Origin: Terramyces sp. JEL0728 | Lineage: Eukaryota > Chytridiomycota > Chytridiomycetes > Rhizophydiales > Terramycetaceae | Length of the DNA: 64,000 bases | Direction: 5' to 3' | NCBI GenBank assembly: GCA_027603945.1 | Contig: JADIIU010000042.1 | Span: 40,135 to 104,134 of the forward strand | Part shown: piece after piece, positions 1-64,000 of the stretch | Layout: each line of letters begins with the position of its first letter | Numbering within the stretch: the stretch's first letter is position 1 | The notes under the pieces: generated by a model | The model's input: only the letters and a program-made list of their open reading frames with translations | The model's database searches: none | What the model was told of the DNA's origin: nothing | Translations under genes and position numbers: made by a program

Positions 1-209
1 TTTAAACGCTCCTTCTCCTTCTCAAGGAAACAAGACGAATTCAAAAATGAAAATCCCAAGTTAATTCTGTTCACGTGCACCTGCCACCAAGCCAATTTGT
101 AAACTAAAGGAACCTTACCACTGGCGATAAATGCAAATAAGTGGCAATACTGGAAGCACATATATGCTCTATATGCCACCGGCCATCCTTAGGGATTATT
201 TCTCCAGTT

Positions 210-410
210 TTACGAAGCAAATAGTTTAGAAAATGAAATTTCAGATATGGAGGGTGGGGCTATTGATACGGCGTATGTTGTGACAGTGGCCTTAATAATG
301 AGCAGCAATTCATGTTTTAACAGAACCAGTAAATTGCGGCCAAAATATGGGGTTTCCGATCCAATTTGAAAGGTGGCTTTGCACCCGCTTTTGTTCAGCT
401 CTGAAATCAA
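210..410 (-). CDS. Unidentified gene, 5' part (exon structure unresolved)
   Basis: A minus-strand frame opens with ATG at 410 (MISELNKSGCK...), 18 bp from the start of UPRT on the other strand. It reads 66 codons, then meets a stop. A second open frame with a protein-like composition (PPYLKFHFLNYLLRKTGEII...) overlaps it to about 95. This suggests the first frame is spliced into the second by a short intron ending near 246, but no donor of the usual GTA type fits, so I did not fix the exons. I do not recognise the protein. The gene would continue beyond the left edge. It may also be a spurious frame; only its position head to head with UPRT supports it. Confidence 0.3.
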   Translation of the reverse strand: MISELNKSGCKATFQIGSETPYFGRNLLVLLKHELLLIIKATVTTYAVSIAPPSISEISFSKLFAS

Positions 411-428
411 CTTTCCAACTCAACAAAA

Positions 429-1122
429 ATGGGACAGATCAGAGTCATTAATCATCCAATATTCCTCGAGAAATTGTCAAGCGTCCGTGAAGAAAGTCTC
501 AATTCAAAAGAATTCAGGAATTTGATTGGCGAATTGACTCTCATTCTTGGCATCACTGCGACTGAAAGGCTAGATGTTGTCACTACAAAACAATTGCAGA
601 CCCCAATTGGCCCCTACACAGGAATTAAATTGAAAGATCAAATCGGAGTCTTCCCTATTTTGAGAGCGGGTCAGGGAATGGTTGACTGTAACTTTTTATT
701 AACATCAGCATTCTTGACTTTACTACCTGGTGCCAAAGTCCATCACTTGGGTTTGTTCCGTGATAAGGTAAGCGATCTTGACCGTAGACCACCCTCTTGC
801 CTGTTGAATACTACAACAAACTCCCTTCTGAATGCAAACTGGATGTTGGGTTCATTGTCGACCCCATGATTGCAACTGCCGGTATTGGATGTCTAATCTA
901 GGTACCGCTGTAGCTGCTGTAAACATTCTAAAAGATTGGGGATTAAAGAAGATTGTATTTTGTTCCATTCTTGTTTCCAAATCAGGCGTGGAAGCATTAC
1001 AACATGCTCATCCGGATATTGACATTATTGTCGGTCATATTGACGAGGAATTGACTGATAAAGGTTACATCTACCCTGGGTTGGGCGATGCCGGTGATCG
1101 TTTATTCAATACTTTACATTAA
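429..1122 (+). CDS. UPRT: Uracil phosphoribosyltransferase, bacterial type
   Basis: This enzyme converts uracil and PRPP to UMP (pyrimidine salvage, cytosol). Two 20-nt introns (768-787 and 882-901) must be removed. The spliced product is 217 aa, close to the usual length for the family. The first splice restores VEYYNKLP and the second restores the PRPP-binding loop DPMIATAGTAVAA. The C-terminal PGLGDAGDRLF uracil-binding segment is present. The N-terminus (INHPIFLEKLSSVRE..SKEFR) resembles bacterial Upp more than the long fungal or animal forms. Start ATG 429 is the first in frame. The stop codon runs into TAATAAAG, which may serve as the polyadenylation signal. It lies head to head with an unidentified gene 18 bp away and 64 bp upstream of XPB. 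Confidence 0.93.
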
Positions 1123-1186
1123 TAAAGTCCGCAATAATTGAAATTATACATGTATTAGCTTTTTTATTCTGAAAATTAATTTCCCA

Positions 1187-3524
1187 ATGGAAACTGAAGA
1201 TGACTCAGATCTCGAATTCGATAATTCAGAATTGAGTGAAAATTTAAAAATTGACCACGGAATCCGTCCACTATGGATAAATGAAGATAATCGCATTATA
1301 CTAGAAGGTTATTAGGGTTTAACCCCAAGCATTCAGTCCAATACATCAAGAAGCAGAAGATTTACTGCTAGCAATAGCCGAACCAATATCAAGACCTGCA
1401 AGAATTCACGAATATAAACTCACTACATATTCGTTATATGCGGCAGTGTCTGTTGGATTAGATGGGGACACAATTATTGAGGGGCTAGATAAACTCTGCA
1501 AGACTGCAATCCCTCATTCGGTAATACAATTCATCAAGTCTTCCACTTCATGTTACGGGAAAGTTCGTTTAATCCTGATAGAAAATCGATATTTTGTGGA
1601 GTGTGCTGAGGATGAATTGCTAAACAGGCTATTGGACGATTCGGATATAAAGCTAATACTGGAAAGGAATATGGCAAATGAAGATGTTGCAGTTCAGCCT
1701 GATAATCCTGAATTGCTGCCCATTGACTTATTTTCAGTATTTGACAGTGATATCTATTTGGAAGATGAATTGGGAGAGAATGACGAAATACACCCACAAA
1801 AATCAGAATCAATACATACTTTTGAATGTCTATTAGAAAAGATTAGATTAGAAAGAAAATTTGAAATCGAAAAGAATGATGTGGAAACCTTGAAAAAGAA
1901 ATGCGCAGATTTATCGTATCCAATGTTGGAGGAATACGATTTCCACGCAGACACCTTCAACCCGCACTTGGATTTGGGTAATCAAACGTCTAACAAAGAT
2001 TTAAAGCCCAACGCAAAACTAAGGTCTTACCAAGAGAGAAGTCTAGGGAAGATGTTTGGTAACGGAAGAGCACGATCTGGAATTATAGTCCTACCGTGTG
2101 GGGCCGGCAAGACGTTGGTAGGCGTTACAGCTGCCTGTACCATAAAAAAAAGTTGCTTAGTCCTATGTAATTCTAGGTAAATAGTATCTTATACATTAGC
2201 TTGAGTGTTGAGCAATGGACACGAGAATTTAAATACTGGACTACAATAAAGGATACTGATATTGCAAAATTCTCTTCCGAGTGCAAACAGCCATTTGAAC
2301 GGGACTCTGGAGTGCTAATATCGACATACACCATGTTGACACACAGTGGTGCGCGTGCGTATGATGCACAACAGATGCTCGATTTCATAAAATCTAGAGA
2401 GTGGGGATTTCTGCTGATGGACGAGGTTCATGTGGTTCCAGCAGGTATGTATGGCAACTAAGTAGATATGTTCAAAAAAACACTTACAATAATTTCCTCA
2501 CATGCCAAGCTAGGATTAACAGCGACTTTGGTTAGAGAAGATGAAAAAATTCACAATTTGAACTGGCTCATAGGTCCAAAGTTATTTGAAGCGAATTGGA
2601 TGGAGCTGGCGTCGCTTGGTTATATTGCAAATGTTCAGGTACTCATTTCATAATGAAAGTGCAGCGAAGTTTGGTGTGACATGACAAAACCATTTTATCG
2701 AGAATATCTTCGGCAACCATACAGGTAATAAAAATTAACTTTAGGAAGAGGCAACTGCTATATACAATGAATCCAAATAAAATCAAAGCGTGTCAGTATT
2801 TGATTGCCGTGCATGAGGCAATGGTAGAATGCAGCTTATTATAGGGAGACAAAATCATTGTATTTTCGGACAATGTTTTTGCGCTTAAAGTATTTTTGGA
2901 TTAACTTAGCACTATGCAGAAAAACTACAAAAACCATATTTGTATGGAGGAACCTCGCAATCAGAGAGAATCAGACTTTTGCAACAGTTTAGATTTAATC
3001 CAGCGTTAAACACAATCTTTCTGAGTAAAATAGGCGATACTTCGATCGACATACCAGAAGCAACTTGTTTGATTCAGATATCTAGCCATTTTGGAAGTAG
3101 AAGACAGGAGGCACAAAGATTAGGACGGATTTTGAGACCAAAGAAAAATTGCAATACCAAAGTTAACGCTTTCTTCTATACGTTAGTTTCTAAAGATACA
3201 GAAGAAATGTATTATGCAACAAAGCGACAACAATTTTTAATTGACCAAGGCTATGAATTTAAAATTATCACAAATATTCAAGGAGTAGAAGACGGGGTTT
3301 ATCAGCAATTACCCGAAGAATTGGCGCTGCTGAATACCGTTCTATTATCGCTGGAAACAGAGGAAATTGAAAATGAAATAAGTGATGACGAGCTCCCTGC
3401 AATGCCATACACGATGTTGGAATCTAAGATATCCTCAATATCTGGAGGAGACGCAATGGCATACATGGAATTCAGAGGAGGAACCAGTAGTGGAATGAGC
3501 CGAAAAGAAAGAAAGAAACTGTAA
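1187..3524 (+). CDS. ERCC3: TFIIH DNA helicase XPB (ERCC3/SSL2/RAD25)
   Basis: This is the 3'-5' DNA translocase of TFIIH, used for promoter opening and nucleotide excision repair in the nucleus. Seven introns: 1308-1329, 2177-2199, 2445-2465, 2639-2659, 2725-2744, 2824-2844, 2890-2909 (20-23 nt). The spliced product is 729 aa. Visible motifs in order: the damage-recognition-like N-terminal domain ([17 protein letters not shown], about residue 70), Walker A LPCGAGKT (about 300), DEVH box (about 400), RED motif VREDEK (about 425), FSDNVFAL, and helicase motif [11 protein letters not shown] (about 590). Each splice restores a conserved block, for example NSSLSVEQW and [12 protein letters not shown]. 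It lacks some of the N- and C-terminal length of the human protein (782 aa). Intron 1 begins GTTATT and contains TTAGGGTTTAACCC. Confidence 0.96.
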
Positions 3525-3812
3525 CCATTATAAATAATGGAGCAGCGGCAATAAAAAAGTTGTATTAGTTAGAAATGTTAAAGTGCTAGTCTCCTCATTA
3601 ATCTGTTTAAATTTTAATTAAGGAAAAGTATCAAAACAAATGCAATTTCAATAAAATTGGCATAGTTATTCCATGTCTTTCCTTGGTACTTGCTTGAATA
3701 CTTCAAGAGTCAAAATTAGATATATAATGATTGTCTAGGAAGAGAATTACTCATTGGACAAAGCATATCAAAATTAGGTCCATCTCAGTATATTTTGTTG
3801 GAAATAGTTGAA
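3525..3812. other. Intergenic, single-copy
   Basis: AT-rich sequence downstream of XPB. It contains TTATAAATAATGG just after the XPB stop, a likely 3'-end signal. I see no gene, repeat or RNA in it apart from the open frame that leads into the small ORF starting at 3813. Confidence 0.5.
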
Positions 3813-3959
3813 ATGCCAGCACTTGCAGTCTTTCAGAAATTTACGGCATTGGACTTTTTCAACTTGAACACTCGATGTGCTTTGCGATTTTGTTACCCAT
3901 TGGTTGAGATTGGTAGAATTTCAACTACCGAAGCATATTTGGATCTGTTGTACAAATAA
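3813..3959 (+). CDS. Possible gene fragment or small ORF at the duplication boundary
   Basis: A frame open from about 3720 contains an ATG at 3813 and gives 48 aa (MPALAVFQKFTALDFFNLNT...) ending at TAA 3957-3959, only 10 bp before the left boundary of the duplicated unit. Composition is protein-like: hydrophobic residues are spaced as in a helical or F-box-like segment, and the preceding open codons read GPSQYILLEIVE. No second copy exists for comparison and no conserved family is recognisable. It may be a remnant of a gene broken here, or chance. Confidence 0.25.
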   Translation: MPALAVFQKFTALDFFNLNTRCALRFCYPLVEIGRISTTEAYLDLLYK

Positions 3960-3969
3960 AATCGGATAT

Positions 3970-5395
3970 TCAATAGGAATCGACATCTATCCGTAACTAA
4001 TTTATATTTATATTAACCAATTTTGCATACTCCATTTATCAATAATTTCGACATTTGGGAACTACAATTTACGAGAAATGGTCATTTAGGATTTGATTCA
4101 CTGACTTGGATAACGATTGGCACCACGTCTGCGCTTATTATTTTCAATTGTAAAAATCTGAGAGAGCACAGATGAAAATTAAACATTAATTTAGAAAGCT
4201 TAACTTCATTTTATACAGATGTAAATTTTAAAATACAACTCACAATTAGATTTCATTATCAACAGTGCTAATTCTAACAATGAGCATTTAACAACTTCTA
4301 CTTTCAACACCTTGATTCGTTTTTATGGAAGTTTTTTTTAAATTTTTGGTTTGGACTTTAAATTGCGACTGAACACTTTCCAAAATAATGAATTTGTGAT
4401 CATTTTAGTTTGCATTTTGATCGCTTAGTGCATAATTTAATAAAAATGGATGTATAGTATTATTTAACTAGCAGCATCATTCACTGCAAAATTACCAAAC
4501 TTACCAGAATGTGCTATCAAAAACAACTCCAATCGAAATTTATAATTAAGGGGTGTGAAGTGAATGTTGGAGCATAACTGTTCGCTTAAATAATCTACTT
4601 CCACGTTGAGATCGCAGCTGTAATAGCAATTATGAAAGGTAAAAAGGAACGCAACCTAACATAGACTCATCCACCTGTGTATAATTGTTTGCTGGTTAAA
4701 CTGCAACTTGTAAATTGACTTGAATCAAATATATTCTACTTTTGAAGTTTTAGAAACTCGATGCTTGCCAATAGTCGAAATTTGTGTTGAGATAGCTAGT
4801 TAATATTTGGATTAGAGAATGATATCTAATGATGACATTTGAAGGACATATTCTACACAAGGAATAGTTCTAACTTAATGAGGAGGCAAATATTATTGTT
4901 AGTCACATGTTGAACGAAGAACTACAAACTTGTGATGTGATGTTTGTGCAGACTAGAAATATATTATTTCAAATGCCAATAAGTAGCAACCGTTATACAA
5001 AGAGAGCTTTCGTCTGTTTTATAATAGCGTGAATTCAATAGTGCGAACATTGCAGCAGTTCATGATCGAATTTGATTTAATCATCCTGTCTGTCTTTTGT
5101 GTTTTGATCGATATTTCTAATACAATTGCTGCTTGCTCGGGGAACCTTGGTAAAGTCGTCACTACATTCCAGCAATTAAGTTGCATTACTTACCTAGCTG
5201 ATTTTTATTCAATATTGACATATGCGAAATTAAATAGTCCAAATCGCGTATTACAATGTTATTTAGCTCGTGTTTGTCTTTGAATTTGACAGTCACGTAA
5301 CGTTATTTGTTGATCATCTGCAACCTAATTTTGACATGACACGTGAAATTTGTGCCTTATTTTACTTAATCGCGGAGAAAAAGTTGATCTCAATA
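3970..5395. other. Long noncoding stretch, copy 1
   Basis: About 1.4 kb of AT-rich sequence with no supported gene, the longest such stretch in the unit. Reading frames seen here are not kept in copy 2: the frame at 5029-5283 is broken there and other frames open instead. Substitutions and several indels (net 38 bp) separate the copies, a faster rate than in the genes. I saw no tRNA, transposon motif or tandem repeat. The last part may hold the promoter and 5' leader of the promethin-like gene. Confidence 0.6.
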
Positions 5396-5835
5396 ATGGC
5401 AATCTTACCAAAGTCGTCAAACACAGCAATCGTCACATTGTCAAAATGGTCAACTGCTGCAAAAGAAAACCTCACACCTGTTGTTGTAGGAGCTAGAGAT
5501 GTTGCAATTTCTTCATATCAAACCACTGTTAAAGTTTTAGACAGATACCCGCCATTAAAGGTATATAACGTTTAAATTAGGCTTTTGTTGTATCCCTCGC
5601 GCTATTCTCATCAGTCCCGATAAGTTTCTTTCTCGGCTTTGCCGGAGTGAGCGGGGCTATTGTATTAGGTGTTGCTGGAACTGGCATTGTTCTAGTTCAA
5701 GGTACTTTGTTGGCATTTGGAGCCTTCTTTTTATTCTGGTGGTTACTTGGAGCTCTCTTCTTTGCAGGGTTAGCAACTTTCTGGTTCTCTGCTGGATACT
5801 TTGGCTTAAAGACCGCAAAGAAGCTTGCAGCTTAA
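5396..5835 (+). CDS. Promethin/LDAF1-like small membrane protein
   Basis: One 20-nt intron (5561-5580) is spliced out, giving 139 aa from ATG 5396; an ATG at 5336 would add 20 residues. The first half is soluble and Ser/Thr-rich (SKWSTAAKENLTP..., YQTTVKVLDRYPPLK). The second half is almost entirely hydrophobic (about residues 58-130), with Gly/Ala-rich paired segments such as LGVAGTGIVLVQGTLLAFG, ending KTAKKLAA. This layout fits the promethin/LDAF1 family of ER and lipid-droplet proteins, which form membrane hairpins and work with seipin. The family match rests on topology and composition rather than a signature motif. It is convergent with HEATR6, 89 bp apart. Confidence 0.6.
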
Positions 5836-5924
5836 TTTCTTTATCTTTTCGACAAGAGCCTCATAAATTAATCCTTTCATTTCGAATAAAGAATTTTATC
5901 AACATTTCGCAATTTGAGGGAGAA

Positions 5925-8289
5925 TTATTTATTAATAATGGAATCAATTTTTGATTGAATCTCATTTTCTAGGGCAGAAAAGCCATAGTCGTCCATCAAA
6001 ATAATCTTGAAATGATCAATACAGTCTCTGACTGCACCAAGGAATTGCTTCACGTACTTTTGATCTTCATAAGTTGCCTTTTCTAGTACCAATCTGACGG
6101 AAAGAACAGACTTTAGCAATGTTTCCATGATAACCTGGATTGTTGTGGTGTAATTTTGGTTTGGGGTAGAGTAACTGTCCTTGTTGGAAACTTTAAGCGC
6201 ACTTATAGCAGCAATCTTGACTTTAAAGTTCATGCTGTGCTCTGCAGCATCGTTTAACCCTTTATAGATTAAATCTGTGTAATTGATTCTACTGCCAATA
6301 GGAAATCCGGCGGAACTCAACATATTCTTAATACAATGACATGCATTCCATCTTATCTAACGTTATACCTGAATACTTTGAATGGTCCAGCCCCAATATT
6401 CTTCAGGACAGAATCAACCGCCTGACTTGCTAAATGTGCATTTTGTTGCCATAAACGGCCATCAAATAATAATGCAACTAATCCTAAAGATCTGATGGCG
6501 TGTGTACGTACTTTTTCATGATCATTTGTACCAAGTATCGACACCCTGAACAGCTGGACAACAGTGTCTTGCAGGAAGTCCATTTTCAGTTCTACTAAAT
6601 TGCCAATTGCCCAACATGCTCTAATTCGCACTTTCAAAGTGGAATCTTGAGACAGTATAATCAACTTTTCGCTAAAATCATGCAAAATTGAAATGTCCTT
6701 GGTTAACATCATTTACATTATTGATCTTTGGTATATGCACAAAAGCCCCAATTGTGCCGCAACAAGCAGCTCTAACTTCAGGATGGTCATCTCCAGTGTA
6801 TGAGATGATGGTGGATAATAAGAACGCGTTTAATCTGTGAGGCATCTCTTGAATAAAAGCCATGGGTAACTGTCCAATAATTGTGCATGTTATAGTTCTT
6901 ATTGCATAAAATTCATGGTGAAATAAAGTGCTAGTTTTTTCAATCAGATCAAACCAAAATTTGTACGGCAATGCCACTGTATCATTAGCTGAATGACAAA
7001 ATTGCTCTAGCGCTTTTAAACTCCCAACAATTAATAGCGTTTCGTCAGCCAGCGAATTAAACAATACAGGACTAATGGAGCTCCAATTCTTCCACACCAA
7101 CTCAGAACATGATTTTGACAAAGATCTGATCAAATCAAGTACTGCTACATACATATTTTTGTCACCCGGCTGCTTAATAACATCTAAGGCATATTTGATA
7201 ATATTATTGTATTCTTCGTCACCGCTGTCGATTATTTCTGCCAGTGAACCCAGTATTTCAATAATAGCATGGTTTGTCGGCTGTTTTTGAATATAATTGA
7301 AGATTTCAGATATATAATCCTGATCTAAATTTCTAATCGGCGCATTTCTAACAAGCATATCCAGCAACTAAGCATTAATAAGTAAGGACCTTGTACAGAT
7401 GAGAGCAAACTTCGCTGTTTGATAGGTACAGGATCATTCGCAAAGTACTAGAAATTTGATTTGCTAATGACTCTTGCAAAGAAGTGAACGAGGTTGGTTT
7501 GCTTGAATAGCTTGCAATTGAAAGGTACTTTTGCGAATCTTCATAAAAAGATATTAGTATTTTTATCGCTTGAACCTTTGCATGATTATTCGGATGTGTA
7601 GTAATCAAATACAGTAGAGACTTGTCTTTGTAGTCAAAGAACTTAACCCAGTGAGCCTGCATCTGCTTCGGGCATTGTTTGGACAGGGCCAAGCAACAAT
7701 TCAGAGCGTATACAACCTGTCTACTCTCTTTTCCAACTTCGTTATCTGATTCTGAGTCGGATTCCCAAGTGTTTTTAGGTTTTTCGTATATAATTTCCAG
7801 CAAACGTCCTAGAAAACTGAAACAGTCCTTTGCGATTGTCTTATTTTCGTTGATCAATAATATTAAACTTTTCAGCGATACTGGGATTTCATTCTCCAGC
7901 TCGAGTTTGATTTTTCCAAGTAGTTTCGAGTCTTTTAATCCGATACAGCAATTACCTAAACAAACTATCGCTAGCCTGCCAACTCTGCTCTTGCTTTTCA
8001 AGGAAATTAATTTGTTTATAAATCGTTCCTGATCCTTTATTTGGTTAATTCGATCATACACCAGTGTAGCAGTGAATTTCATGAGTTCTATCGAAGGATC
8101 GTCCAGCAGCAGTAATAACCTGACAAAATGGGAATTGTTGGTATTCAATTTACTGGTTTCTTCCATAAAGTCCCTTTCTATCTGTCTTTTGTCTCTTTTA
8201 ATCTGAGCACCAGGTTGGTGTTTCTGGAATTCCTCCACTGGTGATTGGCTCTCCTTGGAATGTTGTTCCTGGCTCGGTATCATTAGCAT
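5925..8289 (-). CDS. HEATR6: HEATR6-like HEAT-repeat protein
   Basis: Three introns (7368-7389, 22 nt; 6698-6716, 19 nt; 6352-6368, 17 nt) leave 768 aa. The product is a stack of HEAT/ARM-type helical repeats throughout: LLLLLDDPSIELMKFTA, EVRAACCGTIGAFV, KVRIRACWAIGNLVE. After the last splice it contains KVFRWNACHCIKNML followed by NFKVKIAAISAL, the conserved C-terminal block of HEATR6. That family is poorly understood; HEAT repeats act as protein-binding scaffolds. The N-terminus has a basic stretch (KRDKRQIERD) typical of the DUF4042 region. The 17-nt intron is among the shortest here. The gene starts 88 bp from the divergent dynein LC8 gene, and the spacer holds a telomere-like motif. Confidence 0.8.
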
Positions 8290-8322
8290 TTGTAAAAAAG
8301 AAAGTTCAATGTCCTGCTGATA

Positions 8323-8668
<346 letters not shown>

Positions 8669-8808
8669 GCTAATATAATTTCTCTTTTGTAAATCTTGTG
8701 TTTCTTTTATGCGATAACCGTTTCTGAACAGCGATAGATTATTGAAATGCTCCACGCTGATTAGGATTCCGCAGACCCTTGCCAATATTTTTCCTTTGCT
8801 ATCACAAG

Positions 8809-9568
8809 ATGAATACAGTGGGGATATGTTCTCTGATGACTGCTTCATTTGTGGGCTCGTTTTACTTGTTTGGCTACGATGCAAGTCATAGGGATGATCC
8901 AAAAGTGATTGTGAATAGATTAAAGAGTTCAGTCTGTTCATGTATTTTGGGAGTTGGATTTAATTTGTACAGGGCAAAGGATATAAAATACACGCTGGAT
9001 CTAATGGGATTTAATTTCAATATTTTACCTTCGATTGGAATATCATTGCTGCTTTCTGGAGCTTTGTTTCTGGGTCCATTGATAAATGAATACAGGAATT
9101 TCTCAATTCCAAACAGGATTACACTGAGTCAGCTAAGGGATTATATACTGGTAACAATTAATAATACAGGGGCCGGCAATAGAAGAAATATTTTTTAGAT
9201 CTTGCATGGTTCCCATAGCATTGCAGGAATATTCTCCATTTGCTTCGATATTTCTGTGCCCAATGTTTTTTGGAATTGCGCACTTGCACCATCTTATTGA
9301 ACAACTCAGAAGAGGAGTAGAACCAAGGCGGGCGATACTGGTCGCGCTATTGCAATTCACCTACACTAGTTTATTTGGTTTCTTTGCAACGTTCCTTTTG
9401 CTCAAATACAGTAATTGACTGGCTTACTTAGAAAATATCTTTGGTCCAATCGCTTCGCATATGTTTTGTAACTACATGGGATTCCCAGATATGCCGCAGA
9501 CTACAAAAGATTGGATTGGATATGCAAGCGGGGTCTTAATATTTACTAGCCTATTTTTCATCTTATAA
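8809..9568 (+). CDS. RCE1: CAAX prenyl protease 2 (RCE1)
   Basis: This ER membrane endopeptidase removes the -AAX residues of farnesylated or geranylgeranylated proteins such as Ras. Introns 9151-9169 (19 nt) and 9411-9431 (21 nt) leave 239 aa. The first splice creates the catalytic block [15 protein letters not shown] (EExxxR), followed by [12 protein letters not shown] (second catalytic histidine) and, after the second splice, [11 protein letters not shown], all diagnostic of the CPBP/RCE1 family. Several hydrophobic segments lie around these motifs. The protein is shorter than human RCE1 (329 aa). It shares the unit with a RasGEF, so Ras processing and activation genes sit within 15 kb of each other, though not in an operon. 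Confidence 0.9.
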
Positions 9569-9686
9569 TAAAGCGATCTATTACATATGGGAACTCGGAG
9601 CAGTCAAAACTTTGTTTAGCTGGACAATTTATAATCCAATCTTATCCAATTGGTTGGACTTTTACTTTTTTAATCCAAAATCGCAA

Positions 9687-10720
9687 ATGTCAGACTTGGA
9701 CAAGTTTCAAATTATTAATTCTAGACAAGTGCAGCAGTTATTAAGATGCGAAATACTACTAGAATCGCAAGTCAAAGAGCTATGTAACAAAGCAAGGGAA
9801 ATCCTTGTGGAAGAAAGTAATGTTCAAAAAGTTGATGCACCAGTAACAGTAATGACCGTTTAACCAGATATGTGGAGATATTCATGGGCAATTTTTTGAT
9901 TTGAAGGAACTATTGAAAGTGGGTGGAAAGTGTCCCGATACCAATTACTTGTTTCTGGGCGATTTTGTAGATCGCGGATTTTATAGTGTAGAAACGTTTC
10001 TATTGCTAGTAGCGCTAAAAGTACGATATCCTGATAGGGTAATTAATTTTTAATTAGATTACTTTGATAAGGGGAAACCATGAATCAAGACAAATTACTC
10101 AAGTGTATGGATTTTATGACGAATGTCTGAGGAAATATGGATCGGTGAACGTATGGAGATATTGCTGTGAAATATTTGATTATTTGTCACTCTCTGCTAT
10201 TATAGACGATAGGATTTTCTGCGTTCACGGTGGACTATCACCTTCGATTAATAATCTGGATCAAATTAGAATCATTGACCGCAAACAGGAAGTTCCGCAT
10301 GAAGGCGCGATGTGTGATCTGCTATGGTCCGATCCGGACGATATTGAAGGTTGGGGGCTGTCTCCCAGAGGCGCTGGATATCTGTTTGGCGGAGATGTTG
10401 TAGATACTGTAACCATTTTTAATTATAGTTTAATCATGCGAATAAAATAGAATTAATAGCACGAGCGCACCAGCTAGTAATGGAAGGGTACAAGCTAATG
10501 TTCAAGGATACCATTGTCACAGTTTGGTCGGCTCCAAACTATTGCTACAGGTGCATAGTGCTAACATAGATGTGGAAATGTTGCAGCGATATTGGAATTA
10601 GATGAGCATTTAAACAGGAACTTTAAGATATTTGATGCTGCACCTCAAGTTACGCCTTGTTAACGTTAGGATTCTCGTGGAATGCCAGCAAAGAAAGCAA
10701 TACCAGATTACTTTTTGTAA
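9687..10720 (+). CDS. PPP4C: Protein phosphatase 4 catalytic subunit
   Basis: A PPP-family Ser/Thr phosphatase that acts in DNA-damage recovery and centrosome/microtubule control. Five introns (9849-9867, 10039-10057, 10409-10428, 10551-10569, 10649-10669; 19-21 nt) leave 311 aa. All metal-binding motifs are present: GDIHGQ, GDFVDRG, RGNHESR, plus [11 protein letters not shown]. The tail PDYFL carries the C-terminal leucine that is carboxymethylated in PP2A/PP4. [13 protein letters not shown] and [13 protein letters not shown] favour PP4 over PP2A or PP6. It is 118 bp downstream of RCE1 and convergent with syntaxin A, 64 bp apart. Confidence 0.96.
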
Positions 10721-10784
10721 ATGAGAATAAAAATTAACTGCAATCATGGTTTATGGATTTATTCGGTGAATATTGTAATATTCT

Positions 10785-11928
10785 TTAGAACTGGTGGAGT
10801 GCAGCTGGAATTGCAATCCCAATGGCGATCAGGACAACCAATAACACCGCGATGCAGAGGATCCTCTAGAATTAACATTGGTAACCTTTCTGGTCTTTTT
10901 TTGTGTATGCAACGCTTTATCTAAGCTCTCAACTCCTTTCTCCACGTCCTTCACTGCGGTTTGTACGTGTTTGTTTGAATTATCGATATATTCACCCTGT
11001 GCAACTACTAATACAGCCATGTCAACAAATAGTTGGTGTAATTCTTTTATGCTCGATTCAATTTTTAACACGTCCTTGTGCGTTCGGTTTATATCTTCCA
11101 GTGCATTTCTTGCCTCTGCTTTTTGGGCAGCATTATCTACTTTGTGCGAAAACATTTGTCCCTGAATCATATTTTCAACTTCTGCAGGAGTTGCATTTGG
11201 TTTTGCGATTAGCGCCGATTTCTTCATTCTTTCAGTAAATTTGGTCTGATATTTTTCTTGTACATTCTTGTAATCTTCCAGTAATTGAACAAAATTTTTT
11301 ACGAGTACTTCATACTAACTTAGCGCAATTATACCTGCGCCGTGCGTATTGCAAAGTTTGGATCGCTTGGTTTCAATTGCTTGGTTCCCCTTTCAATATC
11401 TTTTAGAGTTTCGCGGACATGAGTTTGAACAGATTTCAACTTGTCCATCTTTTTGTCCAGCTCTGCTGAAATTGCTTTTGTTAGTTCTATCTACCATCGC
11501 CTTGTTCATCGGAAATAACTTGCATGGATCTGTGGTGGATTTCCTCGATTTCGTCAATAAGAAACTTGATTGAGGTGAGCGATTCCTTGATATTTGCTAC
11601 TTGTTCAAAGAATAATTCAATTGTTGGCGGGGCAGACACCTCTGGAACAACTTTCCCTTCTTTCTTTGGTTTCTTGCCGAAAACACTCTTTTTTCTTGTA
11701 ACCTCTTTCTGATCTTTGTTTTCCTCGCCTTCCGCATTCAGCGATTCGTTCGACTGCGTAAGAAAATTGTTACCTGGTTTGGTGTATTTACTTTGCTCTT
11801 TGACGTGAATTTTCGGAATAACGAGGGCGATTTCTTTGACTTTTCCTCTTCGATTTTTGGAACTTCCAAGGCTTCGTTCGACTCTGTTAATCTATCATTA
11901 CTTGCAAGTCATTTATTCTGTCTCTCAT
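10785..11928 (-). CDS. Syntaxin (Qa-SNARE) A
   Basis: A target-membrane SNARE for vesicle fusion. Five 20-nt introns (11882-11901, 11754-11773, 11475-11494, 11315-11334, 10866-10885) leave 347 aa. Order: start MRDRINDLQ, a basic Ser/Lys-rich segment (KKSPSLFRKFTSKSK), the Habc-type helices (PPTIELFFEQVANIKESL, then KMDKLKSVQTHVRETLKDIE), the SNARE helix (IESSIKELHQLFVDMAVLV, zero-layer Gln expected in VVAQGEYID), and a C-terminal membrane anchor (CIAVLLVVLIAIGIAIPAA). The layout matches plasma-membrane syntaxins (Sso1/syntaxin-1 class). A paralogue lies 102 bp upstream on the same strand. Intron 1 must end at the second of two adjacent AGs to keep the frame. Confidence 0.92.
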
Positions 11929-12030
11929 GGAAAATAAAATGGTAAACAAAACAAATACAAAAACCATGAATCGCAACCATTTATTAATGAATTAAACATC
12001 GACTTAGAATATATGTAAACCCTCTGTGTG

Positions 12031-13110
12031 TTAGCGAATCTTACTTAATACTGAAGGCACCGCGACACAAACGGCAATAATTGCCACTATAAGGAATATG
12101 ATAATACACATTTTCTAATTTAAGAGCCGGCTACCTTTCTAGTTTTCTTTTGTGTTTTTACTGCCTTGGTCAAGGCATTCACACCGGCTTCAGTGTCATT
12201 CACGGCGCTGTCTACGTGCACAGCGATCTGGTTGATCATTTCCCCTTGAGCAGCAACCATTACTGCCATATCCATAAAGAGCTGTTGTAGTTCCAAAATG
12301 CTTTTTTCGATTTTGACGACTTCTTTGTGTTTGTTTTGAATATCTTCCAAAGCCCTCTTTGCTTCCTGGCGTTGTCCGGTATTAACAATCTTGGTTAAAT
12401 TGGATTATACCTGTTTGGCAAACATTTGTCCTTGTTCTCCATCTGTCATTTTTTCAATTTCTTCTTTGGTTGCGTTTGGTTTCACTCAAATAAGCTTGTA
12501 AATTACCAATTAATGCTTGCCGTTGCATTCGATCTTTGAATTTGGATTGATACATTTCTTGGATCTTTTTGTACTCGGTCATAACTTCGAGAAAGCTCTT
12601 CATCAATACCCCATGCTGTCGTTAGCCCTCAAATACTTGAGAAGTTCTAATAGAATTGTCTGTTGAAGTAGGATCTTTTTTTTGTAAGGATTTGTTTAAA
12701 GCATCCATTTCTCATGTTAATCCCACATACCTTTGAGCTTGTTTCTGACGTAGGTTGTTTGCTTATTGGCTTTATCCATAGCACTGTCTAACTCTCTTGC
12801 GATTTCTAAACGAATTAAACTATAGTTACCAGCGCTTTCCTTTTCGCTCGTTACATTATTGAGCGTTCTGTCGTGAATAACTCGAATTTCTTCAACTGAT
12901 ATTTTGATAGTGGCAATACTCTCCTTTAAATTTGCAATTTCTTCAAAGAACTGATTCATTGTTGCTGCCGTATTGGTTGGAGATTCAACGGCTTTGTCTT
13001 TTCCCTTCTTTCCCTTTTTCTTTGAAGATTCATCTTCAACGGGCTCTCCGTTTGCAGGCTTGATAGATTAATGAGTATCCTACTTGTAAATCTAGAGTTC
13101 TGTCTCTCAT
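12031..13110 (-). CDS. Syntaxin (Qa-SNARE) B, tandem paralogue
   Basis: Six introns (13059-13083, 12711-12730, 12616-12636, 12485-12506, 12390-12410, 12115-12134; 20-25 nt) leave 316 aa. It starts MRDRTLDLQ, like its neighbour, and has an acidic/basic linker (EDESSKKKGKKGKDK). Habc helices begin at MNQFFEEIANLKESIA. The SNARE helix is IEKSILELQQLFMDMAVMV with AAQGEMINQI, followed by KKTRK and a short anchor (CIIIFLIVAIIAVCVAVP). The two proteins share intron positions at the start exon and before the anchor, so they arose by local duplication older than the 30-kb event. It is 49 bp from the divergent kinesin start. Confidence 0.92.
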
Positions 13111-13159
13111 AGAATCTGTTTTAAGCGCGAAAACTAAAACAAATTCGGACGCGTGGAGA

Positions 13160-15921
13160 ATGTTCAATCGACACAGTAAAGATGGAGGAAAGAGTAAAAC
13201 ACCAAACCCACCGATAAATAATCATTCAAATACAGTTCATGCTCCATCTACAACTCCAATTCCTCAAAAAAATACAAAAGCAGATAATGTACTTTCATGT
13301 TAACTCTTCTAGACTGCAAATGTCGCTCCTAATGATTCGCAGATATCATTCGAAGCTAGCGACGCGGAACAAATGAAAGTTCTAGTAAGGTAACCTAAAG
13401 TAAACAGTCAGGGTTCGTCCTTTGAATGAAATGGAGAAACACCATCGCATAAACGCAAAACCAGCAGTAAGGGTAAACGATGATGGTAAAACAGTTCAAG
13501 TAAATCATTTGTAATGATAGCTATATAGCCCGGATGGCAAGATCTCTGTCATGTCTTTCAATCGAGTGTTTGATGAAGACAGCGACCAAAAAGTTATGTT
13601 TTCCGAGTCGGGAGTGACAGAGTTGATTCACCAAGCACTAAAAGGGTACGCAACAACGATATTTGCTTTTGGACAGACTGGAAGTGGCAAAACATTTACA
13701 ATAACCGGACCTGATGAAACCACACCAGAAACTGTAGGAATAGTCCCAAGGGCTCTCAGCGGGATGTTTGAAGAAATAAAAAAGCAGAAATCGTCAAAGG
13801 CCATCTCAGATATTAGAATACAGGCGTCTTACCTTGAAATATACAATGAAAATGTTAAAATTATGTTGATAAGTAGGTTCTAGATTTGCTGAATCCTCAG
13901 AATTTTGGATTGCCAGTACGATGGACTGCCGAAAGAGGATTTTTTGTGGAGAGACTATTTGTAGTCGACTGCGATAACCTGGACGACTGCTTGGCTGTTT
14001 TAGAAGAAGGTCCCTTTGTATTAACGCAGGGATACGAAATAGAACCACAGGCAGTCATGATATGAATGAGCATTCGTCAAGGAGTCATAGTTTATTGACA
14101 ATTTATCTCGAAATTAGTGGATTTGACGATACAGACGGCCATGTGCAGCAAAGATATGGGAAAATAAGTTTTGTAGATTTAGCTGGAAGTGAAAGGGTTA
14201 AGGAATCAAAACCCACACTTGACACATTTAATGAAGCCCTGAGCATCAATAAATCCCTGCTTACGCTGGGAAAGTGCATATCTGCATTGGCGGATCCAAA
14301 AAAGACTGGTGGACATGTGCCATTCAGAGACTCTAAACTCACTAAACTTCTATCGGACTCTTTGGGTGGAAAAGGCTCGGCACTTATGATATCTTGTATT
14401 TCGCCATCGCTAACGAATTTTAACGAAACTCTAAAAACACTGCGATATGCTCAACAAGCGAGAAAGATTACCAACAAGCCTTCAATTCAACTCGACCCAC
14501 AAGAGGAATTGTTGGTAAATCTTAAAAAGGAGATAAAGGGATTAAAACAAGAAAATCAGAAGCTACGCCAGCTTTTAGAAGGAGAGCCGCAGTTTTCTAC
14601 AATACTGCATAAAATTATCAAAGAATCAGAGGAAAATTCAAACCTATACAAAAGCCGGCCGCCTTCGCCATTTTATTCCAGAAAGTCAACCCATCCCGAA
14701 AAGATAAACCCAGAAATAAGACTCAAAGACGTAAAGAAGTTACAAGAAAGGAATTCAAGAAGTGCCAAAACGGACAATCGGGTAGTTCATGAGCAAAAAT
14801 TCAATCAGTCGTCAAAAGTAAATTCACAAAATAGGACAAGCTCAGTTCGAAGAAACTCTCTAAAACTCCCAAATATTGGGAAAAGAGCTCCCTCAAGACA
14901 AGATGGTGCAAAAACCCCTTCAAAGCAGCGAGTTGATGAAATGAGGAAATCTTTTGCGCCAGCAGGTTATCCAGTAATCAAACCTTCCGCAAGACACACT
15001 AGAACCAAGACTGACGAGCCGGAAAGGTAATTCAACGATAACACAGGCCGCACAGAAAGGAATCCAAACCAGTAGTGGACAAATTCCTTTCAGAACAGGG
15101 TAAATCGATTGAACCTTTGCACAAAAAGAAGACTGTCGAGATTAAAACACCTGGAAATGAGCCTGCAACTTCAACTAAAGCACCAAAGACACCATATCCA
15201 AAAGAAAATGCGGGGGGAAATCCAAAGAAACAACGTGGTGTAAATGAAGAGCATATACAGCCAAAATCACCAGAGCCAGCTACTTCAAAGATACAGCCAA
15301 TATTGCCATCTTCAAAATCTAAATCACGAGAGCCATCGAAATCCAAGGCATTAGCTGACGCTACTTTACCAGAACATACAAAGAAAAAAGAGACAGAACC
15401 TTCCAATGCCAAGAACGTTTCGGAAAAAAGTAAATCCACAGAGCCTGCCAAACATAGAGTGACTGATAACCCTAAAACATCTGAATCTGCAAATCCTAAA
15501 AAACTGGCCGAGAAATCAAAATCGCCTGTCGTAGCGGAATCCAATACAAACAAAACAGAACTTGCCAGGAAACCTGGAGCTAAATCCCAGACACCAGGCC
15601 CGAAATCACCAGAACCATCGAAAACAAACAGTGTGAAAAGAAACGCTAAATCACCAGAGCCATCCCAAAAAGAGACCAAACCAGCTGCCCAAAATACTAG
15701 GCAGAAAACAAAAGAAAAAGACTCAAAAATAACCCTACCTACAATATCAAAATCTCCCGAGCCAAATAAATCAAAATCCCCAGATCCCAAAGAGTAAATT
15801 TTTCTAATTTAGAAAAGAGCTTAAATTACCAAAAACAGTAGAAAAAGAAGTAAATAGCCGTCACCAAACATTAAAAGAACTAAAAACCCTGGATAAAGAG
15901 ATAGCAAAGCTAAAAAAGTAG
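13160..15921 (+). CDS. N-terminal-motor kinesin, KIF12-like
   Basis: A microtubule motor of 870 aa after removal of seven introns (13289-13312, 13390-13411, 13500-13520, 13854-13876, 14010-14029, 15027-15046, 15794-15812). A Ser/Pro-rich leader is followed by the motor: VLVRVRPLNE, P-loop FAFGQTGSGKT, YNENVLDLLNP, switch I NEHSSRSHS, switch II FVDLAGSERVKES, and HVPFRDSKLTKLLSDSLGG. LPVRW-x-AERGFFVE and the linker RYAQQARKITNKPSIQ match KIF12. A short coiled coil (EELLVNLKKEIKGLKQENQKL cut to its core, about 450-480) precedes a long disordered tail full of K-S-P-E-P motifs, possible CDK sites. Introns 2 and 4 lie beside alternative AGs. It is convergent with TERT, 19 bp between stops. Confidence 0.92.
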
Positions 15922-15940
15922 TGTAAATAATAGAAACGTT

Positions 15941-18543
15941 TTAATATTTAATCTTCATTATTTCTATAGTCGTTGGATCGTTAATCAGAGATCTGTATTT
16001 TTCTGAATATTTGAAATCTTTTAACAGCTCGTTGGAAATCTGTCTATAGTTTCGTTTTAGAATACGGATATATGCATGCAGCCCCATCCAGTATATTTCT
16101 TTTTTTGCCAGTTTGATTTTTGATCTTGTTTTTACGATTGCATATTGGTAATCGATGCTTTCTAGGATAACCTTTACCATGAAATCCTTGTTGACGGTCA
16201 GGTAATGCAAATAAGAGCCAAATCGCATTGCACATATGATGAACGTTTGGTAAATATTCAGCAGAATTGTTTTGGCAGAGTTTAGCTTGCAATCATAATA
16301 CAGTGAATGGGCCCTGTTTTTCATATTTCTATATTAGCATCCATTACTGCAAGGTTTTGTTTAATAAAACCGTTCCTGGCGCTTTACTTGTATCTACAGA
16401 AAAAGTATACTTTAAATGCAAATCTTGGAATCTAGAGTAATCAGAAAGTACTTCTAGAGTACTGGAATGGACAAGTAGTCCACACCAAGGAAACCAATCA
16501 GAATCAGAATGCTTGAATTCAAATCCATTTTTTGAATGTTTAAAATTCAAAAGTGTTTTTGAAGGATTTACAGTCATTCCATATTCAGCAAACCCACTAT
16601 GCATTAAATTACAAAACTCAATGACCTCTTGCTTATTTTTCGATACAAACAAGAAATCATCAACATATCTCATTAAACCATTCTTGAATTGCTGTAGTTT
16701 TTCATTCTCCATTTTCCCATAAAACAGGCTGCATTAAGAAAAAGTTACTTGCACAGCAAAGTAGATAGAACCGATCCTTGGGGAATTCCTTGATGCTGTC
16801 GATAGCAGCTCCTGCCAATTTTTATTGTATGATTCAGCAAATGGGTAGTCAACAATTCCATTATTTTCTCTTTGGACTCGAATTGGTAATTTACAGCATC
16901 TACAAAAATAGAATCCTTGATATCTGAATTTAAAACAAAGTCATGGAAATCTTTGAAACTATTGGAATCCATTGCTTCTCTCTTGTACTCGATTCTCTTG
17001 TTTATCAAACTGAATTTCCTAATCAAGTACTCTGGTTTCTTGAGGAAGCCTTCAATGATCTCCAATAATAGTCGCTGATTGATTGTGTCAAAACATGCTT
17101 GGATATCAATCTTGCAAAAGTACAGTTTTTCAGGTATATCCGCCAGCGATTTCTTGATTGCCAATAGACGGTTAAAAATATCATTCTTTCCAAAACAGCT
17201 ATTGCCAAAATCTTTGATATTTTCATTCTAAATTAAGTAAAAATACTTTTTCATAATTAAATATGCAAAATGCATTTTTTAGTATCTGGTTTAAACTTGT
17301 CTTGTAATTAAACTTTTGAATGTTCTTTTTACTTTGATTTACAATGATTCTTGCTCCATTTTGTTTTAGCAGCAATCTAACTGAGTGACTGGGTTGATAA
17401 TCACAGCGGGAAAAGTTTGTTAGGCTGTACAATTTGTATTCCATCCTCTTCCAATCCGCGTATTTAATGTAAATGAGTTTATTTTTCAAATAGCTGGTTT
17501 CTGTAACATAATAGTTTGCTTTCAACAAATTGATGACAAAGTGGTCACATAGCCAACTTGTAAAAGCAGAAAATAATTCTTGTTTTTTAATGAAATCAGT
17601 TGGTGCTTGTTTTCCCTCAGTCGACAGCCATTCAATTTCATTGAGTTTGATTCCATCAATAGAAATCCTAGAGATTTGATACCTGGTGGAGTCTATTAGT
17701 CTATTGATTTGCTTGATAATCTTCACCTTGTTTCTCACAGATCCGAAAATACTGGTTGGAAATAATCTTTTCATGACTGAATATACAAATAATTTGGGGT
17801 CATCATTCATTAATTCTTTGTAATTGATCTTTTCATGTCTATTTTCCAATCTGTTTACCAAATCTTTAACTTTTTCAAACCTCTTTTTCTTTTTGATTTT
17901 AAAAATGTTGAAATTAATGTTTGGTTTACAATTGATTTTGCCATTAGAAAAGGTAGGGTTACCATATAGCACCCGTTGCCAATGGACGATGTTTCTTTGG
18001 TTTACTTTATCTGGAGGTGGTTTGTCTATCATCGGTGCAGCCTGATTGATTGGTATCTCCTTGTTTTGTGCAATTCTCTTGTACACATTGGTAAACGCTG
18101 GTCCGCATAATTGAAACACGTTTGTATTAACAGCAACGAAAATAGAGCAATTTAACAGCAGAAAGGTAAGATTATCCTGCCCAATCAAATGATATAATTC
18201 GCTCCATTCCTTGTTTTTCAAAATAGAAACCAGAGTATTCGGAAACCCAATTTCATAATGAATATTCCCAGTGGAGATGATTCCCCCCTTTCCGCACAAA
18301 TTTGAGTATCCTAATTGTAGTATATTATCAGACTTGAGGAGCAGACCAATCACTCTATCGATAACCTATGTTAGTTGCAGCTACAGAGTGGTAATCGTCA
18401 AAGATCATTCTTTCCTGTTCATGAAATTCAACATAGCCAACAATGACATTTGCAAAATATTTATAATAAAGAAAATCAGTGTTGATGTTGAATAATTGCG
18501 TGATTGGTTTTGTGTTTTTGAAATTTCCAGAGATTGTCTCCAT
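15941..18543 (-). CDS. TERT: Telomerase reverse transcriptase
   Basis: Catalytic protein of telomerase, copying the RNA template onto chromosome ends. Introns 18366-18384, 17229-17247, 16729-16748, 16329-16347 (19-20 nt) leave 841 aa. The TEN domain shows the GQ block (LIGQDNLTFLLLNCSIFVA through FQLCGPA, about 110-140). The RNA-binding domain shows KRLFPTSIFGS, IKLNEIEWLS and YYVTETSYLKNKLI (about 250-350). Reverse transcriptase motifs: 2 (GARIIVNQ), A (FCKIDIQACFDTI, Asp about 467), B' (HQGIPQGSVLSTLLC, completed by splicing to NLFYG), C (RYVDDFLFVS, Asp 609/610), D/E (WFPWCGLLV, LEVLSDYSRF). A C-terminal extension follows. All three catalytic aspartates are present. It is short next to human TERT (1132 aa), mainly in the TEN-TRBD linker. 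Confidence 0.95.
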
Positions 18544-18744
18544 TTCTGGACAAAATCATAAATCACTTTTATATCTCAAATATCGTAGCTCATAGCCAAG
18601 GATTGAATCCCTTCACCGTATTCTTATAGCGATCGTCGAGCCACTATTATGCGACCTGCTAAACTTGTGCAACGGACGCAAAAACCTTATACAAAATACT
18701 CTATTGAAAGCAATCCTCCTATCGTTGAAAGACAAATGATTATT
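18544..18744. other. Spacer between TERT and eS24 genes
   Basis: 201 bp separating two minus-strand genes. A plus-strand frame with ATG at 18649 reads about 30 basic residues (MRPAKLVQRTQKPYTK...) but then runs antisense through eS24, so I do not call it a gene. GGATTGAATCC (about 18600) is a perfect 11-bp palindrome and not a tRNA T-arm. The spacer is identical in copy 2. Confidence 0.4.
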
Positions 18745-19160
18745 TTATTTCTTGGATTTTTCATCCTTCTTCCCTTTCTTTGTACCACGGACTTTCTTGT
18801 CACGGTTCTTCTTTTCTTTACGTTGTTTAGAAGAGACAGTCTTCTTTTCTCCAAGACCATGACGGATAAGTCTGTATTTTGGTTCAAACTTCTTTGCTGC
18901 ATCAAGAGTGTCATAAACCAATGCAAATCCAGTTGATTTACCACCACCAAATGCGGTACGGAATCCAAATACAAATACATTCTACATTAAATATCAAATA
19001 CTTCTGATTCAGATTTGTAAAGTTTAGCTAATTTATCACGGAGGTCTGCTTTTGAAACATTTGGACGTCCTGGGTGAATTACATCGATAATCATTTGTCT
19101 GCGTTGCAATAGACGGTTAGTCAAGAATTTGCGAGTGCGAATGGTGACTGAATCAGACAT
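18745..19160 (-). CDS. RPS24: Small ribosomal subunit protein eS24
   Basis: Component of the 40S ribosomal subunit. One 20-nt intron (18983-19002) leaves 131 aa, the usual length. Features: [19 protein letters not shown], the family signature [18 protein letters not shown], and, after the splice, [19 protein letters not shown]. The tail is basic and nucleolar-like ([19 protein letters not shown]). The start at 19160 fits the family; an in-frame ATG upstream at 19208 would add residues not found in eS24. The two copies are identical at the nucleotide level. Confidence 0.95.
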
Positions 19161-19471
19161 GATTGCTGTTTTGAAAAGTAAAGAAAGGGAGCGAGGATTT
19201 TGGTTCAAGAAGTTTTTTTTTCTTGAACGTCAGCCAATCAAATACAAATTCTCCGATCACGTGAAAAATTATATTCTTAAATTGCAGGCATAGTTGCAAA
19301 TTAAGGAGTTTTACTTTGATCGTAACTAAAAATTCGATTATGGATTCATTTAGCGCAATACAATATTTCAGGTACTGGGTATTCATCAAAAGTATCCGCA
19401 AATTGAGTCTTAACGGGACCTGTACAATAAATCGGTATTATGGCTGCTTTAGGGATATTAGCTCGTAACCA
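19161..19471. other. Divergent promoter region between eS24 and ALDH6A1
   Basis: 311 bp between two divergent starts, larger than most spacers here. It contains a nine-T run near 19213-19221, upstream of eS24. A short ATG frame at 19439 (MAALGILARNQ) ends at once and may be an upstream ORF of ALDH6A1. It is identical in both copies. No other element was recognised. Confidence 0.4.
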
Positions 19472-21160
19472 ATGAGGTGGAATGCATGTTACAACGTAGA
19501 TCCTTGTTGGCTAGATAATTGGGTCACAATTGTACTACCAGAAAGCGTGGAACGTCACAAAAGCAGGTGATTTGTTGCGGCAGCGAAGCGGGAAACTCTT
19601 TCTAAATCTCCAAATGTCCACTATTACAAATTTCATCAGCAACGCTCATACTCCGGTCTCTGGAGAAACGTTGCCAGTTCAATCTCCTGGAACAGGCAAA
19701 ACCATTGCCCATGTCCAGTTGTCTACTCAGGATCAAGTAAACAGTGCTGTTGAACAAGCTCACTCTGCTTTCTTGTCTTGGAGGTGATTTTCATTAATAT
19801 AGTAATCGCACTGTAAAGGATCGTGTGCAATATCTCATTAGATTCCACCAGCTGGTAATTAAACACAAGGATGAACTGGCAGATTTGATTGTCCTTGAGC
19901 ACGGAAAAGTATTTAGACTTAATGTAGACCAAAGAAGAAGCCCTTGCTGAAATTGCCAAAGGAAATGAAACCGTAGAATTCGCCATTTCATTACCACAGC
20001 TTATGCTAGGACATACCCTAGAAGTTTCCCGTGGAGTATATTGCCAGGATGTTAGAAGACCTCACGGTGTAGCGGTGTCCATTGTCCCATTTAGTACGTG
20101 ATGTTAATTCAGATTTCCCTTTCATGGTTCCAATGTGGACTCTTCCTATCGCAATTGCTACAGGAAATACATTTATCTTGAAGCCATCGGAGAAGGTGCC
20201 CTTGACTATGAATAAAACAATGGAATTGATCAAGGAGGCTGGATTCCCTGAAGGAGTGGTCAATATTGTAAACGGAACTGCAAACACCGTGCAGTTACTC
20301 TGCGACCATCCTAAAACTAAAGCAGTTACTTTTGTTGGGACCTCTCATGTTGCAGAATTGCTATCTCACCGCTGCAGATTATTAAACAAGAGAATTATTG
20401 CTTTGGGAGGGGCTAAAAACCATTTGGTAGCTTCAAGAGACTGTAATATTGATATGGCTTCATCTGATATCGTTGCTTCGTTTACAGGATGCAGTGGGCA
20501 GCGTTGCATGGCTGCTTCAGTCTTGCTGACTCTGGGAAAACAACCCGAGCTGCTGAATGCGATTGTTCAAAAAGCGAAAGCATTTGTACCTGGACAGGCA
20601 GGCAAAGGTGTAATGGGCCCAGTAATTGATCAAGTATCTAGAGATAAAATCATTGGCTATATCAATGATAGCGAAAAGACTGGTGCCCAAATCCTGCTTG
20701 ATGGTCGTACATGGCTGAAGGATGAAAAATTGGTAGCTACAGGAGGTTTCTGGGTCGGGCCAACCGTAGTTTTGCACAAAAATAAGCAAGATAAAGCTTT
20801 GCATGACGAAATCTTTGGTCCAGTTATCAGTATCTATGAATGTGAAAACCAAGAAGAAGCAATTGCTATGGAAAACGAAAATCCCTATGGAAATGCTGGT
20901 AGTTTTGTTTAACAATAGCATGTATCTATACAAACAGCGGTGCTATTGCTGATTGGTTTACAAAAAGATTCTCGGCTGGAATGATTGGAGTGAATATTGG
21001 TGTCCCTGTTCCAAGAGAGCCATTTTCATTCGGGGGTATCAACAGAAGCAAGTTTGGTGATTTTGACATTACTGGCCATGGCGGCATGGAATTCTTTACT
21101 TCATCGCGAAAGACTACTACCAAGTGGGTCATTCCAAAGGAAGCAAACTGGATGAACTAA
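19472..21160 (+). CDS. ALDH6A1: Methylmalonate-semialdehyde dehydrogenase (acylating)
   Basis: This mitochondrial enzyme converts methylmalonate or malonate semialdehyde to propionyl- or acetyl-CoA in valine and pyrimidine breakdown. Introns 19496-19514, 19784-19802, 19909-19927, 20094-20112 (19 nt each) and 20902-20918 (17 nt) leave 531 aa. The first exon encodes only MRWNACYN. With the next residues it forms a basic presequence (QRSGKLFLNLQMSTITNF) suited to mitochondrial import. Conserved blocks: SIVPFNFPFMVPMW, ILKPSEKVP, SFTGCSGQRCMAAS (catalytic Cys), EIFGPVISIYE, NPYGNAGT completed by the 17-nt intron, and GVNIGVPVPREPFSFGG. The start was chosen because upstream frames are closed. Both copies are identical. 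Confidence 0.93.
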
Positions 21161-21237
21161 TAAATATCTATGCGCAAGCGATACCTGTCCCTAAGTATTG
21201 ATAGCGACTTGACAAATGAGGATGAACATTTTATATA

Positions 21238-22668
21238 TTAATATGTACCAATAACGCCCTTCATCACTTTGTACATCAACGAAGACAACTGATGAGGTTC
21301 GGTTTGATACAATGACATGATAGTGCTCATAGCTCCACAGGTAGCAATTACATCCAAATGAGGGATGGGGATCAAAGCGCCGTTTTGAATCATTAAAGTA
21401 TAAAGAGATTGCAAACCTTTTGGAAGGACATACATTGCTAATTCAGCTCTCTTTGGTTTCTGCTCAATCAAGATTGATAATCCAGTGATAATTCCTAAAT
21501 AATAGAACAGGTATTTTTCAACTTGTTTTGGGAAAAGCCCTCTATGCAAGCACAATCCAGTTTGAAACATGTAAACGTAACTGGCGATGAAACTAGAAGA
21601 TATGGCGGTGGATTTGATTATCCTTGCCAGAGATTGTAGTGGACTAGGTTAGTAATCATTTACTTTTCAATAACGGATTTGAACTTGAAGAGCAGAGTTG
21701 GGACAGCATTCAATGAAAAGTACACTGGTGACATTTCCAAAAAGGTCTTGTACCATACGCCAGCCTGATACTTGACACAGCTATTTTCTCTTGCATGAAT
21801 TGCACTACAAGGCAAATGCGGAGCGATGCCATTGTTTTCCTTGATATATTCAAATAAGCTCTTTGTGTTTTCTGGCGTTGCATGAGTTTTTACCAATGCG
21901 GCTTTTAGCGCTTCAATATTTGCAGGGAAATATCCGGCTTGATTCCCTTTGGTATTTTCCCTGTTCAGCTCTACAATGACTTTTGGGACTCTGCCGTGCT
22001 GAACAATCCAGCTGTAATCTAATTTAATTTAAAACTACATTCTCTAGGGATTGTCTCTGGATGCATCGTATATGCGTACATGATTGAGGCAACCGCGAGT
22101 GAGAATAATAGCGTGTCTCCGTGAGGCATAGAGAATAAGTTGCGCTGTTTAAGAGCGTTCTTTGCTCCTTGAAGAGCTCTCATTGAAAATTGTTGAGCAA
22201 TCGCAACTCTGTTCTCTGGCGATTCAATCAGCACTGCTAACCCAGCAATTGCTCCGGCAAAAGCACCATTGCGCTTTAGATTCTTTTTCGTTTTGAAATG
22301 TAGAATATTTGAAATCAATTTCCAGGTCAGAGAGAAACTAGCAATCATCTTTGCAAAGCGTTGGGTTTCAAATCCCATCGAAGCTTTCAAAGCACTGAAT
22401 ACCGTAGTCCTATGTAAATATTTGTGTACCTTCCGCGAAAGACTGCAATCAATCTAATGATAAAAGATACACCCCCGCGAAGTAGGAAAGCAACAAAGAA
22501 CGATCTTGAAGCTCCTTTGAGCGAATGCTTTATGATTTCCTGGATGTTTTTCCATTCTGGTGGTGTAACTGGGGGTGTTTTTTCTACCAGCTTTATGCTT
22601 TCGTCAGACAGCTGCTTTTCCACCGCTGGTTTATCCTTGCTGTCCTCGTTTCCCAGCTCTTTGGTCAT
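21238..22668 (-). CDS. TMEM135: TMEM135-like membrane protein
   Basis: Three introns (22410-22429, 22019-22035, 21644-21663; 20, 17 and 20 nt) leave 457 aa. The N-terminus is charged. The first membrane-associated block is KGASRSFFVAFLLRGGVSF. Then come NGAFAGAIAGLAVLIE, the paired central segments PHGDTLLFSLAVASIMYAYT and YYLGIITGLSILIE, and a C-terminal repeat of the same pattern (PHLDVIATCGAMSTIMSLY). The duplicated G-x-x-AG-x-x-VLIE units and a Cys-x(n)-Cys middle (HLPCSAIHARENSC) match the TMEM135 family, which sits in peroxisomes and mitochondria and affects organelle division and lipid balance. It is convergent with ALDH6A1, 77 bp apart. Confidence 0.85.
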
Positions 22669-22864
22669 CTAGGAAAAACTGCAAACCACCGTAATTTAAC
22701 TTTGGTGGGCGGGAATGCGGCCAAATACAATGCAAGGTCTGATTTGAAGGATCTCAAGAATTATTCCATTACTCTCGGTAATCCTTCCAACCCGCTCGTC
22801 TTTATCGTAGGATTATTATTATCAAAAAGCCGAATTTGGATTTCATTTATTTGACAGCTCAAAC
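22669..22864. other. Conserved spacer with a plus-strand open frame
   Basis: 196 bp between the minus-strand TMEM135 and cortactin-like genes, unchanged between copies. On the plus strand a frame stays open to 22854 and ends in a hydrophobic stretch (NPSNPLVFIVGLLLSKSRIW). It has no ATG of its own after 22668; the nearest in-frame ATG lies antisense to TMEM135. It could be the last exon of a small membrane protein or chance. I could not place a start. Confidence 0.3.
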
Positions 22865-23190
22865 TTATTGCTTCTTGACAGCTCCGTAGCTTTTCTTGAC
22901 ATCCACACTCTGTTGCTCCCAATTCTTTTTGCTCTGCTGTTAGATTGCCATTACCGAATCTGCATTGCTCTGGACGACCATCGACCGTAAATCTATGTGA
23001 GAGACAACTCACCTGCCATATTCTTTGGCATTTCCTTTGGTATTTCCGACTCTATGGTTTTTTGATTCCCCCATCGCTGGTCTTTTTCCGACACGTTGTT
23101 TACGAAATTTGGGTCAGAATCCCACTCATCATCATTGCTATTTTGGACTACAGGGTTCGGTTTGTCTAGCGTTGCTGTTGCCTTCCACAT
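22865..23190 (-). CDS. Mini-cortactin-like acidic protein (Arp2/3-binding type)
   Basis: Introns 22993-23012 (20 nt) and 22937-22954 (18 nt) leave only 95 aa. The N-terminus MWKATATL...NDDEWDSDPNFVNNVSEKDQRWG closely follows that of cortactin/HCLS1, where the DDW motif binds and activates the Arp2/3 complex. Here the motif reads DDEW. The rest (KSYGAVKKQ at the end) has no 37-residue cortactin repeats and no SH3 domain. I infer a stand-alone Arp2/3-binding peptide protein acting in actin assembly. A lost or unassembled downstream exon could change this, but the spliced frame ends cleanly and the next gene follows 196 bp later. Confidence 0.7.
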
Positions 23191-23412
23191 TTTGTTAATT
23201 TGTAAAAAACCATTGTGAGAATCAATGTTCTCTATTCGAACGCGGAAATGAAACTGTTATCCGCCGATAGTTGTGCTGCCAAATCAATAAAATAATTGTA
23301 TTGGATAGTCGCGGCTTCATTTATTCGTTCGAGTTGTTTTATCAGTTGGTTTCTATTTACCTGACAATGGATTTTCATTGTCTGCTGTCAAAATTCCTTT
23401 CAAATTTACAAA

Positions 23413-26400
23413 ATGGAAGATATCATAGACATAAGGAAAGAGATTGGAAATCTGGTGTTTGAAGGATCAGTTTTCAATGACACGCCAATCAAGCAATCGG
23501 ATAATCTGGATTTTGTAATTATAATTTAAACATTAGTCGTCTACCCCGAGAGTTGTACTAAAAGGTACTTTGAATATTAACAAAGAACTGGAAGATCCAG
23601 GCTCCTTATTTCCGTCGACAATGCACACAAAACCCACTTCAAACAACGATTTAACATTCCCATCTAGCGCAACTAGCGACAAGCGGTTCTCCACAATGAT
23701 TCCAAACAGATCGAGAAACGGTTCGATTAATGAAATTGGGCCGGATATTCCCGAGGAACACAACAACTCTGCGAGAAACAGTGTGGAAAATTTGAATGTA
23801 AAAAGCGGCTTTGGATCAATAGGCTCGCTAACGAATTTATTTAAAAAGAAATCAAAAGGTTTGTGTCAATTGATTGGTTAGGAATCGAAAAGTCACCTTC
23901 AGGAAACTCGATATCACAGCCAAGCCCTGCAAAATCAGTAAATAGTTTAAATCAATCCAAAACAAATATATTTAGGCCTGATCTGAGCACTAGGGATGAT
24001 GATAGTCGAAGTATTATTAGTGGTAAGTAAAAATTTACAAAGAACTGCATTCTGAGAGTCAATTTGAAGTTTCGCCAACTGGAAATGACGCTTTCAAACA
24101 AATTACATACTCCATGTTATCTACGTCCAATTTATCAATAGTGGCAAATATTAAATGGCGCGATCAATCAGTAACCATGAAGCTCGCGCAATCTAAACTT
24201 GTGTCTGAAATTATATTAGAAATAGTCCACAAACTCCAGTCGCTATCAACAGCAAATGCAGCTACGCTAGATGAATTTGATCACTCAATGTTTCTACTTG
24301 GCAAGAAAGATAGATATTCCCCAGGAATGCAATCTTGGCTAAACCCGGATTACCAACTGACAACATATGATATTCAGCAAGGAGTAACTAGTATTGATTA
24401 TAGGATGACTTGCTTTTAAAACACGCCACAGATGTTGGGACATTGCTCATTAATGCTCCTCCTGCTCTAGAAAATATGAAAATCAAATATGATTTTGACT
24501 GTACAGTAGCTGAAACTATCAAAGTGTTACGAAATAGGCTGCAGTTTGAAAATAATGTCACTTGTGGTTTATATCATCCAAGGTTGGGCATGTGGTTGGA
24601 TACTCAAAAAACGCTCTTCTCTTACGACTTGGATCACAACGTACCAATTGAATTTAGAGTGCAAGCAAACGAATTCTTACTACGCATTTCCCTATTGGAT
24701 TTCGACCAGAAGATTGGCATCAAAGTACTACCGACATTTAGGGTATCAGGTAATTCTTGGTATAATTTAGATGTGTTGGCAATTATAAGCTACCAATTGT
24801 TGAATAGAAAGTTAATTCCAACAAAAAGAGGGAGATACGGCTTGTTTGTCCCTTCTTCAAAGAGTTGGATGAGGGGCCCTGCTCAAATCGATGAATACAC
24901 AACAATCAAGACTGAAATCTTGGAATTTTCTATCCAGCACGAACTATGTAAAATTTCATTTGGAGAAGATGCTGTAGATATATATGTGGATTCCACTTGC
25001 ACAGTCCAAGATGTAACATCATTATTGCAAATCAATAGCGATATTCCTGTAGATAAAAAATATACTTTAGTGAAAGCTAACCGAGAGTATTTCAAAGAAA
25101 CCGACTTGATATGGACTGCTTTGAAGGAAATGTCTGTAAACGATATATTTTATTTGGAACCACTGCCTGAGCAGTATTCCTTTTCTTGCAAAAACTATCA
25201 AGACTTTACATATCACTGCGAATTGAACTGTTCAAAGCCTTTGGCTTACCATTTCCCTATCCTGGCCATGAAATTTGGATTCCCAGAGGCTTCATTAAAA
25301 CAAGTATTATTGGATGGGAACAGTACCAATTTATTTATATAGGCCTCGATATAAACACTACCATTTCAAAGCTGGATATACCCTTGGATTCGAAAATGGT
25401 ACTCGTTTTTTCAGGCGACTTTGCAGAAAATATTGTAACTATTTGCTTATATGCAGGACGAGCTCAACAGATTGTCAGTCACTCAAACTAAAGCTTTTGC
25501 ACAAATCAAAACCTCTGCTTTAGATAATTTGGTGAAAACACTCACTGGCTCGCAGTCTGATGGATCCGTAGCATGTATTATGATATTAATTGCAGATTTG
25601 GACTTTATCAAAACATTTTTATTAACATATCAATCATTCATTGATGCACAATCATTATTGAAAAAACTAATTAAACGATACTCTGTGGTGAATCTCAATG
25701 GAAGCAGTTGGAGTGATTTCGAAAAGGTTAGAAAGCCAATCGAGTTGAGGGTTTGCAATGTGCTGCTTCAATGGATCAAGAAATTCCCTTTCGATTTTAT
25801 GCATCCCATTGATGGAATCGCGAATTGCAACGCAGCTCTTGCATTCGTGGACCAAGTCATTACCAGAGACCATCCACAAATGGCCAAGCAGATGCGAAAG
25901 AATCTAACGAAAATGAGGGATGGCCACAACTTGGGATTAAAGAAAGGTCTATCTTACAAGGTAGTGCGATAGTTAATTTAGTCTCACAAAGAAGAAATGC
26001 AAGGAGAGGCTGGAAATATCATTATATTTGGCTACTCTGCTGAAGATATTGCCAATCAACTGACTCTTGTCGAATCTGGTTTATTCACAGAAATTATCGT
26101 AATTTTCTTTAATTCAGCCTTCTGAGCTATTAAATCAGGCATGGGCTAAAAAAGAAGCGCAGATTAAAGCCCCTGGAATTATCGCCCTAACCAGACGGTT
26201 TAATTCAGTTGCTTGTTGGTGCGCACAATCTATTTTGAATCTAAAAACTCCGAGAGCGAGAGGGGAGAGGCTGGGGAAAATAATTGATATTGCCAATGTA
26301 ATTTGTTTTAATTTAGTTCCTTGCGGCCAAAAACAACTATTCTACTCTGATGGCCATCATTGCTGGTATTAACAAAGCGTGCATTAGCAGATTAAGACTC

Positions 26401-26813
26401 ACTACCAAAGAAGTAAATCCAAAATATACCAAGGTAAATCATTTTAACAGGAAGCGAAGAGCAGAGTTGGAAACCCTCATGTCTGCTCAGAGTTCCTATA
26501 AAAACTACAGAGCCAGCATCCATTCGATAGCCCCGCCTTGTATTCCATACATTGGAACTTATTTAACAGACTGTAACATTTATTAATACAAGTAACATAT
26601 ATTGAAGATGGAAACCCGGATTTGATTGACGGACTCATCAACTTTTCGAAAAAGGAATTAATCAGCAAAGTAATTAGAGAAATAATGGAATACCAGCAAT
26701 TCCCATACACTATAAAACCCCATTCCGAGTTGATTGCTTGTTTATCGAGCATTTCTGAAGCTTCAGAAGGATTGGAAAAGCAAATGTGGACTCAAAGCAA
26801 AGCATTAGAGTAA
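23413..26813 (+). CDS. RasGEF with tandem ubiquitin/talin-F0-like N-terminal repeats
   Basis: Exchange factor for a Ras- or Rap-type GTPase. Eleven introns: 23515-23536, 23859-23881, 24023-24042, 24384-24403, 25323-25342, 25435-25456, 25961-25981, 26099-26117, 26298-26316, 26434-26454, 26573-26592. Product 1057 aa. A Ser-rich leader (1-190) is followed by three or more similar blocks of about 80-100 residues, each with a hydrophobic strand, then GLYHPRLGMWLDTQKTLFSY- or MFLLGKKDRYSPGMQSWL-type segments, like the beta-grasp F0 domain of talin. Then come the REM/RasGEFN domain (FIKTFLLTYQSF) and the catalytic CDC25 domain ([50 protein letters not shown]). Intron 10 is 21 nt without a stop, so it may be retained (+7 aa). 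Confidence 0.88.
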
Positions 26814-26857
26814 TTATAAAGTCCAACTTAATGCGAAATAAAAATTAGATTTCAAAT

Positions 26858-28379
26858 TTATTTGGAAACAAGTTCTTTGCGAGATTTCACAATATGCAAT
26901 TTAGGATCGTCGACACTTCGTTGATGCATTGGCACGTAATCTCTCTTTTGTTCGCCAACATAAACTTGTCGTGGTCTGAATATTGGAATTTGATCAGCAA
27001 TTTGCTCTTTCCAGTGGGCCAACCATCCTGCAGTTCTAGCAAGGGTGAACAAAACAGGGAAAAAATCAGTTGGAAAACCCATCATCTTGTAAATAATACC
27101 AGAGTAGAAATCCACATTTGGATACAGATTTCTCTTGATGAAATATTCTAAAATTAAAAAGACACTTACCGTCACTCAAGGCGATTCGTTCCAATTCCAT
27201 TGCTATGTCAATTAAATCGCTGCGTCCCATAACCTCAAATACTTGGGCTGATATTTTCTTCAAGATCTTTGCTCTAGGATCATAAGATTTGTAGACTCTG
27301 TGGCCAAAACCCATCAATCTTCTCTTTTTAGCTTTTACTTCCTAGCATCAATTTCATATTACTTCAATAAAGGAAGGGATATTTTCAACTGACCCAATTT
27401 CTTCAAGCATCTTTAAAGCAGCCAGTGATTAATCTTAAATTACTTCGTTTGCCCCGCCATGAGATGGTCCATACAATGCGGATGACGCTCCTGAGAGGCA
27501 AATAAATGGATCGATACCGGTGGATGCCATTTGTCTCATTGCAGCTGTCGAACAATTCAGTTCGTGATCGGCGTGTAAAATGAAAATGACATCGAGTGCA
27601 TGTGCCAACTTGGGATGCGGGACATAATTCGTTTCCGACAGTCTGGATTACTTTACAATTACCTATCAAGCATATACAAAAAGTTTTCAGCTAACATTAG
27701 TGATAGTTACTATATTCCAGTTTTTCTGAGGGCATGTTGTAGCTTCTGCCAATACGATGTCTATAAGCGCATGCAGCGATCGTAGGCAGTTTGGCCAAGC
27801 ATCTAAAGATTTGTTTGTTTACAAATGCTTCGTCTTCATAAATCTCTGTTCCTTGCAAAGCAGTGTTTGCTTCCGGATGGAGAGTAGACAGGGTCTATAT
27901 TAAATAATAGTACTGCGAGGGAAGAGATCACCATCCCCATAGGCTACGTTAATAAGCTAAATACGTGTGCGTCATAGCGGAAACTCTGCTGTTAGTTATA
28001 TTTACCCTCAAGTAATCAATCAAGTTTTCATGGATATTGGTATGTCTCATAATTCTAGTTGACCATTTCTACGTTAGCGAATCAATACATCAAATTGATC
28101 CTTTGTCGGTAGATTGCCGAAAATCAACAAGTACGAAACTTCCAAGAACGAAGAATTGTTTGCCAAGTCTTCAATATCGTATCCTCTATATCTAAGAATC
28201 CCCTTGTCCCCGTCAATATAACTAATCGCCGAACGACAAACAGCAGTGTTCAAATACCCGTTGTCGTACACGGTTAGTCCCAATTTTGCAAATTCCTTGG
28301 TATCTATCATGTCCTCGTTGATCGTAATTGGAAATGCTTCTCCGGTAAGACTGTCTGTAACTTCAAGTACCCGAGACAT
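26858..28379 (-). CDS. Citrate synthase, bacterial/peroxisomal type
   Basis: Condenses acetyl-CoA and oxaloacetate to citrate. Nine introns: 28069-28088, 27986-28005, 27944-27964, 27895-27913, 27691-27710, 27643-27662, 27423-27443, 27342-27362, 27148-27169. Product 445 aa. Key blocks: [45 protein letters not shown] (catalytic His), [33 protein letters not shown] (second His), [13 protein letters not shown] (Asp). The sequence type is that of bacterial GltA and of plant or Dictyostelium peroxisomal enzymes, not the animal mitochondrial one. There is no clear presequence, and the C-terminus (ELVSK) is not a canonical PTS1. The intron at 27423-27443 ends in TG rather than AG if the conserved AALK is kept. 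Confidence 0.93.
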
Positions 28380-28441
28380 TCAGATTGTTTGAACTAAATC
28401 ACCTGACTGGCGATTGAAAATTAAGCTACTTTATTGAAAAA

Positions 28442-29488
28442 CTAAGCAAGCTCTTTTTGTGAAGTGGAAAGAGATCGCATCCTATTGATCAATCTCACAG
28501 CGTTAACGGCCTTGCGAAGAGTGGTTTTGGCACTGAAATTCTTTCTTACGTTCTGCAGAATATCGGTGTTGTTTTCAGTAGCTAACCATGGATGGACTAA
28601 CGCTTCTTTAACGCTCATTCTCTTTGTTGGATTCACTAACAGCAACTTGGAAATGAAATCCTTGGCTTCTTTGGAAATGAACGACCAATTTTCTTCATCA
28701 AACTCGTATTTGCCATTCACAATTGCGTTGTAAAGAACTGGCACTGAATTGGTTTCACCGCCCCAGAATGGAGTATATCTATAATCAAGTCATATTACCC
28801 GCAAAGCAGCACATACGAGATGACACCTACACTCCACATGTCAACCGGCTTTCCGTGTCCAGATTCTTTGAGAATTTCAGGCGCAACGTAATGAGGAGTT
28901 CCACAAGATGTTTTCAGGAATTCATTTTGATGTACAACTCTGGATAACCCAAAATCAGCTAAAAGCAATTCCGCATCTTCCGCGTCCGTTCTGAACAGCA
29001 GGTTTTCCGGTTTTAAATCTCTATGTACAATATCTAGATAAGAATTTGAATACCCATGTCATGCAAGTAGTTTAGCGCAGACAAGATTTGTGAAACAATT
29101 TTGGCAGCATCTTTTTCGCCGTAACTGCCTTTTGATAGGATCCGATCAAACAATTCGCCGCCTGTAGCCAAGTCCATTACCAAATAATAGTGGTCCTTGT
29201 CGGTACATAAATCCACTAGTGAAATAATGTGCGGATTGCGAATTTTTGACAGAATATCAATTTCCTGTTTGACAGCTTCCTCCTCCCCCTTCATTTTCTT
29301 TTTGTTGATTATCTTTACTGCAAATTTCTGTGAATCCGTCTTTCTAGTAACTATTTTTACAGTTGCTATGTTATTCCGGTCGTACCATAGGCCCCCTTTC
29401 CCAATTCCTTCCCAATGAAATATTTCATTTCGAACTCTGAAATTTTTGAATCATGCTTTGGTTTGAACAAATTCTTTAGGGCTTTCAT
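28442..29488 (-). CDS. Calcium/calmodulin-dependent kinase-like Ser/Thr kinase
   Basis: Three 20-nt introns (29366-29385, 29034-29053, 28779-28798) leave 328 aa. Kinase landmarks: glycine loop ELGKGAYATVKIV (made by splicing), [10 protein letters not shown] (catalytic Lys), [31 protein letters not shown] with a Thr in the activation segment, and [20 protein letters not shown]. The tail after HPWLA is basic and amphipathic ([20 protein letters not shown]), as in the autoinhibitory and calmodulin-binding tail of CaMKI. The length also fits CaMKI. It could instead be another CAMK-group kinase. It lies 62 bp downstream of the citrate synthase start, same strand. Confidence 0.9.
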
Positions 29489-29600
29489 TAGAGACTTTGG
29501 AAAAGTTTCGTTGGTGGCTTTCGTACCTGTGAACTGGTGGCTGTACTTTGCAGTGATGTTCCTATGGCTATTGAGACTGGGAAAGAAGGGAAATAAAAGG

Positions 29601-32507
29601 TTATTTTATTAATGATTGCAACGTAACTATCTGCTTGTTCTTTTTGCGATCGTCTGGCAGTTTATCAATGTAATCAGCCACAAGCGTGCTCAGCTCGCTT
29701 TCCATCTCAAACACCTCCAGAGCCTGCTTTTTGGGAAGGGACAGCAGCAGCTTGAGCGAAGACGGAAACAGAGACTGTAATTAAAAATGAGTTACCACGC
29801 AGCATTTGGCGAATCCTTCCCACAGCGGCTTAACTAGCCATATCTTTTTGCTGATCAACCTGGTTTGTTGGTCAACAATAAAATTCGTGAGATCGGGGTA
29901 GGTTTTGAGGGCTAAAATGATACTTCTCATTAGCAGTGGCGATAATTTCGCTTGATCAACCAGTTTCGTAATTACAATCGCAATTATTTCCTGGCTGAAT
30001 ACCAGCGTTTGAAGAAAGCAGATATCAATGGCTTCGTTAACAACATATACCTTTGCATTGCTTCTTTACCGTTACATTTTCCAACAGATGAAGCTTGATT
30101 AGCAGTTCATTTGGTGTAATCAACTGCTGGTCATCCTTTAGCTCAACCAGAGAAACGAAAACATCCTTAACCAGATTCTTTTGTTCATCGCTGTCATCAA
30201 GCGATTCAACTAGCTTGAATAGCTGGTTCAGGACAGTTGGCTTGTCAAAGTAGTTAATTATTAGCAGGAGGAAGCTAAAGTCCAAATCTTTTTCGAGATA
30301 GACTTTCTTTGCGATTTCAATTGCTTTGTCTTTTAGGTTTTCATTCCTGAGCAAGCTTTTAATTAAAACCAGCAGTAGAGATTCAGCACCGCTCGGATAG
30401 GTTTCTATCAGCTCCAATAGAGTGTCCACTTCCCCATGCAGCGAATCGAAAAGCCCACCGCAACTATCGAGCACTACTGGCGCAACTTTGCTGTCAAATG
30501 AAGGATAGAATTCAAACAGACTAGTGTTAAGGAAAATATACTCTTTCAGCAATGCCGGCTTTGACGAACAGCAACCCAAGAATAAATCCAAATAGGATGG
30601 AATGCTCTCTTGCTTTTCACTTAGTTTCCTTAAATTTTCTTGTGCAAAATTAATTATTTTAGTAGTTAAGCTTTCATTGGAAGGTATAAATACTTTTAGC
30701 GACTCGACCGCAATTTTTCTGCTCTCATTATCTATAATAAGTATAAATTACCGGCTAGTGTAGTGAAGGATAATAGATGCTCCAAGCAAACATTTCGAGA
30801 AGACGGCCGGTTCTGTATCAAATCGCGAAGGGTAGTGATTCCCTAAAATCAATTATAGTTACCAATTGCTTTTTTTCATCGTTATTACAAAACTCGAGAA
30901 CTTTAGAAATTGCCAAATCAGTCATTTCTGGTAATTCAACCAAGAACTTGGTAAATAGCCGCTCTTCTTGGTTTTCATTTTCCAACAGCTCCAAAAACTT
31001 ACCAAGCCATATTTGATATTCATTTCCATTCAAGTACTCTTCAAACAGCCAATATAATGCCAGTTCTATTCTTGCCGAGAGATTATTTCCAATAAAATCA
31101 AGCACATACTCCTTCACTTTCTCATTGCTATTTGATCGAGTCATCAATCGCGCAGAAACAAGCAGCCATCCAAATCTACCTGCGACATTTGTGTCATTTT
31201 TAACCATCGCGGATTTGTCAACTTTTTGAAAGTAGCTATCCATTTGCAGTACTCTACCAAGGCAGTCCTGAACAATATCTTGCTTTTCTTCGTCCGTTAA
31301 TTCTTTTGTTTGGTTTAAAATTTGATCGATATCTATTTCTACAGCATCTTCCATATTTTCATTTTCGGCTTCGATTTCGTCTGTGTCTGCAATTGTTTGG
31401 ATGATAATCGGGATCAAGAAATCCAAAGGTATATTTGGTATCAATGGGGTGATTTCGCTTGGTGCAATGCTTCTAGATGTTGCAGGCTCTGGTTCAACTT
31501 TAGTTTTTTTGAATTCATATTCCAATTCTTCTCTATCCAGTATTCTCTTTTCTCTGGACTGCTTGATCATGACATCCCTGGCATATCCCATTTCTCCTAA
31601 TATATGAGCTATTCTAGCATGCGACTGTTCGATCTGCGGTATACTATCGTCAATCTAGAGATTACTCCAAGCTACTCAATAACACCACTTTAAAATTCCG
31701 ACGCACATTCCTCTTTTGTGTCTCAGATCCAGGAGTCAAAATTGGATTAAATTTCAACACTAATTCTATTAAAGGAGTAGAAAAAGTGGGACACTCCTTC
31801 ATGATGGAATGAATATGGTTAAGGGCAATACAAATAAATACAGAATTAGATCTACATTAGCAATGAGTACAGGTGCGGGTTTGCTAGTGTAAGAACAAAT
31901 CTGTTTAAAACAGCAACGGCATGTTCATGTAACTGTTGTTTAGCCAAATATGGATGATTTGGGGGAACCTGGAATAAACTACAAAGTACCGTGAAATTAC
32001 AATTGGAAATAACCATTTGTCTTAAAAAATATGCCGCGCTAGCTCTTAGCCCCATGTTCGGTGCATCATATAACGAATCGATTGTGACGTTGAGTTTGTT
32101 AATAATTGCCCAGTATGTAGGCTGTCCAGGTTGTCTTGCCAGAATGTTTAAAGCTACTGGATACATATTTGCATACGCAACAATGGCATTTTTGATCAGC
32201 TGTACCTGTTCAATTAAAACAACTATTGCTTCAATACAGGACGCAAGGACTGGAAATTGATATTCTGGAGAACAGTTCAAAGCGCAATCTGTTACATGTG
32301 GTATTGTATCCAAAATTGACAACTTGACCCTGTCCGACGAATTGGGATCTTGAATCTGATATTAGCAAGTGGTACTTGGCTGAGTATTAGTGGCAATAGC
32401 TCTTTTGCGAATCTGTCTGGAATGTCTGTGTAGTGAATAGAGTTCCTAATTGCTTCAAATTTTTCATCCTGACTTCCAGATTTCAAAGTTGAGATTATGG
32501 AATTCAT
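29601..32507 (-). CDS. SYMPK: Symplekin (Pta1-type pre-mRNA 3'-end scaffold)
   Basis: Scaffold of the cleavage/polyadenylation factor and histone pre-mRNA processing complexes. Seven introns (32356-32375, 31852-31870, 31644-31665, 30843-30862, 30732-30751, 30032-30050, 29775-29795; 19-22 nt) leave 921 aa. The N-terminal HEAT domain carries RVKLSILDTIPHVTDCALN and then MYPVALNILARQP. The middle has the conserved basic block REKRILDREELEYEF. The C-terminal domain shows GITTLRDLIQNRPPSSRNV, FLQTLVFSQEIIAIVITKLVDQ, and KPLWEGFAKCC followed by LPSSLKLLLSLPKKQ-type sequence, as in human symplekin. The start at 32507 is the first ATG; the next gene ends 54 bp away. Confidence 0.9.
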
Positions 32508-32561
32508 TTGCGGCAAGAAAAAATCAAGAGTGAACTTTTTTTTTATTAATCAGATAATTGA

Positions 32562-33730
32562 TTAAGCTTGAGGTCCATCTTCAGGGCCATTGTTGAAACC
32601 ATCGTCAACTGGAGCATCCATGTCATGAGCATCATAGAGAGGGTTGTCGAACTGTTGCATACCTTCGTATAATGGGTTCATGTTGGTATTATTGGAGAAT
32701 GTTGGAGCAACTTGGGCAGAAGCAGTGCTTCCTCTTCTGAAGTAGAAGACAGCGGCAGCAGCAGCAGCTAAACCAGCAGCACCTGCACCGGTAGCAGCGT
32801 AGGTGGTAGTGTTTGAGGATGATTTGGTGCTAGAGTCTGTTCCAGCAGCAGCGGTTGGAGGAACATATCCGTTAACTGAGGATGAGTAGGCTGAAGCAGA
32901 AGCTGAGCTGGAGGAAGCAGAGGTAGCGCTTTCATATTGGGATTCAGAAGCTGATTGGGAGGAAGCAGACATTGATTGAGATGCTGCACCAGATGATTGG
33001 GCAAATGCAGCTGAGGATTGGGAAACAGACGCTAATGAAGCAGAAGTTGATGATTCAAATGCACTTTCAGACATGGAAGCTTGGTTAGCAGATTCAGAAA
33101 CAGACAAGCTAGATTGAGCAATGGAAGCTGATGTCGATTGTTCAAACTGGTATTCAGAAACTGAGGAAGCGGTCTGTTGAGCATTGAAAGCAGCAGTTGA
33201 AGCTTCGTATGCGTTTTCCGACAAAGAAGAAGCTGTGGATTGAGCGGCAGCAATTGAGGCTCCGTCGGCACTGCTTGATACCAAGTTGGATAGGTAGGTA
33301 GAGTATTCATAGGCATTTTCAGAGTTTGTGCTTGCAGTTTGCTGTGCGTTGTATTGAGCAGTGGAAACTTCATAAGCCTGCTCAGAGGCAGCACTGGAAG
33401 CAGAGGAAGCAACTGAAGAAGCGAATTCATACTTGCTTTCACTGGTTGATGAAGCATAAATGGATTGAGAAGTGGATGAGCCGTATTGGGAAGCAGAGTT
33501 GGAGTTAGAAACTGATGCCAAGTAAGCTGATTGAGAGTTTGCGTTGGAAACTGAGGTAGCATAGGCATTAGCAGAATTGTAATTGCTTTGAGAGGTGGAA
33601 TATTCATAGTTGGATTCAGAAACAGATGCATCATATTGAGAAGCACTGTTGGATTGAGAAGCAGCTGATGCGGATTTGGAGACTGATGCATCATAAGCAG
33701 TAGCTGATTCATAGTTGCTTTCAGAGGTTG
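32562..33730 (-). pseudogene. Truncated adhesin gene (3' part only), copy 1
   Basis: Minus-strand frame of 389 codons matching the C-terminal part of the adhesin at 62313-64000: Ser/Ala/Tyr repeats, one membrane segment and the NPLY tail. Its 5' half has been replaced at the duplication junction by the noncoding sequence that starts at 33731. Upstream of the junction the frame has a stop and no ATG, so no signal peptide or start is left. The remaining part keeps its frame and is nearly identical to copy 2, which suggests the break is recent or, if the join is an assembly error, not real. Confidence 0.8.
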
Positions 33731-33731
33731 T
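33730..33731. other. Duplication junction inside the adhesin gene
   Basis: Left of the junction is adhesin coding sequence (minus strand). Right of it is the start of the unit, TCAATAGGAATCGACATC. At the ancestral ends the flanking bases are ATAT before 3970 and ATTGAGC after 63481. Neither shares bases with the join, so there is no microhomology. Confidence 0.85.
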
Positions 33732-35118
33732 CAATAGGAATCGACATCTATCCGTAATTAATTTATATTAACTGATTTTGCATACTCCATTTATCAATAA
33801 TTTCGACATTAGGGAACTACAATTTACGAGAAATGCCCATTTAGGATTTGATTCACTGACTTGGATAACGATTGGCACCACGACTGCGCTTATTATTTTC
33901 AATTGCAAATATCTGAGAGAGCACAGATGAAAGTAGACATTAATTTAGAAAGCTTAACTTCATTTTATACAGATGTAAATTTTGAAATACAACTCACAGT
34001 TAGATTTCATTGTCAACAGTGCTAATTCTGACAATGAGCATTTAACAACTTCTACTTTCAACACCTTGATTCGTTTTTATGGAAGTTTTTTTTAAATTTT
34101 TGGTTTGGACTTTAAATTGCGACTGAACACTTTCCAAAATAATGAATTTGTGATCATTTTAGTTTGCATTTTGATCGCTTAGTGCATAATTTAACAAAAA
34201 TGGATGTATTGTACTATTTAACTAGCAGCATCATTCACTACAAAATTACTTACTTAAAAAAATGCTATCAAAAACAACCCCAATCGAAATTTATAATTAA
34301 GGGGTATGAAGGGAATGTTGGTGCATAACTGTTCGCTATAAATAACATACTTCCACGTTGAGATCGCAACTGTAACAGCAATTATGAAGTGTAAAAAGGT
34401 AGGCAACTTAACATAGACTCATCCACCTGTGTATAATTGTTTGCTGGTTAAATGGCAACTTGTAAATTGACTTGAATCCAATACATTCTACTTTTGAAGT
34501 TTTAGAAACTCGATGCTTGCCAATAGCCGAAATTTATGTTGAGATGGCTAGTTAATATTGGCTTAGAGAATGATATCTAATGATGACATTTGAAGGACAT
34601 ATTCTACACAAGGGATAGTTCTAATTAATGAGGAGACAAATATTATTGTTAGTCACATGTTGAACTACAAACTTGTGATGTGATGTTTGTGCAGACCAGA
34701 AATATATTCCAATAACTAGCAACCGTTATACAAAGAGAGCTTTCGTCTGCTTTTTAATAGCGTGAATTCAATAGTGCGAACATTGCAGGAGTTCATGATC
34801 AAATTTGATTTGTCTGTCTTTTGTGTTTTGATCGATATTTCTAATACATTTGCTGCTTGCTCGGGGAACCTTGGTAAAGCCGTCACTACATTCCAGCAAT
34901 TAAGTTGCATTACTTATCTACTGATTTTTATTCAATATTGACATATGCGAAATTAAATAGTCCATATCGCGTATTACAATGCTATTTAGCTCGTGTTTGT
35001 CTTTGAATTTGACAGTCACGTAGCGTTATTTGTTGATCATCTGCAACCTAATTTTGACATGACACGTGAAATTTGTGCCTTATTTTACTTAATCGCGGAG
35101 AAAAAGTTGATCTCAATA
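33731..35118. other. Long noncoding stretch, copy 2
   Basis: Counterpart of 3970-5395, net 38 bp shorter through several small deletions. It has no conserved open frame. It abuts the duplication junction at its left end. Confidence 0.6.
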
Positions 35119-35558
35119 ATGGCAATCTTACCAAAGTCGTCAAACACAGCAATCGTCACATTGTCAAAATGGTCAACTGCTGCAAAAGAAAACCTCACAC
35201 CTGTTGTTGTAGGAGCTAGAGATGCTGCAATTTCTTCATATCAAACCACTGTTAAAGTTTTAGACAGATACCCGCCATTAAAGGTATTTAACGTTTAAAT
35301 TAGGCTTTTGTTGTATCCCTCGCGCTATTCTCATCAGTCCCGATAAGTTTCTTCCTCGGCTTTGCCGGAGTGAGCGGGGCTATTGTATTAGGTGTTGCTG
35401 GAACTGGCATTGTTCTGGTTCAAGGCACTTTGTTGGCATTTGGTGCCTTCTTTTTATTCTGGTGGTTACTTGGAGCTCTCTTCTTTGCAGGGTTAGCAAC
35501 TTTCTGGTTCTCTGCTGGATACTTTGGCTTAAAGACCGCAAAGAAGCTTGCAGCTTAA
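35119..35558 (+). CDS. Promethin/LDAF1-like membrane protein, copy 2
   Basis: Second copy of the gene at 5396-5835, 139 aa with the intron at 35284-35303. One residue differs (Val to Ala in GARDVAIS). The intron has one base change. The hydrophobic half is unchanged. Confidence 0.6.
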
Positions 35559-35647
35559 TTTCTTTATCTTTTCGACAAGAGCCTCATAAATTAATCCTTT
35601 CATTTCGAATAAAGAGTTTTATCAACATTTCGCAATTTGAGGGAGAA

Positions 35648-38012
35648 TTATTTATTAATAATGGAATCAATTTTTGATTGAATCTCATTTTCTAGGGCAG
35701 AAAAGCCATAGTTGTCCATCAAAATAATCTTGAAATGATCAATACAGTCTCTGACTGCACCAAGGAATTGCTCCACGTACTTTTGATCTTCATAAGTTGC
35801 CTTTTCTAGTACCAATCTGACGGAAAGAACAGACTTTAGCAATGTTTCCATGATAACCTGGATTGTTGTGGTGTAATTTTGGTTTGGGGTAGAGTAACTG
35901 TCCTTGTTGGAAACTTTAAGCGCACTTATGGCAGCAATCTTGACTTTAAAGTTCATGCTGTGCTCTGCAGCATCGTTTAACCCTTTATAGATTAAATCTG
36001 TGTAATTGATTCTACTGCCAATAGGAAATCCAGCGGAACTCAACATATTCTTAATACAGTGACATGCATTCCATCTTATCTAACGTTATACCTGAATACT
36101 TTGAATGGTCCAGCCCCAATATTCTTCAGGACAGAATCAACCGCCTGACTTGCTAAATGTGCATTTTGTTGCCATAAACGGCCATCAAATAATAATGCAA
36201 CCAATCCTAAAGATCTGATGGCGTGTGTGCGTACCTTTTCATGATCATTTGTACCAAGTATCGACACCCTGAACAGCTGGACAACAGTGTCTTGCAGGAA
36301 ATCCATTTTCAGTTCTACTAAATTGCCAATTGCCCAGCATGCTCTAATTCGCACTTTCAAAGTGGAATCTTGAGACAGTATAATCAGCTTTTCGCTAAAA
36401 TCATGCAAAATTGAAATGTCCTTGGTTAACATCATTTACATTATTGATCTTTGGTATATGCACGAAAGCCCCAATTGTGCCGCAACAAGCAGCTCTAACT
36501 TCAGGATGGTCATCTCCAGTGTATGAGATGATGGTGGATAATAAGAACGCGTTTAATCTGTGAGGCATCTCTTGAATAAAAGCCATGGGCAACTGTCCAA
36601 TAATTGTGCATGTTATAGTTCTTATTGCATAAAATTCATGGTGAAATAAAGTGCTAGTTTTTTCAACCAGATCAAACCAAAATTTGTACGGCAATGCCAC
36701 TGTATCATTAGCTGAATGACAAAATTGCTCTAGCGCTTTTAAACTCCCGACAATTAATAGCGTTTCGTCAGCCAGCGAATTAAACAATACGGGACTAATG
36801 GAGCTCCAATTCTTCCACACCAACTCAGAACATGATTTTGACAAAGATCTGATCAAATCAAGTACTGCTACATACATGTTTTTGTCACCCGGCTGCTTAA
36901 TAACATCCAAGGCATATTTGATAATATTATTGTATTCTTCGTCACCGCTGTCGATTATTTCTGCCAGTGAACCCAGTATTTCAATAATAGCATGGTTTGT
37001 CGGCTGTTTTTGAATATAATTGAAGATTTCAGATATATAATCCTGATCTAAATTTCTAATCGGCGCATTTCTAACAAGCATATCCAGCAACTAAGCATTA
37101 ATACGTAGGGACCTTGTACAGATGAGAGCAAACTTCGCTGTTTGATAGGTACAGGATCATTCGCAAAGTACTAGAAATTTGATTTGCTAATGACTCTTGC
37201 AAAGAAGTGAACGAGGTTGGTTTGCTTGAATAGCTTGCAATTGAAAGGTACTTTTGCGAATCTTCATAAAAAGATATTAGTATTTTTATCGCTTGAACCT
37301 TTGCATGATTATTCGGATGTGTAGTAATCAAATACAGTAGAGACTTGTCTTTGTAGTCAAAGAATTTAACCCAGTGAGCCTGCATCTGCTTCGGGCATTG
37401 TTTGGACAGGGCCAAGCAACAATTCAGAGCGTATACAACCTGTCTACTCTCTTTTCCAACTTCGTTATCTGATTCTGAGTCGGATTCCCAAGTATTTTTA
37501 GGTTTTTCGTATATAATTTCCAGCAAACGTCCTAGAAAACTGAAACAGTCCTTTGCGATTGTCTTGTTTTCGTTGATCAACAATATTAAACTTTTCAGCG
37601 ATACTGGGATTTCATTCTCCAGCTCGAGTTTGATTTTTCCAAGTAGTTTCAGGTCTTTTAATCCGATACAGCAATTACCTAAACAAACTATCGCTAGCCT
37701 GCCAACTCTGCTCTTGCTTTTCAAGGAAATTAATTTGTTTATAAATCGTTCCTGATCCTTTATTTGGTTAATTCGATCATACACCAGTGTGGCAGTGAAT
37801 TTCATGAGTTCTATCGAAGGATCGTCCAGCAGCAGTAATAACCTGACAAAATGGGAATTGTTGGTATTCGATTTACTGGTTTCTTCCATAAAGTCCCTTT
37901 CTATCTGTCTTTTGTCTCTTTTAATCTGAGCACCAGGTTGGTGTTTCTGGAATTCCTCCACTGGTGATTGGCCCTCCTTGGAATGTTGTTCCTGGCTCGG
38001 TATCATTAGCAT
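35648..38012 (-). CDS. HEATR6: HEATR6-like HEAT-repeat protein, copy 2
   Basis: Second copy of 5925-8289, 768 aa, introns 37091-37112, 36421-36439 and 36075-36091. At least six residues differ (for example KYVKQF to KYVEQF, MDDYG to MDNYG, KESQSP to KEGQSP), more than in most genes of the unit. The three introns keep their lengths. Confidence 0.8.
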
Positions 38013-38045
38013 TTGTAAAAAAGAAAGTTCAATGTCCTGCTGATA

Positions 38046-38391
<346 letters not shown>

Positions 38392-38530
38392 GCTAATATA
38401 ATTCTCTTTTGTAAATCTTGTGTTTCTTTTATGCGATAACCGTTTCTGGACAGCGATGGATTATTGAAGTGCTCCACGCTGATTAGGATTCCGCAGACCC
38501 TTGCCAATATTTTTCCTTTGCTATCACAAG

Positions 38531-39290
38531 ATGAATACAGTGGGGATATGTTCTCTGATGACTGCTTCATTTGTGGGTTCGTTTTACTTGTTTGGCTACG
38601 ATGCAAGTCATAGGGATGATCCAAAAGTGATTGTGAATAGATTAAAGAGTTCAGTCTGTTCATGTATTTTGGGAGTTGGATTTAATTTGTACAGGGCAAA
38701 GGATATAAAATACACGCTGGGTCTAATGGGATTTAATTTCAATATTTTACCTTCGATTGGAATATCATTGCTGCTTTCTGGAGCTTTGTTTCTGGGTCCA
38801 TTGATAAATGAATACAGGAATTTCTCAATTCCAAACAGGATTACACAGAGTCAGCTAAGGGATTATATACTGGTAACAATTAATAATACAGGGGCCGGCA
38901 ATAGAAGAAATATTTTTTAGATCTTGCATGGTTCCCATAGCATTGCAGGAATATTCTCCATTTGCTTCGATATTTCTGTGCCCAATGTTTTTTGGAATTG
39001 CGCACTTGCACCATCTTATTGAACAACTCAGAAGAGGAGTAGAACCAAGGCGGGCGATACTGGTCGCGCTATTGCAATTCACCTACACTAGTCTATTTGG
39101 TTTCTTTGCAACGTTCCTTTTGCTCAAATACAGTAATTGACTGGCTTACTTAGAAAATATCTTTGGTCCAATCGCTTCGCATATGTTTTGTAACTACATG
39201 GGATTCCCAGATATGCCGCAGACTACAAAAGATTGGATTGGATATGCAAGCGGGGTCTTAATATTCACTAGCCTGTTTTTCATCTTATAA
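38531..39290 (+). CDS. RCE1: CAAX prenyl protease 2 (RCE1), copy 2
   Basis: Second copy of 8809-9568, 239 aa, introns 38873-38891 and 39133-39153. Two replacements lie outside the catalytic motifs (YTLDLMG to YTLGLMG, RITLSQ to RITQSQ). A poly-T run between this gene and PP4 is one base longer than in copy 1; it is noncoding. Confidence 0.9.
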
Positions 39291-39409
39291 TAAAGCGATC
39301 TATTACATATGGGAACTCGGAGCAGTCAAAACTTTGTTTAGCTGGACAATTTATAATCCAATCTTATCCAACTGGTTGGACTTTTTACTTTTTTAATCCA
39401 AAATCGCAA

Positions 39410-40443
39410 ATGTCAGACTTGGACAAGTTTCAAATTATTAATTCTAGACAAGTGCAGCAGTTATTAAGATGCGAAATACTACTAGAATCGCAAGTCAAAG
39501 AGCTATGTAACAAAGCAAGGGAAATCCTTGTGGAAGAAAGTAATGTTCAAAAAGTTGATGCACCAGTAACAGTAATGACCGTTTAACCAGATATGTGGAG
39601 ATATTCATGGGCAATTTTTTGATTTGAAGGAACTATTGAAAGTGGGTGGAAAGTGTCCCGATACCAATTACTTGTTTCTGGGCGATTTTGTAGATCGCGG
39701 ATTTTATAGTGTAGAAACGTTTCTATTGCTAGTAGCGCTAAAAGTACGATATCCTGATAGGGTAATTAATTTCTAATTAGATTACTTTGATAAGGGGAAA
39801 CCATGAATCAAGACAAATTACTCAAGTGTATGGATTTTATGACGAATGTCTGAGGAAATATGGATCGGTGAATGTATGGAGATATTGCTGTGAAATATTT
39901 GATTATTTGTCACTCTCTGCTATTATAGACGATAGGATTTTCTGCGTTCACGGTGGACTATCACCTTCGATTAATAATCTGGATCAAATTAGAATCATTG
40001 ACCGCAAACAGGAAGTTCCGCATGAAGGCGCGATGTGTGATCTGCTATGGTCCGATCCGGACGATATTGAAGGTTGGGGGCTGTCTCCCAGAGGCGCTGG
40101 ATATCTGTTTGGCGGAGATGTTGTAGATACTGTAACCATTTTTAATTATAGTTTAATCATGCGAATAAAATAGAATTAATAGCACGAGCGCACCAGCTAG
40201 TAATGGAAGGGTACAAGCTGATGTTCAAGGATACCATTGTCACAGTTTGGTCGGCTCCAAACTATTGCTACAGGTGCATAGTGCTAACATAGATGTGGAA
40301 ATGTTGCAGCAATATTGGAATTAGATGAGCATTTAAACAGGAACTTCAAGATATTTGATGCTGCCCCTCAAGTTACGCCTTGTTAACGTTAGGATTCTCG
40401 TGGAATGCCAGCAAAGAAAGCAATACCAGATTACTTTTTGTAA
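39410..40443 (+). CDS. PPP4C: Protein phosphatase 4 catalytic subunit, copy 2
   Basis: Second copy of 9687-10720, 311 aa. I see only silent substitutions in the coding parts and one change in intron 2 (39762-39780). All catalytic motifs are intact. Confidence 0.95.
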
Positions 40444-40507
40444 ATGAGAATAAAAATTAACTGCAATCATGGTTTATGGATTTATTCGGTGAATATTGTA
40501 ATATTCT

Positions 40508-41651
40508 TTAGAACCGGTGGAGTGCAGCTGGAATTGCAATCCCAATGGCGATCAGGACAACCAATAACACTGCGATGCAGAGCATCCTCTAGAATTAACA
40601 TTGGTAACCTTTCTGGTCTTTTTTTGTGTATGCAACGCTTTATCTAAGCTCTCAACCCCCTTCTCCACGTCCTTCACTGCGGTTTGTACGTGTTTGTTTG
40701 AATTATCGATATATTCACCCTGTGCAACTACTAATACAGCCATATCAACAAATAGTTGGTGTAATTCTTTTATGCTCGATTCAATTTTTAACACGTCCTT
40801 GTGCGTTCGATTTATATCTTCCAGTGCATTTCTTGCCTCTGCTTTTTGGGCAGCATTATCTACTTTGTGCGAAAACATTTGTCCCTGAATCATATTTTCA
40901 ACTTCTGCAGGAGTTGCATTTGGTTTTGCGATTAGCGCCGATTTCTTCATTCTTTCAGTAAATTTGGTCTGATATTTTTCTTGTACATTCTTGTAATCTT
41001 CCAGTAATTGAACAAAATTTTTTACGAGTACTTCATACTAGCTTAGCGCAATTATACCTGCGCCGTGCGTATTGCAAAGTTTGGATCGCTTGGTTTCAAT
41101 TGCTTGGTTCCCCTTTCAATATCTTTTAGAGTTTCGCGGACATGAGTTTGAACAGATTTCAACTTGTCCATCTTTTTGTCCAGCTCTGCTGAAATTGCTT
41201 TTGTTAGTTCTGTCTACCATCGCCTTGTTCATCGGAAATAACTTGCATGGATCTGTGGTGGATTTCCTCGATTTCGTCAATAAGAAACTTGGTTGAGGTG
41301 AGCGATTCCTTGATATTTGCTACTTGTTCAAAGAATAATTCAATTGTTGGCGGGGCAGACACCTCTGGAACAACTTTCCCTTCTTTCTTTGGTTTCTTGC
41401 CGAAAATACTCTTTTTTCTTGTAACCTCTTTCTGATCTTTGCTTTCCTCGCCTTCCGCATTCAGCGATTCGTTTGACTGCGTAAGAAAATTGTTACTTGG
41501 TTTGGTGTATTTACTTTGCTCTTTGACGTGAACTTTCGGAATAACGAGGGCGATTTCTTTGACTTTTCCTCTTCGATTTTTGGAACTTCCAAGGCTTCGT
41601 TCGACTCTGTTAATCTATCATTACTTGCAAGTCATTTATTCTGTCTCTCAT
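40508..41651 (-). CDS. Syntaxin A, copy 2
   Basis: Second copy of 10785-11928, 347 aa with five 20-nt introns at the same places. Replacements noted: Ile to Met just before the membrane anchor, Ile to Thr in the first helix (LTSIKF), and Asn to Ser in the linker. The SNARE helix is unchanged. Confidence 0.92.
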
Positions 41652-41753
41652 GGAAAATAAAATGGTAAACAAAACAAATACAAAAACCATGAATCGCAAC
41701 CATTTATTAATGAATTAAACACCGACTTAGAATATATGTAAACCCTCTGTGTG

Positions 41754-42833
41754 TTAGCGAATCTTACTTAATACTGAAGGCACTGCGACACAAACGGCAA
41801 TAATTGCCACTATAAGGAATATGATAATACACATTTTCTAATTTAAGAGCCGGCTACCTTTCTAGTTTTCTTTTGTGTTTTTACCGCCTTGGTCAAGGCA
41901 TTCACACCGGCTTCAGTGTCATTCACGGCGCTGTCTACGTGCACAGCGATCTGGTTAATCATTTCCCCTTGAGCAGCAACCATTACTGCCATATCCATAA
42001 AGAGCTGTTGTAGTTCCAAAATGCTTTTTTCGATTTTGACGACTTCTTTGTGTTTGTTTTGAATATCTTCCAAAGCCCTCTTTGCTTCCTGGCGTTGTCC
42101 GGTATTAACAATCTTGGTTAAATTGGATTATACCTGCTTGGCAAACATTTGTCCTTGTTCTCCATCTGTCATTTTTTCAATTTCTTCTTTGGTTGCGTTT
42201 GGTTTCACTCAAATAAGCTTGTAAATTACCAATTAATGCTTGCCGTTGCATTCGGTCTTTGAATTTGGATTGATACATTTCTTGGATCTTTTTGTACTCG
42301 GTCATAACTTCGAGAAAGCTCTTCATCAACACCCCATGCTGTCGTTAGCCCTCAAATACCTGAGAAGTTCTAATAGAATTGTCTGTTGAAGTAGGATCTT
42401 TTTTTTGCAAGGATTTGTTTAAAGCATCCATTTCTCATGTTAATCCCACATACCTTTGAGTTTGTTTCTGACGTAGGTTGTTTGCTTATTGGCTTTATCC
42501 ATAGCACTGTCTAACTCTCTTGCGATTTCTAAACGAATTAAACTATAGTTACCAGCGCTTTCCTTTTCGCTCGTTACATTATTGAGCGTTCTGTCGTGAA
42601 TAACTCGAATTTCTTCAACTGATATTTTGATAGTGGCAATACTCTCCTTTAAATTTGCAATTTCTTCAAAGAACTGATTCATTGTTGCTGCCGTATTGGT
42701 TGGAGATTCAACGGCTTTGTCTTTTCCCTTCTTTCCCTTTTTCTTTGAAGATTCATCTTCAACGGGCTCTCCGTTTGCAGGCTTGATAGATTAATGAGTA
42801 TCCTACTTGTAAATCTAGAGTTCTGTCTCTCAT
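41754..42833 (-). CDS. Syntaxin B, copy 2
   Basis: Second copy of 12031-13110, 316 aa and six introns. The differences I see are silent or intronic. It starts MRDRTLDLQ 48 bp from the divergent kinesin copy. Confidence 0.92.
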
Positions 42834-42881
42834 AGAATCTGTTTTAAGCGCGAAAACTAAAACAATTCGGACGCGTGGAGA

Positions 42882-45652
42882 ATGTTCAATCGACACAGTA
42901 AAGATGGAGGAAAGAGTAAAACACCAAACCCACCGATAAACAATCATTCGAATACAGTTCATGCTCCATCTACAACTCCAATTCCTCAAAAAAATACAAA
43001 AGCAGATAATGTACTTTCATGTTAACTCTTCTAGACTGCAAATGTCGCTCCTAATGATTCGCAGATATCATTCGAAGCTAGCGACACGGAACAAATGAAA
43101 GTTCTAGTAAGGTAACCTAAAGTAAACAGTCAGGGTTCGTCCTTTGAATGAAATGGAGAAACACCATCGCATAAACGCAAAACCAGCAGTAAGGGTAAAC
43201 GATGACGGTAAAACAGTTCAAGTAAATCATTTGTAATGATAGCTATATAACCCGGATGGCAAGATCTCTGTCATGTCTTTCAATCGAGTGTTTGCTGAAG
43301 ACAGCGACCAAAAAGTTATGTTTTCCGAGTCGGGAGTGACAGAGTTGATTCACCAAGCACTAAAAGGGTACGCAACAACGATATTTGCTTTTGGACAGAC
43401 TGGAAGCGGCAAAACATTTACAATAACTGGACCTGATGAAACCACACCAGAAACTGTAGGAATAGTCCCAAGGGCTCTCAGCGGGATGTTTGAAGAAATA
43501 AAAAGGCAGAAATCGTCAAAGGCCATCTCAGATATTAGAATACAGGCGTCTTACCTTGAAATATACAATGAAAATGTTAAAATTATGTTGATAAGTAGGT
43601 TCTAGATTTGCTGAATCCTCAGGATTTTGGATTGCCAGTACGATGGACTGCAGAAAGAGGATTTTTTGTGGAGAGACTATTTGTAGTCGACTGCGATAAC
43701 CTGGACGACTGCTTGGCTGTTTTAGAAGAAGGTCCCTTTGTATTAACGCAGGGATACGAAATAGAACCACAGGCGGTCATGATATGAATGAGCATTCGTC
43801 AAGGAGTCATAGTTTATTGACAATTTATCTCGAAATTAGTGGATTTGACGATACAGACGGCCATGTGCAGCAAAGATATGGGAAAATAAGTTTTGTAGAT
43901 TTAGCTGGAAGTGAAAGGGTTAAGGAATCAAAACCCACACTTGACACATTTAATGAAGCCCTGAGCATCAATAAATCCCTGCTTACGCTGGGAAAGTGCA
44001 TATCTGCATTGGCGGATCCAAAAAAGACTGGTGGACATGTGCCATTCAGAGACTCTAAACTCACTAAACTTCTATCGGACTCTTTGGGTGGAAAAGGCTC
44101 GGCACTTATGATATCTTGTATTTCACCATCGCTAACGAATTTTAACGAAACTCTTAAAACACTTCGATATGCTCAACAAGCGAGAAAGATTACCAACAAG
44201 CCTTCAATTCAACTCGACCCACAAGAGGAATTGTTAGTAAATCTTAAAAAGGAGATAAAGGGATTAAAACAAGAAAATCAGAAACTACGCCAGCTTTTAG
44301 AAGGAGAGCCGCAATTTTCTACAATACTGCACAAAATTATCAAAGAATCAGAGGAAAATTCAAACCTATACAAAAGCCGACCGCCTTCACCATTTTATTC
44401 CAGAAAGTCAACCCATCCCGAAAAGATAAACCCAGAAATAAGACTCAAAGACGTAAAGAAGTTACAAGAAAGGAATTCAAGAAGTGCCAAAACGGACAAT
44501 CGGGTAGTTCATGAGCAAAAATTCAATCAGTCGTCAAAAGTAAATTCACAAAATAGGACAAGCTCAGTTCGAAGAAACTCCCTAAAACTCCCAAATATTG
44601 GGAAAAGAGCTCCTTCGAGACAAGATGGTGCAAAAACCCCTTCAAAGCAGCGAGTTGATGAAATGAGGAAATCTTTTGCGCCAGCAGGTTATCCAGTAAT
44701 CAAACCTTCCGCAAGACACACTAGAACCAAGACTGACGAGCCGGAAAGGTAATTCAACGATAACAAAGGCCGCACAGAAAGGAATCCAAACCAGTAGTGG
44801 ACAAATTCCTTTCAGAACAGGGTAAATCGATTGAGCCTTTGCACAAAAAGAAGACTGTCGAGATTAAAACACCTGGAAATGAGCCTGCAACTTCAACTAA
44901 AGCACCAAAGACACCATATCCAAAAGAAAATGCGGGGGGAAATCCAAAGAAACAACGTGGTGTAAATGAAGCGCATATACAACCAAAATCACCAGAGCCA
45001 GCTACTTCAAAGATACAGCCAATATTGTCATCTTCAAAATCTAAATCACGAGAGCCATCGAAATCCAAGGCATTAGCTGACGCTACTTCACCAGAACCTA
45101 CAAAGAAAAAAGAGACAAAATCTCCAGAACCTTCCAATGCCAAGAACGTTTCGGAAAAAAGTAAATCCACAGAGCCTGCCAAACATAGAGTGACTGATAA
45201 CCCTAAAACATCTGAATCTGCAAATCCTAAAAAACTGGCCGAGAAATCAAAATCGCCTGTCGTAGCGGAATCCAATACAAACAAAACAGAACTTGCCAGG
45301 AAACCTGGAGCTAAATCCCAGACACCAGGCCCGAAATCACCAGAACCATCGAAAACAAACAATGTGAAAAGAAACGCTAAATCACCAGAGCCATCCCAAA
45401 AAGAGACCAAACCAGCTGCCCAAAATACTAAGCAGAAAACAAAAGAAAAAGACTCAAAAATAATCCTACCTACAATATCAAAATCTCCCGAGCCAAATAA
45501 ATCAAAATCCCCAGATCCCAAAGAGTAAATTTTTCTAATTTAGAAAAGAGCTTAAATTACCAAAAACAGTAGAAAAAGAAGTAAATAACCGTCACCAAAC
45601 ATTAAAAGAACTAAAAACCCTGGATAAAGAGATAGCAAAGCTAAAAAAGTAG
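42882..45652 (+). CDS. KIF12-like kinesin, copy 2
   Basis: Second copy of 13160-15921, 873 aa. The motor has a few replacements (FDED to FAED, EIKKQ to EIKRQ, PQNF to PQDF, SDAEQ to SDTEQ); P-loop and switches are unchanged. The tail is three residues longer (9-bp insertion adding another KSPEP-like unit near 45118) and has several further replacements, so most of the protein divergence is in the disordered tail. Intron 6 ends AAG here and CAG in copy 1. Confidence 0.92.
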
Positions 45653-45671
45653 TGTAAATAATAGAAACGTT

Positions 45672-48274
45672 TTAATATTTAATCTTCATTATTTCTATAG
45701 TCGTTGGATCGTTAATCAGAGATCTGTATTTTTCTGAATATTTGAAATCTTTTAACAGCTCGTTGGAAATCTGTCTATAGTTTCGTTTTAGAATACGGAT
45801 ATATGCATGCAGCCCCATCCAGTATATTTCTTTTTTTGCCAGTTTGATTTTTGATCTTGTTTTTACGATTGCATATTGGTAATCGATGCTTTCTAGGATA
45901 ACCTTTACCATGAAATCCTTGTTGACGGTCAGGTAATGCAAATAAGAGCCGAATCGCATTGCACATATGATGAACGTTTGGTAAATATTCAGTAGAATTG
46001 TTTTGGCAGAGTTTAGCTTGCAATCATAATACAGTGAATGGGCCCTGTTTTTCATATTTCTATATTAGCATCCATTACTGCAAGGTTTTGTTTAATAAAA
46101 CCGTTCCTGGCGCTTTACTTGTATCTACAGAAAAAGTATACTTTAAATGCAAATCTTGGAATCTAGAGTAATCAGAAAGTACTTCTAGAGTACTGGAATG
46201 GACAAGTAGTCCACACCAAGGAAACCAATCAGAATCAGAATGCTTGAATTCAAATCCATTTTTTGAATGTTTAAAATTCAAAAGTGTTTTTGAAGGATTT
46301 ACAGTCATTCCATATTCAGCAAACCCACTATGCATTAAATTACAAAACTCAATGACCTCTTGCTTATTTTTCGATACAAACAAGAAATCATCAACATATC
46401 TCATTAAACCATTCTTGAATTGCTGTAGTTTTTCATTCTCCATTTTCCCATAAAACAAGCTGCATTAAGAAAAAGTTACTTGCACAACAAAGTAGATAGA
46501 ACCGATCCTTGAGGAATTCCTTGATGCTGTCGATAGCAGCTCCTGCCAATTTTTATTGTATGATTCAGCAAATGGGTAGTCAACAATTCCATTATTTTCT
46601 CTTTGGACTCGAATTGGTAATTTACAGCATCTACAAAAATAGAATCCTTGATATCTGAATTTAAAACAAAGTCATGGAAATCTTTGAAACTATTGGAATC
46701 CATTGCTTCTCTCTTGTACTCGATTCTCTTGTTTATCAAACTGAATTTCCTAATCAAGTACTCTGGTTTCTTGAGGAAGCCTTCAATGATCTCCAATAAT
46801 AGTCGCTGATTGATTGTGTCAAAACATGCTTGGATATCAATCTTGCAAAAGTACAGTTTTTCAGGTATATCCGCCAGCGATTTCTTGATTGCCAATAGAC
46901 GGTTAAAAATATCATTCTTTCCAAAACAGCTATTGCCAAAATCTTTGATATTTTCATTCTAAATTAAGTAAAAATACTTTTTCATAATTAAATATGCAAA
47001 ATGCATTTTTTAGTATTTGATTTAAACTTGTCTTGTAATTAAACTTTTGAATGTTCTTTTTACTTTGATTTACAATGATTCTTGCTCCATTTTGCTTTAA
47101 CAGCAATCTAACTGAGTGACTGGGTTGATAATCACAGCGAGAAAAGTTTGTTAGGCTGTACAATTTGTATTCCATCCTCTTCCAATCCGCGTATTTAATG
47201 TAAATGAGTTTATTTTTCAAATAGCTGGTTTCTGTAACATAATAGTTTGCTTTCAACAAATTGATGACAAAGTGGTCACATAGCCAACTTGTAAAAGCAG
47301 AAAATAATTCTTGTTTTTTAATGAAATCAGTTGGTGCTTGTTTTCCCTCAGTTGACAGCCATTCAATTTCATTGAGTTTGATTCCATCAATAGAAATCCT
47401 AGATATTTGATACCTGGTGGAATCTATTAGTCTATTGATTTGCTTGATAATCTTCACCTTGTTTCTCTCGGATCCGAAAATACTGGTTGGAAATAATCTT
47501 TTCATGACTGAATATACAAATAATTTGGGGTCATCATTCATTAATTCTTTGTAATTGATCTTTTCATGTCTATTTTCCAATCTGTTTACCAAATCTTTAA
47601 CTTTTTCAAACCTCTTTTTCTTTTTGATTTTAAAAATGTTGAAATTAATGTTTGGTTTACAATTGATTTTGCCATTAGAAAAGGTAGGGTTACCGTATAG
47701 CACTCGTTGCCAATGGACGATGTTTCTTTGGTTTACTTTATCTGGAGGTGGTTTGTCTATCATCGGTGCAGCCTGATTGATTGGTATCTCCTTGTTTTGT
47801 GCAATTCTCTTGTACACATTGGTAAACGCTGGTCCGCATAATTGAAACACGTTTGTATTAACAGCAACGAAAATAGAGCAATTTAACAGCAGAAAGGTAA
47901 GATTATCCTGCCCAATCAAATGATATAATTCGCTCCATTCCTTGTTTTTCAAAATAGAAACCAGAGTATTCGGAAACCCAATTTCATAATGAATATTCCC
48001 AGTGGAGATGATTCCCCCCTTTCCGCACAAATTTGAGTATCCTAATTGTAGTATATTATCAGACTTGAGGAGCAGACCAATCACTCTATCGATAACCTAT
48101 GTTAGTTGCAGCTACAGAGTGGTAATCGTCAAAGATCATTCTTTCCTGTTCATGAAATTCAACATAGCCAACAATGACATTTGCAAAATATTTATAATAA
48201 AGAAAATCAGTGTTGATGTTGAATAATTGCGTGATTGGTTTTGTGTTTTTGAAATTTCCAGAGATTGTCTCCAT
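45672..48274 (-). CDS. TERT: Telomerase reverse transcriptase, copy 2
   Basis: Second copy of 15941-18543, 841 aa, introns 48097-48115, 46960-46978, 46460-46479, 46060-46078. Only one replacement was found (FGSVRN to FGSERN in the RNA-binding domain) against well over ten silent changes in the 3' two thirds. The 5' part is identical to copy 1. Catalytic Asp residues are unchanged. Confidence 0.95.
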
Positions 48275-48475
48275 TTCTGGACAAAATCATAAATCACTTT
48301 TATATCTCAAATATCGTAGCTCATAGCCAAGGATTGAATCCCTTCACCGTATTCTTATAGCGATCGTCGAGCCACTATTATGCGACCTGCTAAACTTGTG
48401 CAACGGACGCAAAAACCTTATACAAAATACTCTATTGAAAGCAATCCTCCTATCGTTGAAAGACAAATGATTATT

Positions 48476-48891
48476 TTATTTCTTGGATTTTTCATCCTTC
48501 TTCCCTTTCTTTGTACCACGGACTTTCTTGTCACGGTTCTTCTTTTCTTTACGTTGTTTAGAAGAGACAGTCTTCTTTTCTCCAAGACCATGACGGATAA
48601 GTCTGTATTTTGGTTCAAACTTCTTTGCTGCATCAAGAGTGTCATAAACCAATGCAAATCCAGTTGATTTACCACCACCAAATGCGGTACGGAATCCAAA
48701 TACAAATACATTCTACATTAAATATCAAATACTTCTGATTCAGATTTGTAAAGTTTAGCTAATTTATCACGGAGGTCTGCTTTTGAAACATTTGGACGTC
48801 CTGGGTGAATTACATCGATAATCATTTGTCTGCGTTGCAATAGACGGTTAGTCAAGAATTTGCGAGTGCGAATGGTGACTGAATCAGACAT
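48476..48891 (-). CDS. RPS24: Small ribosomal subunit protein eS24, copy 2
   Basis: Nucleotide-identical to 18745-19160, intron 48714-48733. It lies within the tract where the two copies show no differences. Confidence 0.95.
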
Positions 48892-49202
48892 GATTGCTGT
48901 TTTGAAAAGTAAAGAAAGGGAGCGAGGATTTTGGTTCAAGAAGTTTTTTTTTCTTGAACGTCAGCCAATCAAATACAAATTCTCCGATCACGTGAAAAAT
49001 TATATTCTTAAATTGCAGGCATAGTTGCAAATTAAGGAGTTTTACTTTGATCGTAACTAAAAATTCGATTATGGATTCATTTAGCGCAATACAATATTTC
49101 AGGTACTGGGTATTCATCAAAAGTATCCGCAAATTGAGTCTTAACGGGACCTGTACAATAAATCGGTATTATGGCTGCTTTAGGGATATTAGCTCGTAAC
49201 CA

Positions 49203-50891
49203 ATGAGGTGGAATGCATGTTACAACGTAGATCCTTGTTGGCTAGATAATTGGGTCACAATTGTACTACCAGAAAGCGTGGAACGTCACAAAAGCAGGTG
49301 ATTTGTTGCGGCAGCGAAGCGGGAAACTCTTTCTAAATCTCCAAATGTCCACTATTACAAATTTCATCAGCAACGCTCATACTCCGGTCTCTGGAGAAAC
49401 GTTGCCAGTTCAATCTCCTGGAACAGGCAAAACCATTGCCCATGTCCAGTTGTCTACTCAGGATCAAGTAAACAGTGCTGTTGAACAAGCTCACTCTGCT
49501 TTCTTGTCTTGGAGGTGATTTTCATTAATATAGTAATCGCACTGTAAAGGATCGTGTGCAATATCTCATTAGATTCCACCAGCTGGTAATTAAACACAAG
49601 GATGAACTGGCAGATTTGATTGTCCTTGAGCACGGAAAAGTATTTAGACTTAATGTAGACCAAAGAAGAAGCCCTTGCTGAAATTGCCAAAGGAAATGAA
49701 ACCGTAGAATTCGCCATTTCATTACCACAGCTTATGCTAGGACATACCCTAGAAGTTTCCCGTGGAGTATATTGCCAGGATGTTAGAAGACCTCACGGTG
49801 TAGCGGTGTCCATTGTCCCATTTAGTACGTGATGTTAATTCAGATTTCCCTTTCATGGTTCCAATGTGGACTCTTCCTATCGCAATTGCTACAGGAAATA
49901 CATTTATCTTGAAGCCATCGGAGAAGGTGCCCTTGACTATGAATAAAACAATGGAATTGATCAAGGAGGCTGGATTCCCTGAAGGAGTGGTCAATATTGT
50001 AAACGGAACTGCAAACACCGTGCAGTTACTCTGCGACCATCCTAAAACTAAAGCAGTTACTTTTGTTGGGACCTCTCATGTTGCAGAATTGCTATCTCAC
50101 CGCTGCAGATTATTAAACAAGAGAATTATTGCTTTGGGAGGGGCTAAAAACCATTTGGTAGCTTCAAGAGACTGTAATATTGATATGGCTTCATCTGATA
50201 TCGTTGCTTCGTTTACAGGATGCAGTGGGCAGCGTTGCATGGCTGCTTCAGTCTTGCTGACTCTGGGAAAACAACCCGAGCTGCTGAATGCGATTGTTCA
50301 AAAAGCGAAAGCATTTGTACCTGGACAGGCAGGCAAAGGTGTAATGGGCCCAGTAATTGATCAAGTATCTAGAGATAAAATCATTGGCTATATCAATGAT
50401 AGCGAAAAGACTGGTGCCCAAATCCTGCTTGATGGTCGTACATGGCTGAAGGATGAAAAATTGGTAGCTACAGGAGGTTTCTGGGTCGGGCCAACCGTAG
50501 TTTTGCACAAAAATAAGCAAGATAAAGCTTTGCATGACGAAATCTTTGGTCCAGTTATCAGTATCTATGAATGTGAAAACCAAGAAGAAGCAATTGCTAT
50601 GGAAAACGAAAATCCCTATGGAAATGCTGGTAGTTTTGTTTAACAATAGCATGTATCTATACAAACAGCGGTGCTATTGCTGATTGGTTTACAAAAAGAT
50701 TCTCGGCTGGAATGATTGGAGTGAATATTGGTGTCCCTGTTCCAAGAGAGCCATTTTCATTCGGGGGTATCAACAGAAGCAAGTTTGGTGATTTTGACAT
50801 TACTGGCCATGGCGGCATGGAATTCTTTACTTCATCGCGAAAGACTACTACCAAGTGGGTCATTCCAAAGGAAGCAAACTGGATGAACTAA
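49203..50891 (+). CDS. ALDH6A1: Methylmalonate-semialdehyde dehydrogenase, copy 2
   Basis: Nucleotide-identical to 19472-21160 as far as I can compare, including the five introns and the 17-nt last intron (50633-50649). 531 aa. Confidence 0.93.
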
Positions 50892-50968
50892 TAAATATCT
50901 ATGCGCAAGCGATACCTGTCCCTAAGTATTGATAGCGACTTGACAAATGAGGATGAACATTTTATATA

Positions 50969-52399
50969 TTAATATGTACCAATAACGCCCTTCATCACTT
51001 TGTACATCAACGAAGACAACTGATGAGGTTCGGTTTGATACAATGACATGATAGTGCTCATAGCTCCACAGGTAGCAATTACATCCAAATGAGGGATGGG
51101 GATCAAAGCGCCGTTTTGAATCATTAAAGTATAAAGAGATTGCAAACCTTTTGGAAGGACATACATTGCTAATTCAGCTCTCTTTGGTTTCTGCTCAATC
51201 AAGATTGATAATCCAGTGATAATTCCTAAATAATAGAACAGGTATTTTTCAACTTGTTTTGGGAAAAGCCCTCTATGCAAGCACAATCCAGTTTGAAACA
51301 TGTAAACGTAACTGGCGATGAAACTAGAAGATATGGCGGTGGATTTGATTATCCTTGCCAGAGATTGTAGTGGACTAGGTTAGTAATCATTTACTTTTCA
51401 ATAACGGATTTGAACTTGAAGAGCAGAGTTGGGACAGCATTCAATGAAAAGTACACTGGTGACATTTCCAAAAAGGTCTTGTACCATACGCCAGCCTGAT
51501 ACTTGACACAGCTATTTTCTCTTGCATGAATTGCACTACAAGGCAAATGCGGAGCGATGCCATTGTTTTCCTTGATATATTCAAATAAGCTCTTTGTGTT
51601 TTCTGGCGTTGCATGAGTTTTTACCAATGCGGCTTTTAGCGCTTCAATATTTGCAGGGAAATATCCGGCTTGATTCCCTTTGGTATTTTCCCTGTTCAGC
51701 TCTACAATGACTTTTGGGACTCTGCCGTGCTGAACAATCCAGCTGTAATCTAATTTAATTTAAAACTACATTCTCTAGGGATTGTCTCTGGATGCATCGT
51801 ATATGCGTACATGATTGAGGCAACCGCGAGTGAGAATAATAGCGTGTCTCCGTGAGGCATAGAGAATAAGTTGCGCTGTTTAAGAGCGTTCTTTGCTCCT
51901 TGAAGAGCTCTCATTGAAAATTGTTGAGCAATCGCAACTCTGTTCTCTGGCGATTCAATCAGCACTGCTAACCCAGCAATTGCTCCGGCAAAAGCACCAT
52001 TGCGCTTTAGATTCTTTTTCGTTTTGAAATGTAGAATATTTGAAATCAATTTCCAGGTCAGAGAGAAACTAGCAATCATCTTTGCAAAGCGTTGGGTTTC
52101 AAATCCCATCGAAGCTTTCAAAGCACTGAATACCGTAGTCCTATGTAAATATTTGTGTACCTTCCGCGAAAGACTGCAATCAATCTAATGATAAAAGATA
52201 CACCCCCGCGAAGTAGGAAAGCAACAAAGAACGATCTTGAAGCTCCTTTGAGCGAATGCTTTATGATTTCCTGGATGTTTTTCCATTCTGGTGGTGTAAC
52301 TGGTGGTGTTTTTTCTACCAGCTTTATGCTTTCGTCAGACAGCTGTTTTTCTACCGCTGGTTTACCCTTGCTGTCCTCGTTTCCCAGCTCTTTGGTCAT
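50969..52399 (-). CDS. TMEM135: TMEM135-like membrane protein, copy 2
   Basis: Second copy of 21238-22668, 457 aa. The body is identical. Changes appear only in the first 40 codons (DSKDKP to DSKGKP plus silent ones), where the identical tract ends. Confidence 0.85.
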
Positions 52400-52595
52400 C
52401 TAGGAAAAACTGCAAACCACCGTAATTTAACTTTGGTGGGCGGGAATGCGGCCAAATACAATGCAAGGTCTGATTTGAAGGATCTCAAGAATTATTCCAT
52501 TACTCTCGGTAATCCTTCCAACCCGCTCGTCTTTATCGTAGGATTATTATTATCAAAAAGCCGAATTTGGATTTCATTTATTTGACAGCTCAAAC

Positions 52596-52921
52596 TTATT
52601 GCTTCTTGACAGCTCCATAGCTTTTCTTGACATCTACACTCTGTTGTTCCCAATTCTTTTTGCTCTGCTGTTAGATTGCCATTACCGAATCTGCATTGCT
52701 CTGGACGACCATCGACCGTAAATCTATGTGAGAGACAACTCACCTGCCATATTCTTTGGCATTTCTTTTGGTATTTCCGACTCTATGGTTTTTTGATTCC
52801 CCCATCGCTGGTCTTTTTCTGACACGTTGTTTACGAAATTTGGGTCAGAATCCCACTCATCATCATTGCTATTTTGGACTACAGGGTTCGGTTTGTCTAG
52901 CGTTGCTGTTGCCTTCCACAT
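52596..52921 (-). CDS. Mini-cortactin-like acidic protein, copy 2
   Basis: Second copy of 22865-23190. Same 95-aa protein with several silent changes and the same two introns (52724-52743, 52668-52685). Silent-only divergence supports a real, constrained coding sequence despite its small size. Confidence 0.72.
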
Positions 52922-53143
52922 TTTGTTAATTTGTAAAAAACCATTGTGAGAATCAATGTTCTCTATTCGAACGCGGAAATGAAACTGTTATCCGCCGATA
53001 GTTGTGCTGCCAAATCAATAAAATAATTGTATTGGATAGTCGCGGCTTCATTTATTCATTCGAGTTGTTTTATCAGTTGGTTTCTATTTACCTGACAATG
53101 GATTTTCATTGTCTGCTGTCAAAATTCCTTTCAAATTTACAAA

Positions 53144-56100
53144 ATGGAAGATATCATAGACATAAGGAAAGAGATTGGAAATCTGGTGTTTGAAGGATCA
53201 GTTTTCAATGACACGCCAATCAAGCAATCAGATAATCTGGATTTTGTAATTATAATTTAAACATTAGTCGTCTACCCCGAGAGTTGTACTAAAAGGTACT
53301 TTGAATATTAACAAAGAACTGGAAGATCCAGGCTCCTTATTTCCGTCGACAATGCACACAAAACCCACTTCAAACAACGATTTAACATTCCCATCTAGCG
53401 CAACTAGCGACAAGCGGTTCTCCACAATGATTCCAAACAGATCGAGAAACGGTTCGATTAATGAAATTGGGCCGGATATTCCCGAGGAACACAACAACTC
53501 TGCGAGAAACAGTGTGGAAAATTTGAATGTAAAAAGCGGCTTTGGATCAATAGGCTCGCTAACGAATTTATTTAAAAAGAAATCAAAAGGTTTGTGTCAA
53601 TTGATTGGTTAGGAATCGAAAAGTCACCTTCAGGAAACTCGATATCACAGCCAAGCCCTGCAAAATCAGTAAATAGTTTAAATCAATCCAAAACAAATAT
53701 ATTTAGGCCTGATCTGAGCACTAGGGATGATGATAGTCGAAGTATTATTAGTGGTAAGTAAAAATTTACAAAGAACTGCATTCTGAGAGTCAATTTGAAG
53801 TTTCGCCAACTGGAAATGACGCTTTCAAACAAATTACATACTCCATGTTATCTACGTCCAATTTATCAATAGTGGCAAATATTAAATGGCGCGATCAATC
53901 AGTAACCATGAAGCTCACACAATCTAAACTTGTGTCTGAAATTATATTGGAAATAGTCCACAAACTCCAGTCGCTATCAACAGCAAATGCAGCTACGTTA
54001 GATGAATTTGATCACTCAATGTTTCTACTTGGCAAGAAAGATAGATATTCCCCAGGAATGCAATCTTGGCTAAACCCGGATTATCAACTGACAACATATG
54101 ATATTCAGCAAGGAGTAACTAGTATTAATTATAGGATGACTTGCTTTTAAAACACGCCACAGATGTTGGGACATTGCTCATTGATGCTCCTCCTGCTCTA
54201 GAAAATATGAAAATCAAATATGATTTTGATTGTACAGTAGCTGAAACTATCAAAGTGTTACGAAATAGGTTGCAATTTGAAAATAATGTCACTTGTGGTT
54301 TATATCATCCAAGATTGGGCATGTGGTTGGATACTCAAAAAACGCTCTTCTCTTACGACTTGGATCACAACGTACCAATTGAATTTAGAGTGCAAGCAAA
54401 CGAATTCTTACTACGTATTTCTCTATTGGATTTTGACCAGAAGATTGGCATTAAAGTACTACCGACATTTAGGGTATCAGGTAATTCTTGGTATAATTTA
54501 GATGTGTTGGCAATTATAAGCTACCAATTGTTGAATAGAAAGTTAATTCCAACAAAAAGAGGGAGATACGGCTTGTTTGTCCCTTCTTCAAAGAGTTGGA
54601 TGAGGGGCCCTGCTCAAATCGATGAATATACAACAATCAAGACTGAAATCTTGGAATTTTCTATCCAGCATGAACTATGTAAAATTTCATTTGGAGAAGA
54701 TGCTGTAGATATATATGTGGATTCCACTTGCACAGTCCAAGATGTAACATCATTATTGCAAATCAATAGCGATATTCCTGTAGATAAAAAATATACTTTA
54801 GTGAAAGCTAACCGAGAGTATTTCAAAGAAACCGACTTGATATGGACTGCTTTGAAGGAAATGTCTGTAAACGATATATTTTATTTGGAACCACTGCCTG
54901 AACAGTATTCCTTTTCTTGCAAAAACTATCAAGATTTTACATATCACTGCGAATTGAACTGTTCAAAGCCTTTGGCTTATCATTTCCCTATCCTGGCCAT
55001 GAAATTTGGATTCCCAGAGGCTTCATTAAAACAAGTATTATTGGATGGGAACAGTACCAATTTATTTATATAGGCCTCGATATAAACACTACCATTTCAA
55101 AGCTGGATATACCCTTGGATTCGAAAATGGTCCTCGTTTTTTCAGGCGACTTTGCAGAAAATATTGTAACTATTTGCTTATATGCAGGACGAGCTCAACA
55201 GATTGTCAGTCACTCAAACTAAAGCTTTTGCACAAATCAAAACCTCTGCTTTAGATAATTTGGTGAAAACACTCACTGGCTCGCAGTCTGATGGATCCGT
55301 AGCATGTATGATGATATTAATTGCAGATTTGGACTTTATCAAAACATTTTTATTAACATATCAATCATTCATTGATGCACAATCATTATTGAAAAAACTA
55401 ATTAAACGATACTCTGTGGTGAATCTCAATGGAAGCAGTTGGAGTGATTTCGAAAAGGTTAGAAAGCCAATCGAGTTGAGGGTTTGCAATGTGCTGCTTC
55501 AATGGATCAAGAAATTCCCTTTCGATTTTATGCATCCCATTGATGGAATCGCGAATTGCAACGCAGCTCTTGCATTCGTGGACCAAGTCATTACCAGAGA
55601 CCATCCACAAATGGCCAAGCAGATGCGAAAGAATCTAACAAAGATGAGGGATGGCCACAACTTGGGATTGAAGAAAGGTCTATCTTACAAGGTAGCGCGA
55701 TAGTTAATTTAGTCTCACAAAGAAGAAATGCAAGGAGAGGCTGGAAATATCATTATATTTGGCTACTCTGCTGAAGATATTGCCAATCAACTGACTCTTG
55801 TCGAATCTGGTTTATTCACAGAAATTATCGTAATTTTCTTTAATTCAGCCTTCTGAGCTATTAAATCAGGCATGGGCTAAAAAAGAAGCGCAGGTTAAAG
55901 CCCCTGGAATTATCGCCCTAACCAGACGTTTTAATTCAGTTGCTTGTTGGTGCGCACAATCTATTTTGAACCTAAAAACCCCGAGAGCGAGAGGGGAGAG
56001 GCTGGGGAAAATAATTGATATTGCCAATGTAATTTGTTTTAATTTAGTTCCTTGCGGCCAAAAACAACTATTCTACTCTGATGGCCATCATTGCTGGTAT

Positions 56101-56544
56101 TAACAAAGCGTGCATTAGCAGATTAAGACTCACTACCAAAGAAGTAAATCCAAAATATACCAAGGTAAATCATTTTAACAGGAAGCGAAGAGCAGAGTTG
56201 GAAACCCTCATGTCTGCTCAGAGTTCCTATAAAAACTACAGAGCCAGCATCCATTCGATAGCCCCGCCTTGTATTCCATACATTGGAACTTATTTAACAG
56301 ACTGTAACATTTATTAATACAAGTAACATATATTGAAGATGGCAACCCGGATTTGATTGACGGACTCATCAACTTTTCGAAAAAGGAATTAATCAGCAAA
56401 GTAATTAGAGAAATAATGGAATACCAGCAATTCCCATACACTATAAAACCCCATTCCGAGTTGATTGCTTGTTTATCGAGCATTTCTGAAGCTTCAGAAG
56501 GATTGGAAAAGCAAATGTGGACTCAGAGCAAAGCATTAGAGTAA
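53144..56544 (+). CDS. RasGEF with ubiquitin/talin-F0-like repeats, copy 2
   Basis: Second copy of 23413-26813, with eleven introns at matching places. Few replacements (MKLAQS to MKLTQS, LLINAPP to LLIDAPP, IMILIAD to MMILIAD, QIKAPG to QVKAPG) against many silent changes. The stopless 21-nt intron candidate (56165-56185) is unchanged. Confidence 0.88.
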
Positions 56545-56587
56545 TTATAAAGTCTAACTTGATGCGAAATAAAATTAGATTTCAAAT

Positions 56588-58110
56588 TTATTTGGAAACA
56601 AGTTCTTTGCGAGATTTCACAATATGCAATTTAGGATCGTCGACACTTCGTTGATGCATTGGCACGTAATCTCTCTTTTGTTCGCCAACATAAACTTGTC
56701 GTGGTCTGAATATTGGAATTTGATCAGCAATTTGCTCTTTCCAGTGGGCCAACCATCCTGCAGTTCTAGCAAGGGTGAACAAAACAGGGAAAAAATCAGT
56801 TGGAAAACCCATCATCTTGTAAATAATACCAGAGTAGAAATCCACATTTGGATACAGATTTCTCTTGATGAAATATTCTAAAATTAAAAAAGACACTTAC
56901 CGTCACTCAAGGCGATCCGTTCCAATTCCATTGCTATGTCAATTAAGTCGCTGCGTCCCATAACCTCAAATACTTGGGCTGATATTTTCTTCAAGATCTT
57001 TGCTCTAGGATCATAGGATTTGTAGACTCTGTGGCCAAAGCCCATCAATCTTCTCTTTTTAGCTTTTACTTCCTAGCATCAATTTCATATTACTTCAATA
57101 AAGGAAGGGATATTTTCAACTGACCCAATTTCTTCAAGCATCTTTAAAGCAGCCAGTGATTAATCTTAAATTACTTCGTTTGCCCCGCCATGAGATGGTC
57201 CATACAATGCGGATGACGCTCCTGAGAGGCAAATAAACGGATCGATACCGGTGGATGCCATTTGTCTCATTGCAGCTGTCGAACAATTCAGTTCGTGATC
57301 GGCGTGTAAAATGAAAATGACATCGAGTGCATGTGCCAACTTGGGATGCGGGACATAATTCGTTTCCGACAGTCTGCATTACTTTACAATTACCTATCAA
57401 GCATATACAAAAAGTTTTCAGCTAGCATTAGTGATAGTTACTATATTCCAGTTTTTCTGAGGGCATATTGTAGCTTCTGCCAATACGATGTCTATAAGCG
57501 CATGCAGCGATCGTAGGCAGTTTGGCCAAGCATCTAAAGATTTGTTTGTTTACAAATGCTTCGTCTTCATAAATCTCTGTTCCTTGCAAAGCAGTGTTTG
57601 CTTCCGGATGGAGAGTAGACAGGGTCTATATTAAATAATAGTACTGCGAGGGAAGAGATCACCATCCCCATAGGCTACGTTAATAAGCTAAATACGTGTG
57701 CGTCATAGCGGAAACTCTGCTGTTAGTCATATTTACCCTCAAGTAATCAATCAAATTTTCATGGATATTGGTATGTCTCATAATTCTAGTTGACCATTTC
57801 TACGTTAGCGAATCAATACATCAAATTGATCCTTTGTTGGTAGATTGCCGAAAATCAACAAGTACGAAACTTCCAAGAACGAAGAATTGTTTGCCAAGTC
57901 TTCAATATCGTATCCTCTATATCTAAGAATCCCCTTGTCCCCGTCAATATAACTAATCGCCGAACGACAAACAGCAGTGTTCAAATACCCGTTATCGTAC
58001 ACGGTTAGTCCCAATTTTGCAAACTCCTTGGTATCTATCATGTCCTCATTGATCGTAATTGGGAATGCTTCTCCGGTAAGACTGTCTGTAACTTCAAGTA
58101 CCCGAGACAT
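56588..58110 (-). CDS. Citrate synthase, copy 2
   Basis: Second copy of 26858-28379, with no replacement noted. The last intron is 23 nt (56878-56900), one T longer than in copy 1, so intron length drifts while the exons hold. The GT...TG intron (57154-57174) is identical in this copy. Confidence 0.93.
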
Positions 58111-58172
58111 TCAGATTGTTTGAACTAAATCACCTGACTGGCGATTGAAAATTAAGCTACTTTATTGAAAAA

Positions 58173-59219
58173 CTAAGCAAGCTCTTTTTGTGAAGTGGAA
58201 AGAGATCGCATCCTATTGATCAATCTCACGGCGTTAACGGCCTTGCGAAGAGTGGTTTTGGCACTGAAATTCTTTCTTACGTTCTGCAGAATATCGGTGT
58301 TGTTTTCAGTAGCTAACCATGGATGGGCTAACGCTTCTTTAACGCTCATTCTCTTTGTTGGATTCACTAACAGCAACTTGGAAATGAAATCCTTGGCTTC
58401 TTTGGAAATGAACGACCAATTTTCTTCATCAAACTCGTATTTGCCATTCACAATTGCGTTGTAAAGAACTGGCACTGAATTGGTTTCACCGCCCCAGAAT
58501 GGAGTATATCTATAATCAAGTCATATTACCCGCAAAGCAGCACATACGAGATGACACCTACACTCCACATGTCAACTGGCTTTCCGTGTCCAGATTCTTT
58601 GAGAATTTCAGGCGCAACATAATGAGGAGTTCCACAAGATGTTTTCAGGAATTCATTTTGATGTACAACCCTGGATAACCCAAAATCAGCTAAAAGCAAT
58701 TCCGCATCTTCCGCGTCCGTTCTGAACAGCAGGTTTTCCGGTTTTAAATCTCTATGTACAATATCTATATAAGAATTTGAGTACCCATGTCATGCAAGTA
58801 GTTTAGCGCAGACAAGATTTGTGAAACAATTTTGGCAGCATCTTTTTCGCCGTAACTGCCTTTTGATAGGATCCGATCAAACAATTCGCCGCCTGTAGCC
58901 AAGTCCATTACCAAATAATAGTGGTCCTTGTCGGTACATAAATCCACTAGTGAAATAATGTGCGGATTGCGAATTTTTGACAGAATATCAATTTCCTGTT
59001 TGACAGCTTCCTCCTCCCCCTTCATTTTCTTTTTGTTGATTATCTTTACTGCAAATTTCTGTGAATCCGTCTTTCTAGTAACTATTTTTACAGTTGCTAT
59101 GTTATTCCAATCGTACCATAGGCCCCTTTTCCCAATTCCTTCCCAATGAAATATTTCATTTCGAACTCTGAAATTTTTGAATCATGCTTTGGTTTGAACA
59201 AATTCTTTAGGGCTTTCAT
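58173..59219 (-). CDS. CaM-kinase-like Ser/Thr kinase, copy 2
   Basis: Second copy of 28442-29488, 328 aa. One replacement was seen (EALVHP to EALAHP). The first intron has two adjacent base changes. Confidence 0.9.
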
Positions 59220-59332
59220 TAAAGACTTTGGAAAAGTTTCGTTGGTGGCTTTCGTACCTGTGAACTGGTGGCTGTACTTTGCAGTGATGTTCCTAATGGC
59301 TATTGAGACTGGGAAAGAAGGGAAATAAAAGG

Positions 59333-62239
59333 TTATTTTATTAATGATTGCAATGTAACTATCTGCTTGTTCTTTTTGCGATCGTCTGGCAGTTTATCAA
59401 TGTAATCAGCCACAAGCGTGCTCAGCTCACTTTCCATCTCAAACACCTCCAGAGCCTGCTTTTTGGGAAGGGACAGCAGCAGCTTGAGCGAAGACGGAAA
59501 CAGAGACTGTAATTAAAAATGAGTTACCACGCAGCATTTGGCGAATCCTTCCCACAGCGGCTTAACTAGCCATATCTTTTTGCTGATCAACCTGGTTTGT
59601 TGGTCAACAATAAAATTCGTGAGATCGGGGTAGGTTTTGAGGGCTAAAATGATACTTCTCATTAGCAGTGGCGATAATTTCGCTTGATCAACCAATTTCG
59701 TAATTACAATCGCAATTATTTCCTGACTGAATACCAGCGTTTGAAGAAAGCAGATATCAATGGCTTCGTTAACAACATATACCTTTACATTGCTTCTTTA
59801 CCGTTACATTTTCCAACAGATGAAGCTTGATTAGCAGTTCATTTGGTGTAATCAACTGCTGGTCATCCTTTAGCTCAACCAGAGAAACGAAAACATCCTT
59901 AACCAGATTCTTTTGTTCATCGCTGTCATCAAGTGATTCAACTAGCTTGAATAGCTGGTTCAAGACAGTTGGCTTGTCAAAGTAGTTAATTATTAGCAGG
60001 AGGAAGCTAAAGTCCAAATCTTTTTCGAGATAGACTTTCTTTGCGATTTCAATTGCTTTGTCTTTTAGGTTTTCATTCCTGAGCAAGCTTTTAATTAAAA
60101 CCAGCAGTAGAGATTCAGCACCGCTCGGATAGGTTTCTATCAGCTCCAATAGAGTGTCCACTTCCCCATGCAGCGAATCGAAAAGCCCACCGCAACTATC
60201 GAGCACTACTGGCGCAACTTTGCTGTCAAATGAAGGGTAGAATTCAAACAGACTAGTGTTAAGGAAAATATACTCTTTCAGCAATGCCGGCTTTGACGAA
60301 CAGCAACCCAAGAATAAATCCAAATAGGATGGAATGCTCTCTTGCTTTTCACTTAGTTTCTTTAAATTTTCTTGTGCAAAATTAATTATTTTAGTAGTTA
60401 AGCTTTCATTGGAAGGTATAAATACTTTTAGCGACTCGACCGCAATTTTTCTGCTCTCATTATCTATAATAAGGATAAATTACCGGCTAGCGTAGTGAAC
60501 GATAGTAGATGCTCCAAGCAAACATTTCGAGAAGACGGCCGGTTCTGTATCAAATCGCGAAGGGTAGTGATTCCCTAAAATCAATTATGGTTACCAATTG
60601 CTTTTTTTCATCGTTATTACAAAACTCGAGAACTTTAGAAATTGCCAAATCAGTCATTTCTGGCAATTCAACCAAGAACTTGGTAAATAGCCGCTCTTCT
60701 TGATTTTCATTTTCCAACAGCTCCAAAAACTTACCAAGCCATATTTGATATTCATTTCCATTCAAGTACTCTTCAAACAGCCAATACAATGCCAGTTCTA
60801 TTCTTGCTGAGAGATTATTTCCAATAAAATCAAGCACATACTCCTTCACTTTCTCATTGCTATTTGATCGAGTCATCAACCGCGCAGAAACAAGCAGCCA
60901 TCCAAATCTACCTGCGACATTTGTGTCATTTTTAACCATCGCGGATTTGTCAACTTTTTGAAAGTAGCTATCCATTTGCAGTACTCTACCAAGACAGTCC
61001 TGAACAATATCTTGCTTTTCTTCGTCCGTTAGTTCTTTTGTTTGGTTTAAAATTTGATCGATATCTATTTCTACGGCATCTTCCATATTTTCATTTTCGG
61101 CTTCGATTTCGTCTGTGTCTGCAATTGTTTGGATGATAATCGGGATCAAGAAATCCAAAGGAATATTTGGTATCAATGGGGTGATTTCGCTTGGTGCAAT
61201 GCTTCTAGATGTTGCAGGCTCTGGTTCAACTTTAGTTTTTTTGAATTCATATTCCAATTCTTCTCTATCCAGTATTCTCTTTTCTCTGGACTGCTTGATC
61301 ATGACATCCCTGGCATAATCCATTTCTCCTAATGTATGAGCTATTCTAGCATGCGACTGTTCGATCTGCGGTATACTATCGTCAATCTAGAGATTACTCC
61401 AAGCTACTCAATAACACCACTTTAAAATTCCGACGCACATTCCTCTTTTGTGCCTCAGATCCAGGAGTCAAAATTGGATTAAATTTCAACACTAATTCTA
61501 TTAAAGGAGCAGAAAAGGTGGGACACTCCTTCATGATGGAATGAATATGGTTAAGGGCAATACAAATAAATACAGAATTAGATCTACATTAGCAATGAGT
61601 ACAGGTGCGGGTTTGCTAGTGTAAGGACAAATCTGTTTAAAACAGCAACGGCATGTTCATGTAACTGTTGTTTGGCCAAATATGGATGATTTGGGGGAAC
61701 CTGGAATAAACTACAAAGTACCGTGAAATTACAGTTGGAAATAACCATTTGCCTTAAAAAATATGCCGCGCTAGCTCTTAGCCCCATGTTCGGCGCATCA
61801 TATAACGAATCGATTGTGACGTTGAGTTTGTTAATAATTGCCCAGTATGTAGGCTGTCCAGGCTGTCTTGCCAGAATGTTTAAAGCTACTGGATACATAT
61901 TTGCATACGCAACAATGGCATTTTTGATCAGCTGTACCTGTTCAATTAAAACAACTATTGCTTCAATACAGGACGCAAGGACTGGAAATTGATATTCTGG
62001 AGAACAGTTCAAAGCGCAATCTGTTACATGTGGTATTGTATCCAAAATTGACAACTTGACCCTGTCCGACGAATTGGGATCTTGAATCTGATATTAGCAA
62101 GTGGTACTTGGCTGAGTATTAGTGGCAATAGCTCTTTTGCGAATCTGTCTGGAATGTCTGTGTAGTGAATAGAGTTCCTAATTGCTTCAAATTTTTCATC
62201 CTGACTTCCAGATTTCAAAGTTGAGATTATGGAATTCAT
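59333..62239 (-). CDS. SYMPK: Symplekin, copy 2
   Basis: Second copy of 29601-32507, 921 aa. One clear replacement (EMGYARD to EMDYARD) and about twenty silent or intronic changes. All seven introns are kept. Confidence 0.9.
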
Positions 62240-62312
62240 TTGCGGCAAGAAAAAATCAGTGAAAACTCAAGAGCAAACTTTTTTTTTAATTTTTTATTAA
62301 TCAGATAATTGA

Positions 62313-64000
62313 TTAAGCTTGAGGGCCATCTTCAGGGCCATTGTTGAAGCCATCGTCAACTGGAGCATCCATGTCATGAGCATCATAGAGAGGGTTGTCG
62401 AATTGTTGCATACCTTCGTACAATGGGTTCATGTTGGTATTATTGGAGAATGTTGGAGCAACTTGGGCAGAAGCAGTGCTTCCTCTTCTGAAGTAGAAGA
62501 CAGCGGCAGCAGCAGCAGCTAAACCAGCAGCACCTGCACCGGTAGCAGCGTAGGTGGTAGTGTTTGAGGATGATTTGGTGCTAGAGTCTGTTCCAGCAGC
62601 AGCAGTTGGAGGAACATATCCGTTAACTGAGGATGAGTAGGCTGAAGCAGAAGCTGAGCTGGAGGAAGCAGAGGTAGCGCTTTCATATTGGGATTCAGAA
62701 GCTGATTGGGAGGAAGCAGACACTGATTGAGATGCTGCGCCAGATGATTGGGCAAATGCAGCTGAGGATTGGGAAACAGATGCTAATGAAGCAGAAGTTG
62801 ATGATTCAAATGCACTTTCAGACATGGAAGCTTGGTTAGCAGATTCAGAAACAGACAAGCTAGATTGAGCAATGGAAGCTGATGTCGATTGTCCAAACTG
62901 GTATTCAGAAACTGAGGAAGCGGTCTGTTGAGCATTGAAAGCAGCAGTTGAAGCTTCGTATGCGTTTTCCGACAAAGAAGAAGCTGTGGATTGAGCGGCA
63001 GCAATTGAGGCTCCGTCGGCACTGCTTGATACCAAGTTGGATAGGTAGGTAGAGTATTCATAGGCATTTTCAGAGTTTGTGCTTGCAGTTTGCTGTGCGT
63101 TGTATTGAGCAGTGGAAACTTCATAAGCCTGTTCAGAGGCAGCACTGGAAGCAGAGGAAGCAACTGAAGAAGCGAATTCATACTTGCTTTCACTGGTTGA
63201 TGAAGCATAAATGGATTGAGAAGTGGATGAGCCGTATTGGGAAACAGAGTTGGAGTTAGAAACTGATGCCAAGTAAGCTGATTGAGAGTTTGCGTTGGAA
63301 ACTGAGGTAGCATAGGCATTAGCAGAATTGTAATTGCTTTGAGAGGTGGAATATTCATAGTTGGATTCAGAAACAGATGCATCATATTGAGAAGCACTGT
63401 TGGATTGAGAAGCAGCTGATGCAGATTTGGAGACTGATGCATCATAAGCAGTAGCTGATTCATAGTTGCTTTCAGAGGTTGATTGAGCATAGTTGGACTG
63501 GGAAACAGATGCATCATATTGAGAAGCACTGTTGGATTGAGAGATGGAGGATTGTGTTACTGATTGTTGGTAGTTGTTTCCAGAATTGGTCAATGAAGTT
63601 TGTTGTGCGTTGTAAGCACTTTCAGAAGCTTCATAAGCAGCATCGGACAATGAGGAAGCAGTGACTGAAGCTTGGTATTTTGCAGTTGAAACTTCATAGT
63701 TGGATTCAGTCAATGATCCTAAATTGGAAGCTGTGAGAGATGCTTGGTAAGCAGCGTCAGAATTTGTAATGGAGGTTTGTTGAGCATTATAAAGAGCAGT
63801 AGAGTCTTCATATGCATTTTCCGATGCATAATTGGAAGCAGAAACAGAAGCAGATGCAGCAGTAGATGCTTCAAACAAAGCTTCAGATGTACTTGCTTCG
63901 TAGTTTGCTTCGCTTTGAGATGCCAAGTAAGCAGATTGAGATTGAGCATTGCTGTTTGAAACTGAGGTAGCATAAGCGTTGGCAGAAGTAGCATATGCAT
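62313..64000 (-). CDS. Serine-rich adhesin-like type I membrane protein with tandem NPxY tail (5' end beyond window)
   Basis: 561 residues are visible on the minus strand, open to the right edge, with no intron. Most of the protein is a long Ser/Ala/Asn/Tyr-rich region of degenerate units of about 11 residues (SESNYEYSTSQSNYNSANAY-like). It then has NGYVPP and a Ser/Thr spacer, one Ala/Gly-rich membrane segment (GAGAAGLAAAAAAVFYF) stopped by RR, and a tail of about 60 residues with MNPLYEG, FDNPLYDAHD and an acidic end. NPxY motifs bind PTB/FERM-F3 domains in integrin tails, and FDNPxY is the LDL-receptor internalisation signal. I infer a surface receptor or adhesin. The signal peptide is not visible. 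The family is not recognised. Confidence 0.75.
   Translation of the reverse strand, partial: AYATSANAYATSVSNSNAQSQSAYLASQSEANYEASTSEALFEASTAASASVSASNYASENAYEDSTALYNAQQTSITNSDAAYQASLTASNLGSLTESNYEVSTAKYQASVTASSLSDAAYEASESAYNAQQTSLTNSGNNYQQSVTQSSISQSNSASQYDASVSQSNYAQSTSESNYESATAYDASVSKSASAASQSNSASQYDASVSESNYEYSTSQSNYNSANAYATSVSNANSQSAYLASVSNSNSVSQYGSSTSQSIYASSTSESKYEFASSVASSASSAASEQAYEVSTAQYNAQQTASTNSENAYEYSTYLSNLVSSSADGASIAAAQSTASSLSENAYEASTAAFNAQQTASSVSEYQFGQSTSASIAQSSLSVSESANQASMSESAFESSTSASLASVSQSSAAFAQSSGAASQSVSASSQSASESQYESATSASSSSASASAYSSSVNGYVPPTAAAGTDSSTKSSSNTTTYAATGAGAAGLAAAAAAVFYFRRGSTASAQVAPTFSNNTNMNPLYEGMQQFDNPLYDAHDMDAPVDDGFNNGPEDGPQA

What the first reader, a model, noticed from the sequence alone, without database searches (positions are those of the whole stretch)
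429..32507. Genome-wide 17-25 nt spliceosomal introns
84 introns are needed to reconstruct the 19 conserved proteins in the single-copy region and copy 1. Most are 19-22 nt, start GTA (a few GTT/GTC/GTG), carry a TAA-type branch-like element 3-6 nt before the end, and finish AG. These are among the shortest spliceosomal introns known; comparable sizes are reported from chlorarachniophyte nucleomorphs and some ciliates. Here they occur in an ordinary nuclear gene set with TTAGGG-type telomerase context.
Basis: partly seen in the sequence, partly recalled or inferred. Interest (0 to 1): 0.85.

Follow-up and report, generated by a model that had tools for sequence, protein, structure and literature searches.

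The report
Twenty-letter introns in a chytrid fungus
Most genes sampled from this chytrid fungus are interrupted by removable segments (introns) only about 20 letters long, close to the shortest known, although the splicing parts that could be checked look ordinary.

Summary
An independent gene finder introns of 19-25 nt at 429-32507, and 377 in twenty 10-kb samples from 20 contigs, 318 of them 19-21 nt. Spliced alignment to known proteins ranks GT..AG first of 256 dinucleotide pairs in 6 of 6 genes. Actin, with four 21-22-nt segments removed, aligns gap-free over 375 residues.

Consensus: GTAATT, TTAAY/CTAAY, branch A at nt 14-15, 5-6 nt before the end. At least two of the 84 calls are wrong and at least two real introns are missed.

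The suggested spliceosome reductions were not seen: U2 and U5 snRNA, SF1, U2AF65, half of Prp8 and Cwc25 look normal; U1 and U6 were not found; SF3b was not searched. The Cwc25 GGG plug, reported lost in Stentor, is intact.

The public annotation of this assembly contains some of these introns and mangles others. My searches found no paper describing them. No RNA evidence was available.

The parts
688..708 (+). UPRT intron 1, 21 nt
   Evidence: recovered with no boundary rule against PDB 1i5e (same length, GT..AG at shift 3)
768..787 (+). UPRT intron 2, 20 nt
882..901 (+). UPRT intron 3, 20 nt
1308..1329 (+). XPB intron 1, 22 nt (also in the public annotation)
1978..1998 (+). XPB intron 2, 21 nt, no in-frame stop; the public protein P0001 keeps it as GNQTSNK
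2177..2199 (+). XPB intron 3, 23 nt
2445..2465 (+). XPB intron 4, 21 nt
2639..2659 (+). XPB intron 5, 21 nt
2725..2744 (+). XPB intron 6, 20 nt
2824..2844 (+). XPB intron 7, 21 nt
2890..2909 (+). XPB intron 8, 20 nt
9704..9724 (+). PP2A-like phosphatase intron 1, 21 nt
   Evidence: blind fit, shift 4; not used in the fit with GT..AG imposed
9849..9867 (+). PP2A-like intron 2, 19 nt
10039..10057 (+). PP2A-like intron 3, 19 nt
10409..10428 (+). PP2A-like intron 4, 20 nt
10551..10569 (+). PP2A-like intron 5, 19 nt
10649..10669 (+). PP2A-like intron 6, 21 nt, less certain (C-terminal end; the alignments gave 27 or 39 nt here)
5396..5695 (+). small membrane protein gene, called introns 5561-5580 and 5647-5668 (the second doubtful)
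   Evidence: de novo only
6353..8289 (-). HEAT-repeat/importin-like gene (name from my reading, not searched), called introns 7368-7389, 6698-6716
   Evidence: de novo only
10829..11928 (-). coiled-coil, syntaxin-like gene (name from my reading, not searched), called introns 11882-11901, 11754-11773, 11475-11494, 11315-11334
   Evidence: de novo only
12045..13110 (-). similar neighbouring gene, called introns 13059-13083, 12711-12730, 12616-12636, 12485-12506, 12390-12410, 12115-12134, 12087-12107, 12051-12072 (last two doubtful)
   Evidence: de novo only
13431..15921 (+). kinesin gene, called introns 13500-13520, 13854-13876, 14010-14029, 15027-15046, 15794-15812
   Evidence: Pfam Kinesin one stretch, 316.8 bits
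15941..18408 (-). telomerase reverse transcriptase gene, called introns 18366-18384, 18333-18353, 17228-17246, 17010-17030, 16729-16748, 16454-16472, 16432-16451, 16329-16347
   Evidence: Telomerase_RBD, RVT_1 and TERT_C matched
18982..19001 (-). ribosomal protein eS24 intron, 20 nt
   Evidence: S24e profile 1-93/95 in one stretch
19614..21160 (+). methylmalonate-semialdehyde dehydrogenase, introns 19784-19802, 19909-19927, 20094-20112, 20899-20918; the call 20766-20786 is judged false
21660..22668 (-). unnamed gene, called introns 22410-22429, 22019-22038
   Evidence: de novo only
23413..26813 (+). RasGEF gene, introns 23515-23536, 23565-23585, 23859-23881, 24023-24042, 24384-24403, 24750-24770, 25323-25342, 25435-25456, 25575-25595, 25961-25981, 26099-26117, 26298-26316, 26434-26454, 26573-26592; the call 26413-26433 is judged false
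   Evidence: eight 20-23-nt introns are in the public annotation of copy 2
27148..28379 (-). citrate synthase, introns 28069-28088, 27986-28005, 27944-27964, 27895-27913, 27691-27710, 27643-27662; one more, 27148-27169, missed by the gene finder
28442..29488 (-). CaMK-like kinase, introns 29366-29385, 29034-29053, 28779-28798
   Evidence: Pkinase profile 3-263/263 in one stretch
29781..32507 (-). symplekin/Pta1 gene, introns 32356-32375, 31969-31989, 31852-31870, 31644-31665, 30843-30862, 30732-30751, 30521-30541, 30032-30050

Best explanation
These are ordinary U2-type spliceosomal introns shrunk to about 20 nt throughout the nuclear genome of Terramyces sp. JEL0728. Shown from sequence: GTA(A/T)TT at the 5' end, YTAAY branch motif, AG end; branch A at intron nt 14-15 and 5-6 nt before the end; removal restores conserved proteins. 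Inferred: SF1 and then U2 pair with the branch motif, the branch A attacks the 5' site to give a 14-15-nt lariat loop with a 5-6-nt tail, and the first AG is used. There is no room for a polypyrimidine tract after the branch point, so U2AF must act through SF1, the AG, or the U-rich loop upstream. The machinery is inferred to be largely standard because every component that was found is canonical as far as examined. The lower size limit would then be set by how close the three intron signals can be packed rather than by remodelling of the splicing factors.
For: Spliced alignment, one boundary pair imposed at a time: GT..AG first of 256 in 6 of 6 genes. With no boundary rule, the same lengths with GT..AG within 4 nt are recovered for actin 4 of 4, XPB 8 of 8, UPRT 3 of 3 and PP2A 5 of 6 introns. 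Spliced actin aligns gap-free over 375 residues to PDB 4efh. Length scan against 11 pairs of the same letters: GT..AG best at 18-22 nt only, of 10 lengths tested. First run with only GT..AG imposed: 136 introns of 15-40 nt, 96 of them 17-23 nt, of which 77 have GTA, and a T-A-A-Y block emerges near the end. Real model: 377 introns and 157 kb coding; seven decoy models: 72-203 introns and 115-124 kb. Whole-genome pattern GTAA..CTAAY..AG: 2659 against 1286 for the reversed pattern. Tandem copies: of 73 called introns compared 17 differ, all 17 keeping GT and AG; substitutions 1.35% in introns, 0.90% in coding, 1.48% elsewhere. Intron length differs by 1 nt between near-identical copies in three introns. 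U2, U5, SF1, U2AF65, Prp8 and Cwc25 genes present.
Against: No transcript was available, so splicing is inferred. U6 was not found: two Rfam hits below the gathering score lie inside what I read as a coding gene, and two core patterns with up to 3 mismatches gave none. U1 was not found. In the window alone GT..AG ranked only 14th (15-26 nt) or 6th (15-40 nt) of 256 under the weak codon model. Decoys still yield 72-203 introns, so individual de novo calls without homology support are uncertain; I judge at least two in the window false. One of these did not stop the Pfam match from being continuous, so a continuous Pfam match proves little for a single intron. U2AF65 and RasGEF blind alignments recover only part of their introns, and the blind XPB fit adds two spurious end pieces.
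Confidence: 0.95

Rival explanations
1. The segments are not removed: they are sequencing or assembly indels, or the genes are decayed copies.
For: No RNA evidence; the assembly shows duplicated near-identical stretches.
Against: Inserts share one length class and three ordered motifs; housekeeping genes such as actin carry them; both tandem copies carry them in the same places.
Confidence: 0.01
2. They are removed without the spliceosome: DNA excision as for ciliate internal eliminated sequences, tRNA-type enzyme splicing, or ribosome bypassing.
For: The size is near the edge of what spliceosomes are known to handle (PMC10245619, passages read).
Against: The GT-YTAAY-AG order is that of spliceosomal introns, and the genome's own U2 has GUAGUA; SF1, U2AF65, Prp8 and Cwc25 are encoded.
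Confidence: 0.02
3. Tiny introns are only one class and many longer introns were missed because the final model allowed at most 26 nt.
For: A model that allowed 60 nt called 95 of 583 introns longer than 26 nt in the sample; the RasGEF fit used three of 28-50 nt. Introns longer than 70 nt were not tested.
Against: In the codon test GT..AG has no advantage at 41-66 nt (rank 81 of 256 in the sample, 152 in the window). With up to 70 nt allowed and GT..AG imposed, the introns of actin, XPB, UPRT and U2AF65 were all 19-23 nt; PP2A gave one 39-nt piece at its poorly conserved end. In RasGEF the 50- and 45-nt fits fall where the public annotation has 20- and 21-nt introns. The 60-nt model was wrong in XPB where homologues decide.
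Confidence: 0.07

Closest known systems
Chlorarachniophyte nucleomorph introns, 18-21 nt (cited in PMC10245619, passage read)
   Same: Almost the same length class; GT-AG and many per genome (recalled)
   Different: Those are in a relic algal nucleus; here the nuclear genome of a fungus
Heterotrich ciliate introns (Stentor, 15-16 nt; PMC9505925, abstract and sections 2.1-2.6 read)
   Same: AU-rich, GU-AG, branch A about 5 nt before the end, canonical U2 GUAGUA
   Different: Here 4-5 nt longer (loop 14-15 against 10-11 nt), a clear YTAAY branch motif (no strong consensus in Stentor), introns in 107 of 127 called genes (18% of genes in Stentor), and the Cwc25 GGG plug kept (lacking in Stentor)
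Mikrocytid introns, 16-17 nt (PMC10245619, passages read)
   Same: Uniform tiny spliceosomal introns
   Different: Mikrocytids are parasites with strongly reduced spliceosomes, and Mikrocytos mackini has 224 predicted introns; here about 28,000 by extrapolation, and no reduction seen in the parts examined
Paramecium/Nyctotherus ciliate introns, about 25 nt (start of the abstract of PMC5014332 in a search listing)
   Same: Genome-wide ultra-short introns in a free nuclear genome
   Different: Longer; ciliates, not fungi

Membership tests
U2-type (major) spliceosomal introns | GT...AG ends | tested here: met
   GT..AG first of 256 pairs in 6 of 6 genes
U2-type (major) spliceosomal introns | Branch motif able to pair with U2 GUAGUA | tested here: met
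   TTAAT, TTAAC, CTAAT, CTAAC are the four most frequent motifs; U2 with GUAGUA, 140 bits
U2-type (major) spliceosomal introns | All five major snRNAs encoded | tested here: inconclusive
   U2 and U5 found; U1 and U6 not found; U4 not searched
U2-type (major) spliceosomal introns | Core proteins SF1, U2AF65, Prp8 | tested here: met
U2-type (major) spliceosomal introns | Excised from RNA as a lariat | not testable with these tools
   needs RNA
Tiny-intron genomes (15-25 nt as the norm) | Most introns in a narrow class below 26 nt across the genome | tested here: met
   318 of 377 are 19-21 nt, in all 20 sampled loci; that model allowed at most 26 nt, up to 60-70 nt
Stentor-type splicing (steric-clash avoidance model of PMC9505925) | Cwc25 without the glycine-rich N-terminal plug | tested here: not met
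   Cwc25 begins MGGGDLNLKKSWHP, identical to solved CWC25 homologue chains
Stentor-type splicing (steric-clash avoidance model of PMC9505925) | Non-conserved N-terminus of Isy1 | not tested

The most novel reading that the evidence does not exclude
A free-living fungal lineage (family Terramycetaceae) independently reduced essentially all its spliceosomal introns to the packing limit of their three signals, about 20 nt, while keeping a standard spliceosome including U2AF and the Cwc25 plug. That would show that 14-15-nt lariat loops and a missing polypyrimidine tract need no special splicing factors.
Probability: 0.4. Interest if true: 0.82.

Novelty: new member of a known kind. Interest (0 to 1): 0.7.

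Why it matters
The tiny-intron lineages that I read about are ciliates, relic nuclei and parasites with reduced spliceosomes. A chytrid (free-living as far as I recall for this genus, from soil) with about 20-nt introns in most genes, and normal-looking U2, SF1, U2AF65, Prp8 and Cwc25, would make the question 'how short can an intron be, and what in the spliceosome must change?' directly testable, and it argues that loss of the Cwc25 plug is not required at this size. There is also a practical side: the public protein set of this assembly drops or retains pieces around these introns in both genes that I checked. The TFIIH helicase XPB lacks 75 residues in four blocks, one of them just after the Walker A motif, and gains 7.

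Tried and rejected
Rejected: the RF00026 (U6) hits, which lie inside what I read as a coding gene. Rejected: a reading that PDB 9r8v held a near-identical chytrid Prp8; its high score comes from two matches in a chain that holds the N-terminal part twice. Weak: the first codon-only test, and the window-only run of the second, where AT-rich pairs score higher than GT..AG; the coding model was trained on long open frames of the same sequences that it was tested on. The model that allowed introns up to 60 nt merged neighbouring genes, so 26 nt was used afterwards. Telomere tracts: none at 17 contig ends of 400 bases. Literature searches for a prior description: nothing listed describes tiny introns in Terramyces, Boothiomyces or any chytrid. 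Only open-licence PMC papers are held, and some listings were cut (40 of 88, 15 of 21, 25 of 933). Passages on introns in three further papers (PMC13391722, PMC11649378, PMC5364385) say nothing of such introns; the second does not mention chytrids. Two PDB searches returned nothing at my strict E-value limits; the first was repeated with a looser limit and gave hits, the second was not repeated. No structure prediction was made.
Full report
What the window is. It is contig C42:40135-104134 of a 15,016,339-base, 231-contig assembly. The best hit of the spliced XPB protein is HDV01_005232 of Terramyces sp. JEL0728, on a contig of 104,134 bases, the exact length of C42; the RasGEF gene also hits a Terramyces protein, HDV01_005255, on a contig of the same length. 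Taxonomy: Fungi, Chytridiomycota, Rhizophydiales, Terramycetaceae.

Noticed in passing
window 3970-33730 and 33731-63481: A 29.8-kb head-to-tail duplication, 98.7% identical, whose second copy ends about 520 bases before the contig end; it may be real or two haplotypes joined by the assembler. Its edge lies in a Ser/Ala-rich repeat gene.
   Followed up: partly
L010/L011 (C199 and C111), L044/L045 (C30 and C33): Further near-identical stretches on different contigs, suggesting uncollapsed haplotypes or recent duplications in the assembly.
   Followed up: no
whole genome: No U6 snRNA core found with two patterns at up to 3 mismatches, although U6 is (recalled) among the most conserved RNAs; it could be absent from the assembly, divergent, or itself interrupted by a tiny intron.
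   Followed up: partly
window 15941-18408: A telomerase reverse transcriptase gene with eight called tiny introns; the 17 contig ends examined carry no TTAGGG tracts.
   Followed up: partly
window 8325-8335 and 38048-38058: Isolated AACCCTAACCC element in the corresponding intergenic place of both copies, possibly a promoter element.
   Followed up: no
public protein P0001 (HDV01_005232): The deposited XPB protein lacks 75 residues in four blocks and has a 7-residue intron retained.
   Followed up: yes
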